Of a stretch of 64,000 nt of DNA, positions 1 to 64,000 are shown in pieces. The translations under genes were made by a program, and so were the position numbers. Below the pieces are notes generated by a model. It was given only the letters and a program-made list of their open reading frames with translations. It ran no database searches and had not been told where the DNA came from. The DNA comes from Segatella oris. Lineage in GTDB: Bacteria; Bacteroidota; Bacteroidia; Bacteroidales; Bacteroidaceae. The stretch lies in the NCBI RefSeq assembly GCF_900637655.1, contig NZ_LR134384.1, positions 2,823,501 to 2,887,500 of the forward strand. Reading direction: 5' to 3'. The stretch's first letter is position 1, and the number at the start of each line of letters is the position of its first letter.

Positions 1-158
1 TGATCGTCAGTCCATTCGCTGACCTTCAGGTCACGGTTTACACCGGCCTTATCCAATATCTTTGCTGAACTACTTCGACCTATACCATAGATATAAGTCA
101 ATGCGATTTCGCCACGCTTATTCTGGGGCAAATCTACTCCAACAATTCTTATTGCCAT
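1..158 (-). CDS. rpsM: 30S ribosomal protein S13, N-terminal part (truncated by window edge)
   Basis: The minus strand from ATG at 158 reads [20 protein letters not shown] and then a typical S13 N-terminus ([14 protein letters not shown]). S13 sits in the head of the small subunit and contacts the P-site tRNA and S19. About 52 codons are visible before the window ends, and the reading frame is intact. It follows rpmJ, the usual Bacteroidetes order, but a promoter-like site lies between them, so it may head its own unit with rpsK, rpsD, rpoA and rplQ beyond the edge. Confidence 0.95.
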
Positions 159-215
159 TTTTTAATTTGAATAAAAAATTTAATAAATAAAATCTGTCTC
201 TCGTCAAAGAACGTG

Positions 216-248
216 CAAAGTTAAAAATAAATATTGATTTATTTCAAC
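216..248 (-). promoter_or_regulatory. Bacteroidetes-type promoter before rpsM
   Basis: On the minus strand TAACTTTG (216-223) matches the TAnnTTTG -7 element. GTTG at 245-248, 21 bp upstream, is one base off the TTTG -33 element. The predicted start is about 50 nt before the rpsM ATG. The site lies in an AT-rich gap of 108 bp between rpmJ and rpsM, so it would separate the rpsM group from the upstream spc genes. Confidence 0.55.
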
Positions 249-266
249 GTTTACGATACTTTAACA

Positions 267-383
267 TTAACCCTGACGCAATTTAAACTTAGGGTTCTTC
301 TTGTTGATAACGAACAGACGACCTTTACGACGAACAATCTTGCAGTCTGCTGTACGCTTCTTTAATGATGCTCTTGTTTTCAT
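267..383 (-). CDS. rpmJ: 50S ribosomal protein L36, zinc-free type
   Basis: A 38-codon frame from ATG at 383 to TAA at 267-269 reads [20 protein letters not shown] and ends [11 protein letters not shown]. This is L36, a small protein bound to 23S rRNA. Zinc-type L36 has a Cys-Cys-Cys-His site; here only one Cys (residue 14) remains and the others are Ala, Lys and Lys. It is therefore the C-minus form that needs no zinc. It follows infA by 21 bp. Confidence 0.93.
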
Positions 384-404
384 ATCAATGTGTATATGAG
401 GTAA

Positions 405-623
405 TTATTTGTATCTGAAAACGATTCTGCCTTTAGTCAGATCATAGGGACTCATCTCTACCTTCACTTTATCACCAGGTAGTATCTTGATGTAATGCAT
501 ACGCATTTTACCAGAAATGTGAGCAACAATCTGAACTCCATTTTCAAGTTCTACACGGAACATTGCATTTGACAGACTCTCAACAATTGTTCCATCCTGC
601 TCGATGGCGGATTGCTTTGCCAT
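405..623 (-). CDS. infA: translation initiation factor IF-1
   Basis: This 72-residue protein has the full length of IF-1 and its single OB fold (for example [20 protein letters not shown] and GRIVFRYK at the end). IF-1 binds the ribosomal A site during initiation and helps IF-2 and IF-3 select the initiator tRNA. It lies 15 bp after map, in the conserved order secY-map-infA-rpmJ. The ATG at 623 gives the family N-terminus [11 protein letters not shown]. Confidence 0.97.
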
Positions 624-638
624 AAACTATTTTCTTAC

Positions 639-1424
639 TTAATGATTTTCTATTTCTTCAAACGTTGATAAAATCTCTGCCTTTCCTTTTCGAATTGCGA
701 TAGTATGCTCGAAATGAGCAGCAGGCTTACGGTCACGAGTAACGATGCTCCATTTATCGGATAACATCCAAATATTGCGCTCGCCCATCGTAATCATAGG
801 TTCAATGGCTATACACATACCAGCTTTCAACATAACGCCATTGCCACGAACCCCGTAATTGGGAATCTGAGGTGCTTCATGCATCTCCTTGCCAATGCCA
901 TGACCGGTTAATTCTCTGACGACACCGTAACCAAAGCTTTCGCAATAGTCTTGAACAGCAGCACCTATATCTCCGACATGTTTCCCTGCAACAGCCTGCT
1001 CTATACCCTTATACAAGGACTCTTTTGTAACATCAAGCAATTGCCTGACCTCGGGTGAGACTTCACCTACTGCAAATGTATAACAGGAGTCTCCGTTATA
1101 ACCATCGAGAAGAGTGCCACAATCAATAGAGATAATATCTCCTTCTTTCAGTACAACCTTGTCACTTGGAATTCCATGAACGACAACGTCATTAACGGAA
1201 GTACAGATTGAAGCCGGGAAAGGCCCTCCAAAAGGATTAGGGAAGTTCTTGAATGTAGGCGTTGCGCCATGATCTCTGATAAACTCCTCTGCAATTTTAT
1301 CCAGTTGAAGGGTCGTCACCCCTGGCTGTATATGTTTGCCTAACTCTGCAAGTGTAGCGCCAACAAGTTGGTTCGCCTTGCGCATCAAGCTTATTTCATC
1401 TTCTGTCTTCAGAAATATCTTCAT
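639..1424 (-). CDS. map: type I methionine aminopeptidase
   Basis: This 261-residue enzyme removes the initiator Met from new proteins in the cytosol. The five metal ligands of the pita-bread fold are visible: Asp101 and Asp112 (SIDCGTLLDGYNGDSC), His175 (TGHGIGKEMHE), Glu208 (AIEPMI) and Glu239 (FEHTIAI). There is no N-terminal extension, so it is a type Ia enzyme. It lies 14 bp after secY, matching the usual secY-map-infA order, and is presumably co-transcribed with the ribosomal genes. Confidence 0.97.
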   Translation of the reverse strand: MKIFLKTEDEISLMRKANQLVGATLAELGKHIQPGVTTLQLDKIAEEFIRDHGATPTFKNFPNPFGGPFPASICTSVNDVVVHGIPSDKVVLKEGDIISIDCGTLLDGYNGDSCYTFAVGEVSPEVRQLLDVTKESLYKGIEQAVAGKHVGDIGAAVQDYCESFGYGVVRELTGHGIGKEMHEAPQIPNYGVRGNGVMLKAGMCIAIEPMITMGERNIWMLSDKWSIVTRDRKPAAHFEHTIAIRKGKAEILSTFEEIENH

Positions 1425-1438
1425 TCGATTGACTCTGA

Positions 1439-2776
1439 TTAATAGGCTGAGACACCACCGTTACGTGTATGACCAGAGTTCAGAAGTCCATCGTAATGAC
1501 GCATCATCAAATGACTCTCTATCTGCTGGAGTGTATCAATGACCACACCAACAAGAATCAACAATGATGTACCACCAAAGAACTGTGAAAAGCCCTGCTG
1601 CACATTCAGAAGTCCAGCGAGAGCAGGCATTATAGCGATAAACGCAATAAACAAAGAACCTGGGAAAGTAATTCGAGACATAATGGTGTCGATATACTCA
1701 GCCGTATCCTTACCGGGTTTTACTCCTGGAATGAAACCGTTATTGCGTTTCATGTCTTCTGCCATCTGAGTTGCATTCAGAGTGATGGCTGTATAGAAGT
1801 ATGTGAATGCTATAATCAAAACGACATAAATCACATTATACAGTACACTGCGGTTGTCCATCAAAGAACGGACTACCCACGATGCATTTTCACTCTGATA
1901 CTGAACGATTACCAATGGAATGAACATCAGTGCCTGGGCAAAGATGATAGGCATCACATTAGCTGCGAACAACTTCAATGGGATATACTGACGAGCACCA
2001 CCGTACTGCTTGTTGCCAACTATACGCTTAGCATACTGAACAGGCACCTTACGTGTTCCCTGCACCAAAAGAATTGATGCACACACTACAGCATACAGGA
2101 TGAGTATCTCAACGATGAACATCACAATACCACCACCGGAGATAGCTGTGAAACGAGAGGTTACCTCCTGAATGAATGCCTGTGGCAGACGTGCAATGAT
2201 ACCAATCATAATAATCAGAGAGATACCATTTCCAACACCTTTGTCCGTAATACGCTCACCGAGCCACAGAATAAACATACTGCCCGCTGCGAGGATAATT
2301 GTTGCAGGAATAATGAAGACTGTCCAAGAGACACCGCTGGCCAAAGCCTGACCAGCCTGTGTCTTCAGATTCATGAGGTAAGCCGGTGCCTGGAAAACCA
2401 AGATAGCAATCGTAAGCAGACGGGTGTACCAGTTTATCTTCTTTCTTCCGCTTTCACCCTCACGCTGCATCTTTTGGAAATAAGGCACAGCAACAGCGAG
2501 GAGTTGCATAACGATAGAAGCTGAGATGTAAGGCATAATTCCAAGTGCAAAGATAGATGCATTGGAAAAAGCTCCACCAGAGAACATGTCCAGAAGCGAC
2601 ATCAAGCCGCCTGCGGTCTGCGACTGAAGCGTTTCCAACTTAGCCGGGTTAATACCAGGAAGTACGACAAACGATCCAAAACGGTAGATTGCCGTAAAGA
2701 GTATCGTTATCAGTAATCGCTGACGCAAGTCCTCGACCTTCCAACAGTTCTTTAGTGTCTCAATAAACTTTTTCAT
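1439..2776 (-). CDS. secY: preprotein translocase subunit SecY
   Basis: This 445-residue integral membrane protein forms the channel of the Sec translocon with SecE (encoded here at 53,965) and SecG. The N-terminus (LRQRLLITILFTAIYRFGSF), the plug region after it, and about ten hydrophobic segments are recognisable. The LLVQGTRKVPVQYAKR loop is the cytosolic ribosome/SecA-contact loop. It lies 4 bp after rplO at the distal end of the spc operon, its normal place. Confidence 0.97.
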   Translation of the reverse strand: MKKFIETLKNCWKVEDLRQRLLITILFTAIYRFGSFVVLPGINPAKLETLQSQTAGGLMSLLDMFSGGAFSNASIFALGIMPYISASIVMQLLAVAVPYFQKMQREGESGRKKINWYTRLLTIAILVFQAPAYLMNLKTQAGQALASGVSWTVFIIPATIILAAGSMFILWLGERITDKGVGNGISLIIMIGIIARLPQAFIQEVTSRFTAISGGGIVMFIVEILILYAVVCASILLVQGTRKVPVQYAKRIVGNKQYGGARQYIPLKLFAANVMPIIFAQALMFIPLVIVQYQSENASWVVRSLMDNRSVLYNVIYVVLIIAFTYFYTAITLNATQMAEDMKRNNGFIPGVKPGKDTAEYIDTIMSRITFPGSLFIAFIAIMPALAGLLNVQQGFSQFFGGTSLLILVGVVIDTLQQIESHLMMRHYDGLLNSGHTRNGGVSAY

Positions 2777-2780
2777 TTAC

Positions 2781-3227
2781 TTAGATTATAGTTGCGTTAC
2801 CACCTACTGCCTTGATAGCTTCTTCGGCAGACTTAGAGAATGCATTTGCTTCAACATCAAGTTTTGCTTTCAACTTGCCATTGCCGAGAACTTTAACAAG
2901 TTCCTTACCATTGGTAAGACCTGCATCCTTCAACTCTGCAACGCCAATCTTCGTAAGGCTCTTTGCCTCTGCAAGTTTCTGAAGTGTTGAAAGGTTAACA
3001 ACGAAGTATTCCTTATGGTTGATATTCTTGAAACCAGCCTTCGGCACACGACGCTGAAGTGGCATCTGACCACCTTCAAAACCAATCTTTTTCTTATAAC
3101 CAGAACGAGCCTTAGCACCCTTGTGACCACGGGTAGAAGTACCACCGAGTCCAGAACCTGGACCACGACCGATACGACGACGTGAATGGGTAGAGCCTGC
3201 AGCTGGTTTCAAATTATTTAATTTCAT
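2781..3227 (-). CDS. rplO: 50S ribosomal protein L15
   Basis: This 148-residue protein starts MKLNNLKPAAGSTHSRRRIG and carries the Gly/Arg/Lys-rich N-terminal extension (GRGPGSGLGGTSTRGHKGAKAR) that threads into 23S rRNA. The globular C-terminal half ends in NATII. The length is normal. It sits between rpmD (25 bp upstream) and secY (4 bp downstream). Confidence 0.97.
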   Translation of the reverse strand: MKLNNLKPAAGSTHSRRRIGRGPGSGLGGTSTRGHKGAKARSGYKKKIGFEGGQMPLQRRVPKAGFKNINHKEYFVVNLSTLQKLAEAKSLTKIGVAELKDAGLTNGKELVKVLGNGKLKAKLDVEANAFSKSAEEAIKAVGGNATII

Positions 3228-3252
3228 AATCGATTCGATATTAAAAGATTAA

Positions 3253-3429
3253 TTATTCAACTACGTTTACCAGATGATGAACCTTACGGATCATACCACG
3301 AACGCTAGGAGTATCTTCAACTTCAACAACCTGAGAAATCTTACGAAGTCCCAAGGCAAGAAGCGTACGCTTCTGATCAACCGGATAACCGATTTTACTC
3401 TTTACCTGTTTGATTTTAATTGTTGCCAT
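3253..3429 (-). CDS. rpmD: 50S ribosomal protein L30
   Basis: A 58-codon frame from ATG 3429 to TAA 3253-3255 reads [20 protein letters not shown], then [20 protein letters not shown]. This is the compact bacterial L30 fold with the GLRKI motif. An AGGAGA Shine-Dalgarno-like sequence lies just before the ATG, which supports the start. It stands between rpsE and rplO as in most bacteria. Confidence 0.95.
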
Positions 3430-3443
3430 TCTTAATTCTCCTA

Positions 3444-3956
3444 TTAACCGTTAAATACTTTGTCCATACTGATACCACGCTCACCTGCAATCGTGTAAGC
3501 ATCACGCATCTGAGTAAGTGCAGAGATTGTAGCCTTCACGAGGTTATGAGGGTTGGAAGAGCCCTTAGACTTTGCAATCACGTCGGTAACACCAACACTC
3601 TCAAGAACTGCACGCATAGCACCACCGGCCTTCAGACCAGTACCGGCTGCAGCAGGCTTCAGGAGCACCTGGGCACCACCGAATGAGACTTCAACTTCAT
3701 GAGGTACTGTACCTTTCAATACAGGCACCTTAACGAGGTTCTTCTTTGCAGACTCAACGCCTTTTGAGATAGCTGTTGTTACCTCACCGGCCTTACCAAG
3801 ACCCCAGCCGATAACACCCTTGCCATCACCTACAACGACGATAGCAGCGAATGTGAATGTACGACCACCTTTTGTAACCTTGGTCACACGGTTGATAGCA
3901 ACCAGACGATCTTTCAGTTCTACGTCACTATTTACTTTTACTTTATTCATTGCCAT
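3444..3956 (-). CDS. rpsE: 30S ribosomal protein S5
   Basis: This 170-residue protein has the S5 double-stranded-RNA-binding domain ([40 protein letters not shown]) and the C-terminal domain ([20 protein letters not shown]). S5 lies at the mRNA entry side of the small subunit and affects decoding accuracy. It lies 6 bp after rplR and 14 bp before rpmD. Confidence 0.97.
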
Positions 3957-3962
3957 AATCGT

Positions 3963-4307
3963 TTAGAATTTAAGTCCACTTTCTCTGGCTGCATCGGCAA
4001 GCGCCTGCACACGGCCATGATAGAGATATCCGTTACGGTCGAATACGACTGCTTCGATGCCAGCGGCCTTTGCCTTTTCAGCAACAAGTGCACCGACTTT
4101 CTTTGCCTGTTCAATCTTAGCCAGTTTCTCAAGGCCAAGCGAAGAAGCTGAAGCGAGCGTCTTACCTGTCAAATCATTAATTACCTGAGCATAGATCTGC
4201 TTGTTAGAGCGGAAAACACTAAGACGTGGACGCTCAGCCGTTCCATTTACACTCTTGCGAATGCGGAACTTTATCTTAATTCGTCTTTCTACTTTCTTTG
4301 TTGTCAT
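3963..4307 (-). CDS. rplR: 50S ribosomal protein L18
   Basis: This 114-residue protein begins with a short basic stretch ([20 protein letters not shown]) followed by [20 protein letters not shown], the L18 core. It ends [11 protein letters not shown]18 binds 5S rRNA together with L5 and anchors it to the large subunit. Its length and its place between rplF and rpsE are normal. Confidence 0.97.
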
Positions 4308-4327
4308 AATCGTAAAATCAATTAAAA

Positions 4328-4900
4328 TTACTTAGCTGCAGCGGTCTTACCAGACTTTCTGCGAATAACCTCACCCTGGAACAGGATACCCTTTCCTTTG
4401 TAAGGTTCAGGCATACGGAAAGAACGAATTTTAGCACAGATGAGACCAAGCAACTGCTTGTCGCAAGACTCGAGCGTAAGAATTGGGTTCTGATTTCTTT
4501 CTGACTTCGACTCCACCTTGACTTCTTTTGGAAGTTCCATAAAGATAGGGTGAGTATAGCCGAGTGAGAATTCAATGAGATTACCTTGGTTAGAAACACG
4601 ATAACCTACACCTACGAGTTCGAGCACCTTCTTATAGCCCTCACTTACACCGACAACCATATTGTTTACCAATGAACGATAAAGACCATGGAAAGCCTGC
4701 TTCTGCTTTACATTTACAGGACTGTTTTCATCAACGGTGAAAGTAATCTGACCATCTGCAATCTCCATCTTGATGGATGGATCAACAAACTGAGAGAGTT
4801 CACCCTTAGGGCCTTTGACTGTAACTACATTTGTCTTTTCATCGAAGTTGACATTAACTCCTGATGGAATACTAATTGGCAATTTACCTATTCTTGACAT
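4328..4900 (-). CDS. rplF: 50S ribosomal protein L6
   Basis: The start is set at ATG 4900 ([17 protein letters not shown]), giving 190 residues. A longer frame begins with TTG at 4915, but the ATG is preceded at 8 bp by a perfect GGAGG (4909-4913), unusual for this phylum. Two L6 repeats are seen, the second ending [20 protein letters not shown]6 lies near the factor-binding site of the large subunit. The Shine-Dalgarno lies next to the rpsH stop, which suggests translational coupling. Confidence 0.95.
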
Positions 4901-4915
4901 ATTAAAATCCTCCAA

Positions 4916-5311
4916 TTAATAAATGTAGCAAAGAACCTCACCACCAATCTTCAAAGCGGTGGCTTCCTTGTCTGTCATTACACCTTGGGATGTAGATAAG
5001 ATTGCGATACCTAATCCGTTAATTACTCTCGGCATGTCCTTGTAACCGGTGTACTTTCGGAGACCTGGTGTAGACACACGCTTCAAACTCTTGATAGCAC
5101 TCTGCTTTGTTGAAGGATTGTACTTCAGTGCGACCTTGATTGAACCCTGGGGACCATCTTCAACGAACTTGTAGTTCAGAATGTATCCCTTCTCGAAGAG
5201 GATCTTAGTAATCTCTTTCTTCAAGTTAGACGCAGGAACTTCAACTACACGGTGATGAGCCATGATTGCATTTCTGAGTCTTGTCAGATAATCTGCTATT
5301 GGATCTGTCAT
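4916..5311 (-). CDS. rpsH: 30S ribosomal protein S8
   Basis: This 131-residue protein starts MTDPIADYLTRLRNAIMAHH and ends with the typical GGEVLCYIY. S8 is a primary binder of the 16S rRNA central domain and, in Escherichia coli, represses the spc operon. Upstream is a 273-bp gap before rpsN, much wider than others in this operon. The gap holds a small hairpin and a 22-bp repeat array. Confidence 0.97.
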   Translation of the reverse strand: MTDPIADYLTRLRNAIMAHHRVVEVPASNLKKEITKILFEKGYILNYKFVEDGPQGSIKVALKYNPSTKQSAIKSLKRVSTPGLRKYTGYKDMPRVINGLGIAILSTSQGVMTDKEATALKIGGEVLCYIY

Positions 5312-5584
5312 AAAATATAAATGTTTAATTAATCGGGACTACCCCGACAATATTAAAAAAATAATCCGTTTGAAAAACGATTGAAGTAAAGTGAGTGATA
5401 TTCTCTGTCAAGACAACTGCTGTCAGATGAATTTCCAATCTGCATCAGGTTACGGTGTGATTTGCATCAGATCAGCGTGTAATATGAGTCATTTCACCAC
5501 GCAAGATGCGTCAGATTGCAAAGCATTGTGCAACAGTCTGTCTGTCAACACAAAAGACATCAATCACTTTCTTGAATATCGATT
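5312..5584. other. wide gap inside the ribosomal operon (rpsN-rpsH)
   Basis: Elsewhere between rplC and secY the gaps are at most about 45 bp; this one is 273 bp. It contains a short hairpin (TCGGG 5333-5337 with CCCGA 5343-5347) near rpsH and the repeat array at 5414-5523. No reading frame here looks like a gene. Confidence 0.8.
5414..5523 (+). repeat. 22-bp repeat array A (5 units)
   Basis: Five units in exact 22-bp register begin at 5414, 5436, 5458, 5480 and 5502. Cores include CAATCTGCATCAGG, TGATTTGCATCAGA and CAAGATGCGTCAGATTG. The first unit is a degenerate CAAC type, and the array ends in TTGCAAAGC. Its polarity is opposite to transcription of the surrounding operon. See array D for the clearest copies. 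Confidence 0.8.
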
Positions 5585-5887
5585 TTACCAGCTTGCCTTC
5601 TTCACTCCGGGAATCAAACCTGCTGATGCCATCTCACGGAACTGGATACGAGAGAGACCGAACTGGCGGATATACCCTTTAGGACGGCCTGTAATCTTGC
5701 AACGGTTGTGGAGACGGATAGGGTTAGCATTCTTTGGAATGGCCTGGAGTTTACGAGCTGCCTCGTAAGCTTCAGCAGGATCCTCAGAAGTAGCGATGAT
5801 CTTTTTCAGAGCTGCGCGCTTTTCAGCGTAACGAGCAACAAGCTTTGCACGCTTAATTTCGCGGGCTTTCATTGATTCTTTTGCCAT
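5585..5887 (-). CDS. rpsN: 30S ribosomal protein S14, long zinc-free type
   Basis: This 100-residue protein starts [20 protein letters not shown] and has the S14 signature [20 protein letters not shown] near the C-terminus. The four-Cys zinc site of the short form is absent, so it is the long C-minus form. S14 lies in the head of the small subunit beside S3 and S10. It follows rplE by 5 bp. Confidence 0.97.
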
Positions 5888-5892
5888 ATTCC

Positions 5893-6447
5893 TTAATCGT
5901 TTTTAGCGTTCTTGAATGGAAGACCGAAAGCCTTGAGCAGCGCAAGACCTTCTTCGTCAGTCGCAGCTGAAGTTACGAAGGTGATGTTCATACCCTGGAT
6001 GCGGTCGATCTCATCGATATTAATCTCTGGGAAGATAATCTGCTCGGTAATACCCAAAGTGTAGTTACCGCGGCCATCGAGCTTGGTAGCGATACCCTTG
6101 AAGTCACGGATACGTGGAAGAGAAACGCGGATGAGCTTCTCAAGGAACTCATACATGCGCTCACCACGCAATGTCACCATAACACCGATTGGCATCTTCT
6201 TACGAAGCTTGAAGTTTGCAATATCCTTCTTAGAATAGGTTGCAACAGCCTTCTGACCAGTGATTGCTGTGATTTCATTAACTGCTACGTCAACAATCTT
6301 CTTGTCCTGTGTAGCATCGCCGAGACCCTGATTAATCACAATCTTCTTCAAGACAGGAACCTGCATTGCCGAAGAATAGTTGAACTGCTTCTGAAGTGCA
6401 GGAGCAATGGTCTCCTTATATACTTTCTTTAACTGTGCTGTATCCAT
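5893..6447 (-). CDS. rplE: 50S ribosomal protein L5
   Basis: This 184-residue protein has the L5 motifs [34 protein letters not shown] and [21 protein letters not shown]5 binds 5S rRNA and forms an intersubunit bridge with S13. Its ATG overlaps the rplX stop by one base (TAATG), which indicates translational coupling. Confidence 0.97.
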
Positions 6448-6764
6448 TACTTAATTTCCTCCCCTGACTTTTTAGCGATACGAATCACGTTCTTGCCTTC
6501 ATGCTTGATGGCAACACGAGTGGCTTTACCACTCTTGGGATCGATCAGACTCAGATTTGAAATATGAATAGAAGCCTCCTGCTTTACGATGCCTCCCTGG
6601 GGGTTCTTAGCTGAAGGCTTGGTGCTCTTTGAAACGAGGTTTACTCCCTCTACGATAGCACGGTTCTTGCTAACCAACACCTTGAGCACTTTACCAGTCT
6701 TGCCCTTGTCGCTTCCGGCAAGAACAACAACTTTGTCGTCTTTTCTTATATGTAACTTACTCAT
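6447..6764 (-). CDS. rplX: 50S ribosomal protein L24
   Basis: This 105-residue protein has the KOW motif at its N-terminus ([40 protein letters not shown]). L24 starts large-subunit assembly by binding the 5' end of 23S rRNA. The final A of its stop region is shared with the rplE start. It follows rplN by 22 bp. Confidence 0.97.
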
Positions 6765-6786
6765 TACTTACTTGTTTTATGATTAA

Positions 6787-7152
6787 TTAAAGAACCTCTG
6801 GTGCCAAAGAAACAACCTTCATATTCACAGTGCGAAGCTCACGTGCAACAGGGCCGAAGATACGGCTTCCACGAAGTTCTCCTGCATTGTTGAGCAACAC
6901 ACAAGCGTTGTCGTCGAAACGGATGTAAGAACCATCGGCACGACGGATTTCTTTCTTTGTGCGAACGATCAAAGCCTTTGATACTGCACCCTTTTTCAAA
7001 TCACTTGATGGGATGACGTTCTGGACAGCTACCACAATAACGTCACCGACACTGGCATAACGACGGCGGGTACCACCAAGAACACGGATACATTTAGCCT
7101 CACGTGCGCCGCTGTTATCACATACTGTAAGTTTTGATTCTGCCTGTATCAT
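6787..7152 (-). CDS. rplN: 50S ribosomal protein L14
   Basis: This 121-residue protein starts [20 protein letters not shown] and ends [17 protein letters not shown], the normal L14 ends. L14 is a five-stranded barrel protein that forms intersubunit bridges. The start is the conserved MIQ. It follows rpsQ with only 2 bp between them. Confidence 0.97.
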
Positions 7153-7154
7153 AA

Positions 7155-7412
7155 TTACTTAGCTTTTTCAACAATTTGTACTAATCTCCATCTCTTTGTC
7201 TTAGACAGAGGACGAGTTTCTATGATCTGCACTGTATCACCTACATTTGCCTCATTCTTCTCGTCATGAGCATGGTATTTCTTTGTCTTCTGAACAAACT
7301 TACCATAAATAGGGTGCTTCTCTTTGAACTTAGATGCAATAACAATGGTTTTATCCATTTTGTTGCTGATGACAACACCCTGTCTTACTTTTCTTAAATT
7401 TCTTGTTTCCAT
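7155..7412 (-). CDS. rpsQ: 30S ribosomal protein S17
   Basis: The OB-fold protein reads [20 protein letters not shown], then [20 protein letters not shown]. An upstream in-frame ATG at 7421 would add MVQ. ATG 7412 is preferred because METRNLRK is the start I recall for Bacteroidetes S17, and no Shine-Dalgarno settles the matter. S17 binds 16S rRNA early in assembly. It follows rpmC closely. Confidence 0.93.
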
Positions 7413-7423
7413 CTGGACCATTA

Positions 7424-7618
7424 TTATTTATTAAGTTCTCTCTGACGAAGTTCTGTTTCGATGCGCGCGATATCACGACGAGCTGCCTTAATCTGTGATG
7501 GATTCTCAAGAGGTGCAATTGAATGGTTCAGCTTCAACTGGTTGAGCTGTGCCTTTGCATTCTCCAACTTCTCTGCCAATGCATTGACATCGAGTTCTTT
7601 CAATTCTTTCATCTTCAT
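7424..7618 (-). CDS. rpmC: 50S ribosomal protein L29
   Basis: This 64-residue helical-hairpin protein contains [20 protein letters not shown] and the L29 signature [20 protein letters not shown]29 lies at the polypeptide exit tunnel beside L23. The start may be Met1 or Met3 (MKMKELKEL); the difference is two residues. It lies 3 bp after rplP. Confidence 0.95.
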
Positions 7619-7621
7619 AGT

Positions 7622-8050
7622 TTAAGCGTTTTTATCGAAATCACGTCTAACAACAAACTTTGTCTTTACAGGAAGTTTCTGTGCTGCAAGGCGGAGAGCC
7701 TCTTTAGCAATATCAAAAGAAACTCCTTCTACTTCGAAGAGGATACGACCCGGTGTAACCGGTGCCACCCATCCAGCAGGATCACCCTTACCTTTACCCA
7801 TACGTACATCGGCTGGTTTACGAGTGATTGGCTTATCAGGGAATATACGGATCCAGACCTGACCCTGACGGTTCATATAGCGGTTTACGGCTACACGAGC
7901 TGCCTCAATCTGACGGCTGTTAATCCACTTCGGCTCAAGTGTCTTGATACCAAAAGAACCAAAAGCCAGCTGTGTACCTCTGTGCGCGTTGCCTTTATTG
8001 CCGCGTCCATCCTGAGGTCTTCTATATTTTACTCTTTTTGGCTGTAACAT
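7622..8050 (-). CDS. rplP: 50S ribosomal protein L16
   Basis: This 142-residue protein starts [20 protein letters not shown] and includes [20 protein letters not shown] and the [12 protein letters not shown] segment. L16 organises the A-site tRNA pocket of the large subunit. Length and order (rpsC-rplP-rpmC) are normal, with a 14-bp gap after rpsC. Confidence 0.97.
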
Positions 8051-8064
8051 GATAGCTTCTACTT

Positions 8065-8790
8065 TTAACGGTTATTGTTTCTCTTACGATTACCGCGGCC
8101 ATTACGACCATTAGAACGGCCACCATTCTGCTTCTCCTGAGTAAAGTTAGGTGTAAGTTCACGCTTACCGTAAACCTCACCACGGCAAATCCATACTTTA
8201 ATACCCAGAAGGCCTACCTTTGTAAGGGCCTCAGTTGCACAGTAATCGATGTCTGCACGGAATGTATGCAAAGGAGTACGCCCCTCTTTGAACATTTCCT
8301 TACGGGCCATTTCAGCACCGTTCAGACGACCTGTAATTTGAACCTTGATACCTTCAGCACCTGCACGCATCGTGTTCTGAACAGCCATCTTGATGGCACG
8401 ACGGTAAGAAATCTTACCCTCCACCTGGCGAGCGATGTTGTTGGCCACGATGTTAGCGTCGAGTTCAGGCTTCTTTACTTCAAATATATTGATTTGGATG
8501 TCTTTCTTATAGAGCTTCTTCAACTCTTCCTTAAGTTTGTCAACATCCTGACCACCTTTACCAATGACGATACCCGGACGGGCAGTGCAAATAGTGATGG
8601 TGACGAGTTTCAACGTACGCTCGATGACGATACGAGAAACACTGGCCTTAGCCAGACGCTCGTTGAGATACTTACGGATTTTGCAATCCTCTACGAGATT
8701 GTCTCCGAAGTTCTTGCCACCAAACCAATTTGAATCCCAACCACGGATAATACCAAGTCGGTTGCTTATTGGATTAACTTTCTGTCCCAT
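8065..8790 (-). CDS. rpsC: 30S ribosomal protein S3
   Basis: The start is ATG 8790 ([14 protein letters not shown]), giving 241 residues. A longer frame opens with TTG at 8829 but would overlap rplV. The KH domain carries the GKGG loop ([17 protein letters not shown]). The C-terminus is extended by an Asn/Arg/Gly-rich tail ([19 protein letters not shown]) that is low in complexity and probably flexible. S3 lies at the mRNA entrance and, in other bacteria, has helicase activity with S4 and S5. Confidence 0.95.
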
Positions 8791-8797
8791 TCTATTC

Positions 8798-9202
8798 TTA
8801 TTTTTCGTCGTTAGTTTTGGCATCAACAAACAAAGTCACGTGATTTGAACGCTTGCGGATTCTGTAACCACGACCCTGTGGTGCAGGTCTCATACGTTTC
8901 ATTGTAACACCTTCATCAACGAAGACTTTGCTGATATACAATTCACCGTCTTCAGCTTTGCGGTCATTCTTTGTCTCCCAGTTAGCAATTGCTGAGCGAA
9001 GTAATTTCTCAACGTCTGCAGCAGCCTGCTTTTTAGAGAACTTAAGTACTCCGAGGGCACGACTAACTTCCATACCACGAATCATGTCTACAACGTAGCG
9101 CATCTTGCGTGGAGAAGAAGGAACTCCCTTGAGCTTTGCGAAGTACAGATTTTTGCGAGCTTCCTTAATTTTCTCAGCTGCGATATGTTTTCTTGCTCCC
9201 AT
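8798..9202 (-). CDS. rplV: 50S ribosomal protein L22
   Basis: This 134-residue protein has the L22 core [20 protein letters not shown] and the tunnel-lining hairpin [21 protein letters not shown]22 lines the exit tunnel, and changes in the hairpin cause macrolide resistance; none is evident here. It ends 7 bp before rpsC and follows rpsS by 34 bp. Confidence 0.97.
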
Positions 9203-9236
9203 TATTATTCTTATTTGTTAAATGGATTAACCCCGC

Positions 9237-9506
9237 TTACTTCTTGTTATTACCAGAGTGACCACCGAAACGGCGTGTAGGTGCAAACTCTCCGAGCTTG
9301 TGACCAACCATATTCTCAGTAATGTAGACAGGGATAAATTTGTTTCCGTTATGAACTGCAACAGTGTGTCCCACAAAATCAGGGGAAATCATTGATGCTC
9401 TGGCCCAAGTCTTCACTACACTCGACTTACCACTCTCGTTCATAGCGAGAATCTTCTTCTCGAGCGATACGTTGATATATGGACCTTTTTTTAATGAACG
9501 ACTCAT
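9237..9506 (-). CDS. rpsS: 30S ribosomal protein S19
   Basis: This 89-residue protein reads [20 protein letters not shown] and contains [20 protein letters not shown] and the [14 protein letters not shown] end. S19 lies in the small-subunit head and bridges to the large subunit with S13. It follows rplB by 10 bp. Confidence 0.97.
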
Positions 9507-9516
9507 AATTTACTCT

Positions 9517-10344
9517 TTATTTTTTGTTAGCTCTTTCGATAATATACTTGTTTGAAAGCTTCTTAGGTGCACGAGTCTTAAGACCCTTAGCGTAAAGACC
9601 CTTACGAGAACGTGGATGTCCACCACTCTGACGACCTTCACCACCACCCATCGGGTGATCAACAGGGTTCATAACAACACCACGGTTGTGTGGGCGACGA
9701 CCCAACCAGCGAGAGCGACCAGCCTTACCAGACTGCTCCAATGCATGATCAGAGTTACCAACACTACCTACTGTAGCTTTACAAGCACTCAAAATCTGGC
9801 GGGTTTCACCAGAAGGGAGCTTAATAACACAATAACTGCCCTCACGAGAAGTCAACTGAGCAAAGTTACCAGCCGAACGAACAAGCAAAGCACCCTGCCC
9901 CGGACGCAATTCAATGTTATGAATTACCGTACCGACAGGAATGTTTGCAAGTGGAAGAGCATTACCGATTTCAGGAGCAGCCTCTGCACCAGACATCAGT
10001 GTAGCACCTACCTGCAGTCCGTTAGGAGCAATAATGTAACGTTTTTCACCATCAGCGTAGAACAAAAGTGCAATGCGAGCAGATCTGTTAGGATCATACT
10101 CGATTGTCTTTACTACAGCTGGAACACCATCTTTCTCTCGCTTGAAGTCTATCAAACGATACTTCTGCTTATGGCCACCGCCAATGTAGCGAACGGTCAT
10201 TTTACCGGTGTTGTTTCGACCACCGGTAGAACGTTTGCCGTAAACGAGAGACTTCTCTGGCACGGATGCAGTAATATCCTCGAACGTGCCAATAACCTTG
10301 TGTCTTTGTCCCGGTGTAACCGGGTTTAATTTACGTACTGCCAT
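9517..10344 (-). CDS. rplB: 50S ribosomal protein L2
   Basis: This 275-residue protein contains the strongly conserved [20 protein letters not shown] segment with the His needed near the peptidyl transferase centre, and [20 protein letters not shown] near the N-terminus. L2 is required for subunit joining. It follows rplW by 8 bp. Confidence 0.97.
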
Positions 10345-10352
10345 TTTTTATT

Positions 10353-10646
10353 TTAAATATTGCTGTAAAAATCAATTGTGTCGCCATCCTTTACAGTGAC
10401 GATTGCCTTCTTGAACGCATTCTTCTGACCTTTAATGAGACCAGCCTTTGTATAACGGCTTGAACGCTTACCGGCATAGCGAAGTGTATTCACATCAACT
10501 ACTGTAACATTATATAGGGCCTCGACTTCCTTCTTAATTTGGAGTTTATTAGCCTCTGGACGAACGATAAAGCCATACCGACTTGGGTTCTTCTCAGTAA
10601 TCTTGGTTTGCTTCTCAGTAACCAATGGTTTAATGATAAATGCCAT
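10353..10646 (-). CDS. rplW: 50S ribosomal protein L23
   Basis: This 97-residue protein starts MAFIIKPLVTEKQTKITEKN and contains RYGFIVRPEANKLQIKKEVE. L23 lies at the tunnel exit and docks trigger factor and SRP. A GGAGAA sequence about 9 bp before the ATG is a plausible Shine-Dalgarno. It lies 16 bp after rplD. Confidence 0.97.
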   Translation of the reverse strand: MAFIIKPLVTEKQTKITEKNPSRYGFIVRPEANKLQIKKEVEALYNVTVVDVNTLRYAGKRSSRYTKAGLIKGQKNAFKKAIVTVKDGDTIDFYSNI

Positions 10647-10662
10647 AATCTAATTCTCCTTT

Positions 10663-11292
10663 TTACTTGTTTAAGATTCCGTCAATAGCCTTAAGCGCAC
10701 TTTCAGCAATTACAACAACATCTGCATTCAAAACTTTATACGAATTGAGCGATGTTGCTGTCATCACTTCTGCACCCTGAATATTACGAGCGGACAAATA
10801 TACGTTTTTATTTACTTCTGGCAAAAGAACAAGTGTCTTCTTACCTTCGACTTTAATATTTTTTGTAAAATTTACAAATTCTTTAGTCTTAGGAGCCTCG
10901 AAATTAATGTCTTCCACTACAACAACAGCATTATCTTGAGCTTTGTAGGAGAGAGCTGATTTACGAGCAAGAACTTTTACTTTTTTATTCAATTTGAAGT
11001 CATAATTACGTGGTTTAGGACCAAATACACGAGCACCACCTACCAATACAGGGGAGTTGATATCACCTCGACGTGCACCACCGCCACCTTTTTGGCGACC
11101 AAGTTTGCGAGTAGAACCACTCAGTTCGCTTCTTTCCTTTGTTTTTGCAGTACCTTGACGCTGTGCTGCAAGATACTGTTTAACATCAAGATAAAGCACG
11201 TGATCGTTAGGCTCAATTCCGAAGATAGCCTCATTGAGGTTTACCTTTCTTCCGGTCTCCTGACCGTTGATATTTAAAACGCTAACTTCCAT
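10663..11292 (-). CDS. rplD: 50S ribosomal protein L4
   Basis: This 209-residue protein shows the L4 rRNA-binding loop ([20 protein letters not shown]) and the globular domain [21 protein letters not shown]4 lines the exit tunnel and, in E. coli, regulates the S10 operon. Its ATG overlaps the rplC stop by one base (TAATG), so translation of the two is probably coupled. Confidence 0.97.
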
Positions 11293-11906
11293 TACTTTTT
11301 GATTAATACGGTTGAACCATTACATCCAGCAACAGATCCCTTTACAAGAAGGAGATTATGCTCTGGAATTACCTTTAACACTTGGAGATTCTGAGTAGTA
11401 ACGCGATCACCACCCATCTGACCAGCCATACGCATGCCTTTGAAGACCTTTGCTGGATAAGAACAAGCACCGATAGAACCCGGCTTACGAGCTCGGTCAT
11501 CCTGACCGTGAGTACTCTGACCTACACCACCGAAACCATGGCGCTTAACAACACCCTGGAAACCTTTACCTTTAGAAGTACCTACAATATCTACAAATTT
11601 AGCGTCAGCGAAAAGTTCAACAGTAATTGTATCACCGAGGTTATGCTCCTCATCGAACTTGAACTCGGCCAAGTGCTTCTTTGGTGTTGTGCCTGCCTTC
11701 TTGAAGGTTCCCATCATTGGCTTGGAAGTACGATTTTCCTTTGCCTCCTCGAAACCCAACTGAAGTGCTTTGTAACCATCTTTTTCTTCTGTCTTTACTT
11801 GGGTTACAACACAAGGACCTGCTTCGATAACAGTGCACGGTACATTCTTACCGTCGGCACTGAAAACGGATGTCATTCCGATTTTTTTTCCAATTAATCC
11901 TGGCAT
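11292..11906 (-). CDS. rplC: 50S ribosomal protein L3
   Basis: This 204-residue protein starts [20 protein letters not shown] and contains the L3 signature [20 protein letters not shown]. The central extension reaches toward the peptidyl transferase centre. It lies 42 bp after rpsJ. Confidence 0.97.
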
Positions 11907-11948
11907 TTCAATAAAAATTTAATCGATTAATAATTTACTCTCTTTGAA

Positions 11949-12254
11949 TTAGACTTTAATCTCAACCTCTACTCCTGATGGCAACTCAAGTTTCATCAGC
12001 GCATCAACAGTCTTTGCTGTAGAACTATAGATGTCAATAAGACGCTTGAAGTCTGACAATTGGAACTGTTCACGTGCTTTCTTGTTAACGAAAGTTGAAC
12101 GGTTCACGGTGTAGATACGCTTGTGCGTTGGCAATGGGATAGGGCCACTGACAATAGCACCCGTAGCTTTTACAGCCTTCACGATTTTCTCAGCTGACTT
12201 GTCAACCAGCATATGGTCGTAAGATTTCAGCTTAATTCTGATTTTCTGACTCAT
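11949..12254 (-). CDS. rpsJ: 30S ribosomal protein S10
   Basis: This 101-residue protein contains the S10 signature ([20 protein letters not shown]). S10 lies in the small-subunit head and also partners NusB in antitermination in other bacteria. It is the first gene of the S10 group and follows fusA with a 101-bp gap in which I see no clear promoter, so read-through from the str group is likely. Confidence 0.97.
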
Positions 12255-12355
12255 TGTTTGTAATTTATAAAATTATTAATAAAATGAAGCAAAGAGGTAC
12301 GCAGTTTAAGAGTCATTCGCTAAACAACGCCTCTATGCTTTGTAGTTTTTCTCAA

Positions 12356-14470
12356 TTAGAGAAGTTCTGCATGACCATGAACCTCTTCAAGCACAGCCTT
12401 AGCAATGCTGGTAGATAGTGCTGCATGGTGATCATACTCCATAGAAGAAGTTGCACGGCCAGAAGTGATAGTACGCAGAGCTGTTACATAACCGAACATT
12501 TCTGCCAATGGAACCATTGCTTTCACGATACGTGCACCGCTACGAGCTTCTTCCATACCCTGAACAAGACCGCGACGCTTATTCAAGTCTCCGATAACAT
12601 CACCCATATTCTCTTCAGGAGTAACGACCTCTACTTTCATGATAGGCTCCATCAGAACAGGACCAGCCTTCGGACAAAGCACCTTGAATGCCTGATGAGC
12701 AACCAATTCAAATGACAACTGGTCAGAGTCTACCGGGTGGAAGCTACCATCCGTCAATGTCACTTTCATGCCTGTCATTGGGAAACCTCCGAGAACACCG
12801 TTGCTCAAGCAATCAGCAAAGCCCTTCTGAACAGAAGGTATGAATTCCTTAGGCACGTTACCACCTTTCACCTCATTGATGAACTGCAAGTCGCCTTCTG
12901 TGTAGTCTTCGTCCTTAGGAGCGATAGTTACATCAATACAAGCAAACTTACCACGACCACCAGACTGCTTCTTATAAGTTTCGCGGCTCTGTGCCGTACG
13001 AGTAATAGCCTCCTTATAATTAACCTGAGGTTTACCTTGATTACATTCTACCTTGAACTCACGCTTCAAACGGTCGATAATAATATCAAGGTGAAGCTCA
13101 CCCATACCAGAAATAATAGTCTGTCCACTCTGCTCATCTGTACGAACAGTAAAGGTTGGATCTTCCTCTGCAAGTTTAGCAAGACCGTTATCCATCTTGG
13201 CAACGTCAGCCTGACTCTTTGGTTCAACAGCAATAGAAATCACCGTATCAGGGAATGTCATGGACTCCAATACAATCGGATGATTCTCATCACAAAGTGT
13301 ATCACCAGTACGGATATCCTTGAAACCAACTCCTGCTCCAATATCACCTGCATCGATAGAATCCATAGGTATCTCCTGCTTAGAGTTCATCTGGAACAGA
13401 CGACTGATGCGCTCACGCTTACCGGAGCGTGGATTGTATACATAAGAACCTGCAGCAATCTTACCCGAATAAACACGGAAGAACACCAAACGGCCCATGA
13501 ATGGATCAGTAGCAATCTTGAAAGCAAGTGCAGAAGTCGGAGCATCCTCTGAAGGTTTACGATCCTCTTCCTCATCAGTATCAGGATTAGTACCTACGAT
13601 ATTCGGTGTATCAAGTGGTGAAGGCAGGAATGCACATACATAATCAAGAAGTGGTTGCACACCTTTATTCTTGTATGAAGAACCGAGCAACATCGGGCAG
13701 CACTCCATTGCTACGGTACCCTTACGGATAGCACGAAGCAACATTTCTTCTGAGATTTCCTTACCATCAAGGTAAAGTTCCATAACTTCATCATCAAAGT
13801 TTGCTGCACCCTCAACAAGTTTCTCACGCCATTCAGCAGCTTCATCAGCAAGGTCAGCAGGTATTTCTTCTACATCATACTCTGCGCCCATGGTCTCGTC
13901 ATGCCACAAGATAGCTTTCATCTTAAGCAGGTCTACGACACCCTTGAAGTTTTCCTCTGCACCGATAGGTATCTGGATAGCAATAGGATTAGCACCCAAG
14001 ATATCCTTCATCTGCTGAACCGTTTCAAAGAAGTTAGCTCCTGAACGGTCCATCTTGTTCACGTAACCGATACGTGGTACATTGTATTTATCAGCCTGGC
14101 GCCATACGGTTTCTGACTGTGGCTGAACACCATCAGCAGCAGAATAAGTAGCGACAGCACCATCAAGCACACGCAGAGAACGTTCAACTTCAGCTGTAAA
14201 GTCAACGTGTCCCGGAGTATCAATCAAGTTGATCTTATATGACTTGCCCTCGTAGTTCCAGTTACAAGTAGTAGCAGCAGAGGTAATTGTAATACCGCGC
14301 TCCTGCTCCTGAGCCATCCAGTCCATTGTAGCTGCACCATCATGAACCTCACCAATCTTGTGAGTCTTACCTGTATAGAACAGGATACGCTCTGATGTAG
14401 TAGTCTTACCAGCATCAATGTGGGCCATGATACCGATGTTACGAGTCAAATGTAAATCGCGATTTGCCAT
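12356..14470 (-). CDS. fusA: translation elongation factor G
   Basis: This 704-residue GTPase has the G1 P-loop AHIDAGKT (residues 16-23), the G2/switch region [13 protein letters not shown], the G3 DTPGH motif and the G4 NKMDRSG motif. Domains II-V follow, including [21 protein letters not shown] drives translocation on the ribosome. It lies between rpsG (20 bp) and rpsJ, as in the str operon, but tuf is not here; it is at 52,618. Confidence 0.97.
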
Positions 14471-14490
14471 TTTCTTTTTACCTTTATTGA

Positions 14491-14967
14491 TTAGAATCTG
14501 AAATGAGCGAATGCACGGTTAGCCTCTGCCATGCGGTGCATATCTTCCTTACGCTTGAATGCACCACCCTGATTGTTGTATGCATCCATAATCTCAGCAG
14601 CAAGCTTCTCGGCCATTGATTTTCCACCGCGCTTACGAGCGAAAGCAATCAAATTCTTCATTGAGATACTTTCCTTACGATCAGGACGGATTTCCGTAGG
14701 AACCTGGAAAGTAGCACCACCGATACGGCGACTCTTTACCTCAACCTGAGGAGTGATGTTATCCAAAGCCTGCTTCCAGATTTCGAGTGCAGGCTTTTCT
14801 TCCTTAGCCATCTTCTCTTTCACTGTATCAAGAGCCTTGTAGAAAATCTCGTATGAAATGGTCTTCTTACCATCATACATCAAATGGTTCACGAACTTTG
14901 AAACCTTTTGGTCATTGTAAACTGGATCCGGAAGGATCACACGTTTCTTTGGTTTTGCTTTTCTCAT
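14491..14967 (-). CDS. rpsG: 30S ribosomal protein S7
   Basis: This 158-residue protein starts [20 protein letters not shown] and has the S7 signature [21 protein letters not shown]7 nucleates assembly of the small-subunit head and lies near the E site. It follows rpsL after a 134-bp gap in which I see no gene or clear terminator. Confidence 0.97.
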
Positions 14968-15101
14968 TTTGTTTTGAAAAATAAATTCTGCTTGGGGTTG
15001 TTATTCATGTTCTTCAATATCCGCACCCGGACATTTACTCAACCTGCGTTCAACAATTCTCCAGCAAAACGTTTGAATAAAAAAATCTTTGGCCTTGTAA
15101 T

Positions 15102-15485
15102 TTACTTCTTACCTGCCTTTGGACGCTTAGCACCATACTTTGAACGACGCTGTGTACGGTTTGCAACGCCTGCGGTATCAAGTGTACCACGAACGATATG
15201 ATAGCGTACACCAGGAAGGTCTTTCACACGACCACCACGAACAAGTACAATACTATGCTCCTGAAGGTTGTGACCTTCTCCAGGGATGTAAGAGTTTACT
15301 TCCTTCTGGTTTGTCAAACGAACACGAGCAACCTTACGCATTGCTGAGTTAGGCTTCTTAGGAGTCGTTGTGTAAACACGAACACAAACACCACGACGCT
15401 GTGGACAGTTGTCCAAAGCCGGAGACTTGCTCTTGTCTACGATGTCCTTTCTGCCTTTTCTTACTAACTGTGAAATTGTAGGCAT
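15102..15485 (-). CDS. rpsL: 30S ribosomal protein S12
   Basis: This 127-residue protein includes [20 protein letters not shown] and [20 protein letters not shown]. Lys43, the classic streptomycin-resistance position, is the wild-type residue, and the Asp of the VKDLPG loop is present. S12 checks codon-anticodon pairing at the decoding centre. It is the first gene of the superoperon and has its own promoter about 85 bp upstream. Confidence 0.97.
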
Positions 15486-15569
15486 AATTTTACTTTTTAA
15501 TTTATATATTTTATTTTGTTTATTATCAACAGATTACGAACAGCGCTCAATAAAGCCTATTTCGGGCTG

Positions 15570-15577
15570 CAAAGGTA
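15570..15577 (-). promoter_or_regulatory. promoter -7 element for the rpsL superoperon
   Basis: The minus strand has TACCTTTG here followed by CAGCC, a strong Bacteroidetes -7 element. A TTTG lies only 12 bp upstream and no TTTG is found at the usual 19-21 bp, so the -33 element is uncertain. The predicted 5' leader before rpsL is about 80 nt. Confidence 0.65.
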
Positions 15578-15675
15578 CAAACAAATCTTCAAACTACCTA
15601 ACTATAAAGACAACATAAAGTCTACATCTTATGCAAATTTGCAAGATATAGGCTTTATTAACATTTATTTTGAAT

Positions 15676-15738
15676 AAATAAAAACCTCTCCCCACTCACT
15701 TCCAAGGAGGAGAGTTCCGAACTGATAAGGTTTTATTT
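15676..15738 (-). terminator. terminator-like hairpin after the DUF3467 gene
   Basis: On the minus strand CTCTCC pairs with GGAGAG (15,709-15,714 and 15,686-15,691), followed by GG and TTTTTATTT. An outer arm (AAATAAAACC with GGTTTTTATTT) extends the structure. It would end transcription of the DUF3467 gene before the rpsL promoter. Confidence 0.55.
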
Positions 15739-15870
15739 GCCAGTAGTTCTTTATGTCCTTTATATAACAGAACACTCAAAACAAGCAGACTTCGCTTATC
15801 ATTCTCACATAAAACATACAAGATATAGTATTGACATCCCATTCTAAGAAGCCCATCGCAAGTTCATTCT

Positions 15871-15888
15871 CCCCTCCCTTGGGAGGGG
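15871..15888. repeat. G/C-rich inverted repeat
   Basis: CCCCTCCC and GGGAGGGG are separated by TT, a perfect 8-bp inverted repeat just downstream of the DUF3467 gene. Its composition differs sharply from the AT-rich surroundings. Similar G/C-rich palindromes are dispersed in some genomes, but there is only one copy here. Confidence 0.5.
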
Positions 15889-15912
15889 CAGGAGTAGGTG
15901 TCAGCGGCTTCC

Positions 15913-16230
15913 CTACGACTCTGTTTCCGGCATCTTGAATGGCGTGGCTATTCGATCTTGCTGCTCTGGAATTGTGATTTTACCAAACTGCTGCTCGTAG
16001 TTATACAGGTTTTCCTGCAAAGCCTGAAGCAAACGCTTGGCATGTTCGGGAGCCATGACGACACGAGCACTGACCTCCGGCTTTGGCATCCCAGGCAACA
16101 TTGTTGCAAAATCAAGCACAAAATCAGAACTTGAATGCGTTATCAAAGCCAGATTAGCATAGACACCTTTCGCTATTTCCGGTTTCAAATCTATTTGCAG
16201 ACCCTGCTGCTGATTGTTATCATTTTCCAT
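15913..16230 (-). CDS. DUF3467 family protein
   Basis: This 105-residue protein starts MENDNNQQQGLQIDLKPEIA and contains GVYANLALITHSSSDFVLDF and the VVMAPEHAKRLLQALQENLY segment, which I recognise as DUF3467. It has no signal peptide or membrane segment, and its function is unknown. In Bacteroides the family member lies between rpoC and rpsL on one strand. Here it stays beside rpsL, but rpoC is far away on the other strand. A terminator-like hairpin follows it and a good promoter precedes it, so it may be transcribed alone. Confidence 0.8.
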   Translation of the reverse strand: MENDNNQQQGLQIDLKPEIAKGVYANLALITHSSSDFVLDFATMLPGMPKPEVSARVVMAPEHAKRLLQALQENLYNYEQQFGKITIPEQQDRIATPFKMPETES

Positions 16231-16270
16231 ATATAATAATGTATATAAAAGATTATTGTTTAACTTATGG

Positions 16271-16301
16271 CAAAGATAAGAAAAAAACTTGAAACCACAA
16301 G
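16271..16301 (-). promoter_or_regulatory. promoter for the DUF3467 gene
   Basis: The minus strand has CTTG (16,298-16,301), a 19-bp spacer, and TATCTTTG (16,271-16,278), matching the Bacteroidetes TTTG / TAnnTTTG pattern with one -33 mismatch. The leader to the ATG at 16,230 would be about 35 nt. Confidence 0.65.
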
Positions 16302-16412
16302 AAACATCTCATTTAAGAATAGATAACAAATATAGTCACATTCCATTTCCATAAAATAATGCTTTAATCATGATTCACGCTGTCAAATGAGATTTATTCT
16401 ATAAACATTTTG

Positions 16413-16420
16413 TAAATTTG
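16413..16420 (+). promoter_or_regulatory. possible -7 element for the flavoprotein gene
   Basis: TAAATTTG followed by CAC matches the -7 consensus on the plus strand. No TTTG is found 19-21 bp upstream, and the leader would be about 120 nt, so the call is tentative. Confidence 0.35.
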
Positions 16421-16546
16421 CACACAACAGTGGGATTGTTCTATGTCATGCAAATACATGAATACCATGGAAATTCTTAGGACTATATCCCGTCAACGCA
16501 ATGCAGGCAATTGCAATTTCGAATTAAAATTTGTAATTTTAAGGGT

Positions 16547-17767
16547 ATGGAAATAGCTATCATTGGTGGTGGTGCAGCTGGATTCATGGCTGCTATCACA
16601 GCGCAAAAGACTGATCCGGCAAGCAAAGTAACAATCTTTGAACGGGCACAAAAAGTGCTGGCAAAGGTAGAAATGACAGGTGGCGGACGCTGTAATGTCA
16701 CTAACAGCTTTGCCACTATCACGGATATGAAGCAGGCTTATCCGCGTGGAGACAAGCTCATGAAACGACTGATGAAAACATTCAGCTATGAAGATACTTA
16801 CAAATGGTTTGAGAAACATGGTGTTCCATTAGTTACACAGGAGGATGAATGCGTCTTTCCAAAAGCACAGGATGCTCATGCTGTCATCGACTGCTTAGTG
16901 CGCCAGGCTCGCGAATTAGAAATAACGGTGTGTTGTAAACATCGACTCACAGACATCTGCCAGAAAGAAGATGGAAGTTTTGAACTTATGTTTGAGAAAG
17001 CTTCTCATCGCAATTTCCACCGCGTCATCGTGACAACAGGAGGATCGCCCCATGCCCGTGCTTTGGATTATCTTGCTCGTCTTGGGCACAAAATAGAGCA
17101 ACCCGTACCCTCACTCTTTACATTTAATATCACAGACCGTTCTTTCTGCAATCTGATGGGAACGGTTGCAGACCCTGTTGTGACGGCAATACCGGGCACA
17201 AAGATGCGTGCAGAAGGAGCATTGCTTGTGACCCATTGGGGCATGAGCGGTCCGGCTGTCTTGAAATTGTCGTCATATGCCGCCCGCTGGCTCGCAGAAC
17301 ACGACTACAAGTCTCCGCTTGCTGTCAGCTGGACTGGCAGACGGACACAGCAGGAAGTAGAAGAAGAACTCTTGCAATTGCAGACTATTAATCCGCGCAA
17401 GCAACTCGGTACACTGCATCCCTTTGGACTTCCTTCACGCTTATGGCTCTATATTTTGAACAAACTTGGTTTGAACACAGCAAAACCATGGGGAGAAATC
17501 GGCCGTAAGACACTGAACCGTTTGGTAGAGACGTTAGTCAACGATCAGTACACCATTGCGGGCAAAGGTTCTTTCCGTGAGGAGTTCGTGACTTGTGGCG
17601 GTGTAAGTCTTCAATCGGTCAATGTAAAAACGCTCGAAAGCAAAGTTTGTCCGGGTCTGTTCTTTGCAGGAGAAGTTTTGGATATCGATGCCATTACAGG
17701 AGGGTTCAACCTGCAAGCAGCATGGACAACAGGAGTCGTGGCAGGGCTATCGGCTGCCAGTCATTGA
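16547..17767 (+). CDS. BaiN/HI0933-family FAD-dependent oxidoreductase
   Basis: The start is ATG 16,547 (MEIAIIGGGAAGFMAAITAQ), giving 406 residues. An upstream TTG frame at 16,511 would add 12 residues before the Rossmann fold. The dinucleotide motif GGGAAG is at residues 7-12, followed by the family motif TGGGRCNVTN. The C-terminus has LFFAGEVLDIDAITGGFNLQ, the second FAD-contact region. Members (YhiN, HI0933, BaiN) are cytosolic flavoproteins; BaiN was linked to bile-acid dehydroxylation but most members have no known substrate. It stands alone. Confidence 0.85.
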   Translation: MEIAIIGGGAAGFMAAITAQKTDPASKVTIFERAQKVLAKVEMTGGGRCNVTNSFATITDMKQAYPRGDKLMKRLMKTFSYEDTYKWFEKHGVPLVTQEDECVFPKAQDAHAVIDCLVRQARELEITVCCKHRLTDICQKEDGSFELMFEKASHRNFHRVIVTTGGSPHARALDYLARLGHKIEQPVPSLFTFNITDRSFCNLMGTVADPVVTAIPGTKMRAEGALLVTHWGMSGPAVLKLSSYAARWLAEHDYKSPLAVSWTGRRTQQEVEEELLQLQTINPRKQLGTLHPFGLPSRLWLYILNKLGLNTAKPWGEIGRKTLNRLVETLVNDQYTIAGKGSFREEFVTCGGVSLQSVNVKTLESKVCPGLFFAGEVLDIDAITGGFNLQAAWTTGVVAGLSAASH

Positions 17768-17966
17768 TAAAACAGACTCTCTTTGCAGGATATTAATAAA
17801 CCATGAATAAAAGTAATACAAGTCATTTGATTTCCGTAGTTATACGCGCTGGCTTCTATAAAAGCTGAGTGTTTGAGTAACAACAAGAAAGAAACAAAGA
17901 CCAATCAATAAAGAATAAACACCTAATGCAAATCAGCAGCTTAAACACTTCTATTTAATTACCTCG

Positions 17967-18054
17967 CAATTTGCATCAAATCACCACGCATTTTGAGTCA
18001 AATCAGAGTGTGAGTTAAGTCAGATTACAGCGCAATCTGCATCAAATTACACAG
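17967..18054 (+). repeat. 22-bp repeat array B (4 units)
   Basis: Units begin at 17,967, 17,989, 18,011 and 18,033 in exact 22-bp register. Cores are CAATTTGCATCAAATC, CATTTTGAGTCAAATC, TGAGTTAAGTCAGATTA and CAATCTGCATCAAATTA. A fainter unit may precede at 17,945. The copies are more diverged than in array D, and the array ends TTACACAGAGC. Confidence 0.75.
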
Positions 18055-18169
18055 AGCTTCTTGTGGAATATCAAAACAAGCTGCTATCAGGCTACTTTCA
18101 TTAAGGCTACCAACGAATGATACACAAGACATACAAACTTCAACAAACTACGGTAAATCCTTAAAAGCA

Positions 18170-18211
18170 GAAAGCCCACTCGGACAGTAGAAACTACCAG
18201 AGTGAGCTTTC
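18170..18211 (-). terminator. hairpin after the envelope operon
   Basis: GAAAGCCCACTC (18,170-18,181) pairs with GAGTGAGCTTTC (18,200-18,211), with one C/A mismatch. An inner GTAG-AAA-CTAC stem completes the structure. On the minus strand it is followed by a short TTTT run, so it probably terminates the operon that ends at 18,259. Confidence 0.5.
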
Positions 18212-18258
18212 AATCATCTCAAAAAGATAGATTTCTCCATTGGAGAAAAGTTCCTATT

Positions 18259-21200
18259 TTACTTGAAATTATACATCACACCAATATTGATGTTATTTGT
18301 AAAGGTTCCATTCTTCGTGAATGGCAAGCTATGCGGATAGCGAGCTTTCGGCATACGGTAAACCGTGTGGCTATAGAACAAAGAGAGGTTACGATTGAGA
18401 TTATAGCCAACCTGCCCTCCGGCATTCAACGCTCCATTAAAGCCTCCCGTTCCCATTAACATACTCGGACCGGCATAGAAATAGACATTCCAACGCCGTG
18501 CTGGGTCGAAACCAGAGATTGCATTAATAGCATTCAACTGATAATCAAACGAGACAAGAACATTGTTGAAGTGTTCTCTGTATAAATCAGCATCATTTGG
18601 GAAGAGCATCTTTTCTGCCATGTATTCGCCCTGCACACGGACAGCGTGGAGAGTTGAGAAGTTATAACCCGCAAATACCATCGCATTCTTGAGAAGGTTG
18701 CCCTTCTGATCAGAAAATTTCCATCTCCAGACGGTTGTATTCCAACCCAAGCCACCGCCTGCAAAGAAACCTTGCAACGGTAGATTATGACGCTTTTCTT
18801 CTGGGAGATCATCATCATAATTGCGGAATTTCCTGCTACGCATCAACATAGCTACCCCTACATTGAGGCTGAATTGGTTGTGACGATTATCATCTGCAGT
18901 AGACAGTTTAAGTGCTGTGAAAGTAGGCTCAAGGGTCACACGCAGGTCATTAGTCAACTTTGTCCAGAGCTGACCACCTAATCGGAACGAATGATAATTT
19001 CCTTCAAAAGTATTGACAAAGCCCTTGTTTGTCTTCTTAGCGTGTCCAAGTTCAAAACCACCGAAAAGATTAAATCCAAAACGCGAATCCCAATTATACT
19101 GTGAAGAAAAGCCTAACGGGTTGACAAGCAAGTCAAACAATGCACCACGCGTACCAATCAGATAGGTAACAGGCTTATTATTGTAATGTCCATCATTCCA
19201 GTTCGCATTAGTTACATGAGCACCACTACGCACTCCAATTGCAGAGTTTGCCCACCAACCTACGAGGAACTTAGAGTCGAAACCTGTCGTCTTGAAACCA
19301 CTGATAGGCGTCTTACTCATAAATGTAGGACCGAAACTGTATTCCAAGAAGAGTGGGCGTCGTGTTGGTTCATCATTATTGCCACGTGCAATTAAATCAT
19401 GGAACGCATCAAACGAGTACATCACACCAATATTCAAGTTGTTGGTAAAGATACCATCACGCGTGTAAACCATATGATGTGGATAGCGGTTTTTTGGCAT
19501 ACGATAGACCGTGTGACTGTAGAAGAGTGAGAGATTACGCGACAGATTATAGGTAACCATACCACCAATATTGGCAGCAAAGTCTGCACCACCGTCGCCA
19601 AAAAGGAATGTCGGGCCGGCATACATGTAGACATTCCAACGGCGCAAGGGATCGTAACCAGCCATAGCATTGAACAGGTTAATCTGGTAGTCTGCAGAGA
19701 AAAGACCGTTATTATAGGTAAATTTACCGATATCATTACCTATACCTTTGAAGAACGCCTGTGCTTCCTTCATCCATTCTATCTGTAAACGAACACTATG
19801 CAGAGCACTGAAACGATATCCACCAAAGAGAAGAGCATTTTTGAAAGCATCATGCTGATAGTTTGTAAAACGCCAATCCCATACCGTATTGTTCCAACCG
19901 AAACCTAAACCTACGAAGAAACCTCTACGCGGTGTATTAAGAGCAACATCCGGCTCTACTTCACGATAGTTACGGGCACCCTTATCACGAGCCAACAAAG
20001 AGAGTCCTAATTTAACGGCATACTCATCATAACGTTCGCGGTCAAGATTGCCATTGTAATGCTCGGTCTGCATATAAGTAGGTTCTAAGGTAAGTCGAAG
20101 ATCATTGGTAAGCTTCATCCAAAGTTGAGCACCAAAGCGGAAAGCGGTGTAGTTGCCTTCATAAGAACCATTGAAACTTGCTGCGGTCTTTTTCATACCA
20201 CCGAATTCGTAGCCCGTGAAGACATTCATTCCAAATGGTGCATCCCAATTATAATGACGCGTAAAGCCAAATGGATTGAACAGAAAGTCAATGTTTACAC
20301 CACGCGTACCTATAAGATTTTTTGCAGGATTACCACCTACCGTACCACTCTTCCAGTCGCCATTCGTCACGTGAACACCAGCACGTACTCCTGCAGCCGG
20401 AGCTAACCACCAACCTACAGCAGCTAAAGCATCAAAGCCACGAGTATTACGTAAAGACAGCCCTGCAGACCTACCGACATACATCGGACCGAAACTATAG
20501 TCGAAGAATACAGGAAAACGAAGATGATGCAACTGTCCATTATCGGACAGGTAACGCTTATCCTTGTCGAAACGCTTCCAGAAACTGCCTGTATTTACCA
20601 TATCTGAAAGCTGCTTGGTAAAATTCCACTGATAAGCAAGGTTTATGCCATAACTGAAGTCGGGATCGCTATAGCCAGGATTATCCAACAGGTTGAGTTT
20701 GGTTGTACCTACTTTAAAATATGGTTCTAAGGCTATGGAAGCATACGGACTAGCAAAAAACTTGAATTGAACTCCCACATGACCATCAACAGATACACCT
20801 GAAGTACTGGCTCCAACAGAAGTCATATCTGCATTCTTCCACGAATTTAATTCTGCGGTCTGAACTCCCAAACCTAAAATTCCTGACACACTGAAAGGAC
20901 GTTCTGGTCGATACCCCAAAAGATAATTACTGAAATTATAAAGGAAATCGACATAACCACCATAAGAGTTATATTGATTGGTGTTGAAAACCGTTGCTGA
21001 TGCGTGTGAATAAGCCCAAGTCTTCTCTAACCCTAAACGAAAGGAAACCATTGGGCTGACAACCTTTCCGGCAGCCAGTCTGAGACTGAGTGTTGGTGTA
21101 AAAGAAGCTGCATTTGTATTATGATAGAAACCACCTACACCTCCACCGAAATTAATGAAGGTATTATTCCAGAAGTTACCACACATATAACGGTCACCCC

Positions 21201-21474
21201 TGAAGCGGTGTCTGCTGTCAAGCACATAGTTTAGAGCATTGAAATTCTTCTGCCGAGGAGCACCATAATAAGTAGTATCCTGTTGCTGAGCCAACATAGA
21301 TTCAGACATTGCATTTTCCAAGTCACTCAAGTCGCGTGCCACTGTATCAGGTTCTTGTATGCCAAACTGACGTACAGAGAAAGGCGGCATCACCTCTGTA
21401 GCAGGATTTATTGTAGCCCTACTACTCACAATATACGTTGATACAGATAACAGTAACAAAAATATTCTTTTCAT
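18259..21474 (-). CDS. large outer-membrane protein with repeated barrel-like modules
   Basis: This 1071-residue protein has a signal peptide (MKRIFLLLLSVSTYIVSSRA). Residues about 325-690 and 708-1071 are clear tandem copies. Both have YSFGP near the start, then IGTRG, an E-G-N-Y-x-(A/S)-F-R-(F/L)-G stretch, LTNDLR-TLEPT, RRWNVY-YAGP and LFYSHTVYRMP, and both end in NIGVMY-F. Residues about 100-285 form a more distant third module (SIALEPYF resembles RLTLEPTY). Alternating aromatic strands suggest outer-membrane beta-barrels. It is the last gene of the five-gene operon, 21 bp after the OmpA-like gene. I do not recognise a named family; a surface structure or secretion role is only inference. 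Confidence 0.75.
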   Translation of the reverse strand: MKRIFLLLLSVSTYIVSSRATINPATEVMPPFSVRQFGIQEPDTVARDLSDLENAMSESMLAQQQDTTYYGAPRQKNFNALNYVLDSRHRFRGDRYMCGNFWNNTFINFGGGVGGFYHNTNAASFTPTLSLRLAAGKVVSPMVSFRLGLEKTWAYSHASATVFNTNQYNSYGGYVDFLYNFSNYLLGYRPERPFSVSGILGLGVQTAELNSWKNADMTSVGASTSGVSVDGHVGVQFKFFASPYASIALEPYFKVGTTKLNLLDNPGYSDPDFSYGINLAYQWNFTKQLSDMVNTGSFWKRFDKDKRYLSDNGQLHHLRFPVFFDYSFGPMYVGRSAGLSLRNTRGFDALAAVGWWLAPAAGVRAGVHVTNGDWKSGTVGGNPAKNLIGTRGVNIDFLFNPFGFTRHYNWDAPFGMNVFTGYEFGGMKKTAASFNGSYEGNYTAFRFGAQLWMKLTNDLRLTLEPTYMQTEHYNGNLDRERYDEYAVKLGLSLLARDKGARNYREVEPDVALNTPRRGFFVGLGFGWNNTVWDWRFTNYQHDAFKNALLFGGYRFSALHSVRLQIEWMKEAQAFFKGIGNDIGKFTYNNGLFSADYQINLFNAMAGYDPLRRWNVYMYAGPTFLFGDGGADFAANIGGMVTYNLSRNLSLFYSHTVYRMPKNRYPHHMVYTRDGIFTNNLNIGVMYSFDAFHDLIARGNNDEPTRRPLFLEYSFGPTFMSKTPISGFKTTGFDSKFLVGWWANSAIGVRSGAHVTNANWNDGHYNNKPVTYLIGTRGALFDLLVNPLGFSSQYNWDSRFGFNLFGGFELGHAKKTNKGFVNTFEGNYHSFRLGGQLWTKLTNDLRVTLEPTFTALKLSTADDNRHNQFSLNVGVAMLMRSRKFRNYDDDLPEEKRHNLPLQGFFAGGGLGWNTTVWRWKFSDQKGNLLKNAMVFAGYNFSTLHAVRVQGEYMAEKMLFPNDADLYREHFNNVLVSFDYQLNAINAISGFDPARRWNVYFYAGPSMLMGTGGFNGALNAGGQVGYNLNRNLSLFYSHTVYRMPKARYPHSLPFTKNGTFTNNINIGVMYNFK

Positions 21475-21495
21475 CTTTCTTTCTGTTTTGTCTAT

Positions 21496-23904
21496 TTATT
21501 CGGCCTCCTCAGCCTGTTTTTCATCATCATTTATAGATTTCGTAATATACTTGAAGCGTTTTCTGTAGACAGGAATATCTGCCTCTTTATATGGATAACG
21601 CTTTCGCAAATCATCATTTACATTTGCCTCCGTTGCATAATATTTCTTGTATGAAGCATTCATGTCAAAGCTATGCTGGAAGTAAGCCAAAAAGTCCGGA
21701 CAATCTATTGCCTGAAGTTTCAAGGCAACATCTGCACCATATTTATTGACAAGGTCTGCCAAAGTAGCATTCTCCATATCAGGATCGTTTGCTGCAATGA
21801 TGCCTTTGAGATACCACTTCTTAGCTAAATTGTCGGGCAAAGAGTCTACCAACGGTTCAACTTGTTTATAGGTATAACCAAGTTCCGGTGCGAGTTCAGT
21901 GCTCAGGACTGCACGATTAACGGGATTCGTCTGCATGACATATTGAAGAGCCTTTTTTGCACGCATTTCCTCATCTGCAGTTTTATTCTGTTTGAAGAAC
22001 AAAGTCTGCAAGTCAATCATCATTTTCAGTTCATGGAACTTACCTGTATCAGGCAGTTTGTTTGCGAGGAAAGCAGCCTCTCCCAACTTACGCTTATACA
22101 GATACATCAATGCTTGATTAGCAACAATTTCTTTGTAATTGACTGTATATGTATAAGAATTATCGAAAGCAATTGGACGTGAGACCTCAACACCAGCTTG
22201 CATATCTATAAACGGAGCCAATATGCTAAGATCTATAGAGTCTTGATCAAGCATATAACAAGCGACACGGTTAGCAATGTAAGCAGCAAACGGACTATAC
22301 TTTGCCGTCTTACGAACCATATTCTGACGATAAGCCCTGAATACGAGTTTCCTTACTTCTGCAGAATCCTTAATTTGTTTCAGCAAATTGTAATAGTCTC
22401 CATTGGAGAATACCTCTGGCCCGTTTTCTGCATAACGCGGGTCATTATAATAAGTCCAAACCGTCTCAACCGGATCAAGGATCTTATTCCTACGAATGGT
22501 ATATGTACTTCTAATCTTACGCTGGTTCTCCATGATACGCACCACAAGTGGATTACTATCCATCATACGCCTCAGAGCTGCTTTATTGCCAGTCTTCCCA
22601 TACCCTCTCAGTTCCTCTGCTTCACTTCTTTGACCATGTGCTATCAATGAATCTGCCACATCATCCCAAGTAAATACACGAGGATCCTTAATAACTAAAT
22701 TCGCACTATTAATCTGGGAGCCAACAATATTCAAAATCTTGCGAGCACGCCTTGCAGCCAGACTTTTATTGAACTGGTAGCCACCTTCTGGAGAAGCACC
22801 ACCCTGAATGGTAAAACTGACAAGCGAACGCCCATAAGAACGAAGCTCACGCACCAGCATATCAAGTGTTTGCTGATTGGTTGTATCAGGAGTAAGCTCG
22901 TCTTTGGCCACAATAAAGTACAATTGCAACTCTCTTGGAACTTCCAAAAGACGTGCCCTTACCTGTTCGAAGAAACGTGGTCCAAGATCCATATCAACCT
23001 TGGCTGTAGAAAGATCGAGCATCTTCCAAGGCTTACGACTATTCGCTGTACCCTCTTTGAAGTCCCGGTAATAAACATGTGTGTAATCTTCAAGGCTCAA
23101 TGTCCCAAACCACTTATATGCCTTGTCAGGATCAGGCTTCGGGTAAGTAACTTCCCAATTCGCCTTCACAGGATGTGAACTCAAAGCTGGGGCAACCTTA
23201 TAATAAGGGTGAAGGGAGTCATTCCTATTGTAATCATAACTCTTACGACGAATTTGATTGGAATGATATTGGAAGCCTTCCAAAACTATTGGTTCCAAAT
23301 GTTGCACGGTATCCTTAGTTTCAACATCCAAGGCAACAGGTTGAAAAATAAGACGTGAATGCTTTGTTGCATAATCTTCAGGTAAGCCTATGGTCACTTT
23401 CCAATGCAAGTTAGGTCCATCATCCAATGGAGGTTGCTCCACAAAATCCACACCTTTGCGTTTGGCATAGACACTTGTACCTTGCAACAGAATAGCATCA
23501 TCGGCGCCAGCAGCAAAAACAATATCGTAATTCAGCTGTGTTCCTTTAATTTCAATCAATTTCACTTGATTTCCATTTATCACCAGTAATGCGCCTGTTG
23601 CAGACACATCCGCTTCAAAATGACCATCATAATCAGGCGTAACAACATCGCTACTCTTGATTTTAACAACACTTCCTAACTCACTTCCTTTCGTACGAAA
23701 AAGATTAGCCTGAGTACGTGCATCCTTTTTATTGTCGAAAACATAAACCGGAACAGACAAAGCTTCCTTACCTTTTCCCTTACCTTCTAAAGTGCGCACC
23801 GTCTTCGAGACATCGCCTGTGATATGTATTACCTGTGCATGCACCTCAGCAGCAAACAGGGAAACAAACAACAGTAGATATATGTATTTGATATACTCTT
23901 TCAT
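21496..23904 (-). CDS. envelope protein with central OmpA-like domain
   Basis: This 802-residue protein has a signal peptide ending VHAQ (residues 1-24). The centre (about 327-395) resembles the OmpA peptidoglycan-binding domain: TIQGGASPEGGYQFNKSLAA then RRARKIL, matching the usual G-x-A-S-P-E-G...N-x-x-L-x-x-x-R-A pattern. The first 300 residues are beta-rich and the last 350 look helical and repeat-like. It could link the outer-membrane module next door to peptidoglycan. It lies 21 bp before the barrel gene and 22 bp after the DUF3575 gene. The flanking regions are not recognised. Confidence 0.7.
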   Translation of the reverse strand: MKEYIKYIYLLLFVSLFAAEVHAQVIHITGDVSKTVRTLEGKGKGKEALSVPVYVFDNKKDARTQANLFRTKGSELGSVVKIKSSDVVTPDYDGHFEADVSATGALLVINGNQVKLIEIKGTQLNYDIVFAAGADDAILLQGTSVYAKRKGVDFVEQPPLDDGPNLHWKVTIGLPEDYATKHSRLIFQPVALDVETKDTVQHLEPIVLEGFQYHSNQIRRKSYDYNRNDSLHPYYKVAPALSSHPVKANWEVTYPKPDPDKAYKWFGTLSLEDYTHVYYRDFKEGTANSRKPWKMLDLSTAKVDMDLGPRFFEQVRARLLEVPRELQLYFIVAKDELTPDTTNQQTLDMLVRELRSYGRSLVSFTIQGGASPEGGYQFNKSLAARRARKILNIVGSQINSANLVIKDPRVFTWDDVADSLIAHGQRSEAEELRGYGKTGNKAALRRMMDSNPLVVRIMENQRKIRSTYTIRRNKILDPVETVWTYYNDPRYAENGPEVFSNGDYYNLLKQIKDSAEVRKLVFRAYRQNMVRKTAKYSPFAAYIANRVACYMLDQDSIDLSILAPFIDMQAGVEVSRPIAFDNSYTYTVNYKEIVANQALMYLYKRKLGEAAFLANKLPDTGKFHELKMMIDLQTLFFKQNKTADEEMRAKKALQYVMQTNPVNRAVLSTELAPELGYTYKQVEPLVDSLPDNLAKKWYLKGIIAANDPDMENATLADLVNKYGADVALKLQAIDCPDFLAYFQHSFDMNASYKKYYATEANVNDDLRKRYPYKEADIPVYRKRFKYITKSINDDEKQAEEAE

Positions 23905-23926
23905 CTTTTTTCAAATAATTATATTT

Positions 23927-24484
23927 TTACCATATCGTATAAGAAAGGGTAACTCCTATCTTTGTAGGCAAGATATGCAACGACTTAAAACCATCTTTTG
24001 TAAGACCTGAACCATCATTGAGCTCAATTAACTGTCCATCAGTACGCGTCTTGGCATGACTTGTCCCAACAAGTCCCACACCAGCGTGGGCATCAATTGC
24101 CAACTTATCTGACAAAGCAAAGACATAACCGAAAGTAATCCCTGCACCTAAGGCATAACCATCATAGCATACACCCTTATGTGTTACTTTGTAATCAGCA
24201 ATCAAAAGCCCGGCTCCAACAAAGTGATGATAAAGTGGACGGCCCCCAAAATAATATCTATACTCAGGTTGTACACCTACCACTTTCATATTATCGTGGA
24301 TATAAGGATTGTGATTACCAAAGACAGTCAGACCTAATGTAGAGCGGTTGCCAATTGTCATCTCGGCACCAAGATTATAGGTTTGTGTTGCCAACATCAT
24401 TAAGTCTGTGTTGACACTCAGTTTCTGTGCATGGGAAACTACTGTTCCCAAAGCCATGATAAAAATCAAAAATATCTTTTTCAT
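23927..24484 (-). CDS. DUF3575 family outer-membrane protein (single domain)
   Basis: This 185-residue protein has a signal peptide ending SHAQ, then KLSVNTDLMMLATQTYNLGA and EMTIGNRSTLGLTVFGN, the N-terminal signature of DUF3575. VQPEYRYYFG and GAGITFGYVFALSDKLAIDA fit an eight-stranded barrel. In Bacteroidales DUF3575 proteins are often found near fimbrial or OmpA-type genes, but no fimbrillin is seen here. It is 17 bp after its larger paralogue at 24,502. Confidence 0.75.
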   Translation of the reverse strand: MKKIFLIFIMALGTVVSHAQKLSVNTDLMMLATQTYNLGAEMTIGNRSTLGLTVFGNHNPYIHDNMKVVGVQPEYRYYFGGRPLYHHFVGAGLLIADYKVTHKGVCYDGYALGAGITFGYVFALSDKLAIDAHAGVGLVGTSHAKTRTDGQLIELNDGSGLTKDGFKSLHILPTKIGVTLSYTIW

Positions 24485-24501
24485 TTCTAATATAGCCTTA
24501 G

Positions 24502-25659
24502 TTATGCATATTTAGTTCCTTTTCCATATCGCTGTTGTTTTGGCAATAACAAATCACTAAAAGTTACTAATGTAACTCCTTTATACAGACTGTTTTCCTG
24601 TAATCGTAACATAGCCATCTGTTTTCTCCTGTTTATCATTGGTTCTTTCACCAACTTAAGCATATTTACGCTAACTATAGAATCAGCCGTCTTCACCGTC
24701 TTTTGTTCAGGTTTACTATCCACTTTCAGTGTTTGTCCTCCTTGTTCTCCAGCTGTACGGACAGCTTTCAAAGAGTCTTCCATATAGCGTTTCTCGTTTT
24801 CCATACGCTGCTGCTCAAAACGTTTTTCATAGTTAACCTTCTCCAATGAGTCACGACGCATCTTGTCAGCAACCTTATTGGCCTCATTGATACTGTCACC
24901 TCGAAGTTTAGCTGTAGCCAATGCTATACGATAGTCATTGTCAACCAGAATACGTTTCTTGTATTTGTTAGCCACTTTCGGCCCGAAATGATAAATCAGT
25001 GATGCCCGCAGAACATCTGTCGAAGCTGCATAAACTAACGGAGAGAATGTAAGTTTATAACCATCCTCAGGTTTTGTCGTTGTATATTCATAACGGTTAC
25101 CGTTGCGTACACGTTCATACTCCTTATATTTTGCAAATACGAGTCCGGCATTCACACCCAAATCAAGATCCAGACAACTGCCATTCATATAAGCATAGAG
25201 CTGACGAACATAACCAAAGGAGAGTCCGCCAAAAAACGAACTACCCCTACGCCCCGTCGCTTTCAACTTAATATCGAAAGCATTTGCACCAACATAGACA
25301 CCCCAATAAAATACATCTTTAGGTTTCTTCCCATGCCAGTATTTCCTCAACTGCAACCTGCCATCATACAGGTCATAAACATGATAAGGAGTCTCTTTCG
25401 ACTGCTCCTTCCAATTAAGACGGCCCTGCAAGCCAATTGTCCATTTACTCCAGTTCTTGTTGCCTAACGTAAATTCTGCTCCTACATTAGGAGTCATGGC
25501 AAGCCAATCCACGGTATTGGTTCTAATGTTGAACCTCTGTCCAAGCGTCAGGGTGTCTACCTTGTTGTAGTACAGCTGCTGTGCATCTGTAGGTGCAACA
25601 AAAAACAACTGCACGAACAGCAGACAGAAAGCCCATCTACATACTTTAGAATGATTCAT
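24502..25659 (-). CDS. DUF3575-like protein with long charged helical tail
   Basis: This 385-residue protein has a signal peptide (about 1-26, ending TDAQ). Residues 43-225 resemble DUF3575: RTNTVDWLAMTPNVGAEFTL, then a barrel pattern ending in SLIYHFGP. Residues about 240-302 are charged and probably coiled (NEANKVADKMRRDSLEKVNY), with no known domain after them. The N-terminal half is paralogous to the next gene. The tail might reach the periplasm or contact the OmpA-like protein; that is inference. Gaps to its neighbours are 17 and 25 bp. Confidence 0.7.
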   Translation of the reverse strand: MNHSKVCRWAFCLLFVQLFFVAPTDAQQLYYNKVDTLTLGQRFNIRTNTVDWLAMTPNVGAEFTLGNKNWSKWTIGLQGRLNWKEQSKETPYHVYDLYDGRLQLRKYWHGKKPKDVFYWGVYVGANAFDIKLKATGRRGSSFFGGLSFGYVRQLYAYMNGSCLDLDLGVNAGLVFAKYKEYERVRNGNRYEYTTTKPEDGYKLTFSPLVYAASTDVLRASLIYHFGPKVANKYKKRILVDNDYRIALATAKLRGDSINEANKVADKMRRDSLEKVNYEKRFEQQRMENEKRYMEDSLKAVRTAGEQGGQTLKVDSKPEQKTVKTADSIVSVNMLKLVKEPMINRRKQMAMLRLQENSLYKGVTLVTFSDLLLPKQQRYGKGTKYA

Positions 25660-25684
25660 AACTATTTATAAAATCGTTTTCACT

Positions 25685-27112
25685 TTACTTTTTCGTACTC
25701 AACATCTCAAGCAACTGCTTCGCATAGCTGTCATCAGGCTCAAGCTTTATAATCTTTTCTGCATAGCTGACAGCCTGTGGCATTACTTTCTTTGTATAAT
25801 AATAATAGGACAGTTGCTTATAGCATTCTATCATATAATCCTTGTCACCACCATCACGTTCAAGAAGTTCAGCTGCCTGCAAATAATAAGGTTTCGCAAG
25901 TCCACGCTCATTCTTCGGATCCATCAATGCATTGGCTTTTGCTCTCCAATAAAAACCCACATAGCTATCTGGGCGTAACATAGAGATTTCAGCAAACACT
26001 TTCTCTGCTTGTTTAAGTGCTTCCATACTCTTTTCACTCATCTGGCCGTTCGTCTGATTACTTGTAGCTTTACGCCAATAGAGCAATCCCAACTGGAATA
26101 AATCACGTGAGCGGTCGTAAGTGGAGTCCGTTATTTTTGCCAAGTTCTCGCGTGTGTATTTAATTGCATTATCATAGTCACCTATTTTTGAATAGGCATT
26201 GGCAATATCCTTATTTATTCCAGGCACATCCTTTGCTAACGCACGAGCTTGCTCAAACTTCTGAATCGCTTCTGACGTACGGTCTAATCCATTGAGCACA
26301 TAGCCATAATAAAGGTAATCGGTATAACGTATCTTGGCCGAATCTTTATTCATATCCACCAATTCCTTGGCATTCTCCAATGCTGCATTGAAATGTTCCA
26401 AATCAGTGTTACAATAGAGCATCACTCTTAATAAATCTGTATTATGAGGATAGATACTATTACCTTTCGTCGCAATACTCAAGGCTTTTTTGTTATTCCC
26501 AGAAAGAAGAATAGACTGTGCATAGTGCACAAGTTCATTCTCGGTCATCTTTGCCAATCCCTGCTTTTCGTATGAAGCAATTGCTGCATCATATTTCTGG
26601 GCACCATAATACAACTCTGCGACCCGCCCATCTATAGAAATATCAGGACGCAACTCCTTTATAAGATTCAACCGGCGCATGGCCTCAGGCATGTCTGTGA
26701 ATTTCACTAAGTCGGCATACTTAAAATATGCTTCTGGGTCATGACGGTCGAAATATATCGCACGATTATAATAATATTTCGCAGAATCCACCCAACCTTT
26801 CGCTCTTGCAATATCGCCTCCCAAATTGATAGCCTTGGGAGTAATCTTGTAACATCGCTGAGCTTTGTTGAAATACATTTCTGCTTCATCAATTTTTCCT
26901 GCCTGCAAATAGGCTGAACCGATAGCTGCAATCATGTCTGTATTTCCCTTATCCAATTTGATTGCACTTTCTGCATACGATTGAGCCAAGTCTGTATTCG
27001 TCTTAATCAGTTTTACCATTTCTTCAATATTTCCTTTTTGCATTGGATTTTGAGCGAAAGAAGACGAAATTGCTACCCAAAGAATAAAACCTAATAATTT
27101 AAATTTACACAT
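25685..27112 (-). CDS. periplasmic TPR repeat protein
   Basis: This 475-residue protein has a signal peptide ending SSFAQ. Helical TPR-like repeats fill the rest, for example AAIGSAYLQAGKIDEAEMYF, IANAYSKIGDYDNAIKYTRE and YYYTKKVMPQAVSYAEKIIK. No lipobox Cys is present. TPR proteins scaffold envelope complexes such as the type IX secretion system, but this one is not a recognised Por protein. It is the first gene of the operon, with a promoter about 80 bp upstream. Confidence 0.75.
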   Translation of the reverse strand: MCKFKLLGFILWVAISSSFAQNPMQKGNIEEMVKLIKTNTDLAQSYAESAIKLDKGNTDMIAAIGSAYLQAGKIDEAEMYFNKAQRCYKITPKAINLGGDIARAKGWVDSAKYYYNRAIYFDRHDPEAYFKYADLVKFTDMPEAMRRLNLIKELRPDISIDGRVAELYYGAQKYDAAIASYEKQGLAKMTENELVHYAQSILLSGNNKKALSIATKGNSIYPHNTDLLRVMLYCNTDLEHFNAALENAKELVDMNKDSAKIRYTDYLYYGYVLNGLDRTSEAIQKFEQARALAKDVPGINKDIANAYSKIGDYDNAIKYTRENLAKITDSTYDRSRDLFQLGLLYWRKATSNQTNGQMSEKSMEALKQAEKVFAEISMLRPDSYVGFYWRAKANALMDPKNERGLAKPYYLQAAELLERDGGDKDYMIECYKQLSYYYYTKKVMPQAVSYAEKIIKLEPDDSYAKQLLEMLSTKK

Positions 27113-27182
27113 AATATAATATTGACGGTGTTACGCAACACGATAAAATAAGTCCTATATCTCTAATCTTTATAAATCTGCG

Positions 27183-27190
27183 CAAAGTTA
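27183..27190 (-). promoter_or_regulatory. -7 element of the envelope operon promoter
   Basis: The minus strand has TAACTTTG followed by CGC, matching TAnnTTTG. No TTTG lies at the expected -33 distance, where the palindrome at 27,197-27,210 sits close by. A weak core with an adjacent dyad suggests regulated expression. The leader would be about 65-70 nt. Confidence 0.5.
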
Positions 27191-27196
27191 ACATTT

Positions 27197-27210
27197 TTTC
27201 TTGCAAGAAA
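27197..27210. promoter_or_regulatory. 14-bp perfect palindrome (candidate operator)
   Basis: TTTCTTGCAAGAAA is a perfect palindrome placed 6 bp upstream of the -7 element of the envelope operon. Its position within the promoter fits an operator for a dimeric regulator. No regulator gene lies nearby. Confidence 0.45.
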
Positions 27211-27665
27211 ATGAATACACATAAAGAAGCTTTATTAATTTATCATTTATTAACATTATATTTAATCACATCTCCTTTTTCAGAATAGAGTGCTTATTCC
27301 ATTTTCACATTTTCTAAAAATGCAAATCCATCCATAATTTACGTCTTATCCTGGTATAAAAGTATACAAATAAGGCGTAATGGTTGTATATTCTTATTGA
27401 TTAATTATAAGCAAAATAAACTACTTAGCTTATTCTAACACCTATCTCTAATTGGGATATTTTAAAAATATAAGAGGTATTTATAGAAAGTAAAAACGTA
27501 TATATTCGTAGTAAGGTCTTTCTGTTAATCACGCCTTTGTGATTGCCTGATTTTAGTTGACCTTTTATAGTTTTATCCCTAATAAGAGTTGACTCATGTT
27601 ATTCTTTATTCCTAATACAAATTTACTATATTTACCTTATGCCTGATATAGATAGACCATAGCAT

Positions 27666-29315
27666 TCAGAAGCAGAAAGAGAATGCAGCGCCAAGAATGG
27701 GTTGGGAGACGCTTTTCTTTTGTGAGGCAACGTAAGGGGCAATATAGTCACTGATGTTATTGATTGTTTGTCCGTTGAGAGTTATAGAGCGGCCGGCATC
27801 TTTAAGGAAAAGAGTGGGAGCATAGGTTGACCTGTAGGTGCGACGCACAAAATTGTAATCAAGAAAGACTTTCCATGCCATTCTCGATTTACAAGCAAAG
27901 GTGGCAGAAAGTCCTGTTCCTATAATCGTTGCATTATCTCCACCCACTTGAAAGAAATTCCACTTGCTGTAGTAGGGCTTCCCGTTATCTTTTCCGTTCC
28001 CTTTTATTTCGAGTGTCGGCACGGTCTTACCATGTTGCGGATCATATTCAAATGCAATGTCTCGCTGATGTCCTTTAACTTCAGCAGTGACAGCAATGCC
28101 GTCTAAATAGCTTCTGCCCACAAGGAGTTTTGAACCTAATGCAAACCTTTTGCTGATAGGGAAATTGAAGTACACTCCACCGCTCCAGTTGAACTCTGCC
28201 ATGTGGTTAGATTCAACGGTCAGTGTGTAGCTGTCAAGAAATCCGGCATTTACAGAAGCGAGCTGGTTCAGAATTCCAATAGGATGCAGTGCATCCTTAT
28301 CATATCCTTTGACATTACGTGATGTAATCATCAGACGTCCACCCAAGCCAATATACCGATTTAGGAAATAGGCACTCTCGACGCCAACGGCAATGCCACG
28401 TGAAAGTTTAATCTTTCGTTTCTTTTGCCCATGATAATATTCGTTCAGTCCGGGAAGATGCTCCATGAAATCAAGATGACGCTCACTTAGGCCGATACCC
28501 ATTTGCACATTGAAGAAACTTGGATACTTATAAAGGTCAAGTTCGTCATCCCTGTCATGGCGTAACAAACCTTTGTTCTTGAAAAGTAAATCCCCCAAAG
28601 TATAGCCCATTTCTGTAGACAGAATACCAATACCCGCACCGGCAAACGTGTCGCTTGCCCAATGTCTGTTGTTAAGTACGCGCATACAGCCTGTTGCCGT
28701 AGCAAGCATATAGCCTGCAATGCTGTACCATGGGCTTCGAGTCATGCCATATTCTTTATGGAGTATTGTGGCAGCACTAAAGGCTGTGGCCGTATGACCG
28801 GAGGGGAAGGAGTTGTTTGTCGAACCATCCGGACGAAGTTCTCTGACAGAATATTTCATGGTTTCTACTAAAGTAGCCATGATAATCAATGAAGCTGCAC
28901 TGCTGACAGCATAGCGTTTGAGACTGCTTCGCCCCTCCACTCCCGCAACTTTCAGTCCTGTGGTCAGCAATAGTGGAGCATATTGTATATAGTTATCTGC
29001 AGATTGGTGGAAATTCAGTTGGAATTTATTGCGTACTTCCCTGATATTTCTTTTCTCACTTCTTAGTGCAATTCCTGCCACAATCCATGGCAGCCCTGCC
29101 AACGACATAGAAGCGTTGACCCTGTATCTGTATTCCTGCGTGTTATGATGAACTGCATTTCCCATGCTGTCAGTAAGGCTTGTTTCCTCAGTGATACGGC
29201 CTAAAGAGTCTGTCAGAGATGTGGTTGCCAAGCAATTTGCAGCTGTGAAAAGAAACATGAAACTTACTAACGCGCGGCAGTTCTTGTGTTTTATGATTGA
29301 ATTAGCGTGATGCAT
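27666..29315 (-). CDS. PAP2-family phosphatase fused to a barrel-like C-terminal domain
   Basis: This 549-residue protein has an N-terminal hydrophobic signal and the three PAP2 motifs: K154-x6-R161-P162, PSGH at 171-174, and R212-x5-H218-x3-D222 (His174 and His218 catalytic). Such enzymes dephosphorylate lipids such as undecaprenyl pyrophosphate or lipid A. The last 300 residues have an aromatic strand pattern (FNVQMGIGLSERHLDF, GVYFNFPISKRFALGSKLLV) and end SFCF, typical of outer-membrane barrels. A phosphatase domain on a barrel suggests action at the outer membrane, perhaps on lipid A; that is inference. It appears monocistronic. Confidence 0.8.
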   Translation of the reverse strand: MHHANSIIKHKNCRALVSFMFLFTAANCLATTSLTDSLGRITEETSLTDSMGNAVHHNTQEYRYRVNASMSLAGLPWIVAGIALRSEKRNIREVRNKFQLNFHQSADNYIQYAPLLLTTGLKVAGVEGRSSLKRYAVSSAASLIIMATLVETMKYSVRELRPDGSTNNSFPSGHTATAFSAATILHKEYGMTRSPWYSIAGYMLATATGCMRVLNNRHWASDTFAGAGIGILSTEMGYTLGDLLFKNKGLLRHDRDDELDLYKYPSFFNVQMGIGLSERHLDFMEHLPGLNEYYHGQKKRKIKLSRGIAVGVESAYFLNRYIGLGGRLMITSRNVKGYDKDALHPIGILNQLASVNAGFLDSYTLTVESNHMAEFNWSGGVYFNFPISKRFALGSKLLVGRSYLDGIAVTAEVKGHQRDIAFEYDPQHGKTVPTLEIKGNGKDNGKPYYSKWNFFQVGGDNATIIGTGLSATFACKSRMAWKVFLDYNFVRRTYRSTYAPTLFLKDAGRSITLNGQTINNISDYIAPYVASQKKSVSQPILGAAFSFCF

Positions 29316-29343
29316 TTACAGTTGTCGGACTTTATTTCTGTGG

Positions 29344-29374
29344 CAAAGATATATAAAACGATTGAAAAGTGAAA
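29344..29374 (-). promoter_or_regulatory. promoter for the PAP2 gene
   Basis: The minus strand has TTTC (29,371-29,374), a 19-bp spacer, and TATCTTTG (29,344-29,351). That is one -33 mismatch from the Bacteroidetes consensus. The leader is about 25 nt. Confidence 0.6.
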
Positions 29375-29474
29375 GCTATATGGCCGAAAGTTTATCCTAA
29401 TCTATCTTCAAGAAAGGACAGTTGATAAAGATGTTGCTGATATTAACAGAAATATCATGCCCTGCTTTACTTTG

Positions 29475-29584
29475 CAATCTGCGTCATATTGCGTTGTAAA
29501 GTGACTGGAATGACCGTGCAATCTGCGTCATATTGCGTGGTAAAATGATAGAGATTACAGCGTAAAGTGACGCAAGTTGCAGTG
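29475..29584 (-). repeat. 22-bp repeat array C (5 units)
   Basis: Units begin at 29,475, 29,497, 29,519, 29,541 and 29,563. Units 1 and 3 share CAATCTGCGTCATATTGCGT, while units 2, 4 and 5 begin TAAAGTGA or TAAAATGA, so a 44-bp higher-order period is visible. Read on the minus strand, it begins CAACTTGCGTCA and ends ATTGCAAAG, so it points toward the PAP2 gene start. Confidence 0.8.
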
Positions 29585-29753
29585 TGGTTTTCTGTAAACG
29601 GGGAATTCAAGTCTTGTTTGTGGGAAAACAGGATGTTGCGAGCCAACTTTCAATGCGTGTTCTCCTGATAATCTTCAACCTGTTTTTTGCATGAAGCTTG
29701 AAGTGAGTTGACCGCACGTCAGCAATGTTTTGAGCCTCCTTTTCCCCCTGCAT

Positions 29754-29787
29754 TTTGTCGGAATTCCCATTATTTTATTTATCTTTG
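29754..29787 (+). promoter_or_regulatory. promoter for priA
   Basis: TTTG (29,754-29,757) and TATCTTTG (29,780-29,787) are separated by 22 bp. The -7 element ends only 7 bp before the priA ATG, so the transcript would be leaderless or nearly so. Confidence 0.6.
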
Positions 29788-29794
29788 CAACTGC

Positions 29795-32065
29795 ATGAAA
29801 TATGTAGAGGTCGTTCTTCCATTGCCTTTAGACGGGCTTTTCACCTACGCAGTTGCCGATAATCAAGCGGCAAAAGCGCAGGTAGGATGTCGCGTGCTCG
29901 TGCCGTTGGGCAAGTCGAAGAAGTATATCGGCATCGTGATGCACGTCGTCGACGAGAAGCCGGAGTTTGAAGTGAAGCCTATCATCGAAGTCATTGACCG
30001 ACAACCGATATTACTTCATCAGCAAATAAGACTCTGGCAATGGATTTCCGACTACTATCTTTCACCGCTTGGCGATATCTATAAGGCAGCTTTGCCTTCC
30101 GGTTTGAAGGCCGAAGAGGGCTACCGACCGAAGAAAGAGACTTATATTACGCTCTCAGAAGCCTTTCGCAGTGAACAAACTCTGCATGTGGCCATGAACA
30201 TGTTGACACGTGCCACCAAACAACTCAAGGCTTTTGTGGGCTTTCTTTCGCTGTCGCATTGGGACACGCTGAATGGAACGACACCGCAGGAAACGCTGAC
30301 CGAAATTACACGTGAAGAGCTGATGAACGCTACCAACACCTCGCTTGCTACCGTCAAAGCCTTGGTTGACCGCAACATTCTTACCCTTTATCAGAAAGAA
30401 GTGGGCCGACTGAACACCTCTGAAACGGCACATCCGGAGTGCATGAAGCCTCTGAGCACGGCCCAGTTCACAGCTTTTGAGGCTGTTAATGAGCTGTTTG
30501 CCACGAAGAAAGTTGTGCTCTTGCAGGGTGTAACGTCAAGCGGGAAGACCGAAATCTATATCCATCTCATCCAACAGGCACTCGATCGGGGCGATCAGGT
30601 GCTTTATCTCTTGCCCGAAATCGCCTTGACCGTACAGATTACAAGCCGCCTGAAAAAAGTGTTTGGCAATCGATTGGGCATTTATCATTCCAAATATAGC
30701 GATTCCGAGCGTGTGGAAATGTGGAACAAGCAGCTTTCCAATGCTCCCTATGAGGTTATTCTTGGCGCGCGCAGTGCCGTCTTTCTGCCCTTTCAGAAGC
30801 TTGGACTTGTCATCGTTGATGAGGAACATGAAACGAGTTTCAAGCAGCAAGACCCTGCTCCCCGCTATCATGCAAGGAGCGCTGCTATCGTGCTGGCATC
30901 CATGTATCAGGCCAAGACGCTGTTGGGAACTGCCACACCTTCACTTGAAAGTTACTATAATGCACAGCAAGGAAAATATGGACTTGTGACGCTTACTACA
31001 CGTTTCAAAGGAATTCAGTTGCCGCAGATTGAAGTTGTAGATACCAAGGATTTGCAGCGCAGAAAGATGATGACAGGCCCTTTCTCTCCGCGACTGTTAG
31101 AGGCTGTCAGGCAGGCGTTGCATGATGACAGGCAGGTGATTCTGTTTCAGAACCGCCGTGGTTTCGCTCCGAGAATAGAGTGCAAGGAGTGTGGTTGGGT
31201 GCCGAAATGTGCAAATTGCGACGTCACACTGACTTATCATAAGAACCTCAACCAACTCTCATGTCATTATTGTGGCTTTACGTACAGCGTGCCCGTGAAG
31301 TGCCCGCAGTGTGGAAGTGAGAAGCTCGTCAGCCGCGGATATGGCACGGAAAAGGTGGAAGACCAAGTGCGCGAACTGTTTCCCGAAGCACGGGTAGCCC
31401 GCATGGATCTCGACACTACGCACACCCGGAATGCTTACGAGCGCATTATTGACGACTTTTCTGCCGGTCGTACCAACATTCTTATCGGCACACAGATGAT
31501 CAGTAAGGGCCTCGATTTCGACAAAGTCAGCGTTGTTGGCATCCTCGATGCCGATGCCATGCTCAACTATCCCGACTTTCGTGCCTATGAACATGCCTTC
31601 ATGATGATGAGCCAGGTGAGTGGACGTGCGGGGCGAAAGGGCAGGCAAGGGCTTGTCATTCTTCAGACAAAGAGTGCCGATCTGCCGGTTATAGGGCAGG
31701 TTGTACGCCATGATTTCAAGTCTTTTTGTACAGATCTGCTGGATGAACGCTCGCTCTTTCACTATCCACCTTTCTATCATTTGGTCTATGTCTACCTGAA
31801 ACATACCAAGAATGAAGTGGTAGAAACAGCCGCATTGGAAATGGGGAGTCGTCTTCGCCAGTATTTTTCTGACCGCATTCTTGGGCCAGACAAGCCTGCC
31901 ATAGCACGCGTGAAGACCATGCATATCCGAAAGATTGTCATCAAACTTGAGCATGGTATCGACCTGAAACGCGTGCGTGAGGTGCTGCGCTACGTACAGA
32001 AACAAATGATGCAGGACAAACGTTATGCTGCCCTGCACATTTATTATGATGTTGATCCGATGTAG
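29795..32065 (+). CDS. priA: primosomal protein N' (replication restart helicase)
   Basis: The start is ATG 29,795 (MKYVEVVLPLPLDGLFTYAV), giving 756 residues. A TTG frame at 29,708 would add 29 residues but starts upstream of the promoter. The Walker A motif GVTSSGKT is at residues 245-252, and the DEEH box follows (IVDEEHE). Eight Cys in CKECGWVPKCANC and CHYCGFTYSVPVKCPQC form the two zinc sites. PriA reloads the replicative helicase at stalled forks. It is followed by a strong terminator. Confidence 0.95.
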   Translation: MKYVEVVLPLPLDGLFTYAVADNQAAKAQVGCRVLVPLGKSKKYIGIVMHVVDEKPEFEVKPIIEVIDRQPILLHQQIRLWQWISDYYLSPLGDIYKAALPSGLKAEEGYRPKKETYITLSEAFRSEQTLHVAMNMLTRATKQLKAFVGFLSLSHWDTLNGTTPQETLTEITREELMNATNTSLATVKALVDRNILTLYQKEVGRLNTSETAHPECMKPLSTAQFTAFEAVNELFATKKVVLLQGVTSSGKTEIYIHLIQQALDRGDQVLYLLPEIALTVQITSRLKKVFGNRLGIYHSKYSDSERVEMWNKQLSNAPYEVILGARSAVFLPFQKLGLVIVDEEHETSFKQQDPAPRYHARSAAIVLASMYQAKTLLGTATPSLESYYNAQQGKYGLVTLTTRFKGIQLPQIEVVDTKDLQRRKMMTGPFSPRLLEAVRQALHDDRQVILFQNRRGFAPRIECKECGWVPKCANCDVTLTYHKNLNQLSCHYCGFTYSVPVKCPQCGSEKLVSRGYGTEKVEDQVRELFPEARVARMDLDTTHTRNAYERIIDDFSAGRTNILIGTQMISKGLDFDKVSVVGILDADAMLNYPDFRAYEHAFMMMSQVSGRAGRKGRQGLVILQTKSADLPVIGQVVRHDFKSFCTDLLDERSLFHYPPFYHLVYVYLKHTKNEVVETAALEMGSRLRQYFSDRILGPDKPAIARVKTMHIRKIVIKLEHGIDLKRVREVLRYVQKQMMQDKRYAALHIYYDVDPM

Positions 32066-32111
32066 AAGACAGGCTGTTTTGCCGTCGAAGAAATGATAAT
32101 ACATAAAAAGT

Positions 32112-32157
32112 GGTGTCGCTCATGACGTAAAATATAGTATGAGCGACACCTTTTTTA
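32112..32157. terminator. bidirectional intrinsic terminator after priA
   Basis: GGTGTCGCTCAT (32,112-32,123) pairs perfectly with ATGAGCGACACC (32,139-32,150), with a 15-nt loop, followed by TTTTTT. On the minus strand the same stem is followed by CTTTTT. It lies between the convergent priA and FadL-type genes and likely serves both. Confidence 0.85.
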
Positions 32158-32213
32158 TTTATAGTATAGATTTATTTCTTCGTGTCTTATAAGGCAAAGA
32201 TTTGGAGCGCCTC

Positions 32214-33755
32214 TTAGAAGTTGATGTCTACACCTGCACCGAACACGCTGTTGTTACGGGTGAAACGAGCTTTATAAGGCAGTTCGTTTCCGCCCACATT
32301 CTCGGTCTTGTCACCGTTGAAAGTAGAGTAGAAGGTGTGGAAGTAGGCCACGTTGAGATCGATTTTCTTGCTCAGATGTATGCAGGCACCTATACCCACA
32401 GAGTTTGAATTGGCCACGAACGACTTGTCATCCATGTATTCCTTGGTCAGACCATAGCTTGTGTTCTGCCATCCTGCACTTAGAGTAAACTTCTTGGTAG
32501 CATCAAATTCCACGCCTGCATTCCATTCGATTGTACCTCGTTTCAGTTTATCTTCGCGGTGTTGATAGGTTGTTGCCTGCTTATCGAAGAAGTAGTGGAA
32601 CCCCACATTGATGCGCAAAGGATCAATTGGATTATAACCTGCACCTATAGCAAGATAGGCAGGGATGTCGTTGGCAACAGTCTTGCCGTCGGCATATTCA
32701 CCAGTTGCCTCTCCAATCTTCTTGTCGAACTCATCCTTAATGGCTTTCATGGCATCTGTAACTGCTTTATTCGTGAGCACCGCTTTAGCCTGTTCAGGTG
32801 TCATGCCGGCTTTAACAAACTTGACAGCCAAGGTTTGTGGCAGATTACCGATACTTGGGAGCTGGTTTACCGACTCGTTCTTCAGGCGCATACGCGTCTT
32901 GAATTCATACTTCGCAGCAAAGTTCCAACGTCCTGTTTTGAAGTCAATACCAAGAATAGGTGTAAAGCCCACGCCCGTCTGGTCACAGTTCAATTCGATG
33001 TCTGAAGAGTTTGGTTTGGTTGCATCAAGCATTGTATAGAGAGGTACATTGCCCACTTTGATGTTGCGGACATAGCCATAATAATTACTCATGGCATATA
33101 CACCGCGCACACCGGCATAGGCACTAAGCTGAGAAGTTACACGATAAGCTGCACCCAAAGATAGGCTATAATAATATTGACGGCCACGCATATAGCTCTC
33201 GTAACTGTAGGTGCCTTGCTTGCCAAACTGTTGGTCACTGCTTAGTCCCAAGCGGTTTCCCGTTACCTTATCTAATGTCTGTGCCAGCTTGTTTACACCT
33301 GCAGCCGTCTCGCCGACAATCTTTTCAAACGAGCCAAGTCCATTGTCGAAAGTACATTTACCACCGCCACCGGTCACGCCAAACATCGCTTGGAAAGAGA
33401 ACTTCTTCCAGTTGTAGGCTGCCTGAATGGAGGGAAGTACAGGCGCAAAAGCCGTACCACGGAATTTGCGTTCGGTTGAATTGTTGTTCTGATTGAGCTT
33501 AAAAAGCGGGAATTCGTTGTTGATAATGCGGCTCTGGAACACGAGTTGCCAGTTCAAGGAGAGGTGCAGACCATCGCTCATGAAAGCCACACCTGCAGGG
33601 TTTGAATAGACACCATCAATGCCAATAGAAGCCTCGCGGCTCAGCATTCTGTTGAAGGCTACATTCTGGTTGGTGTTCGTCAGTAGGCCACCTGCCCACA
33701 TTGTCTGTGACGCTGAGATTGCAATTGCAATGAAAGCAAATTTTAATTTATTCAT
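32214..33755 (-). CDS. OMPP1/FadL/TodX family outer-membrane porin
   Basis: The start is ATG 33,755 (MNKLKFAFIAIAISASQTMW), giving 513 residues; a TTG frame at 33,785 lies inside the promoter. A signal peptide is followed by GLLTNTNQNVAFNRMLSREA and DGVYSNPAGVAFMSDGLHLS, the FadL N-terminal hatch with the NPAG motif. The end (NSVFGAGVDINF) has the terminal Phe of a barrel. FadL proteins take up long-chain fatty acids or other hydrophobic compounds; the substrate here is unknown. It is monocistronic. Confidence 0.88.
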   Translation of the reverse strand: MNKLKFAFIAIAISASQTMWAGGLLTNTNQNVAFNRMLSREASIGIDGVYSNPAGVAFMSDGLHLSLNWQLVFQSRIINNEFPLFKLNQNNNSTERKFRGTAFAPVLPSIQAAYNWKKFSFQAMFGVTGGGGKCTFDNGLGSFEKIVGETAAGVNKLAQTLDKVTGNRLGLSSDQQFGKQGTYSYESYMRGRQYYYSLSLGAAYRVTSQLSAYAGVRGVYAMSNYYGYVRNIKVGNVPLYTMLDATKPNSSDIELNCDQTGVGFTPILGIDFKTGRWNFAAKYEFKTRMRLKNESVNQLPSIGNLPQTLAVKFVKAGMTPEQAKAVLTNKAVTDAMKAIKDEFDKKIGEATGEYADGKTVANDIPAYLAIGAGYNPIDPLRINVGFHYFFDKQATTYQHREDKLKRGTIEWNAGVEFDATKKFTLSAGWQNTSYGLTKEYMDDKSFVANSNSVGIGACIHLSKKIDLNVAYFHTFYSTFNGDKTENVGGNELPYKARFTRNNSVFGAGVDINF

Positions 33756-33782
33756 CTTTAAAAATCTTAATGAAATTCGTCG

Positions 33783-33816
33783 CAAAGGTATTTAGATTGT
33801 TCTAAAAGTCTACAAA
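33783..33816 (-). promoter_or_regulatory. promoter for the FadL-type gene
   Basis: The minus strand has TTTG (33,813-33,816), a 22-bp spacer, and TACCTTTG (33,783-33,790). The leader is about 25 nt. The -7 element is a perfect match; the spacer is slightly long. Confidence 0.6.
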
Positions 33817-33857
33817 AACGCTAAAGTTTTTAATTTGTGTTAACATTAAAAGGCGAG

Positions 33858-33891
33858 TTTTATGCACACTTTTTGCTTTTTGTGCATAAAA
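33858..33891. repeat. 11-bp inverted repeat (hairpin)
   Basis: TTTTATGCACA (33,858-33,868) and TGTGCATAAAA (33,881-33,891) are a perfect inverted repeat with a 12-nt T-rich loop. It lies about 45 bp upstream of the FadL promoter's -33 element. It could be an operator or an RNA hairpin. Confidence 0.55.
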
Positions 33892-34063
33892 ACTGCGCAT
33901 TTTGAAGTGATTTGTGCAGTTTGTAGAGACATTGTTGGGCTGTTTCTGTGTGGAAATATGAATGGATCGGGGGATAGAATTGCGCTTTTAAGGCAGCTGA
34001 AAGAATTGATATGGGAAAAGGGGTTGCCTCATTCTGTTTTCTCATTAGCTTTTCATGGTTCTG

Positions 34064-34195
34064 CAACCTGCGTCATATCATCGTGCAATCTGCGTCAAGT
34101 TAGCGTGCAATCTGCGTCAAGTTAGCGTGCAATCTGCGTCAAGTTGCACGATAATCTGCGTCAAGTTACAAGCTCATTTGATGCAAGTTACAAAG
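34064..34195 (+). repeat. 22-bp repeat array D (6 units, best preserved)
   Basis: Units begin at 34,064, 34,086, 34,108, 34,130, 34,152 and 34,174. Units 2 and 3 are identical (core CAATCTGCGTCAAGTTAGC, then GTG), and unit 4 differs only at its end. The first unit is the CAACCTG variant, and the last carries the flipped core TGATGCA and ends TTACAAAG. The array points toward the lipoprotein gene at 34,434. The unit is loosely palindromic (CAATCTG - CGT - CAGATTG). Confidence 0.9.
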
Positions 34196-34404
34196 CGTTT
34201 GGATAGAGAACGAGTTTTAAGGCATTTGCCGATATGATTTCATATCATTTTAATGAGTGGCGGATAAACTGCAAAACCACAACTCTGTTTACGGGTAAAG
34301 CCTGCTTGTTAGTTTCCCTATGATGTATGAACTCCCTTGCATTATTTTTTGAATGAACTCAAAAAAAACTTCGATGGCGAGGCAAGATTAATCGTTTTTT
34401 ACAT

Positions 34405-34412
34405 TATATTTG
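34405..34412 (+). promoter_or_regulatory. possible -7 element for the lipoprotein gene
   Basis: TATATTTG matches TAnnTTTG and lies 21 bp before the ATG at 34,434. No convincing TTTG lies at the -33 position. Confidence 0.4.
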
Positions 34413-34433
34413 TGAACAAAATGATAGAATAAC

Positions 34434-35006
34434 ATGAAGAAAACAAAAAGATTTATAGTGTGGAGCCTTGTGCTCCTGTTGGCAGGAACAAGTCTGACGG
34501 CCTGTTCAAATGATGATGATGAGAACGCTTCCATTACATATATAGAGCCTCCTATCTATCAAGTGAATGATGCTCTCTGGCAGAAACTCATCGTAGGTCA
34601 TGGCTGGAAACATGTTGTCAGCTATGCTGTGGAGAACGGGAAAATCACAAATCGCAATTTTTATAAAGATATGATAGGCATCAGTCCCCATGACCTTTAC
34701 TTCACGGCTGACTCTGTTACGACCTATTTCTATAGCGACGCATTGGGTGGAAGCCCCCGAAAAGTGACGAAAGCCTATACAACCCGACTGTCGGCTGACG
34801 GCAAAAGGTTTGAAGTTTACAGAGAGGGAGAAATGCAACCGCTGCTCTCTTGTGATTGGTTGAACAGCCGGCAACTCTGTTATTACGAGTCACCTTTCGT
34901 GCAGTCTGATGGTTCTCTCAGAACACTTTTCACTTATATGTGCCGCATGACGGATAAAGAACTGAAGAAATGGCAGGCAGAAGCCAATTCATTGCCAAGC
35001 AAGTAG
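34434..35006 (+). CDS. lipoprotein of unknown function
   Basis: This 190-residue protein has a lipoprotein signal (LLAGTSLTACSNDDDE, lipidated Cys24). The acidic run straight after the Cys resembles the export signal that sends Bacteroidetes lipoproteins to the cell surface. The rest has no domain I recognise; it contains YQVNDALWQKLIVGHGWKHV and four Trp residues. It lies alone between array D and a convergent lipoprotein gene, and its function is unknown. Confidence 0.75.
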   Translation: MKKTKRFIVWSLVLLLAGTSLTACSNDDDENASITYIEPPIYQVNDALWQKLIVGHGWKHVVSYAVENGKITNRNFYKDMIGISPHDLYFTADSVTTYFYSDALGGSPRKVTKAYTTRLSADGKRFEVYREGEMQPLLSCDWLNSRQLCYYESPFVQSDGSLRTLFTYMCRMTDKELKKWQAEANSLPSK

Positions 35007-35077
35007 AGGGCTGCTTGCTGCGTATTCTGTGGCTGTAACCCTATAGATTTCATTTCGTGCGTCTGTATTTTGCCGAC

Positions 35078-35818
35078 TTATTTAGGGTAAGATGCAGACG
35101 CATGTGTATTTTCGTTTACCTTTATTTTCATGTAAACATAAGGACGAAGACTGTCTTTTGGGGTTGATTGGCGTTGCTGTTTCTCCGCTTTATTATATCG
35201 GTAGCACATCAGATAGAGCGTATTATCGGCGCCCCAGAAGATGAAACGTCGCAACGCTTCAATGCTTTTTGCTTCCCAGGCATGAGGAAAACAGAGTGTT
35301 GAATCCTTGACAGTACAAATGGTTTTCAGTTTGCCTGTCTCGTGTTTCCGTACAAGTATATTCAACGGAGGCTCTCCGGCATCTTCCCACCAGTCTTCTC
35401 CTGCCCATAGACCCGCTTTGGAATAGGCGTGATATTCCATGGGAAGACGATTGTAAGAGGCACTGTCAACGGGGATAAGTTGCACGCTTTTGTCGAAGAG
35501 ATTGATGAAAAACTCACCGGTTACACCCACGACAATCGCCATATACTCCTTTGTTTCATGGATTTTCCCCACTTGAAAGATATTGATATGCTCCTTCCAT
35601 TTGCCATAAAGTTGCTTGATTTCATGCGTCATTCGGACACGTGTTGCGCTGTCAACAGCGTTGGTGTCAGCGATGAGATTATAGGTTTGATACTGCTTGA
35701 AGGCCTTATCAAACTCCTGTTTGCTGATTTCTTGGGGTTGAATATCAGTGGAACTGCATGCCAAAGTGCAAAGACTGAGGGTGAAAACAAGGATGCAAAA
35801 ACTGCTTTTAAGGTTCAT
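35078..35818 (-). CDS. putative lipoprotein of unknown function
   Basis: This 246-residue protein has a hydrophobic signal ending in Cys21 (LSLCTLACSSTDIQ), a likely lipobox. No acidic run follows. Residues 130-210 contain many aromatic residues (GLWAGEDWWEDAGEPPLN, RRFIFWGADNTLYLMCYRYN). I recognise no family. It lies 52 bp after waaA on the same strand and may be the last gene of the gltX-waaA unit. Confidence 0.7.
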   Translation of the reverse strand: MNLKSSFCILVFTLSLCTLACSSTDIQPQEISKQEFDKAFKQYQTYNLIADTNAVDSATRVRMTHEIKQLYGKWKEHINIFQVGKIHETKEYMAIVVGVTGEFFINLFDKSVQLIPVDSASYNRLPMEYHAYSKAGLWAGEDWWEDAGEPPLNILVRKHETGKLKTICTVKDSTLCFPHAWEAKSIEALRRFIFWGADNTLYLMCYRYNKAEKQQRQSTPKDSLRPYVYMKIKVNENTHASASYPK

Positions 35819-35870
35819 CGGCTATGTTTTATAGGAGGTGATAGAGTCACCATGGATGCCCTTCTGTGTC

Positions 35871-37094
35871 TTAAAGTGACACGTTTTCCATGACCTTTGC
35901 CGTTGCTCCGGCTCTGCTTTTCACGAAAGCTCCTGCATTTTCTCCCGCATTCTGCAGGAAAGAGGCATCGGTTTCAAAGCGCATCATGAGGTCACGGAAA
36001 CTCTGATAATCGTTGATTTCAAAGCCTCCCTGAACCAACATCAGGCCTTGAGCCTCTTGGAAATGCTTGTTGTTTGGCCCGAAAACGACAGGAATATCCC
36101 ATACGGCAGCCTCCAACACATTATGAATGCCGACACCGAAGCCGCCACCCACATAGGAAACTGTACCGTAATGATAGATTGAAGAGAGCAGTCCGAAGCA
36201 GTCGATAATCAGTACTTCAGCATCTTTCACATTATCTTCTGTGGCCTCAGTGTAGCGAACGACACGCCTCCCTTTCAATAATTCGAAGATTTGTGAAAGG
36301 TGTTCATCGCTGATAACGTGTGGGGCAATGATGAGTTTCCAATCCTTATGAATGTCAAAGTATTTAATGAAAATCTCTTCATCGGGTAACCATGACGAAC
36401 CTGCCACAAAGACTTTCTGTGCATGGGCTGTGAACTGTTCTACTATCGGCAGCTGTTTGCTGGCCTCCTTGATTTGAAGAACGCGGTCGAAACGCGTGTC
36501 TCCGACAACATCAACATCGGTAATTCCCAACTTAGCCAACAGTGCTTTGCTCTCCATGTTCTGCACAAAGAAATGTGTGAAGCATTTCAATACGCGTCCA
36601 TACTGCCTGCCATACCATTGGAAAAATATCTGATCGGGACGGAAAATGCTGCTTACGCTGTAGGTGGGAACACCACGATGCTGCAGAATATGGAGGTAGT
36701 TGTACCAGAATTCATATTTGATGAAGAAAGCCATCACGGGTTTTACCGCGCGAAGGAAACGGCGTGCATTGCGTATAGTGTCTAAAGGAAGATAACAAAT
36801 GATGTCAGCTCCCTCGTAGTTTTTACGCACCTCATAGCCCGAAGGCGAAAAGAAAGTGAGCAGTATCTTATACTCCGGATGTGTTTCCCGCAAGTGTTCA
36901 ATCAGCGGACGACCTTGTTCAAACTCACCTAAAGAGGCGGCATGAAACCAGATATAGCGGGCTTCAGGGTCTACTTTCTCTTTCAAGACCTTGACAGCCT
37001 GCCGTTCTCCGGCCCACATCTTCTTGACTTTCTTGTTGAAGAGGCTTGCAATGGCCACTCCAATCAAGTATAGATAGATTACGATATTGTACAC
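35871..37094 (-). CDS. waaA: 3-deoxy-D-manno-octulosonic acid (Kdo) transferase
   Basis: This 407-residue enzyme adds Kdo to lipid A precursor at the inner membrane. The start is GTG at 37,094; no in-frame ATG lies upstream and the membrane anchor (NIVIYLYLIGVAIASLFNKK) would be lost from a later start. RYIWFHAASLGEFEQGRPLI is the catalytic GT30 motif with the conserved Glu, and GGGFGVGIHNVLEAAVWDIP is the donor-binding region. It lies 39 bp after gltX and is probably co-transcribed with it. Confidence 0.92.
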   Translation of the reverse strand: MYNIVIYLYLIGVAIASLFNKKVKKMWAGERQAVKVLKEKVDPEARYIWFHAASLGEFEQGRPLIEHLRETHPEYKILLTFFSPSGYEVRKNYEGADIICYLPLDTIRNARRFLRAVKPVMAFFIKYEFWYNYLHILQHRGVPTYSVSSIFRPDQIFFQWYGRQYGRVLKCFTHFFVQNMESKALLAKLGITDVDVVGDTRFDRVLQIKEASKQLPIVEQFTAHAQKVFVAGSSWLPDEEIFIKYFDIHKDWKLIIAPHVISDEHLSQIFELLKGRRVVRYTEATEDNVKDAEVLIIDCFGLLSSIYHYGTVSYVGGGFGVGIHNVLEAAVWDIPVVFGPNNKHFQEAQGLMLVQGGFEINDYQSFRDLMMRFETDASFLQNAGENAGAFVKSRAGATAKVMENVSL

Positions 37095-37133
37095 GATGTT
37101 CTGTAGGTTTTGTCTGTCGTTGCTGTAACGCGC

Positions 37134-38651
37134 TTATTTCAACACTTCAATGGCTTTGCGCATGCGCTTCAAAGTCTCTTCCTTGCCTAAGAAAGCAGAG
37201 ATGTCAAACATGCCCGGTCCTTTGCCTATGCCCACCAAAGTCAATCGGAATGCGTTCATTACATCACCGAGTTTATAGCCTTTCTGTTCTACCCAGTTCA
37301 TCACTACATGCTCTTGACCTTCTACAGTGAAGTCTTCGATGCCTTCAAGCACGTCTGCCAATTCAGTCATCTGCTGTGCAGAATATTCCTTCCAGCGTTT
37401 CTTCACAGTCTTTTCGTCATATTCTGACGGTGCAATGAAGAAGAAAGCGCAAAGTTCCCAGAGTTCTTTCACGAAGTTGACGCGGTCTTTCATCATATGA
37501 ACTACCTGCGTGATACGCTCCATGGGCTCGTCAACGCCGTTGTTGGCCACGATAGGTGCGAAGAGCGCTGCAATCTCGTCATCGCTCTTCTTGAGGATAT
37601 ATTCGTGGTTGAACCATATTCCTTTCTGAAAGTCGAACTTCGCTCCGTGAAGTGAACACTTGCTGATGTCGAAGGCTTTCACGAGTTCTTCGAGGGTGAA
37701 AAGTTCTTGGTCAGTGCCTGGGTTCCAGCCCAATAGGGCCAAGAAATTGACTACTGCCTCGGGGAAATAACCGCTTTCACGGTATCCCGACGATATTTCT
37801 CCGGTCTTTGGATCATGCCATTCCAATGGGAAAACAGGGAAACCGAGTCGGTCTCCGTCGCGTTTGCTCAGCTTTCCTTTGCCTTCCGGTTTGAGCAACA
37901 GGGGCAGATGGGCAAACTTTGGCATAGTATCCGTCCAGCCGAATGCCTGATACAGCAACACATGAAGGGGTGCACTGGGCAGCCATTCCTCGCCTCTGAT
38001 GACGTGAGTGATTTCCATGAGGTGGTCATCTACGATGTTTGCCAAGTGATAGGTAGGCAATTCATCGGCACTCTTGTAGAGAACTTTGTCGTCGAGAATG
38101 TCACTCTTGACGATAACCTCACCGCGAATCATGTCGTTGACATGCACTTCTACGCCCGGTTCAATCTTGAAACGCACGGTATATTGTGTGCCGTCAGCAA
38201 TCAACTGATCCACTTCTGCCTTGGAAAGGGTCAGTGAATTACGCATTTGAAGACGCGTATGAGCATCATATTGGAAGTTCTTGATTTCGTTACGCTTGGC
38301 TTCCAATTCCTCGGGAGTATCGAAAGCAATGTAAGCTTTGCCTGCATCAAGAAGCTGTCCTACATACTTTTTGTAGATTTCACGACGTTCACTCTGACGG
38401 TAAGGGCCATGACTTCCACCGAAACTGACACCTTCATCAAACTTTATTCCAAGCCAACGGAATGACTCTATGATATATTCTTCGGCACCGGGAACAAAGC
38501 GATGAGAGTCGGTATCTTCTATTCTGAATACCAATTCGCCTCCATGCTGGCGTGCAAAAAGGTAATTATACAGGGCAGTTCGTACACCGCCGATATGCAA
38601 GGGACCTGTAGGACTGGGTGCAAAGCGCACTCTTACTTTTCTTTCTGACAT
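37134..38651 (-). CDS. gltX: glutamyl-tRNA synthetase
   Basis: The start is ATG 38,651 ([20 protein letters not shown]), giving 505 residues; a TTG at 38,663 would add four residues. The class I motifs are present: the HIGH-type HIGG in [13 protein letters not shown] and KLSKRDG (KMSKS type). It charges tRNA-Glu with glutamate. A -7 element lies just upstream, giving a leader of about 17-20 nt. It heads the gltX-waaA pair and is divergent from the HD gene. Confidence 0.95.
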
Positions 38652-38673
38652 ATCTTGAGACAATATTTTCGTG

Positions 38674-38681
38674 CAAAATTA
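38674..38681 (-). promoter_or_regulatory. -7 element for gltX
   Basis: The minus strand has TAATTTTG followed by CACG, a match to TAnnTTTG. The expected -33 region is A-rich without TTTG. The position fits the gltX ATG at 38,651 and rules against the longer TTG start. Confidence 0.5.
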
Positions 38682-38747
38682 ATATATTTTTTTCAGTTTT
38701 GAATATTTTTTTAGTATTTTCGCGTAGTAAACAATAAATCAAACAGT

Positions 38748-40811
38748 ATGGCATTCTTTGAGAGATACAAAAGTATCTACTGGCGTAACGTGGCTATACG
38801 CTTTACATTAATCTTGGTCACGGTGGCTCTTATCGTGTTTTTCATGCCGCGAAACAGGGGTGTGCAGCTACGTTATGACATTGGAAAACCATGGATGTAT
38901 GGCTCGTTTATTGCTAAGTTTGACTTCCCTGTCTATAAGACGGATGAAGCTGTGAAGGCTGAACAAGACTCGGCACTCAAGTCGTTTCAGCCTTATTATA
39001 ACTATGATGCCAAGCTCGAAAAGAGCGAAATCAAGCAGTTTTATCATGATTTCAGTGTCGGCATTGAAGGCATGCCGTCGGGCAGTGTGCACCGGATTGC
39101 CGAGCGTTTGCATCAGCTTTATCGCACGGGTATCATGTCTACGCCCGAATATAACGATTTGATGGCCGACTCAAGCAATATGATTCGCGTGGTGAGTGGC
39201 AAGGAAGCAAAGAGCACGAAAGTCAACATGCTCTATTCAACGATGTCGGCCTATGAGACAATTCTCCTTGATCCGGCACTCGTCCCCTATCGTTCCATTC
39301 TGCAACGCTGCAATCTGACAGACTATATTGCACCTAACCTCAGCTACGACAAGAAGCGTTGTGATGCCGAAAAATCCGATCTCTTAGGAAGTATCCCGCT
39401 TGCCAGTGGCATGGTGATGAGCGGTCAGAAGGTGATTGACCGTGGCGAAATCGTCAATGATTATACTTATCGTGTGCTGAGTTCCTTTGAGCGTGAGATG
39501 CAAAGACGTAATGCAACAGAGGCTGAAATCACGAATACACTCATCGGACAGATACTCTTTGTAACCATTCTCGTGACGCTGTTCACGATTTATCTGGCAC
39601 TTTTCCGCGATGACTATTTCCTCAAACCGCGCAGCATCCTGATGCTCTATGCCATGGTGTTCATCTTCCCAATATTGGTTTCTCTCATGATGAGCCACAG
39701 CATTTTCAGTGTCTATGTGCTCCCGTTCACGCTGGTTCCTATCTTCGTGCGTGTGTTTATGGATTCCCGCACGGCCTTTATCACCCATGCAGTGATGATA
39801 CTTATCTGTGCTGCAACAGTCAGATATCAGTATGAATTCATCATCATTCAGCTCGTTTCCGGCTTGATTGCTATCTACTCTCTGCGCGAACTCTCCAGTC
39901 GTGCACAGGTATTCAAGACGAGTCTGTTGGTCACTGTGGGCAGCATTCTTGTCTATATCTCGCTCCAACTGCTTCAAAGCAATGACCTTCTGAAATTGGA
40001 TCGCGACATGTATGTGTACTTCCTGGTCAATGGTGTGTTGCTGTTGTTGTCTTATCCGCTGATGTATCTCATCGAAAAGGCCTTTGGTTTCGTCTCCAAT
40101 GTGACGCTCATCGAACTGTCAAATACCAACAGAGGTCTGCTGCGCGACTTGAGTGAGATTGCTCCGGGCACCTTCCAACACTCTATCACCGTTGGAAACT
40201 TAGCTTCAGAGATAGCCAACCGCATCGGTGCCAACAGCTTGTTGGTGCGTACGGGCGCCCTTTATCACGACATAGGTAAGATGACCAACCCTGTATTCTT
40301 CACCGAAAATCAAGCCGGAGTGAACCCTCATGACCACATGAGTTATGAGGATAGTGCGAAGATTATCATCAGTCATGTGACTGAAGGCGTGAAAATGGCA
40401 GAGAAATACAACCTGCCAACCATCATCAAGGACTTCATTCTGACGCATCACGGGCGTGGAGTCACCAAATATTTCTATATCAAATATAAGAACGAACACC
40501 CCGATGAGGATATTGACATGGAGAAGTTCACCTATCCCGGGCCTAATCCTTTCACGCGCGAACAGGCCATTCTGATGATGGCCGACACGGTTGAAGCGGC
40601 CTCTCGCTCACTGAATGAATATACCGAGGAGAGCATCAGCCAGCTTGTCAATAAGCTCATCGACGGGCAGGTGGCCGATGGTTTCTTCACCGAATGTCCT
40701 ATCACGTTCCGCGATATCTCTTTGGCCAAGCAGCTTATCATTGCCCGCCTGATGGCCATTTATCACACACGAATTCAATATCCCGAGCTGAAAGGTGCTT
40801 CAAAGTCTTGA
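38748..40811 (+). CDS. 7TMR-HD family membrane phosphohydrolase (PgpH-like)
   Basis: This 687-residue protein has one N-terminal membrane segment, a large extracytoplasmic domain, about seven membrane segments (residues roughly 260-450), and a C-terminal HD domain. His507-Asp508 is the HD pair (ALYHDIGKMTNPVFF), preceded by FQHSITVGNLASEIANRIGA. The best-known member, Listeria PgpH, degrades cyclic di-AMP, so a similar role is likely here but not proven. It converges with the next gene at 14 bp. Confidence 0.88.
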   Translation: MAFFERYKSIYWRNVAIRFTLILVTVALIVFFMPRNRGVQLRYDIGKPWMYGSFIAKFDFPVYKTDEAVKAEQDSALKSFQPYYNYDAKLEKSEIKQFYHDFSVGIEGMPSGSVHRIAERLHQLYRTGIMSTPEYNDLMADSSNMIRVVSGKEAKSTKVNMLYSTMSAYETILLDPALVPYRSILQRCNLTDYIAPNLSYDKKRCDAEKSDLLGSIPLASGMVMSGQKVIDRGEIVNDYTYRVLSSFEREMQRRNATEAEITNTLIGQILFVTILVTLFTIYLALFRDDYFLKPRSILMLYAMVFIFPILVSLMMSHSIFSVYVLPFTLVPIFVRVFMDSRTAFITHAVMILICAATVRYQYEFIIIQLVSGLIAIYSLRELSSRAQVFKTSLLVTVGSILVYISLQLLQSNDLLKLDRDMYVYFLVNGVLLLLSYPLMYLIEKAFGFVSNVTLIELSNTNRGLLRDLSEIAPGTFQHSITVGNLASEIANRIGANSLLVRTGALYHDIGKMTNPVFFTENQAGVNPHDHMSYEDSAKIIISHVTEGVKMAEKYNLPTIIKDFILTHHGRGVTKYFYIKYKNEHPDEDIDMEKFTYPGPNPFTREQAILMMADTVEAASRSLNEYTEESISQLVNKLIDGQVADGFFTECPITFRDISLAKQLIIARLMAIYHTRIQYPELKGASKS

Positions 40812-40825
40812 AGAAAAACCTCTGG

Positions 40826-41398
40826 TCACCATATCCGCCAACATAGAAGCACTGCAGAAAAGAGGAACAGCAACATGCAGATGATGTCTATATGGCGGTT
40901 ATGTTGCTGATAATAGGTGTGGGGAGACATCAGCCTCACCGTGTCGTTCCAGGGCTTTATCATGGGCTTTGCGGCATAGTAGACTAATTTTTGCGTCTTC
41001 ATGTCTATCAGAAAGTAACCTTTCTTGCTATGTCCGAGCACGTAGTTGCCTGCCACCTGCACGGAGTCTACCTCTGAAGGCATTTCCTCAAAGGCTTTAT
41101 TGTCTTGAATACTATAATGACTGCCCTGCGGATCTGTCGTCCACAGGGTGTATTGTGAGTTCAGTTTGATGCCATAATAAGTGCCTATCCAGTCCTCGCC
41201 TTTCCATATATTGCTGAGCGCAAAGTAAAAAACGAGGAGTACAAACGTACCCAATACGCATTTGAGAAGTCTCATCATCAGTTTTTTCATACGCTCTTTT
41301 CCGTTGTGTCCAAAGGTCCATTCGTTCATTTCGCAGCCCTGCAGACTTTGCAACTCCAATGAGGTTTGACGACTGCGGACAATGTGTCTTTTCTTCAT
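40826..41398 (-). CDS. predicted membrane protein, unknown function
   Basis: This 190-residue frame has hydrophobic segments at about 40-62 (LLKCVLGTFVLLVFYFALSN) and at the C-terminus (IDIICMLLFLFSAVLLCWRI). The middle domain, about 110 residues, lies outside the membrane. The start is uncertain, because Met24 or Met36 would place the first segment at the N-terminus. I recognise no family. It lies 14 bp from the convergent 7TMR-HD gene, and array E lies 62 bp upstream, pointing toward it. Confidence 0.6.
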   Translation of the reverse strand: MKKRHIVRSRQTSLELQSLQGCEMNEWTFGHNGKERMKKLMMRLLKCVLGTFVLLVFYFALSNIWKGEDWIGTYYGIKLNSQYTLWTTDPQGSHYSIQDNKAFEEMPSEVDSVQVAGNYVLGHSKKGYFLIDMKTQKLVYYAAKPMIKPWNDTVRLMSPHTYYQQHNRHIDIICMLLFLFSAVLLCWRIW

Positions 41399-41745
41399 TC
41401 AAGCGGCATCAAATCATGCCTCTGAATGACTTCATTATCAATCCCTATTAAAGCGCTTTGCAATCAGCGTCAAATGAGCCTGTGACTTGACGCAGATTGC
41501 GATGTAATCTGACGCAGATTGCACGATGACTTGATGCAGATTGCGCGGTGATCTGACGCAAATGAGAAACTGACGGGCACAAGATTGTCTTTTGCTTTGT
41601 CTGTCCCTGTGTTGCATGCAGTATTCAGTCATGCTGCTTTTCCTGTTTCGACGATCCGTCTAAGCACTGGTCTTCACATGCACAATGCTTCTTTAGCTTA
41701 TACTTTTCACGTCCTCATGATGCATTATGAATTACGCGTCGTGCT
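41399..41745. other. intergenic region with array E
   Basis: This 347-bp region lies between the nitroreductase 3' end and the membrane-protein start. It holds array E (41,461-41,570). I see no clear promoter or gene; a short frame here (41,438-41,632, minus) is made of repeat sequence. Confidence 0.7.
41461..41570 (-). repeat. 22-bp repeat array E (5 units, reverse orientation)
   Basis: Units begin at 41,461, 41,483, 41,505, 41,527 and 41,549. On the plus strand most read TGACGCAGATTGC, so the array runs on the minus strand. There it ends GCTCATTTGACGC then TGATTGCAAAGCG. That end and its flank match the end of array D over 57 bp (46 identities by eye). A weak extra unit may lie at 41,439. 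Confidence 0.85.
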
Positions 41746-42273
41746 TTATTTAATCACGCGATAATAGTCTTTCTTCCTTGCTTTCACGGTTTTCGGACAT
41801 GAAGCAGGATAGCCTACAGACAGTGCACCGATGCCCATCAGCCCCTCGGGGAGTCCCCATTCGTGCATGAGTTGCCTGCCTTCAGCGGTTGCAAACATCT
41901 GTTCCTCACGGTTAATCCAGCAGCTGCCAAGGCCAATGGCATGGGCTGCAAGCATCATGTTGCCGAGCACTAAGCTGCCGTCGCGCGTGTTGTTGAACCA
42001 ATCCTGTGAGGCAAAGACAAAGATAAGGGTGGGCGCACCATAGTAGGGGTCGGACGTTACGCCCATTATTGCTGCATTCATTTCGCGCAGTTGCCGGCAT
42101 TGATGCTCGTTCTGCACGGCTACAATCCATGGATCTTGCAGCCCTTTTCCTGTTGCTGCCCACGTTCCTGCTTCGAGAATGGTCTGCAGTTCTTCGTCGG
42201 TAATCTGTTCATTTGTGAAGCGGCGGATGCTTCTGCGCTCGCGAATAGCTTTGATAACTTCGTTTTCTATCAT
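41746..42273 (-). CDS. nitroreductase family protein
   Basis: This 175-residue protein starts MIENEVIKAIRERRSIRRFT and has the FMN-binding RRSIR motif, the central AGTWAATGKGLQDPWIVAVQ segment and HAIGLGSCWI. These enzymes are FMN-dependent reductases acting on nitro compounds or quinones; the substrate is unknown. It lies 73 bp after the AlkZ-like gene on the same strand and is probably the last gene of that unit. Confidence 0.85.
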   Translation of the reverse strand: MIENEVIKAIRERRSIRRFTNEQITDEELQTILEAGTWAATGKGLQDPWIVAVQNEHQCRQLREMNAAIMGVTSDPYYGAPTLIFVFASQDWFNNTRDGSLVLGNMMLAAHAIGLGSCWINREEQMFATAEGRQLMHEWGLPEGLMGIGALSVGYPASCPKTVKARKKDYYRVIK

Positions 42274-42346
42274 GTTGTTGATTTTATGTTGTTGTATTGT
42301 TTGTGAGATTTCATTCCGTAATCAGCCCGAAGGCATGCTCCTTGTC

Positions 42347-43405
42347 TTAAAGTTTGCTGGTTGTAAAGTGTTGCTGAAACTGAGCAATGGCCTGTGAAAG
42401 ACGATTGAAATCGGGTTGTTGTTCCATGTTGAAAAAGGTGCATATGGGTGAGATAGTCCTTTTGTTTTCAAGTTTCCAATTGCCGATGGCTCTGCCGTTT
42501 TCAAGGATGAGGGGAAAGAATATGCCATTTTTGGTAAAGGCTTTTGGCGCATCTTCGGGTAGAATCACATCGTTGCGGTTGTTATAGGCAATGATATATT
42601 CATCGTAAGAAGGCAGCAGAAGCAGCTGCTTATTGGTGACTTTCCTATCGGTTTCATGCGCTGTCATATAGAATTCGTCGTTGGGTAGCGTTTGTCTTTG
42701 CAGTTCATTGCCTGCAAGGTGGATAGCCTTTCGTGCCTCTGTTATCGTCAATCCCGACCACCACAAGAAGTCATTGAAGCGTGCCGGACCATGACTTTGA
42801 AAGTATTTTCGAGCCAACAGTACTAGTGCTTCTTCATGAGAAGGCAACGCCTGTTGGGGTACCCAGTCGTCCATTAGCGTGTAGGTGTGCTGCCCGTTCT
42901 GCTGTTTCCCGCTGCAGACAATCCCTTCAATCTCGGCTTCTTGCAGGAGGGTTGTTATGAAATGCGGGTGGAGATTGTCCAACTCCTGCTTGAAATAATC
43001 CGTGATTTGCGGTCGTGTCAGGTGTTGACCGTACAGCAGTTGGGCAAGCTTGTCGAGGTGTTTTGTCCATGTTTGTCCTTCAGATATCAGTCTGGATGCC
43101 TTTTCCAATGTGCGGTATGCCTGTTTAAGTTTGCGGTAGGAAAGCTGGAGCATCCACCTGATGTCATGTGCGCTGACGATATGCCATGTGGGTCGAAGCA
43201 CATGAGTGCGCACGATTTTACCTTGGTCTATGGCTTTGTTTACTTGGTCGAGTGTGCCGTTCTTCGTGCGTAGGGCAATGGCCAGTTTAGCCATTTCAAG
43301 CTGTTGTGCCTGAACAGCTCCCAGCCATTCCACAACGTTTTCGGGCTTTTGAAAGCGTTGGTCCACCAGTTGTTGGTTGCGAAGTCGGATTTGATGTATT
43401 TGCAT
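42347..43405 (-). CDS. AlkZ-like winged-helix DNA glycosylase family protein
   Basis: This 352-residue protein matches the HTH_42 / YcaQ / AlkZ family: LRNQQLVDQRFQKPENVVEW, then LGAVQAQQLEMAKLAIALRT, and RTHVLRPTWHIVSAHDIRWM. The Gln-x-Gln pair (Gln32, Gln34) is at the place of the catalytic motif of Streptomyces AlkZ, whose family unhooks bulky or crosslinked DNA bases. Its start is 2 bp from the M16 peptidase stop, so the two are tightly linked. Confidence 0.82.
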   Translation of the reverse strand: MQIHQIRLRNQQLVDQRFQKPENVVEWLGAVQAQQLEMAKLAIALRTKNGTLDQVNKAIDQGKIVRTHVLRPTWHIVSAHDIRWMLQLSYRKLKQAYRTLEKASRLISEGQTWTKHLDKLAQLLYGQHLTRPQITDYFKQELDNLHPHFITTLLQEAEIEGIVCSGKQQNGQHTYTLMDDWVPQQALPSHEEALVLLARKYFQSHGPARFNDFLWWSGLTITEARKAIHLAGNELQRQTLPNDEFYMTAHETDRKVTNKQLLLLPSYDEYIIAYNNRNDVILPEDAPKAFTKNGIFFPLILENGRAIGNWKLENKRTISPICTFFNMEQQPDFNRLSQAIAQFQQHFTTSKL

Positions 43406-43407
43406 TC

Positions 43408-46314
43408 TTATCTGTGAATGTCGTCTTTCTTAAATTCCACTACGACCTTTCCATAGCGTTCGAGGGCCTTTCGGTCGATAGCTTTGAGGTTGCCGATGAC
43501 GAAATAGGAGCGGGGAGCATGCTGGATATGCTGCTGATAGTAGGCTATGACCTGCTCATTGGTCGTTTGGCTGATGGCTGCTGCGCGTGCCTTGTTGGGA
43601 TCTTCGGTGTAGCCTTTGAGCACGGCTTCTGCCATATAGCCCGGTTGACTGCGGAAAGTGGGCCGCGAATTGTTGATGTTGTTCATAGCCGATTGCCGTG
43701 CATTCTGCAGATCGTGTGCGTCAATGGGCATGTCGGTCAGCAGGCTGTCGATGAGCGAGAGGGTGGTCAAAGCCTTGTCGGTCTGTGTTCCTGCCGTGGT
43801 GAAGTAACCGATGGGACGGTTCTTCTTGGCTTTGAACCACTGTTGATAAGTCCTGCCTCCGCAGGTGTAGACCAAGGAACGGAGATCGCGCAACTCACGG
43901 AAAAGCACGCTGTTGAGGCTGCCGTTGCTGAAATAGTTTCGCCAGATGGTGAACAGAGCATCCTTTTCTTCGGTGTCGAGAGGGGGCAGAACGGTGTAAG
44001 TGCCCACGATAGCCTGCCGTGCATCTGCCTTGTCATAAAGGTAGATAGTGGGCTTTTCAGGGCGTTTTACTTCGTAGTCATAGCCCTTGTAGTCCTGTCG
44101 GTTTTCGCCTTCGGTGACAGGTTTCAGCAGGTTGGCAAGGCTGTCGGCAGCGATGTTCCCGCTGTAGCTGACGGTCAGCTTCCCTGTCTGTGCAGCCTTG
44201 AAGAGGCCTTCGATGTCGGCCACTTGCAGTCTTTTCAGTTCGCTTGTCGGCATGTTCTGCAGTTCAAAAGCCTTGTCGCCCATAGCTATTTTGTCCAACA
44301 CGGCCTCGTGAATAGCCTCCATATCCTTGCCGAAGAACTTGTCGCCAAGGCGTGCATCCTTCTTCATGGTAGCGATAAACTTCTTGTCAGTCTTCGGATG
44401 TTGAAGCAGATCGGTGAGCAAACGGATTGAAGGTGCGAGGTTGTTATCGAAACCTGAGAGTTGAATGCTCATGCCTCCGAGCGCATAATTGCCATTGAGC
44501 GTGGTGCCAAGTGCCTGCAGCTGTTTGGCAAAAGCCTGCTTGCTGAGGGTTGATGTGCCTAAATAATCAAACAAATCCGACATGGTGTGGATAGGCTTCT
44601 TCGCCTGTATCTGGTGCCAGCTAAGCGTCAATCGGAAGATGTCATTCTGTGGATTGGCGGTCGTATATAGGTCGGCTTGTGGTCCGAGATGCCGTGTCGT
44701 GACCTCCTTGCCGAGCGCGATAAACTGCGGAGTAAGGGTGGGCGTAGCTGTCTTGGCCAATTGAACGGCATAATCAGACTGGCGGTTCTGGTTGTCCGTC
44801 TGCACCGGAGCATAGGGTGGTTTGCTGATTTTATCCTTTTTATATTTGCCGAATTTCTTGTGAAAAAGCAGGTAGTGGTTGCCGAAATAGTGCTGACAGG
44901 CTGCCATGATGTCGGCTTTCTGCAGCTGCGGAAGCGTTGAAATCTGTCGGATGTAGTCGTTCCAGTCTATGCCCCTTGCATAGCAGCCGGCCATCAGTGA
45001 GATGCGGCTGTTGATGTTTTCCAGCTTTAGTTTCTCTTGTTTAAGATATTCGGTCTTGGCCGCTTCAAGGCTTTCTGCAGAGAATTCTCCGCTCTTGAGT
45101 TTATTGATCTGTTGCCACAAAAGGTGTTCTGCCTTGCGTTTCGAACCGAAGGGGAGGTTGGGAACGGCAGCCACTCCTAACAGACCTACCTCGCGTGTCA
45201 TGAACATGTCGGCACCTGCAGCCATGCTGTACATCACATGATGATGACTTGAAAGCGAGTCAATGAGTCCGCTGTTATTGCTGTTCGACAACAGATGCAT
45301 GGCAATCTGCATGGCGGTGTAGTCACGGTCACGTGGGGTTGGCCCGCGGAACACGAGGGCTGAAGCCTTGATCAGAGGAAAAGGTATCTTGATTTTCAGT
45401 GTCCGATTGGGGTTGAAATCAGTCAAGTTGATAGGTTCGCGCATAGGAGTTTCTCCGCTTCGGATGCGCCCGAAGGTTTTTTCCAATAGGGGAATGATGT
45501 CTTTTTCCTTGAAGTTTCCACAGAGAATCAGGGCCATGTTGTTGGCCACATAATATTTCTGATAAAATGCCTCCATGTCAGAAAGCCGTGGATTTTTCAG
45601 GTTTTCAGTGCTTCCAATCACTGGATATTCATAGTTGCTGCCCTTGAACACCATTTCTTGGAGATGCTCCATGAGTTGCATGCCGAAGTTGTCTTCAGCG
45701 CGGTTTTTCTCTTCATAGACGGTTTCGAGTTCGCCCTGAAAGAGGCGGAAGACAGGGTTGATGAAGCGGTCGCTGTTCAGTTGGCACCATTGTGCAATGT
45801 ATTGTGGAGCACACTCACTGTGATACACGGTTTCATCGAGGTCGGTGTAGGCATTGATGCCTGTGCCGCCATAGCGGGTCAGCAGTTTTGAAAACTCGTT
45901 GGGAATGGCATAGCGGGCAGCCTGTTGGTTGAGCTTGTTGATTTGCAGCTGTATGGTTGTGCGCTGTTTGGGGTCAGTGGTCTGCGAGAGAAGATTGTAC
46001 TGCCTACTGATTTCATCGAGCAATGGCTTTTCATGGGCATAGTCTGTGGTGCCGATTTGCTGGGTCCCCTTGAACATGATGTGTTCGAAATAGTGGGCAA
46101 TTCCAGTGTTTGGGCAGTCGCGTGCCCCTGCTTTCACGACCACATACCCGATGAATTTCGACTCCGTGGAGTCAGGATTGAGCCACACGGTCATGCCATT
46201 GCGGAGCTGATGAATGGCAACGCGCTGGGCAGATGCAGGCAAAAGTGCCAGTAAAAAAAGTAAAGTGACGATGCTCCTTGTCATTCCCGAAAAGAATATA
46301 AAATAGGGTTTCAT
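43408..46314 (-). CDS. M16 family zinc metallopeptidase, periplasmic
   Basis: The start is set at ATG 46,314 (968 residues); ATG 46,284 is also possible, and ATG 46,407 lies above the promoter. A signal peptide (SIVTLLFLLALLPASAQ) is followed by the inverted zinc motif His74-x-x-Glu77-His78 (GIAHYFEHIMFKG) and the distal zinc Glu in ETVYEEKNRAEDN. It has the duplicated M16 structure, with an inactive second half typical of the family. It degrades peptides in the periplasm. It heads an operon with the AlkZ-like and nitroreductase genes. Confidence 0.9.
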   Translation of the reverse strand: MKPYFIFFSGMTRSIVTLLFLLALLPASAQRVAIHQLRNGMTVWLNPDSTESKFIGYVVVKAGARDCPNTGIAHYFEHIMFKGTQQIGTTDYAHEKPLLDEISRQYNLLSQTTDPKQRTTIQLQINKLNQQAARYAIPNEFSKLLTRYGGTGINAYTDLDETVYHSECAPQYIAQWCQLNSDRFINPVFRLFQGELETVYEEKNRAEDNFGMQLMEHLQEMVFKGSNYEYPVIGSTENLKNPRLSDMEAFYQKYYVANNMALILCGNFKEKDIIPLLEKTFGRIRSGETPMREPINLTDFNPNRTLKIKIPFPLIKASALVFRGPTPRDRDYTAMQIAMHLLSNSNNSGLIDSLSSHHHVMYSMAAGADMFMTREVGLLGVAAVPNLPFGSKRKAEHLLWQQINKLKSGEFSAESLEAAKTEYLKQEKLKLENINSRISLMAGCYARGIDWNDYIRQISTLPQLQKADIMAACQHYFGNHYLLFHKKFGKYKKDKISKPPYAPVQTDNQNRQSDYAVQLAKTATPTLTPQFIALGKEVTTRHLGPQADLYTTANPQNDIFRLTLSWHQIQAKKPIHTMSDLFDYLGTSTLSKQAFAKQLQALGTTLNGNYALGGMSIQLSGFDNNLAPSIRLLTDLLQHPKTDKKFIATMKKDARLGDKFFGKDMEAIHEAVLDKIAMGDKAFELQNMPTSELKRLQVADIEGLFKAAQTGKLTVSYSGNIAADSLANLLKPVTEGENRQDYKGYDYEVKRPEKPTIYLYDKADARQAIVGTYTVLPPLDTEEKDALFTIWRNYFSNGSLNSVLFRELRDLRSLVYTCGGRTYQQWFKAKKNRPIGYFTTAGTQTDKALTTLSLIDSLLTDMPIDAHDLQNARQSAMNNINNSRPTFRSQPGYMAEAVLKGYTEDPNKARAAAISQTTNEQVIAYYQQHIQHAPRSYFVIGNLKAIDRKALERYGKVVVEFKKDDIHR

Positions 46315-46373
46315 AGGGTTGTTTCTATGCTTTTGTCTGATTTCCATGTGCAGATGATTTTGATTTTCCATGA

Positions 46374-46405
46374 CAAAGATACAATGTTTTGCCATGAAGT
46401 GCAAC
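46374..46405 (-). promoter_or_regulatory. promoter for the M16 peptidase operon
   Basis: The minus strand has GTTG (46,402-46,405), a 20-bp spacer, and TATCTTTG (46,374-46,381), one base off the Bacteroidetes consensus. It places the transcription start at about 46,369 and so excludes the ATG at 46,407. Confidence 0.6.
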
Positions 46406-46550
46406 ATGTCTGAGGGTTAAAAAAGCGAAAGAACGTTTGGGGAAGAAAAAGAAAATCAAGGTAAATTCGTTGGTAGGGGAGGATATCTGAGCGAGTGTGT
46501 TATTTATAGTACTTTGTTTATAAATAGAAAACAGCAACGCTGTTTCAATG

Positions 46551-46599
46551 TTTATAGGGCAGAGTTACCAAACGAAAGGAGGCTCCCCTGCCCTATAAA
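46551..46599 (-). terminator. terminator-like hairpin after the MalY-type gene
   Basis: TTTATAGGGCAG (46,551-46,562) pairs perfectly with CTGCCCTATAAA (46,588-46,599), with a 25-nt loop that contains a smaller GGAG-GC-TCC stem. The plus strand has a TTTTT run shortly after it; the minus strand has only a weak tract. It probably ends the DUF3737-MalY unit. Confidence 0.55.
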
Positions 46600-46655
46600 G
46601 AAATAGTTTTTATTACAAGCCACCATATATGTAATGGCTTAGTATGATGTAACTT

Positions 46656-47855
46656 CTACATCGGGCACCCTTGTGCCTCGTCAACCATATACGGACTAAG
46701 TTCTCTTCCGATGCGCTTCAAGCCCTCCATGAGCGTGGCACGTGGGCATGCAAGGTTGATGCGGAGATAGCAGAAACCGTCTTTCTGACCATACATGGTG
46801 CCACTGTTGACCAATACTCTCGCATGCTCCAAGAGGTCATGGGCCGCTTCGTCGGCAGTAAGTTCGATGCGTGACAGGTCGACCCATGCAAGATAAGTGC
46901 CTTCAAGACGGCATACTTCGAGTTTGGGAAGATATTCTGCAAAGAATTCCTTGAGCGCCACATAGTTCTCATAGAGATACTGTTTGAGTTCGTCAAGCCA
47001 TTCACCACCATTGTTGTAAGCCTCTTGCAGGGCTATTATTCCAAATGCATTGACATCACACACTTCGTTAATGTTGAGTGCTCTGTTGATGCGTTGACGT
47101 CTTTCAGGTTGGTGACAAACGATGTTTGCGATTTGCAGACCGGCAATATTGAAGGCTTTAGAGGGAGAGTTGAGCACCACACTGTTGTCCCTACATGCGT
47201 CGCTGACAGCTGCAAAGGGCTGATAGGTATAGCCTGGCATAGTGAGTTCGCAATGAATTTCATCGGAAATAACTTTCACACCGTGCTTCAAGCAAATGTC
47301 GTTCATGCGTTCAAGTTCTTCTTTTGTCCACACGCGTCCTGACGGATTGTGAGGATTGCAGAGCAGAAAAACGGTGGTTTTCTCATCGGCACACTTGCAT
47401 TCGAAATCCTCAAAATCAATCACATAACTGTCACCTTGTCTGCGAAGCGGGTTCTCTAAAACCTCGCATCCGTTGTTTTTGATAGATGAGAAGAAACAGT
47501 TGTAGACGGGAGTTTGTATCAACACCTTGTCGCCCGGCATCGTCATAGCCTTCAATGAGCACGAAATGGCAGGCACAACCCCCGAAGTATAGAGGATATC
47601 TTCACGTTGAATTTTCCATTGATGACGGCGGTCAAACCAATTGATGACAGCATCATAGTAGCTGTCGGACACGAAATTATAGCCAAAAGCACCATGTTCT
47701 ACACGCTTTTTCAGTGCTTCAATGATGCAGGGAGCAGTCTTGAAGTCCATGTCGGCCACCCACATGGGGATGATATCCTCCTTTTTTGGCAGATCCCATT
47801 TGTAGGAGTTGGTGCCCCGGCGTTCTACAATCTCGTCAAAATTATATTTTCCCAT
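46656..47855 (-). CDS. MalY/PatB-type pyridoxal phosphate C-S lyase
   Basis: This 399-residue fold-type I PLP enzyme has Lys233 in LNSPSKAFNIAGLQ as the cofactor lysine, Asp198 in VISDEIHCE and Asn167 in LLCNPHNPSGRVW. The N-terminus (MGKYNFDEIVERRGTNSYKW, then MWVADMDFKT) is typical of the MalY/PatB branch, which cleaves cystathionine or cysteine conjugates. Its true substrate is unknown. It lies 6 bp after the DUF3737 gene, so the two form one unit. Confidence 0.88.
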   Translation of the reverse strand: MGKYNFDEIVERRGTNSYKWDLPKKEDIIPMWVADMDFKTAPCIIEALKKRVEHGAFGYNFVSDSYYDAVINWFDRRHQWKIQREDILYTSGVVPAISCSLKAMTMPGDKVLIQTPVYNCFFSSIKNNGCEVLENPLRRQGDSYVIDFEDFECKCADEKTTVFLLCNPHNPSGRVWTKEELERMNDICLKHGVKVISDEIHCELTMPGYTYQPFAAVSDACRDNSVVLNSPSKAFNIAGLQIANIVCHQPERRQRINRALNINEVCDVNAFGIIALQEAYNNGGEWLDELKQYLYENYVALKEFFAEYLPKLEVCRLEGTYLAWVDLSRIELTADEAAHDLLEHARVLVNSGTMYGQKDGFCYLRINLACPRATLMEGLKRIGRELSPYMVDEAQGCPM

Positions 47856-47861
47856 TGTTGT

Positions 47862-48707
47862 TTATTTTGTTGTTTCGATTACACAGTCCTTGCCTTTCGC
47901 AAATTCATCATAGGTGATTTTACCGATTTCATCGGCCACAATCCTGCCGCTGATAGGGTTCTTGATTTCAGAAATTGCTCCCTTTATAGTGGCATTGATG
48001 TTGCGACTGTCTTCAAATGCGCGGTCGCAGGCAGCATCAAATGTGCAGTCTTCCAGAGTAATACCATCAAGATAGCAGAGCGGTTGCTCACCACTGATAT
48101 GGCAGCGCACGAGTTTCACGTTCTTGGAATGCCAAGCTAAGTATTCACCATCAAGCTCGGAGTCGTACACAGTGACGTTTTCGCACTCCCAAAAGCTGTC
48201 TTTTGTGGTGATTTTGGCATGATGCACTTCCACGTTCCTGCAATATTGGAACACATATTTTGAATCACTTGTGAGGCCGTCTACATAGATATTTTGAGAA
48301 AACATAAAAGGATAAGTGCCGTCATGCAATTCGACATTCGTCAGTTTCAGACCGTCAACTTTCCAGAAAGTCTCGTCAGCATCAGTGATTTTCACGTTCT
48401 CCAATTCCAGATTTTCCATTTCCCGAAAGAACTTCGGCCCGTCAATCACCGAGTCTTTCATCGTCATATTGCTGCTGTACCAGATAGCCGAGCGACTCTC
48501 CGGAGCAAAATAACAGTTGGTGATGAGGCTCTTGTCGACATGCCACCAAGGGTATTTGCCATAGAATTTTGAACCTTCACATTCTATATTCTGACAGCAT
48601 TTGATGCCCGATTCGCCATCGGTGATTGTGATATTCTCCAAGCGCACGTCCTTCATTCCAAAGAGAGGACGCTCGCCTCCAAACTTTTTATCCTTAATGA
48701 TTTCCAT
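47862..48707 (-). CDS. DUF3737 family right-handed beta-helix protein
   Basis: This 281-residue protein starts MEIIKDKKFGGERPLFGMKD and is made of short repeated strands (NVRLENITITDGESG-type, for example DGLKLTNVELHDGTYPF and NVTVYDSELDGEYLAW), typical of a beta-helix. I recognise it as DUF3737, whose function is unknown. It has no signal peptide. It overlaps no gene and is followed 6 bp later by the MalY-type lyase, with which it is probably co-transcribed. Confidence 0.82.
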   Translation of the reverse strand: MEIIKDKKFGGERPLFGMKDVRLENITITDGESGIKCCQNIECEGSKFYGKYPWWHVDKSLITNCYFAPESRSAIWYSSNMTMKDSVIDGPKFFREMENLELENVKITDADETFWKVDGLKLTNVELHDGTYPFMFSQNIYVDGLTSDSKYVFQYCRNVEVHHAKITTKDSFWECENVTVYDSELDGEYLAWHSKNVKLVRCHISGEQPLCYLDGITLEDCTFDAACDRAFEDSRNINATIKGAISEIKNPISGRIVADEIGKITYDEFAKGKDCVIETTK

Positions 48708-48843
48708 TTCTTTCTAACCTATTTTGATTTGATTTTTGATGTGGTAAAATAACTCTTTCACGATATAAATGCAAAAACTATACCAATTTTTCATTCTTCT
48801 TGAACTGTCAGTTTTGTCATATGGTGAATGCTATAGCAGGTAG

Positions 48844-49803
48844 TTACCATTTCAGATAGCCATATTTGTCTTTATACCACAGCTGAACTGCGTTGATGAT
48901 GTTCTGCCAAATCACGTAGACACAGGGTGCAATGGCTGCATAGGGATTGAGAAACGAGAGTGTGAGCCATATTCCAACCACCGTGTTTTTCTGTCCCAAG
49001 GCCTGTCCAGCGCCAATGCTGTCACCATAACGGTAACCTACAAGTTTGCCCATAGAGAACTGAAAGGTGGCCAACAGAAGCGGAATGATACACAAAGTTA
49101 CGAGCACCCAGCCCGAAACGGGGGCATTCATGATGTTCTGCATGGCAAGTCCCATGATGATAGAAAGGTTGAAACTCCAGAGGTAGAAAGCGATGTTGCG
49201 CTTTGTTTTCAGCCACGCAACGAAATTGGGGAGGAACTTTCGCGAGCATAAAGCCAAGCCTAATGGAATTACAAGCACCGTCAACACACGCTTGAGCACC
49301 ATCCATGCGGCCATGGCAAAAGTGATGTCGGCCCCTTTCTCCATGAGTGGAAAGAACAAAGGGATGATGATTGATGTGAAGCCATTGGCTATGAGAAGAT
49401 ACACTGTCAGTGATGCAATGCTGCCTCCAAGCTTGTCTACAATCACAGGAGCGGCCGCGGCAGTGGGGCAGATGACACAGATAAATACGCCTTCCCAGAT
49501 GAGTTTGTAGGTTGGATCAGTGCAGAGGTTGGCCGCAACGACACTCAATGCAGCCAAAAGTGTACGTATGCCTTGCAGGATAAAATGCCATTTGCGGGGT
49601 GTGAGGTCGTTCATCTGTATCTTGCAAAACGTGATATAAAGCATCAAGAAGATATTGACAGGCAACAACGTCACAAGCTTTGGCCCTATGTAGTCGCCAA
49701 AGGGAGTAAGCACAGCAATATGGGTGAAAACCAAATAGACAATGCTTCCGAAGACGATGGCACACAACAGCGTCCACTGCTTGATAAATTTAATAATGCC
49801 CAT
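48844..49803 (-). CDS. bile acid:sodium symporter (BASS) family transporter
   Basis: This 319-residue protein has about nine or ten hydrophobic segments. The VICPTAAAAPVIVDKLGGSI region and GQALGQKNTVVGIWLTLSFL resemble the two crossover helices of BASS proteins that bind sodium and substrate. The family carries bile acids, pantoate, pyruvate and other organic acids; the substrate is not predictable here. It is monocistronic with a -7 element close upstream. Confidence 0.78.
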   Translation of the reverse strand: MGIIKFIKQWTLLCAIVFGSIVYLVFTHIAVLTPFGDYIGPKLVTLLPVNIFLMLYITFCKIQMNDLTPRKWHFILQGIRTLLAALSVVAANLCTDPTYKLIWEGVFICVICPTAAAAPVIVDKLGGSIASLTVYLLIANGFTSIIIPLFFPLMEKGADITFAMAAWMVLKRVLTVLVIPLGLALCSRKFLPNFVAWLKTKRNIAFYLWSFNLSIIMGLAMQNIMNAPVSGWVLVTLCIIPLLLATFQFSMGKLVGYRYGDSIGAGQALGQKNTVVGIWLTLSFLNPYAAIAPCVYVIWQNIINAVQLWYKDKYGYLKW

Positions 49804-49832
49804 AGATAGTGCCGTTACCGATATATTTTATG

Positions 49833-49840
49833 CAAAGGTA
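49833..49840 (-). promoter_or_regulatory. -7 element for the BASS gene
   Basis: The minus strand has TACCTTTG followed by CATA, a perfect -7 match with a leader of about 25 nt. The nearest TTTG (49,865-49,868) is 24 bp upstream, longer than usual. Confidence 0.5.
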
Positions 49841-50098
49841 TATAAAAAAGTGGCAGATAGCATACAAAACCATTTGAAAAGTAGTTTCCATTCTTTGTAT
49901 TCGTTGCTTTTATTGAATGGTTTCTCGGTTGAAAAGGCTATTCTGTTTTACACATAAAAAAGTTAGTGTCAGTATACTGTAAATCGTTTATCCTACAGAC
50001 TCAATTTCCTTTAAATATTTGTTAAATGGAAAGTAAATAATCGGTGTTTAAATATAATTAACAAATGAGATGCCTGATAATCAGCAAGTTAGCTTCCC

Positions 50099-50158
50099 TA
50101 AGAACAAGAACTAGAACAAGAATAAAGAAAAAGACGAAGAAAAAGAAGTAGAAAAAAG
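50099..50158 (+). repeat. purine-rich tract
   Basis: About 60 bp of plus strand are nearly all A and G, with a direct repeat AGAACAAGAA at 50,101-50,110 and 50,113-50,122. Such tracts can form triplexes or slip during replication. No function is evident. Confidence 0.6.
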
Positions 50159-50281
50159 CGCCGTCGCCGATATTTTTGCTGTGAAACTGTTTTTGCCTAT
50201 CGGCATGAATATGTCGCGGGCAGTTATCAATGAAAGGCAATGTTGTTATGGTTTTCGTTCATACCGAAATGAGTGGCTTTC

Positions 50282-50369
50282 TGATTAAAGTCAGAATGCG
50301 TTGTGATTTGAGTCAGATTGATGAGCAAAGTGATGCAGATTGTAGGATGAAGTGCCTCAAGTTGTAGAA
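50282..50369 (-). repeat. 22-bp repeat array F (4 units)
   Basis: Units begin at 50,282, 50,304, 50,326 and 50,348 in exact 22-bp register. Cores on the plus strand are AAAGTCAGAATGC, TTTGAGTCAGATTG, AGTGATGCAGATTG and AGTGCCTCAAGTTG. Read on the minus strand it starts CAACTTGAGGCA and ends AATCAGAAAGC, parallel to the ends of arrays C and E. It is a diverged copy. Confidence 0.7.
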
Positions 50370-50466
50370 GAAGTTATATGCTTTGAAGTATGTATTTTGA
50401 CAAAAGGAGAGCGTCTCGGAATGTAGGAGGCTATATTTCTGGTTTCCAAAGAAAAACGGGAAAATA

Positions 50467-50498
50467 TTTGGAAGTTCAGGAAATAAGATGTAATTTTG
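50467..50498 (+). promoter_or_regulatory. promoter for the rpsU-xerC-hpf unit
   Basis: TTTG (50,467-50,470), a 20-bp spacer and TAATTTTG (50,491-50,498) match the Bacteroidetes consensus exactly. The leader to the rpsU ATG is about 83 nt. Confidence 0.8.
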
Positions 50499-50587
50499 CA
50501 TCCGCTTATAGTGGATTGTTGGCTCTCGATGGGTCGTAACCACTTGAAGATGAGTTTCATATAAACAATTTAATAAAAACAAAAAAC

Positions 50588-50779
50588 ATGATTATTGTAC
50601 CAGTAAAAGATGGTGAGAACATCGAAAGAGCTCTCAAGAAATTCAAGAGAAAATTCGAAAAGACAGGTGTTGTTAAGGAGCTTCGTGCTCGTCAGCAGTA
50701 CAACAAGCCTTCTGTTTTGAAGAGACTCAAGATGGAGCACGCTATCTACGTACAGAAGCTGCGCACAAACGAGGAATAA
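50588..50779 (+). CDS. rpsU: 30S ribosomal protein S21
   Basis: This 63-residue protein starts MIIVPVKDGENIERALKKFK and has the basic RKFEKTGVVKELRARQQYNK segment of S21. S21 lies near the anti-Shine-Dalgarno end of 16S rRNA. In Bacteroidetes it helps sequester the anti-Shine-Dalgarno sequence. It heads a unit with xerC (80 bp downstream) and hpf. Confidence 0.95.
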   Translation: MIIVPVKDGENIERALKKFKRKFEKTGVVKELRARQQYNKPSVLKRLKMEHAIYVQKLRTNEE

Positions 50780-50859
50780 AAACTCGTTAAAAATTTGGTA
50801 GTTTGAATTTAATTCCGTAAATTCGTTGCCATAAACATGTAGATGTTAACAGCGCGTTT

Positions 50860-51741
50860 ATGATGATTGACAAGTTTCTCGACTATCTTAGGTTTGAGCG
50901 TAACCGCTCCGAACTGACGGTGAAGAACTACGGGGATGACCTTCGGTCTTTTAAGAAGTTCTTTAGAGACTTGAAAAATCAGATATCTTGGGAGTCGTTA
51001 GACTCGGATGTTGTTCGCAACTGGATGGAGCGCATGATGGATGAAGGAAACAATGCTGCATCAATCAATAGGCGATTGAGTGCGTTGCGTTCCTTTTATC
51101 GTTTTGCATTGTCAAGAAAACTTGTGGATAAGGATCCGGTTCACGGCATCACGGGACCGAAAAAGGGCAAGCCTCTGCCTCAATTCCTGAAAGAAAAGGA
51201 GATGGACAGGCTGCTTGAGCGGGAATACTGGACAAGAAGTTTTGAAGACGTACGTGACCGTGCGATTATCATGACTTTCTATGAAACCGGCATTCGGCTT
51301 TCGGAACTGACGGGACTTGATGACAAAATGGTTGACTTTGCGGAATACCAGTTGAAAGTAACGGGCAAGAGAAATAAACAGCGCATTATTCCCTTTGGTG
51401 AAGAGCTTTGCACCACGCTTCGTGATTACATGGAGTGCAGAGGTCGCGAGGTTGGTCGGTTGTCAGAAGCTTTGTTTGTTACCGATGAGGGACAGCGAAT
51501 GTCTGCAAGTTTAGTGAGAGAACGGGTGAAGCGAAGTCTCTCGAAGGTGTGTACGCTGAAGAAACGCTCACCACATGTGTTGCGTCATACGTTTGCAACA
51601 GCGATGCTCAATCATAAGGCAGGAATTGAAAGTGTAAAGAAGTTGCTCGGGCATGAAAGTCTGTCGACGACAGAAATCTACACCCACACAACATTTGAGC
51701 AGCTTAAACGTGAATATTCTATTGCCCATCCAAGGGCTTAA
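50860..51741 (+). CDS. xerC: XerC/D-type tyrosine recombinase
   Basis: This 293-residue enzyme has an N-terminal SAM-like DNA-binding domain and a catalytic domain with Arg146 (ETGIRLSELTG), Lys170 (TGKRNKQR), His239 and Arg242 (PHVLRHTFA), His265 (LGHESL) and Tyr274 (TEIYTHTT), a complete active site. XerC and XerD resolve chromosome dimers at dif. The length and the rpsU-xerC-hpf context favour a housekeeping recombinase over an integrase of a mobile element. XerC versus XerD naming is uncertain. Confidence 0.85.
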   Translation: MMIDKFLDYLRFERNRSELTVKNYGDDLRSFKKFFRDLKNQISWESLDSDVVRNWMERMMDEGNNAASINRRLSALRSFYRFALSRKLVDKDPVHGITGPKKGKPLPQFLKEKEMDRLLEREYWTRSFEDVRDRAIIMTFYETGIRLSELTGLDDKMVDFAEYQLKVTGKRNKQRIIPFGEELCTTLRDYMECRGREVGRLSEALFVTDEGQRMSASLVRERVKRSLSKVCTLKKRSPHVLRHTFATAMLNHKAGIESVKKLLGHESLSTTEIYTHTTFEQLKREYSIAHPRA

Positions 51742-51761
51742 CCTTTAAAACGGAGTTAACT

Positions 51762-52061
51762 ATGGAACTGAAAATTCAGTCGATTCATTTCGACGCTACC
51801 GAGAAGTTACAGGCGTTTATCGAAAAGAAAATCGCCAAGTTGGAGAAAACTTACGAAGATATACAGAAAGTAGAGGTGCAACTAAAGGTAGTCAAACCTG
51901 CCACCGCCCTTAATAAAGAAACTTGTGTTACGGTTTCTGTGCCAGGCCAGAAACTCTTTGTAGAGAAAACTTGCGACACGTTTGAGGAGGGAATTGATGA
52001 AGCTGTTGATTCAATGAAGGTGCAGTTGACTAAGTTCAAGGAAAAAATCCGCAATCATTGA
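51762..52061 (+). CDS. hpf: ribosome hibernation-promoting factor / RaiA family
   Basis: This 99-residue protein starts MELKIQSIHFDATEKLQAFI and ends VDSMKVQLTKFKEKIRNH, the single-domain HPF fold of alternating strands and helices. It lacks the C-terminal dimerisation domain of long HPF. It binds the decoding region of idle ribosomes in stationary phase. It lies 20 bp after xerC, and the tRNA-tuf promoter starts 18 bp after its stop. Confidence 0.9.
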   Translation: MELKIQSIHFDATEKLQAFIEKKIAKLEKTYEDIQKVEVQLKVVKPATALNKETCVTVSVPGQKLFVEKTCDTFEEGIDEAVDSMKVQLTKFKEKIRNH

Positions 52062-52078
52062 AAAAACTGATTAAAAGT

Positions 52079-52110
52079 TTTGGAGATTAGAAAAATAAAC
52101 AGTATCTTTG
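52079..52110 (+). promoter_or_regulatory. strong promoter for the tRNA-tuf-rpoBC unit
   Basis: TTTG (52,079-52,082), a 20-bp spacer and TATCTTTG (52,103-52,110) followed by CAGCC are a perfect Bacteroidetes promoter. It starts transcription about 50 nt before the first tRNA. Confidence 0.85.
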
Positions 52111-52161
52111 CAGCCGTTTTACAACACGTCCTATTATAGTCGTAGTCGGCTGCAAGGATTT

Positions 52162-52235
52162 GCCTCTTTAGCTCAGTTGGCCAGAGCACGTGATTTGTAA
52201 TCTCGGGGTCGTTGGTTCGAATCCGACAAGAGGCT
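52162..52235 (+). tRNA. tRNA-Thr (UGU)
   Basis: GCCTCTT at 52,162 pairs with AAGAGGC (52,228-52,234). The anticodon loop is TTTGTAA, giving TGT. The T arm reads GGTTCGAATCC. The CCA end is not encoded. Confidence 0.95.
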
Positions 52236-52280
52236 CAACGGATGGTCTGAAAAGGCTTCTGTTTATGACAAGTACAACAT

Positions 52281-52362
52281 GGGTGGTTACCAGAGTGGCC
52301 AAATGGGGCAGACTGTAAATCTGCTGGCGATGCCTTCGGTGGTTCGAATCCATCACCACCCA
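52281..52362 (+). tRNA. tRNA-Tyr (GUA)
   Basis: GGGTGGT pairs with ACCACCC (52,355-52,361). The anticodon loop is CTGTAAA, giving GTA, and the long variable arm is typical of tRNA-Tyr. It is 82 nt, with no encoded CCA. Confidence 0.95.
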
Positions 52363-52380
52363 CATCCGAAAGGAGTTTTT

Positions 52381-52453
52381 GCGGAAATAGCTCAGTTGAT
52401 AGAGCACTAGCCTTCCAAGCTGGGGGTCGCGGGTTTGAGCCCCGTTTTCCGCT
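52381..52453 (+). tRNA. tRNA-Gly (UCC)
   Basis: GCGGAAA pairs with TTTCCGC (52,446-52,452). The anticodon loop is CTTCCAA, giving TCC. It is 73 nt, with no encoded CCA. Confidence 0.95.
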
Positions 52454-52464
52454 CTCAATCCGAC

Positions 52465-52536
<72 letters not shown>

Positions 52537-52617
52537 CTTTTCGGTTTCTATTTTTTATAGATATTGAAAAAACAAAATATTGATTATACATTTATATAAA
52601 TAAAACAAAGAAAAGCT

Positions 52618-53814
52618 ATGGCTAAAGAAGAATTCGTACGTACCAAACCCCATGTAAACATTGGTACAATCGGTCACGTTGACCACGGTAAGACAACTCT
52701 TACTGCAGCAATTTCAAAGGTTCTTCATGAGAAGGGCTTCGGTTCAGAGGATGTTAAGTCTTTCGATCAGATTGACAATGCTCCCGAAGAGAAAGAGCGT
52801 GGTATTACCATTAACTCTGCTCACATTGAATATGAAACAGCTAAGCGTCACTACGCACACGTAGACTGCCCGGGTCACGCTGACTATGTGAAGAACATGG
52901 TAACAGGTGCTGCTCAGATGGACGGTGCTATCTTGGTAGTTGCTGCAACTGATGGTCCTATGCCACAGACACGTGAGCACGTGCTTTTGGCTCGTCAGGT
53001 AAACGTACCTCGCTTGGTTGTATTCTTGAACAAGTGTGATATGGTTGATGACGAGGAAATGCTTGATCTTGTTGAAATGGAAGTTCGCGAAATCCTCGAG
53101 CAGTATGGTTACGAAGAGGATACTCCTATCATCCGTGGTTCTGCACTTGGTGCTTTGAACGGCGTTGAAAAGTGGGTTGACTCAGTAATGAAGTTGATGG
53201 ATACTGTTGATGAGTGGATCCAGGAACCAGTACGTGAGGTTGATAAGCCATTCTTGATGCCAGTTGAGGATGTATTCTCAATCACAGGTCGTGGTACTGT
53301 TGCTACAGGTCGTATCGAAACCGGTGTCTGCAAGGTAGGTGATGAAGTTCAGCTCCTCGGTCTTGGTGAAGATAAGAAGTCTGTTATCACAGGTGTAGAG
53401 ATGTTCCGCAAGAACCTTGCTGAAGGTCAGGCTGGTGACAACGTAGGTTTGTTGCTCCGTGGTATCGATAAGGCTGAAGTTAAGCGTGGTATGGTAGTTG
53501 TGCACCCGGGTGCTATTACTCCTCACGATCACTTCAAGGCTTCTATCTATGTATTGAAGAAAGAAGAAGGTGGCCGTCATACTCCATTCGGTAACAAGTA
53601 TCGTCCTCAGTTCTATCTCCGTACAATGGACTGTACCGGTGAAATCAAGTTGCCAGAAGGCGTTGAAATGGTTATGCCTGGTGATAACGTTGAGATTGAG
53701 GTTGAATTGATCTACAAGGTTGCTCTGAACGAAGGTCTCCGTTTCGCTATCCGTGAGGGTGGTCGTACGGTAGGTTCTGGTCAGATTACCGCAATCCTTG
53801 ATGACGTTAAGTAA
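52618..53814 (+). CDS. tuf: translation elongation factor Tu
   Basis: This 398-residue GTPase has GHVDHGKT (residues 19-26), the [20 protein letters not shown] switch II region, NKCD (base specificity) and the domain II and III ends [22 protein letters not shown]-Tu delivers aminoacyl-tRNA to the ribosome. It lies in the tRNA-tuf-tRNA-secE arrangement known in many bacteria and is not in the str operon. Only one tuf is seen in the window. Confidence 0.97.
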
Positions 53815-53840
53815 TTAAGACTGAAGTCATTATGAAATAA

Positions 53841-53871
53841 GAGTTTCCGTTACTTGTTGTAGCGGAAACTC
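53841..53871 (+). promoter_or_regulatory. long hairpin between tuf and tRNA-Trp
   Basis: GAGTTTCCGTTAC pairs with GTAGCGGAAACTC around a TTGTT loop, a 13-bp stem with one G-T pair. No T run follows, and tRNA-Trp begins 5 bp later. It may be a partial terminator or a site for processing the tuf mRNA from the tRNA. Confidence 0.6.
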
Positions 53872-53875
53872 ACTT

Positions 53876-53948
53876 ACGGGAATAGCTCAGTTGGTAGAGC
53901 ATCGGTCTCCAAAACCGAGGGTCGTGGGTTCGAGTCCTGCTTCCCGTG
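53876..53948 (+). tRNA. tRNA-Trp (CCA)
   Basis: ACGGGAA pairs with TTCCCGT (53,941-53,947). The anticodon loop is CTCCAAA, giving CCA. It is 73 nt with discriminator G, and lies between tuf and secE as in many bacteria. Confidence 0.95.
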
Positions 53949-53964
53949 CTAAATAGAAGATAAT

Positions 53965-54156
53965 ATGTTTGAAAAGATAGTAAATTATTGCAAAGCTTGC
54001 TATGATGAGCTTGCGCATAAGACTACTTGGCCAACACGTGCCGAACTGACCCACAGTGCAATGGTTGTATTATCTGCTTCCCTTGTCATTGCACTGGTAG
54101 TGTTCGCGATGGACAGTCTGTTCAGGTTCGTGATGAGTACAATTTATCCAAATTAA
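53965..54156 (+). CDS. secE: preprotein translocase subunit SecE
   Basis: This 63-residue protein has the amphipathic segment [20 protein letters not shown] and one C-terminal membrane helix ([20 protein letters not shown]). It is the short, single-span form of SecE, and partners SecY encoded at 1439-2776. It follows tRNA-Trp by 16 bp and precedes nusG by 10 bp. Confidence 0.93.
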
Positions 54157-54166
54157 TTTTCGGGAA

Positions 54167-54712
54167 ATGGCTGAAACAGGAAACAAATGGTATGTACTGC
54201 GCGCCGTTAGCGGAAAAGAGGCTAAGCTGAAAGAATATATCGAAGCCGAATTGAAGCATAATGAGTTGCTGAGTACGCATGTCTCTCAGGTTCTGATACC
54301 GGTGGAGAAACATGCTTCCTTGCGTAATGGCAAAAGAGTGGTGAAGGAAAAGATTTCTCTTCCAGGCTACATCTTTGTTGAGGCTAACCTGGTTGGTGAT
54401 GTTGCGCACACTTTGCGCTTCATGCCTAACTGTTTAGGTTTCCTTGGAGGTTTGGATGAGCCCTCACCTGTCCCACAGTCTGAAATTAACAGAATGTTGG
54501 GAACTGCCGAAGTTACAGAAATTGAGGATACAGTTGATATCCCATATGTTGTAGATGAGACGGTGAAGGTGACAGACGGCCCATTCAGTGGCTTCAGCGG
54601 TGTAATCGAAGAGGTTAATGCCGAGAAGCACAAACTGAAAGTGATGGTCAAGATCTTCGGACGTAAGACTCCGTTAGAGTTAAGTTTTATGCAAGTAGAA
54701 AAGGAAAGTTAA
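54167..54712 (+). CDS. nusG: transcription termination/antitermination protein NusG
   Basis: This 181-residue protein has the NGN domain ([30 protein letters not shown]) and the C-terminal KOW domain ([38 protein letters not shown]). It binds RNA polymerase and couples transcription to Rho or the ribosome. It lies 10 bp after secE. Confidence 0.96.
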
Positions 54713-54772
54713 GCTTCGTTACGGAAGAGACTGACCTTTTATAAAAATCAATTTTTAATATTAACAAAGAAA

Positions 54773-55213
54773 ATGGCTAAAGAAGTTGCTGGTTTAATCA
54801 AATTACAGATTAAGGGTGGCGCTGCGAATCCTTCACCTCCAGTAGGCCCTGCATTGGGTTCTAAGGGTATCAATATTATGGGATTCTGCAAAGAGTTCAA
54901 CGCCCGTACCCAGGATAAGGCAGGTAAAATCCTACCTGTTGTTATCACATACTATACAGATAAGTCATTTAGCTTCATTATCAAGACTCCTCCTGCAGCT
55001 GTTCAGCTGAAAGAGGCTGCCAAGATTAAGACTGCTTCTGCACAGCCTAACCGTCAGAAGGTTGCCAGTGTAACCTGGGAACAAATTAAGGCTATTGCTG
55101 AGGATAAGATGAATGACCTCAACTGCTTTACAATTGAGTCGGCCATGAAGCTGATTGCCGGTACTGCTCGTAGTATGGGTATTACTGTAAAAGGGGACTT
55201 CCCTGGTAAATAA
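54773..55213 (+). CDS. rplK: 50S ribosomal protein L11
   Basis: This 146-residue protein reads [20 protein letters not shown], then [15 protein letters not shown], and ends with [14 protein letters not shown]11 binds the GTPase-associated region of 23S rRNA, where it takes part in the stringent response with RelA. It lies 60 bp after nusG. Confidence 0.97.
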
Positions 55214-55234
55214 TTTAAAACTTCAATTAAGAAA

Positions 55235-55927
55235 ATGAGTAAACTGACAAAAAATCAAAAATCAGTAGCTGATAAGGTTGAAGCAGGGAAGGCATACACA
55301 TTGAAAGAGGCTGCAGAGCTTGTTAAGGAAATTACCACAACAAAGTTTGATGCGTCTCTGGATATTGATGTACGTCTGGGCGTTGACCCACGTAAGGCTA
55401 ACCAGATGGTTCGCGGTGTCGTTTCACTGCCTAACGGAACTGGTAAGACTGTTCGTGTGCTTGCACTCTGTACTCCTGATCAGGAAGCTGCCGCAAAGGA
55501 AGCTGGTGCTGATTATGCTGGTCTTGATGAATATGTTGAGAAAATCAAAGGTGGTTGGACCGATATTGACGTCATCATCACTATGCCGTCTTGCATGGGT
55601 AAGATTGGACCTTTAGGCCGTGTACTCGGTCCTCGTGGTTTGATGCCAAACCCCAAGAGTGGTACTGTAACAATGGATGTTGCCAAGGCAGTAAAGGAAG
55701 TTAAACAGGGTAAGATTGACTTTAAGGTTGATAAGGCTGGTATTATCCATACCTCAATCGGTAAGGTATCAATGACCCCTGAGCAGATTTTCGGTAACGC
55801 GAAGGAATTTATCCAGACGGTTATCAAATTGAAGCCTGCTGCTGCTAAAGGTACATATATCAAGAGTATCTTTATTTCAAGCACTATGAGTAAGGGTATC
55901 AAAATTGATCCTAAATCAGTTGAATAA
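55235..55927 (+). CDS. rplA: 50S ribosomal protein L1
   Basis: This 230-residue protein contains [20 protein letters not shown] and the [20 protein letters not shown] region. L1 forms the mobile stalk near the E site and represses its own operon in E. coli. It lies 21 bp after rplK. Confidence 0.97.
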
Positions 55928-55945
55928 CTCTAAAAGTTTTGTACA

Positions 55946-56464
55946 ATGAAGAAAGAAGTAAAAGATACTATTATCGTTGAACTTGGCGAGAAGCTGAAAG
56001 AGTATCCTCATTTCTATCTGGTAGACCTTACCGGACTGAATGCAGAGGCTACGAGTACACTTCGCCGCAAGTGCTTCAAGAGCGAAATCAAGATGGTCGT
56101 TGTGAAGAACAAACTTCTGCACAAGGCTTTCGAGGCTTCGGATATTGATTTTGAACCTTTATATGGCACACTGAAAGGTACTACAGCTGTTATGTTTACG
56201 ACAACAGCTAATGTTCCTGCCAAGTTGTTGAAGGAATACGAAAAGGAAGGAATTCCTGCACTCAAGGCTGCATATGCAGAGGAAAGCATCTATGTTGGTG
56301 CTGATAAGCTTGCAGAACTTGCAGCCCTCAAGAGCAAGAACGAAGTTATCGCAGAGATCGTTTCTCTGTTGCAGTCTCCTGCAAAGAACGTTGTTTCTGC
56401 TCTTCAGTCAGGCGCAAACACCATCCATGGTGTGCTCAAGACTTTAGGCGAGCGTCCTGAATAA
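55946..56464 (+). CDS. rplJ: 50S ribosomal protein L10
   Basis: This 172-residue protein contains FYLVDLTGLNAEATSTLRRK and a C-terminal helix (NVVSALQSGANTIHGVLKTL) that binds L7/L12 dimers. It forms the base of the ribosomal stalk. It lies 18 bp after rplA and 70 bp before rplL. Confidence 0.96.
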   Translation: MKKEVKDTIIVELGEKLKEYPHFYLVDLTGLNAEATSTLRRKCFKSEIKMVVVKNKLLHKAFEASDIDFEPLYGTLKGTTAVMFTTTANVPAKLLKEYEKEGIPALKAAYAEESIYVGADKLAELAALKSKNEVIAEIVSLLQSPAKNVVSALQSGANTIHGVLKTLGERPE

Positions 56465-56534
56465 TAGTTGAACAGCATTCAATTATAGAGTCAAAAACAT
56501 AATTTTAACAAGAACAATTAAATTTTAGAATAAA

Positions 56535-56912
56535 ATGGCAGACATTAAAGCTATTGCAGAAGAATTAGTAAATCTTACTGTTAAGGAAGTAAATGAGTTG
56601 GCAACAGTCCTGAAGGACGAGTATGGTATTGAGCCTGCCGCTGCAGCTGTTGCTGTAGCTGCTGGTCCTGCTGCTGGTGGTGCAGCTGCAGCAGAGGAGA
56701 AGTCTTCATTCGACGTAGTCCTCGCTGAAGTTGGTGCTACAAAGCTTCAGGTTGTGAAGGCTGTTAAGGAAGCTTGCGGTCTTGGTCTGAAAGAAGCTAA
56801 GGATCTCGTAGATGGTGCTCCTTCAACAATTAAGGAAGGCGTTGCTAAGGACGAGGCTGAGAACCTGAAGAAGGTTATCGAAGAGGCTGGTGCCAAGGTA
56901 GAGCTGAAGTAA
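56535..56912 (+). CDS. rplL: 50S ribosomal protein L7/L12
   Basis: This 125-residue protein has an N-terminal dimer domain, an Ala-rich hinge ([20 protein letters not shown]) and the globular C-terminal domain ending [11 protein letters not shown]7/L12 recruits translation factors to the stalk. A hairpin with a T run follows it. Confidence 0.97.
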
Positions 56913-56940
56913 TTCAGAATTACAGTTTTTCTTTAAATAC

Positions 56941-56978
56941 GGTTAGGATCTTCCAAGTAGGTTGGTCCTAACCTTTTT
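56941..56978 (+). terminator. attenuator-like hairpin between rplL and rpoB
   Basis: GGTTAGGATC (56,941-56,950) pairs with GGTCCTAACC (56,964-56,973), with one T-G pair, and TTTTT follows. Such a partial terminator at this point would lower rpoBC relative to ribosomal protein output, as in the E. coli rplL-rpoB attenuator. Confidence 0.75.
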
Positions 56979-56997
56979 GTGTCTTTTATACATAATT

Positions 56998-57037
56998 AGC
57001 CTGATTAGGCTGATGAAGCTTATTAGCCCGGTTGGGC
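56998..57037 (+). promoter_or_regulatory. two small hairpins in the rpoB leader
   Basis: AGCCTGATTAGGCT (56,998-57,011) and GCCCGGTTGGGC (57,026-57,037) are short inverted repeats in the rpoB leader, about 20-45 bp before the ATG. They could affect translation or mRNA processing; the role is unknown. Confidence 0.4.
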
Positions 57038-57054
57038 CAATTAAATATTAATAT

Positions 57055-60000
57055 ATGACAAAAGTTGTTGATAACAGAGTAAATTTTGCCAGCGTGCATA
57101 ATCCGTTGCCATATCCGGATTTTCTCGATGTGCAGCTGAAGTCTTTCCGTGACTTCTTACAGTTGGATACTCCGCCTGAGGAACGCAAGAACGACGGTCT
57201 TTATAAGGTGTTCGCAGAGAACTTCCCTATCACCGATACGCGTAATAATTTCGTTCTTGAGTTCTTGGATTACTATATTGACCCGCCTCGTTACTCTATT
57301 GATGAGTGTCTTGAGCGCGGTTTGACCTATAGCGTACCTTTGAAGGCTAAGATGAAACTGTATTGCACCGATCCAGATCATGAGGATTTCGGTACATTCA
57401 TTCAGGATGTCTTCCTGGGAACAATTCCTTATATGACCTCTAACGGTACATTTGTCATCAATGGTGCCGAGCGTGTTGTTGTTTCACAGTTACACCGTTC
57501 ACCAGGTGTGTTCTTCGGACAAGGCATCCATGCCAATGGAACTGTTCTTTATAGTGCACGTATTATCCCTTTCAAGGGGTCATGGATTGAATTTGCTACA
57601 GACATCAATAATGTCATGTATGCCTATATCGACCGCAAGAAGAAGCTGCCGGTAACAACCCTTCTTCGTGCAATGGGCTATGAGCAGGATAAAGATATCT
57701 TGCAGATTTTTGACCTTGCTGAAGAGTTGAAGGTCAACAAGAAGAACATGAAGGCTGCTATCGGTCGTAAGTTGGCAGCGCGCGTGTTGAAGAGTTGGAA
57801 TGAGGACTTCGTAGATGAGGATACGGGTGAAGTTGTATCTATTGAGCGTAACGAAGTCATCATGGAGCGCGAAACCGAGTTGACCGAAGATAATATCGAC
57901 GAGATTCTCGAAAGTGGTGCTTCAACAATCCTGCTTCATAAAGACGCGGAGGCAGCCAATAAGTACACCATTATTTTCAATACACTGTCAAAGGATCCCA
58001 GCAACTCTGAGAAAGAAGCCGTCAACTACATCTATCGCCAGTTGCGCAATGCTGATCCTGCAGATGATGCCAGTGCACGTGAAGTCTTCCAGAACCTGTT
58101 CTTCTCGGATAAGCGTTATGACCTCGGTGAGGTAGGACGTTACCGTATCAATAAGAAGTTGGGGCTCGACACAGACATGGATACCCGTGTGTTGACTAAA
58201 GACGATGTTATTGAAATCATAAAATATCTCATCCAGTTGGTTAATTCCAATGCCACTGTTGATGATATCGACCACTTGAGTAACCGCCGTGTGCGCACAG
58301 TAGGAGAACAGCTTGCCAATCAATTTGCCATTGGTCTGGCACGCATGAGCCGCACTATTCGTGAGCGTATGAACGTTCGTGACAATGAAGTGTTCACTCC
58401 GACTGATCTTATTAATGCAAAGACTATCTCAAGCGTTATCAACTCGTTCTTTGGAACCAATCCGTTGAGCCAGTTCATGGACCAGACAAACCCACTTGCT
58501 GAGGTTACTCACAAGCGTCGTCTGTCTGCTCTTGGCCCTGGTGGTCTGTCACGTGAGCGTGCAAGTTTCGAGGTTCGCGACGTACACTATACTCACTATG
58601 GTCGTCTCTGTCCAATTGAGAGTCCTGAAGGGCCAAATATCGGTTTGATATCTTCCCTCTGTATCTATGCAAAGATCAATGATCTTGGTTTCATCGTTAC
58701 CCCTTATCGTAAGGTTAACAATGCAAAAGTAGACATGGATAACAAGGATGTCGTTTATCTGACAGCAGAAGAAGAAGAAGACAAGATTATTGGTCAAGGA
58801 AACGCACCTCTTTCTGTAGATGGTGCCTTCCAGAGAGATACGGTAAAGTGTCGTCAGGATGCAGACTACCCGGTAGTAACTCCTGACCAGGTTGATTTGG
58901 TAGACGTTTCACCACAGCAGATTGCATCTGTTTCAGCTTCTTTGATACCATTCTTGGAGCATGATGACGGTCACCGTGCACTGATGGGATGTAATATGAT
59001 GCGTCAGGCTGTGCCATTGATTCACAATGATGCACCTATTGTAGGTACCGGACTTGAGAAGCAGGTATGTGAGGATTCACGTACAATGATTACTGCAAAA
59101 GGTGACGGTGTTATTGAATATGTTGATGCAACGACAATCCGCATTCTTTATGACCGCACAGAAGAAGACGAGTTTGTCAGCTTCGAACCTGCATTGAAGG
59201 AGTATCGTATTCCTAAGTTCCGTCGTACCAATCAGAATATGACCATCGACCTTCGTCCTATCTGTGACAAGGGTCAGCGTGTCAAGGCAGGAGATATCCT
59301 GACAGAAGGTTATGCTACCGAGAATGGTGAATTGGCACTTGGTCGCAACTTGCTTGTTGCCTATATCCCTTGGAAGGGTTACAACTACGAGGATGCTGTC
59401 GTTATTTCAGAGCGTATGGTGCGCGAGGATGTGCTTACCTCTGTTCACGTAGACGAATATTCTCTTGATGTTCGTGAGACCAAGCGTGGTGTTGAGGAAT
59501 TCACATCAGATATTCCAAACGTCAGTGAGGAAGCAACCAAAGATCTCGATGATAATGGTGTAATCCGTGTTGGTGCACGTGTAGAGCCAGGTGACATCCT
59601 CATTGGTAAGATTTCTCCAAAGGGTGAGAGCGATCCTTCTCCTGAAGAGAAGTTGCTTCGTGCAATCTTCGGTGATAAGGCTGGCGATGTGAAAGACTCT
59701 TCATTGAAGGCCAATCCTTCTTTGAGCGGTGTCGTCATTGACAAGAAACTGTTCTCTCGTGCTGTCAAGACCCGCGATTCCAAGAAACAGGATAAGATAC
59801 TCCTTGCAAAGATAGATGAAGAGTATGAGGCAAAGAACAATGACTTGAAGGATATTCTTGTAGACAAACTGATGACGCTTACTGAAGGTAAGATTTCTCA
59901 AGGTGTGAAAGATTACACTGGTGCTGAGATTATTACCAAGGGTAGCAAGTTCACTGTTCCTACATTGAAGAACCTTGAATTTGATGGAATTCAGAGTAAC

Positions 60001-60864
60001 AACTGGACAGATGATGATCACACGAATGCACTCATTCAGAAACTCATCATGAACTATATCCGCAAGTATAAGCTGCTTGATGCTGAAATGAAGCGCAAGA
60101 AGTTTGCTATTTCAATCGGCGACGAACTTCCTTCTGGTATTCTGCAGATGGCTAAGGTCTATGTTGCCAAGAAGCGTAAGATACAGGTTGGTGACAAGCT
60201 TGCCGGTCGTCATGGTAACAAGGGTATTGTTTCAAAGGTTGTCCGTACAGAGGATATGCCGTTCCTTGAAGACGGTCGTCCTGTAGACTTGGTACTTAAT
60301 CCAATGGGTGTGCCTTCCCGTATGAACTTGGGACAGATTTTCGAAGCTATCCTTGGTGCTGCCGGTCAGAAGTTGGGATGTAAGTTTGCAACACCAATCT
60401 TCGATGGTGCTAAGTTGGAGGACTTGAAGGAATGGACCGACAAGGCTGGCCTGCCTAACCTTTGTTCTACCTATATCTATGACGGTGAAACTGGTGAGAA
60501 GTTCGACCAGCCAGCAACTGTAGGTATCACCTACTTCTTGAAGTTAGGCCACATGGTTGAGGATAAGATGCATGCCCGTTCAATCGGCCCATACTCACTT
60601 ATTACACAACAGCCACTTGGTGGTAAGGCACAGTTTGGTGGTCAGCGTTTCGGAGAAATGGAAGTCTGGGCTATCGAAGCCTTTGGTGCAAGCCACGTAT
60701 TGCAAGAGATCCTGACTATCAAGTCAGATGATACTGTTGGACGTAGCAAGGCTTATGAGGCTATCGTGAAAGGTGACCCAATGCCGACACCTGGTATTCC
60801 AGAGTCACTCAACGTATTACTGCATGAACTTCGTGGTCTTGGTCTGAGCATCAAACTCGATTAA
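57055..60864 (+). CDS. rpoB: RNA polymerase beta subunit
   Basis: This 1269-residue protein contains the rifampicin region [20 protein letters not shown] then [38 protein letters not shown] and [20 protein letters not shown]. The rifampicin residues are wild type in appearance. The beta subunit forms the catalytic cleft with beta-prime. The length is normal for Bacteroidetes. It lies 142 bp after rplL and 27 bp before rpoC. Confidence 0.97.
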
Positions 60865-60891
60865 TGTGAACACCCTAATTGAAAGATAAAT

Positions 60892-63800
60892 ATGGCTTTT
60901 AAGAAAGATTCAAAAGTAAAGAATAATTTCACGAAAATTACCCTTGGACTTGCCTCTCCGGAGGAAATCCTGGAAAATTCGTATGGTGAGGTTACCAAAC
61001 CTGAAACCATAAATTATCGAACATACAAGCCTGAACGCGACGGTCTTTTCTGTGAACGCATCTTTGGTCCTACACGCGACTATGAGTGCGCCTGTGGAAA
61101 GTATAAGCGTATTCGCTATAAAGGCATTGTCTGTGACCGATGCGGTGTAGAAGTGACTGAGAAGAAAGTACGTCGTGAGCGTTCTGGTCATATAGAACTC
61201 GTTGTGCCGGTTGCACATATCTGGTATTTCCGTTCATTGCCCAACAAGATTGGTTATCTGCTTGGTCTGCCAACCAAGAAGCTTGATGCTGTCATTTACT
61301 ACGAAAAGTATATCGTCATCAAACCAGGTGCTATGGAAGGCAAGAAGGATGCTGACGGTGTAGAACTGAATGGTTCTCACAAGATGGATCTTCTGTCAGA
61401 AGATGAATACTTCGATATTCTTGATAATCAGGTAGATCCTAACAACGACTATCTTGATGACAGCGATCCTAATAAGTTTGTTGCCAAGATGGGTGCCGAG
61501 GCTATCTATGATTTGTTGATGGATATCGACCTTGATGGTCTTAGCTATGAATTGCGCGACCGTGCAAACAATGACGGCAGCCAGCAGCGCAAGACCGAGG
61601 CATTGAAGCGCCTTCAGGTTGTAGAGGCTTTCCGTGCATCGAAGGGAGTCAACAAGCCTGAGTGGATGATCATGAAGATTGTTCCTGTTATTCCACCAGA
61701 GCTTCGTCCGCTCGTTCCGTTGGATGGTGGCCGTTTTGCAACCTCTGACTTGAACGATCTCTATCGTCGTGTCATCATTCGTAACAATCGTTTGAAACGA
61801 CTGATGGAAATCAAGGCTCCTGAAGTAATCCTCCGTAATGAGAAGCGTATGCTCCAGGAAGCTGTCGACTCTTTGTTCGACAACTCTCGCAAAGCTTCAG
61901 CAGTGAAGAGCGAAAGCAACCGCCCGTTGAAGTCTCTCTCTGACTCTTTGAAGGGTAAGCAGGGACGTTTCCGTCAGAATCTCCTTGGTAAACGTGTTGA
62001 CTATTCAGCGCGTTCAGTTATCGTTGTAGGTCCTGAATTGAAGATGGGCGAGTGTGGTTTGCCTAAACTCATGGCTGCCGAACTGTATAAACCATTCATT
62101 ATCCGTAAGCTTATTGAGCGCGGTATCGTGAAAACTGTTAAGAGTGCCAAGAAGATTGTAGACCGCCGTGAGCCGGTTATCTGGGATATTCTTGAGAACG
62201 TGATGAAGGGTCATCCTGTCATGTTGAACCGTGCACCGACACTTCACCGTTTAGGTATTCAGGCTTTCCAGCCAAAACTTATTGAAGGTAAGGCTATTCA
62301 GCTTCATCCATTGGCTTGTACGGCGTTCAATGCCGACTTCGATGGTGACCAAATGGCAGTTCACCTTCCATTGAGCAATGAGGCTGTCCTTGAAGCACAG
62401 ATACTGATGCTTCAGAGCCACAACATTCTGAACCCAGCCAATGGTGCTCCTATCACGGTTCCTTCTCAGGATATGGTGCTTGGTCTTTACTATATCACCA
62501 AGATGCGTCCTGGTGCACAGGGCGAAGGTCTGACATTCTATGGCCCGGAAGAGGCTATCATTGCTCATAATGAAGGTCGCTGCGATCTGCATGCCAAGAT
62601 TAAGTGTATTGTTGAAGATTTGGTTGATGACAAACCTGTTCGCCATATGGTTGAAACCTCTGTTGGTCGTGTCATTGTCAATCAGATTATTCCCGATGAA
62701 GTAGGCTTCTTCAATGATGTCATTTCAAAGAAAACCTTGCGTGGCATTATCTCTGATGTAATCAAGGCGGTCGGTATGGCTCGTGCCTGCTCATTCCTTG
62801 ACGGTATCAAGAACTTGGGTTATCGTATGGCTTACGTTGCAGGTCTTTCTTTCAACCTCGATGATATTATTATCCCGGAGGAGAAAGCTAAGATTGTTGG
62901 CAAGGGCCAGGCCGAAGTTGATCAGATTAAGGCCAACTACGAAATGGGTTTCATCACAGATACCGAGCGCTACAATCAGGTAATTGATGCATGGACCCAT
63001 GTCAACAATGACCTTGGTAACATTCTGATGAAGCAGATGACCGAGGCCGATCAGGGTTTCAACGCTGTATATATGATGCTCGACTCCGGTGCCCGTGGTT
63101 CTAAGGACCAGATTAAGCAGCTTTCCGGTATGCGTGGTCTGATGGCTAAGCCACAGAAGGCAGGTGCCGAAGGTCAGCAGATTATCGAGAACCCTATCCT
63201 TTCTAACTTCAAGGAAGGTATGTCTGTGCTCGAATACTTTATTTCTTCTCACGGTGCCCGTAAGGGTTTGGCCGATACCGCTATGAAGACAGCCGATGCA
63301 GGTTATCTGACCCGTCGTCTTGTCGACGTATCCCATGATGTGATTATCACTGAGGAAGACTGTGGTACACTGCGTGGTCTTGAATGCCGTGCGTTGAAGA
63401 ATGGCGATGAGATTATCTCTTCACTCTATGAACGCATTCTTGGCCGTGTATCTGTTCACGATGTTATCCACCCAACAACGGGCGAAATCATCGTTCGTGC
63501 TGGCGAGGAAATCAATGAGGATAAGGCTAAGATTATCGATGAATCTCCTATCGAAATGGTTGAGATCCGTTCGGTGCTCACCTGTGAAAGCAAGCATGGC
63601 GTATGTATGAAATGCTATGGCCGCAATCTTGCTACTGCCCGTATGGTACAGCTTGGTGAGGCTGCCGGTGTCATTGCTGCACAGGCTATTGGTGAGCCGG
63701 GTACACAGTTGACCCTCCGTACGTTCCACGCCGGTGGTGTCGCTGGTAACGCTGCAGCCAATGCAAGCATTGTTGCCAAGAACGAAGCTAAGGTTGAGTT

Positions 63801-64000
63801 CGATGAACTTCGTACGGTTCCGTTCAAGGATGATGACGACAAAGACTGCCAGATGGTTGTGAGCCGGTTGGCCGAAATACGCTTCGTTGATCCTAACACC
63901 GAGATTGTATTGAGTACGCTCAACGTACCTTATGGTTCTTCACTCTACTTCAAGCAGGGCAACCGCGTAAAACCGGGCGACCTTATTGCTAAGTGGGACC
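60892..64000 (+). CDS. rpoC: RNA polymerase beta-prime subunit, N-terminal 1036 residues (truncated by window edge)
   Basis: The frame from ATG 60,892 ([20 protein letters not shown]) is open to the window end. Zinc site 1 uses Cys66, Cys68, Cys81 and Cys84. The catalytic magnesium motif NADFDGDQM is at residues 480-488. A later segment with [13 protein letters not shown] forms the second zinc site. It is probably the last part of the rplKAJL-rpoBC unit. What follows rpoC is outside the window. Confidence 0.97.

What the first reader, a model, noticed from the sequence alone, without database searches (positions are those of the whole stretch)
5414..50369. A family of six intergenic arrays built from an exact 22-bp unit
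Six arrays (A 5414-5523, B 17,967-18,054, C 29,475-29,584, D 34,064-34,195, E 41,461-41,570, F 50,282-50,369) share a unit of exactly 22 bp, with no spacer and no indel, about 29 units in total. The core is CAATCTGCGTCAA and the rest is a short linker such as GCGTG. The unit is loosely palindromic (CAATCTG - CGT - CAGATTG). Only intergenic sites carry it. A constant 22-bp step is about two helical turns, so the cores lie on one DNA face, as in a protein-binding array; an RNA-structure role is equally open. I know of no description of this family.
Basis: partly seen in the sequence, partly recalled or inferred. Interest (0 to 1): 0.82.

Follow-up and report, generated by a model that had tools for sequence, protein, structure and literature searches.

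The report
Genome-wide 22-bp arrays in Prevotella relatives
An estimated 300 spacers between genes of this bacterium carry small ladders of a DNA motif repeated every 22 letters; a related species has such ladders at many of the places that could be compared but spells the middle of the motif differently, which looks like landing sites for an unidentified DNA-binding protein.

Summary
The six arrays are real and belong to a genome-wide family. A sampled 692 kb of the 3.17-Mb chromosome holds 100 arrays (414 units; 1 chain in shuffled sequence), about 300 per genome by extrapolation. Spacing is nearly always an exact multiple of 22 bp, 73 of 100 arrays have 4-5 detected units, 2 of 414 units lie in called genes. 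The unit is a degenerate 19-bp dyad, GYAATYTG-NNN-CARATTRC, plus 3 bp: inverted half-sites every 11 bp. Only the register is exact, not the letters.

Evidence favours duplex-DNA recognition over RNA structure: no compensatory pairing here, centre and linker avoid self-complementarity, unit order does not improve folding, arrays are symmetric with inward polarity. A related genome (G495) repeats this architecture with another core. Beside orthologous genes, 11 of 23 array-bearing sides also bear one in G495, against 1 of 127 others, yet orthologous arrays are no more alike than random pairs. G243 shows no such positional conservation. Relatives also carry one-off 22-bp regions of unrelated sequence beside unrelated genes.

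Best reading: multi-site binding arrays of an unidentified oligomeric protein, somewhat like BIMEs. The binder is inferred. RAYT-REP and MITE membership tests failed.

The parts
5435..5519 (.). Array A, 4 units of 22 bp, in the rpsN-rpsH spacer of the S10 operon (spacer 5312-5584)
   Evidence: profile chain; spacer 273 bp here against 73 bp in S. copri L031 and 74 bp in G243
17966..18050 (.). Array B, 4 units, between convergent genes (spacer 17768-18258)
29474..29580 (.). Array C, 5 units, between divergent genes (spacer 29259-29794)
34063..34191 (.). Array D, 6 units, between divergent genes (spacer 33702-34433); the most regular, with three nearly identical units
41460..41566 (.). Array E, 5 units, between tandem genes (spacer 41330-41745)
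50281..50365 (.). Array F, 4 units, between divergent genes (spacer 49804-50587)
4916..5311 (-). rpsH (ribosomal protein S8), flank of array A
   Evidence: query, 95% identical in S. copri; gene name recalled from its sequence
5585..5887 (-). rpsN (ribosomal protein S14), flank of array A
   Evidence: tblastn in relatives; gene name recalled from its sequence

Best explanation
Each array is a multi-site platform on double-stranded DNA. Half-sites of the form GYAAnnT are laid down in alternating orientation every 11 bp (8-bp half-site, 3-bp spacer), so they face about the same side of the helix; four to five 22-bp units make a symmetric 88-110-bp site with inward-pointing asymmetric centres. 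An oligomeric DNA-binding protein, not identified, would sit on it cooperatively. Because arrays lie in all kinds of intergenic region, usually well away from start codons and about every 10 kb, the role is more likely chromosomal (BIME-like: supercoil relief, insulation or nucleoid organisation at the ends of transcription units) than regulation of one gene set. When the binder's preference for the central bases shifts, the sites follow, which would explain arrays at conserved places with a replaced core in G495. Shown here: geometry, intergenic placement, symmetry and polarity, lack of compensatory pairing, and positional conservation with core replacement in one species pair. Inferred: that a protein binds, that it is oligomeric, and the chromosomal role.
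For: Strict degenerate positions: in 182 units lying between two good units, taken whatever their own score, position 2 is C/T 182/182, position 18 A/G 182/182, position 4 A/T 182/182. No compensatory pairing; pair 9/11 z -13.2, linker 20/22 z -8.0 over 426 units; anti-complementarity recurs in G495 over 191 units (8/12 z -6.9, 9/11 z -5.1, 20/22 z -5.7). Whole-array polarity: in 45 4-unit arrays TGCGTCA-type against TGACGCA-type is 25/8, 26/5, 11/21, 12/23 by unit; in 27 4-unit arrays of G495 23/4, 18/9, 10/16, 4/23. G495 has 45 arrays in 495 kb (91/Mb, against about 94/Mb here), 29 of 45 with 4 detected units; its commonest cores are TCAGCCA/TGGCTGA (54 of 180 units). Positional conservation 11 of 23 sides against 1 of 127, p = 1e-9, while orthologous arrays are 0.556 identical against 0.563 for random own-G495 pairs and 0.641 within this genome. 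Copies only about 64% alike make gene conversion between copies an unlikely homogeniser (inference).
Against: No binding protein was found. Relatives hold one-off 22-bp regions of unrelated sequence, 13 in G495 and most of 34 in G243; a single conserved binder does not explain those, and the neighbouring genes examined share no regulator family. Positional conservation was not seen against the closest relative by fusA, G243 (1 of 15 against 3 of 118, p = 0.38; G243 regions were found by the less sensitive lag test). The 11 positive sides come from 7 arrays here and 8 in G495, one of them a weak two-unit chain, and orthologs were one-way best hits. The G495 profile was seeded with a half-site frame, so its arm similarity is partly built in, and no shuffle was run there. 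In G495 two conserved dyad pairs have z 2.1 and 2.8, and a few array ends here carry near-perfect hairpins (9 or more of 10 pairs at 1.0% of 194 ends against 0.2% expected). The phylum profile search found no other genome, but it listed only 17 matches even here.
Confidence: 0.45

Rival explanations
1. A mobile extragenic repeat, REP/REPIN- or MITE-like: arrays are non-autonomous elements copied by a transposase, and their species-specific sequence reflects lineage-specific bursts.
For: Some arrays share longer flanks (up to about 430 bp in one group). Spacers without the array exist: rpsN-rpsH is 67-74 bp in S. copri, G243 and G382 against 273 bp here. The genome has three Y1_Tnp genes, with arrays at 5 of 6 flanks.
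Against: No terminal inverted repeat in general: of 99 arrays, 2% exceed the 95th percentile of mismatched flank pairs. Only 10 of 18 genomes with pattern hits, this one included, have any Y1_Tnp match, and in the 12 Y1_Tnp loci read from other genomes the lag test, which misses some arrays, shows no 22-bp period. The Y1_Tnp element here has its own repeated palindrome CAACTCGGTACGAGTTG and one copy ends beside an array. Places are conserved between this genome and G495. Copies are only about 64% alike.
Confidence: 0.25
2. An RNA element: transcribed arrays fold into hairpins that end, attenuate or process transcripts between genes.
For: Enriched between convergent genes (23 of 93 spacers with arrays against 10 of 115 array-free spacers of 150 bp or more, p = 0.002) and nearer the upstream gene's end in 39 of 56 tandem cases. 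Folds better than dinucleotide shuffles (mean z -3.0). A few array ends hold near-perfect hairpins.
Against: Anti-complementary centre and linker pairs in two genomes; unit permutation does not change folding (z -0.09, SE 0.08, n = 186 strands); neighbouring internal units form near-perfect linker hairpins less often than random unit pairs; the mean array is symmetric, with no sense strand; 18 of 93 array spacers are divergent.
Confidence: 0.12
3. A geometry-only class: any palindrome can be built into a 22-bp in-phase array, either by a copying or slippage mechanism with a fixed 22-bp step or because the helical geometry itself (e.g. wrapping by gyrase or HU-type proteins) is what is selected; the 300-copy family is one sequence that spread.
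For: 22-bp regions of unrelated sequence in G495 (13) and G243 (most of 34). In S10-region stretches of 11 relatives, fetched for synteny, the non-coding count at lag 22 is 12 against a mean of 0.41 for lags other than 22 and 44 (a few of the 12 are orthologous between near-identical genomes). HU-HIG match counts range 5-65.
Against: The main family has strict base choices. In this genome, outside the main family, lag 22 (8) is no commoner than lag 21 (8). Correlation of HU-HIG count with one-off density is not significant (rho 0.56, p = 0.12, n = 9). Dyad symmetry of the G243 set is above the 95th percentile of a column-shuffled null in only 7 of 34.
Confidence: 0.18

Closest known systems
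BIME / REP and REPIN elements with RAYT transposases (PMC3733652: abstract and passages; PMC3116915: passages; PMC2817692: search listing only)
   Same: Short extragenic palindromes in hundreds of copies, often grouped, found at convergent and tandem gene ends, often species-specific; E. coli REPs are described as gyrase targets in PMC3733652, which also reports CGTC-tagged repeats in Bacteroidetes.
   Different: Fixed 22-bp head-to-tail register with two equal 3-bp spacers; CGTC occurs in the centre of the dyad here, not as an unpaired end tag, and not in the commonest G495 cores; no compensatory pairing, whereas REPIN hairpins are reported to show it (PMC3116915); no consistent RAYT link.
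BrickBuilt, 23-nt minisatellite within a MITE of Porphyromonas gingivalis (PMC4596501: abstract, passages, section 7 part 1)
   Same: Tandem units without spacers, always intergenic, Bacteroidales.
   Different: Other sequence (AGAYCATARTATCCTCTCRTRTG), 23 nt, 19 loci, leader and tail with IS5-type terminal inverted repeats; these arrays have no general TIR and about 300 loci by extrapolation.
PINSR, 188-bp intergenic repeat of Prevotella intermedia (PMC4755523: passages and section 14)
   [quoted passage not shown] Prevotella.
   Different: Described as one 188-bp consensus detected by PCR in four related species; no 22-bp period mentioned in the text seen. The consensus is in a figure and could not be compared.
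Plasmid iterons (recalled, not looked up)
   Same: About 22-bp in-phase repeats read by a protein on one DNA face.
   Different: A cluster at a replicon's origin, direct repeats, not hundreds of dispersed sites.

Membership tests
RAYT-associated REP/REPIN | high-copy extragenic palindromes | tested here: met
   100 arrays in 692 kb; 2 of 414 units in called genes
RAYT-associated REP/REPIN | pairing kept by compensatory change | tested here: not met
   largest z 1.8 among nine dyad pairs here, several strongly negative; in G495 two conserved pairs reach z 2.1 and 2.8, while five pairs and the linker are at -3.5 or lower counting 5/15, 6/14, 8/12, 9/11, 20/22
RAYT-associated REP/REPIN | linked RAYT gene flanked by the same repeat | tested here: not met
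   10 of 18 pattern-bearing genomes with a Y1_Tnp match; 0 of 12 Y1_Tnp loci of other genomes with a 22-bp period by the lag test; in this genome 5 of 6 flanks have arrays but the element carries its own palindrome
CGTC- or GTAG-tagged REP | unpaired GTAG or CGTC motif at one end of the palindrome | tested here: not met
   CGTC lies in the dyad centre here and is missing from the commonest G495 cores; feature as in PMC3733652 abstract
BrickBuilt / MITE | terminal inverted repeats at element ends | tested here: not met
   flank comparison of 99 arrays: 2% above the 95th percentile of the null; array A has an inverted flank, whose sequence G344 and G500 share without an array
BrickBuilt / MITE | tandem unit sequence of BrickBuilt | tested here: not met
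   printed 23-nt consensus differs in length and letters from the unit; compared by eye
PINSR | match to the 188-bp consensus | not testable with these tools
CRISPR array | unique spacers of repeat-like length between identical repeats | tested here: not met
   linkers are 3 bp and units vary
Structured RNA family in Rfam 15 | match at gathering threshold | tested here: not met
   window: five tRNAs only
BIME-like gyrase or nucleoid-protein site | binding of gyrase, IHF or another protein in cells | not testable with these tools
   needs ChIP or in-vivo cleavage mapping

The most novel reading that the evidence does not exclude
Prevotella-lineage chromosomes carry a previously undescribed class of chromosome-organising or insulating sites defined by geometry (inverted half-sites every 11 bp, 22-bp period, whole-array symmetry), while the sequence read at the centre is species-specific and turns over genome-wide at fixed places, through rapid co-evolution between hundreds of sites and a fast-changing, perhaps multi-paralogue, DNA-binding protein.
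Probability: 0.3. Interest if true: 0.88.

Novelty: new variant of a known kind. Interest (0 to 1): 0.7.

Why it matters
Hundreds of alike-built, symmetric intergenic sites would be a large, unannotated layer of chromosome architecture in a widespread bacterial lineage. Conserved places with a replaced recognition core would be unusual in bacteria and would give a natural system for studying how a DNA-binding protein and hundreds of sites change together. It also gives a concrete bait (array DNA) for finding the missing protein.

Tried and rejected
RAYT/REP origin: Y1_Tnp genes exist here but not consistently elsewhere, and the element has its own palindrome. MITE with TIRs: not supported by flank comparison. 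RNA hairpins: not supported by covariation, unit-permutation and internal linker-hairpin tests; a few array ends are exceptions. Operators of self-regulated regulators for the one-off regions: 22 proteins beside 12 of the 13 in G495 and 35 beside those of G243 are mixed housekeeping genes (not every flank was given to the scan, and the tables show the 25 commonest of 36 and 60 families). HU-HIG paralogues as binders: count correlation not significant, and the model also rings in ordinary HU proteins of control genomes. Arrays in 80 named rpsH loci: three lag-22 regions before a coding filter, none after it with another threshold; these loci have little intergenic DNA. Shared flank families cover only part of the arrays. 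Own-G243 positional conservation: negative. Nine paper searches gave BrickBuilt and PINSR as nearest; no listed paper that I looked into describes this family. Papers were seen as abstract, passages or named sections only, none in full: PMC4596501, PMC4755523, PMC3733652, PMC3116915; passages only of PMC5771137 and PMC12306157.
Full report
OBSERVATION. Reading the six stretches in rows of 22 shows the register directly. Tandem Repeats Finder recovers period 22 at three of the six (B, D, E); the others are probably too divergent for it. The window lies at 2,823,501-2,887,500 of a single-contig 3,168,212-bp genome. The exact 11-mer AATCTGCGTCA occurs 99 times there (48 + and 51 -) against 0 for the reversed control pattern. 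A two-core pattern with up to 2 mismatches occurs 477 times against 0.

SAMPLE. I read 691,892 bases of this genome: the window, loci around the exact-core hits, and eight 20-kb stretches at round coordinates. The second part is selected for array presence; two of the eight stretches happen to contain a listed exact-core site. A symmetrised profile finds 100 chains of 2 or more units (414 units), 93 with 3 or more; one dinucleotide shuffle gives 1 and 0. The eight stretches hold 15 arrays in 160 kb, i.e. about 300 per genome by extrapolation. Seventy-three of 100 arrays have 4 or 5 detected units, 75 by extent.

ANATOMY. The profile is G-Y-A-A-T-Y-T-G-M-S-K-C-A-R-A-T-T-R-C followed by a 3-bp linker. 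Thus 8-bp half-sites alternate in orientation, separated by 3 bp on both sides: 11 bp per half-site, 22 per unit. In 182 units that lie between two good units and were taken whatever their own score (8 score under 7), position 2 is a pyrimidine in 182, position 18 a purine in 182, position 4 A or T in 182.

DNA OR RNA. Over 426 units no dyad pair shows compensatory covariation; the largest positive z is 1.8, while pair 9/11 has z -13.2 and linker pair 20/22 z -8.0. Of 315 units with intact TG and CA, 253 have the centre ACG, CGT, ATG or CAT. Adjacent internal units form near-perfect linker hairpins less often than random unit pairs (8 or more of 10 pairs: 6.0% of 316 against 11.9%); at array ends the opposite holds for a few (9 or more: 1.0% of 194 against 0.2%). 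Folding energy beats dinucleotide shuffles (mean z -3.0) but not unit permutation within arrays (-0.09, SE 0.08) or between arrays (0.05, SE 0.09), n = 186 strands. So the palindromic look is not kept for RNA pairing. Instead the array has polarity: left units mostly TGCGTCA-type, right units mostly TGACGCA-type (45 4-unit arrays: 25/8, 26/5, 11/21, 12/23; neighbour counts ++ 54, -- 59, +- 44, -+ 19).

PLACES. Of 93 spacers with arrays, 52 are tandem, 23 convergent, 18 divergent; their median length is 691 bp against 122 bp for 273 without (home-made gene calls). Four of the 100 arrays fell outside the spacer list. Convergent spacers are enriched (23 of 93 against 10 of 115 array-free spacers of 150 bp or more, p = 0.002), and of 56 arrays in tandem spacers 39 are nearer the upstream stop (p = 0.004). 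Arrays keep away from start codons (5th percentile 148 bp, median 333). Two of the eight stretches have no array of this family: one is a conjugative element (TraG, TraJ, TraM, relaxase), the other a dense glycoside-hydrolase cluster.

RELATIVES. Of 397 other genomes of the genus 382 have 0-7 two-core hits and 15 have 12-79, some with visibly different cores; one of these, G562, has more reversed-control hits (57) than hits (13), so its count alone means little. Lag analysis of stretches of 11 relatives fetched for S10-region synteny gives 12 non-coding tandem regions at lag 22 against a mean of 0.41 for lags other than 22 and 44, in 7 of the 11 genomes; a few are orthologous between near-identical genomes, and not all look palindromic. 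A sequence profile found no match in 394 other genomes of a phylum sample, but only 13 candidates per genome were scored and only 17 matches were listed even here, so breadth outside the genus is unproven.

G495. In 495 kb of G495 (fusA 85% identical) a profile learned there finds 45 arrays (29 with 4 detected units); the commonest cores are TCAGCCA/TGGCTGA (54 of 180 units), then TCACCCA (18) and TGGCCCA (12), with arms and linkers like those here. The profile was seeded with the half-site frame, so arm similarity is partly built in; no shuffle was run. Anti-complementarity (8/12 z -6.9, 9/11 z -5.1, linker z -5.7) and polarity (27 4-unit arrays: 23/4, 18/9, 10/16, 4/23) recur; two conserved pairs have z 2.1 and 2.8. 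Eighty-eight genes of the own sample have a one-way best hit as ortholog in the G495 sample. Of sides with an array within 500 bp here, 11 of 23 also have one in G495; of sides without, 1 of 127 (p = 1e-9). These 11 sides are 7 arrays here and 8 there, one a weak two-unit chain. A two-sided test with fewer cases gave 2 of 3 against 0 of 21. The eight pairs are 0.556 identical, random own-G495 pairs 0.563, random pairs within this genome 0.641 (two own arrays contain a one-base register shift, which lowers their values). So places are kept while the spelling follows the species. At rpsN-rpsH the spacer is 273 bp here and 311 bp in G495, both with arrays; 67-74 bp in S. copri (G240/L031), G243 and G382; 125-184 bp in the other seven relatives, of which G344 and G500 share the own outer flanks without an array. 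Spacers in the named loci run from 52 to 215 bp.

CONTRARY AND STRANGE. Against G243, the closest by fusA (86%), places are not conserved (1 of 15 against 3 of 118, p = 0.38); G243 has 34 lag-22 regions of many sequences, only 7 of which exceed the 95th percentile of a column-shuffled null for dyad symmetry. G243 regions were found by the lag test, not by a profile. G495 has 13 more lag-22 regions, several with their own clear palindrome, e.g. GGTGAGAAATATTTCTCACC and AGAGAATTTAAATTCTCT. In this genome, outside the main family, lag 22 (8) is no commoner than lag 21 (8). Of the proteins beside these regions, 22 in G495 share nothing beyond three SusD proteins, and 35 in G243 nothing beyond pairs of common domains. 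S. copri shows one 21-bp palindromic array.

MECHANISM. The simplest account of strict but degenerate base choices, in-phase inverted half-sites, whole-array symmetry, no pairing constraint, conserved places and replaced core is a sequence-specific protein that binds duplex DNA cooperatively and whose preference for the centre has changed between species (inference). Gene conversion as homogeniser is unlikely because copies within the genome are only about 64% alike (inference). The binder is unknown; HU-HIG match counts (5-65 per genome) correlate with one-off density at rho 0.56, p = 0.12, a lead only.

KNOWN KINDS. It works somewhat like BIME/REP elements, but fails the RAYT link, the end-tag and the compensatory-pairing tests; it resembles BrickBuilt in being an intergenic minisatellite, but lacks general TIRs and shares no sequence; PINSR of P. 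intermedia (PMC4755523) is the most likely published relative and could not be compared because its consensus is in a figure. No description was found in nine keyword searches of the held open-access library; papers outside it were not searched. On checking, corrected counts did not require a change of odds.

Noticed in passing
L205-L207 (own genome near 0.611, 0.624, 0.669 Mb): Three copies of an IS200-like Y1_Tnp element (one with a stop in the frame) with a repeated palindrome CAACTCGGTACGAGTTG; one copy abuts a 22-bp array.
   Followed up: partly
own genome 1,413,664 (L161): A 22-bp array of another sequence (GTCCAAA...TTGGAC type) inside a conjugative element that has no array of the main family.
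   Followed up: no
L001, L002, L004, L005, L007, L014, L017, L024: A larger repeat family (up to about 430 bp) around some arrays with CATTTCTATTTGGT and CGCGTATTT flanks and a direct-repeat-like TTGTAAAnAT...TTAACAT at both ends; the 9-mer CTATTTGGT is near 21 of 100 arrays.
   Followed up: partly
L012, L013, L025, L030 around the arrays: Shared flank with a Bacteroidetes-type promoter look (TATCTTTG, motif recalled) followed at once by a GGGAAAG...CTTTCCCTTTTTT hairpin, beside the array; possibly a short RNA or attenuator.
   Followed up: no
L006, L008, L010: Another dispersed repeat built of CTCCCCTCCTTGGGAGGGG hairpins next to arrays.
   Followed up: no
window 5312-5584 and relatives L256-L275: The rpsN-rpsH spacer in several relatives carries an imperfect inverted repeat ending in a T-run before the conserved CGGGGTAGTCCCG hairpin; the arrays here and in G495 sit inside it.
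   Followed up: partly
own genome 2,775,899 against G495 C1 near 129 kb and 225 kb: One array between convergent genes here; in G495 the two genes are apart and each has an array on that side, as if a rearrangement had its break near arrays.
   Followed up: no
L265:19288-19375 (S. copri): A 21-bp palindromic array (GTTGAACGTAAGTTCAGCA type), a possible 21-bp cousin.
   Followed up: no
G092 and others: HU-HIG (PF18291) match counts differ widely within the genus: 5 to 65 in nine genomes; the model also matches ordinary HU.
   Followed up: partly
window 52162-53948: Five tRNA genes within 1.8 kb, around an EF-Tu-like gene.
   Followed up: no
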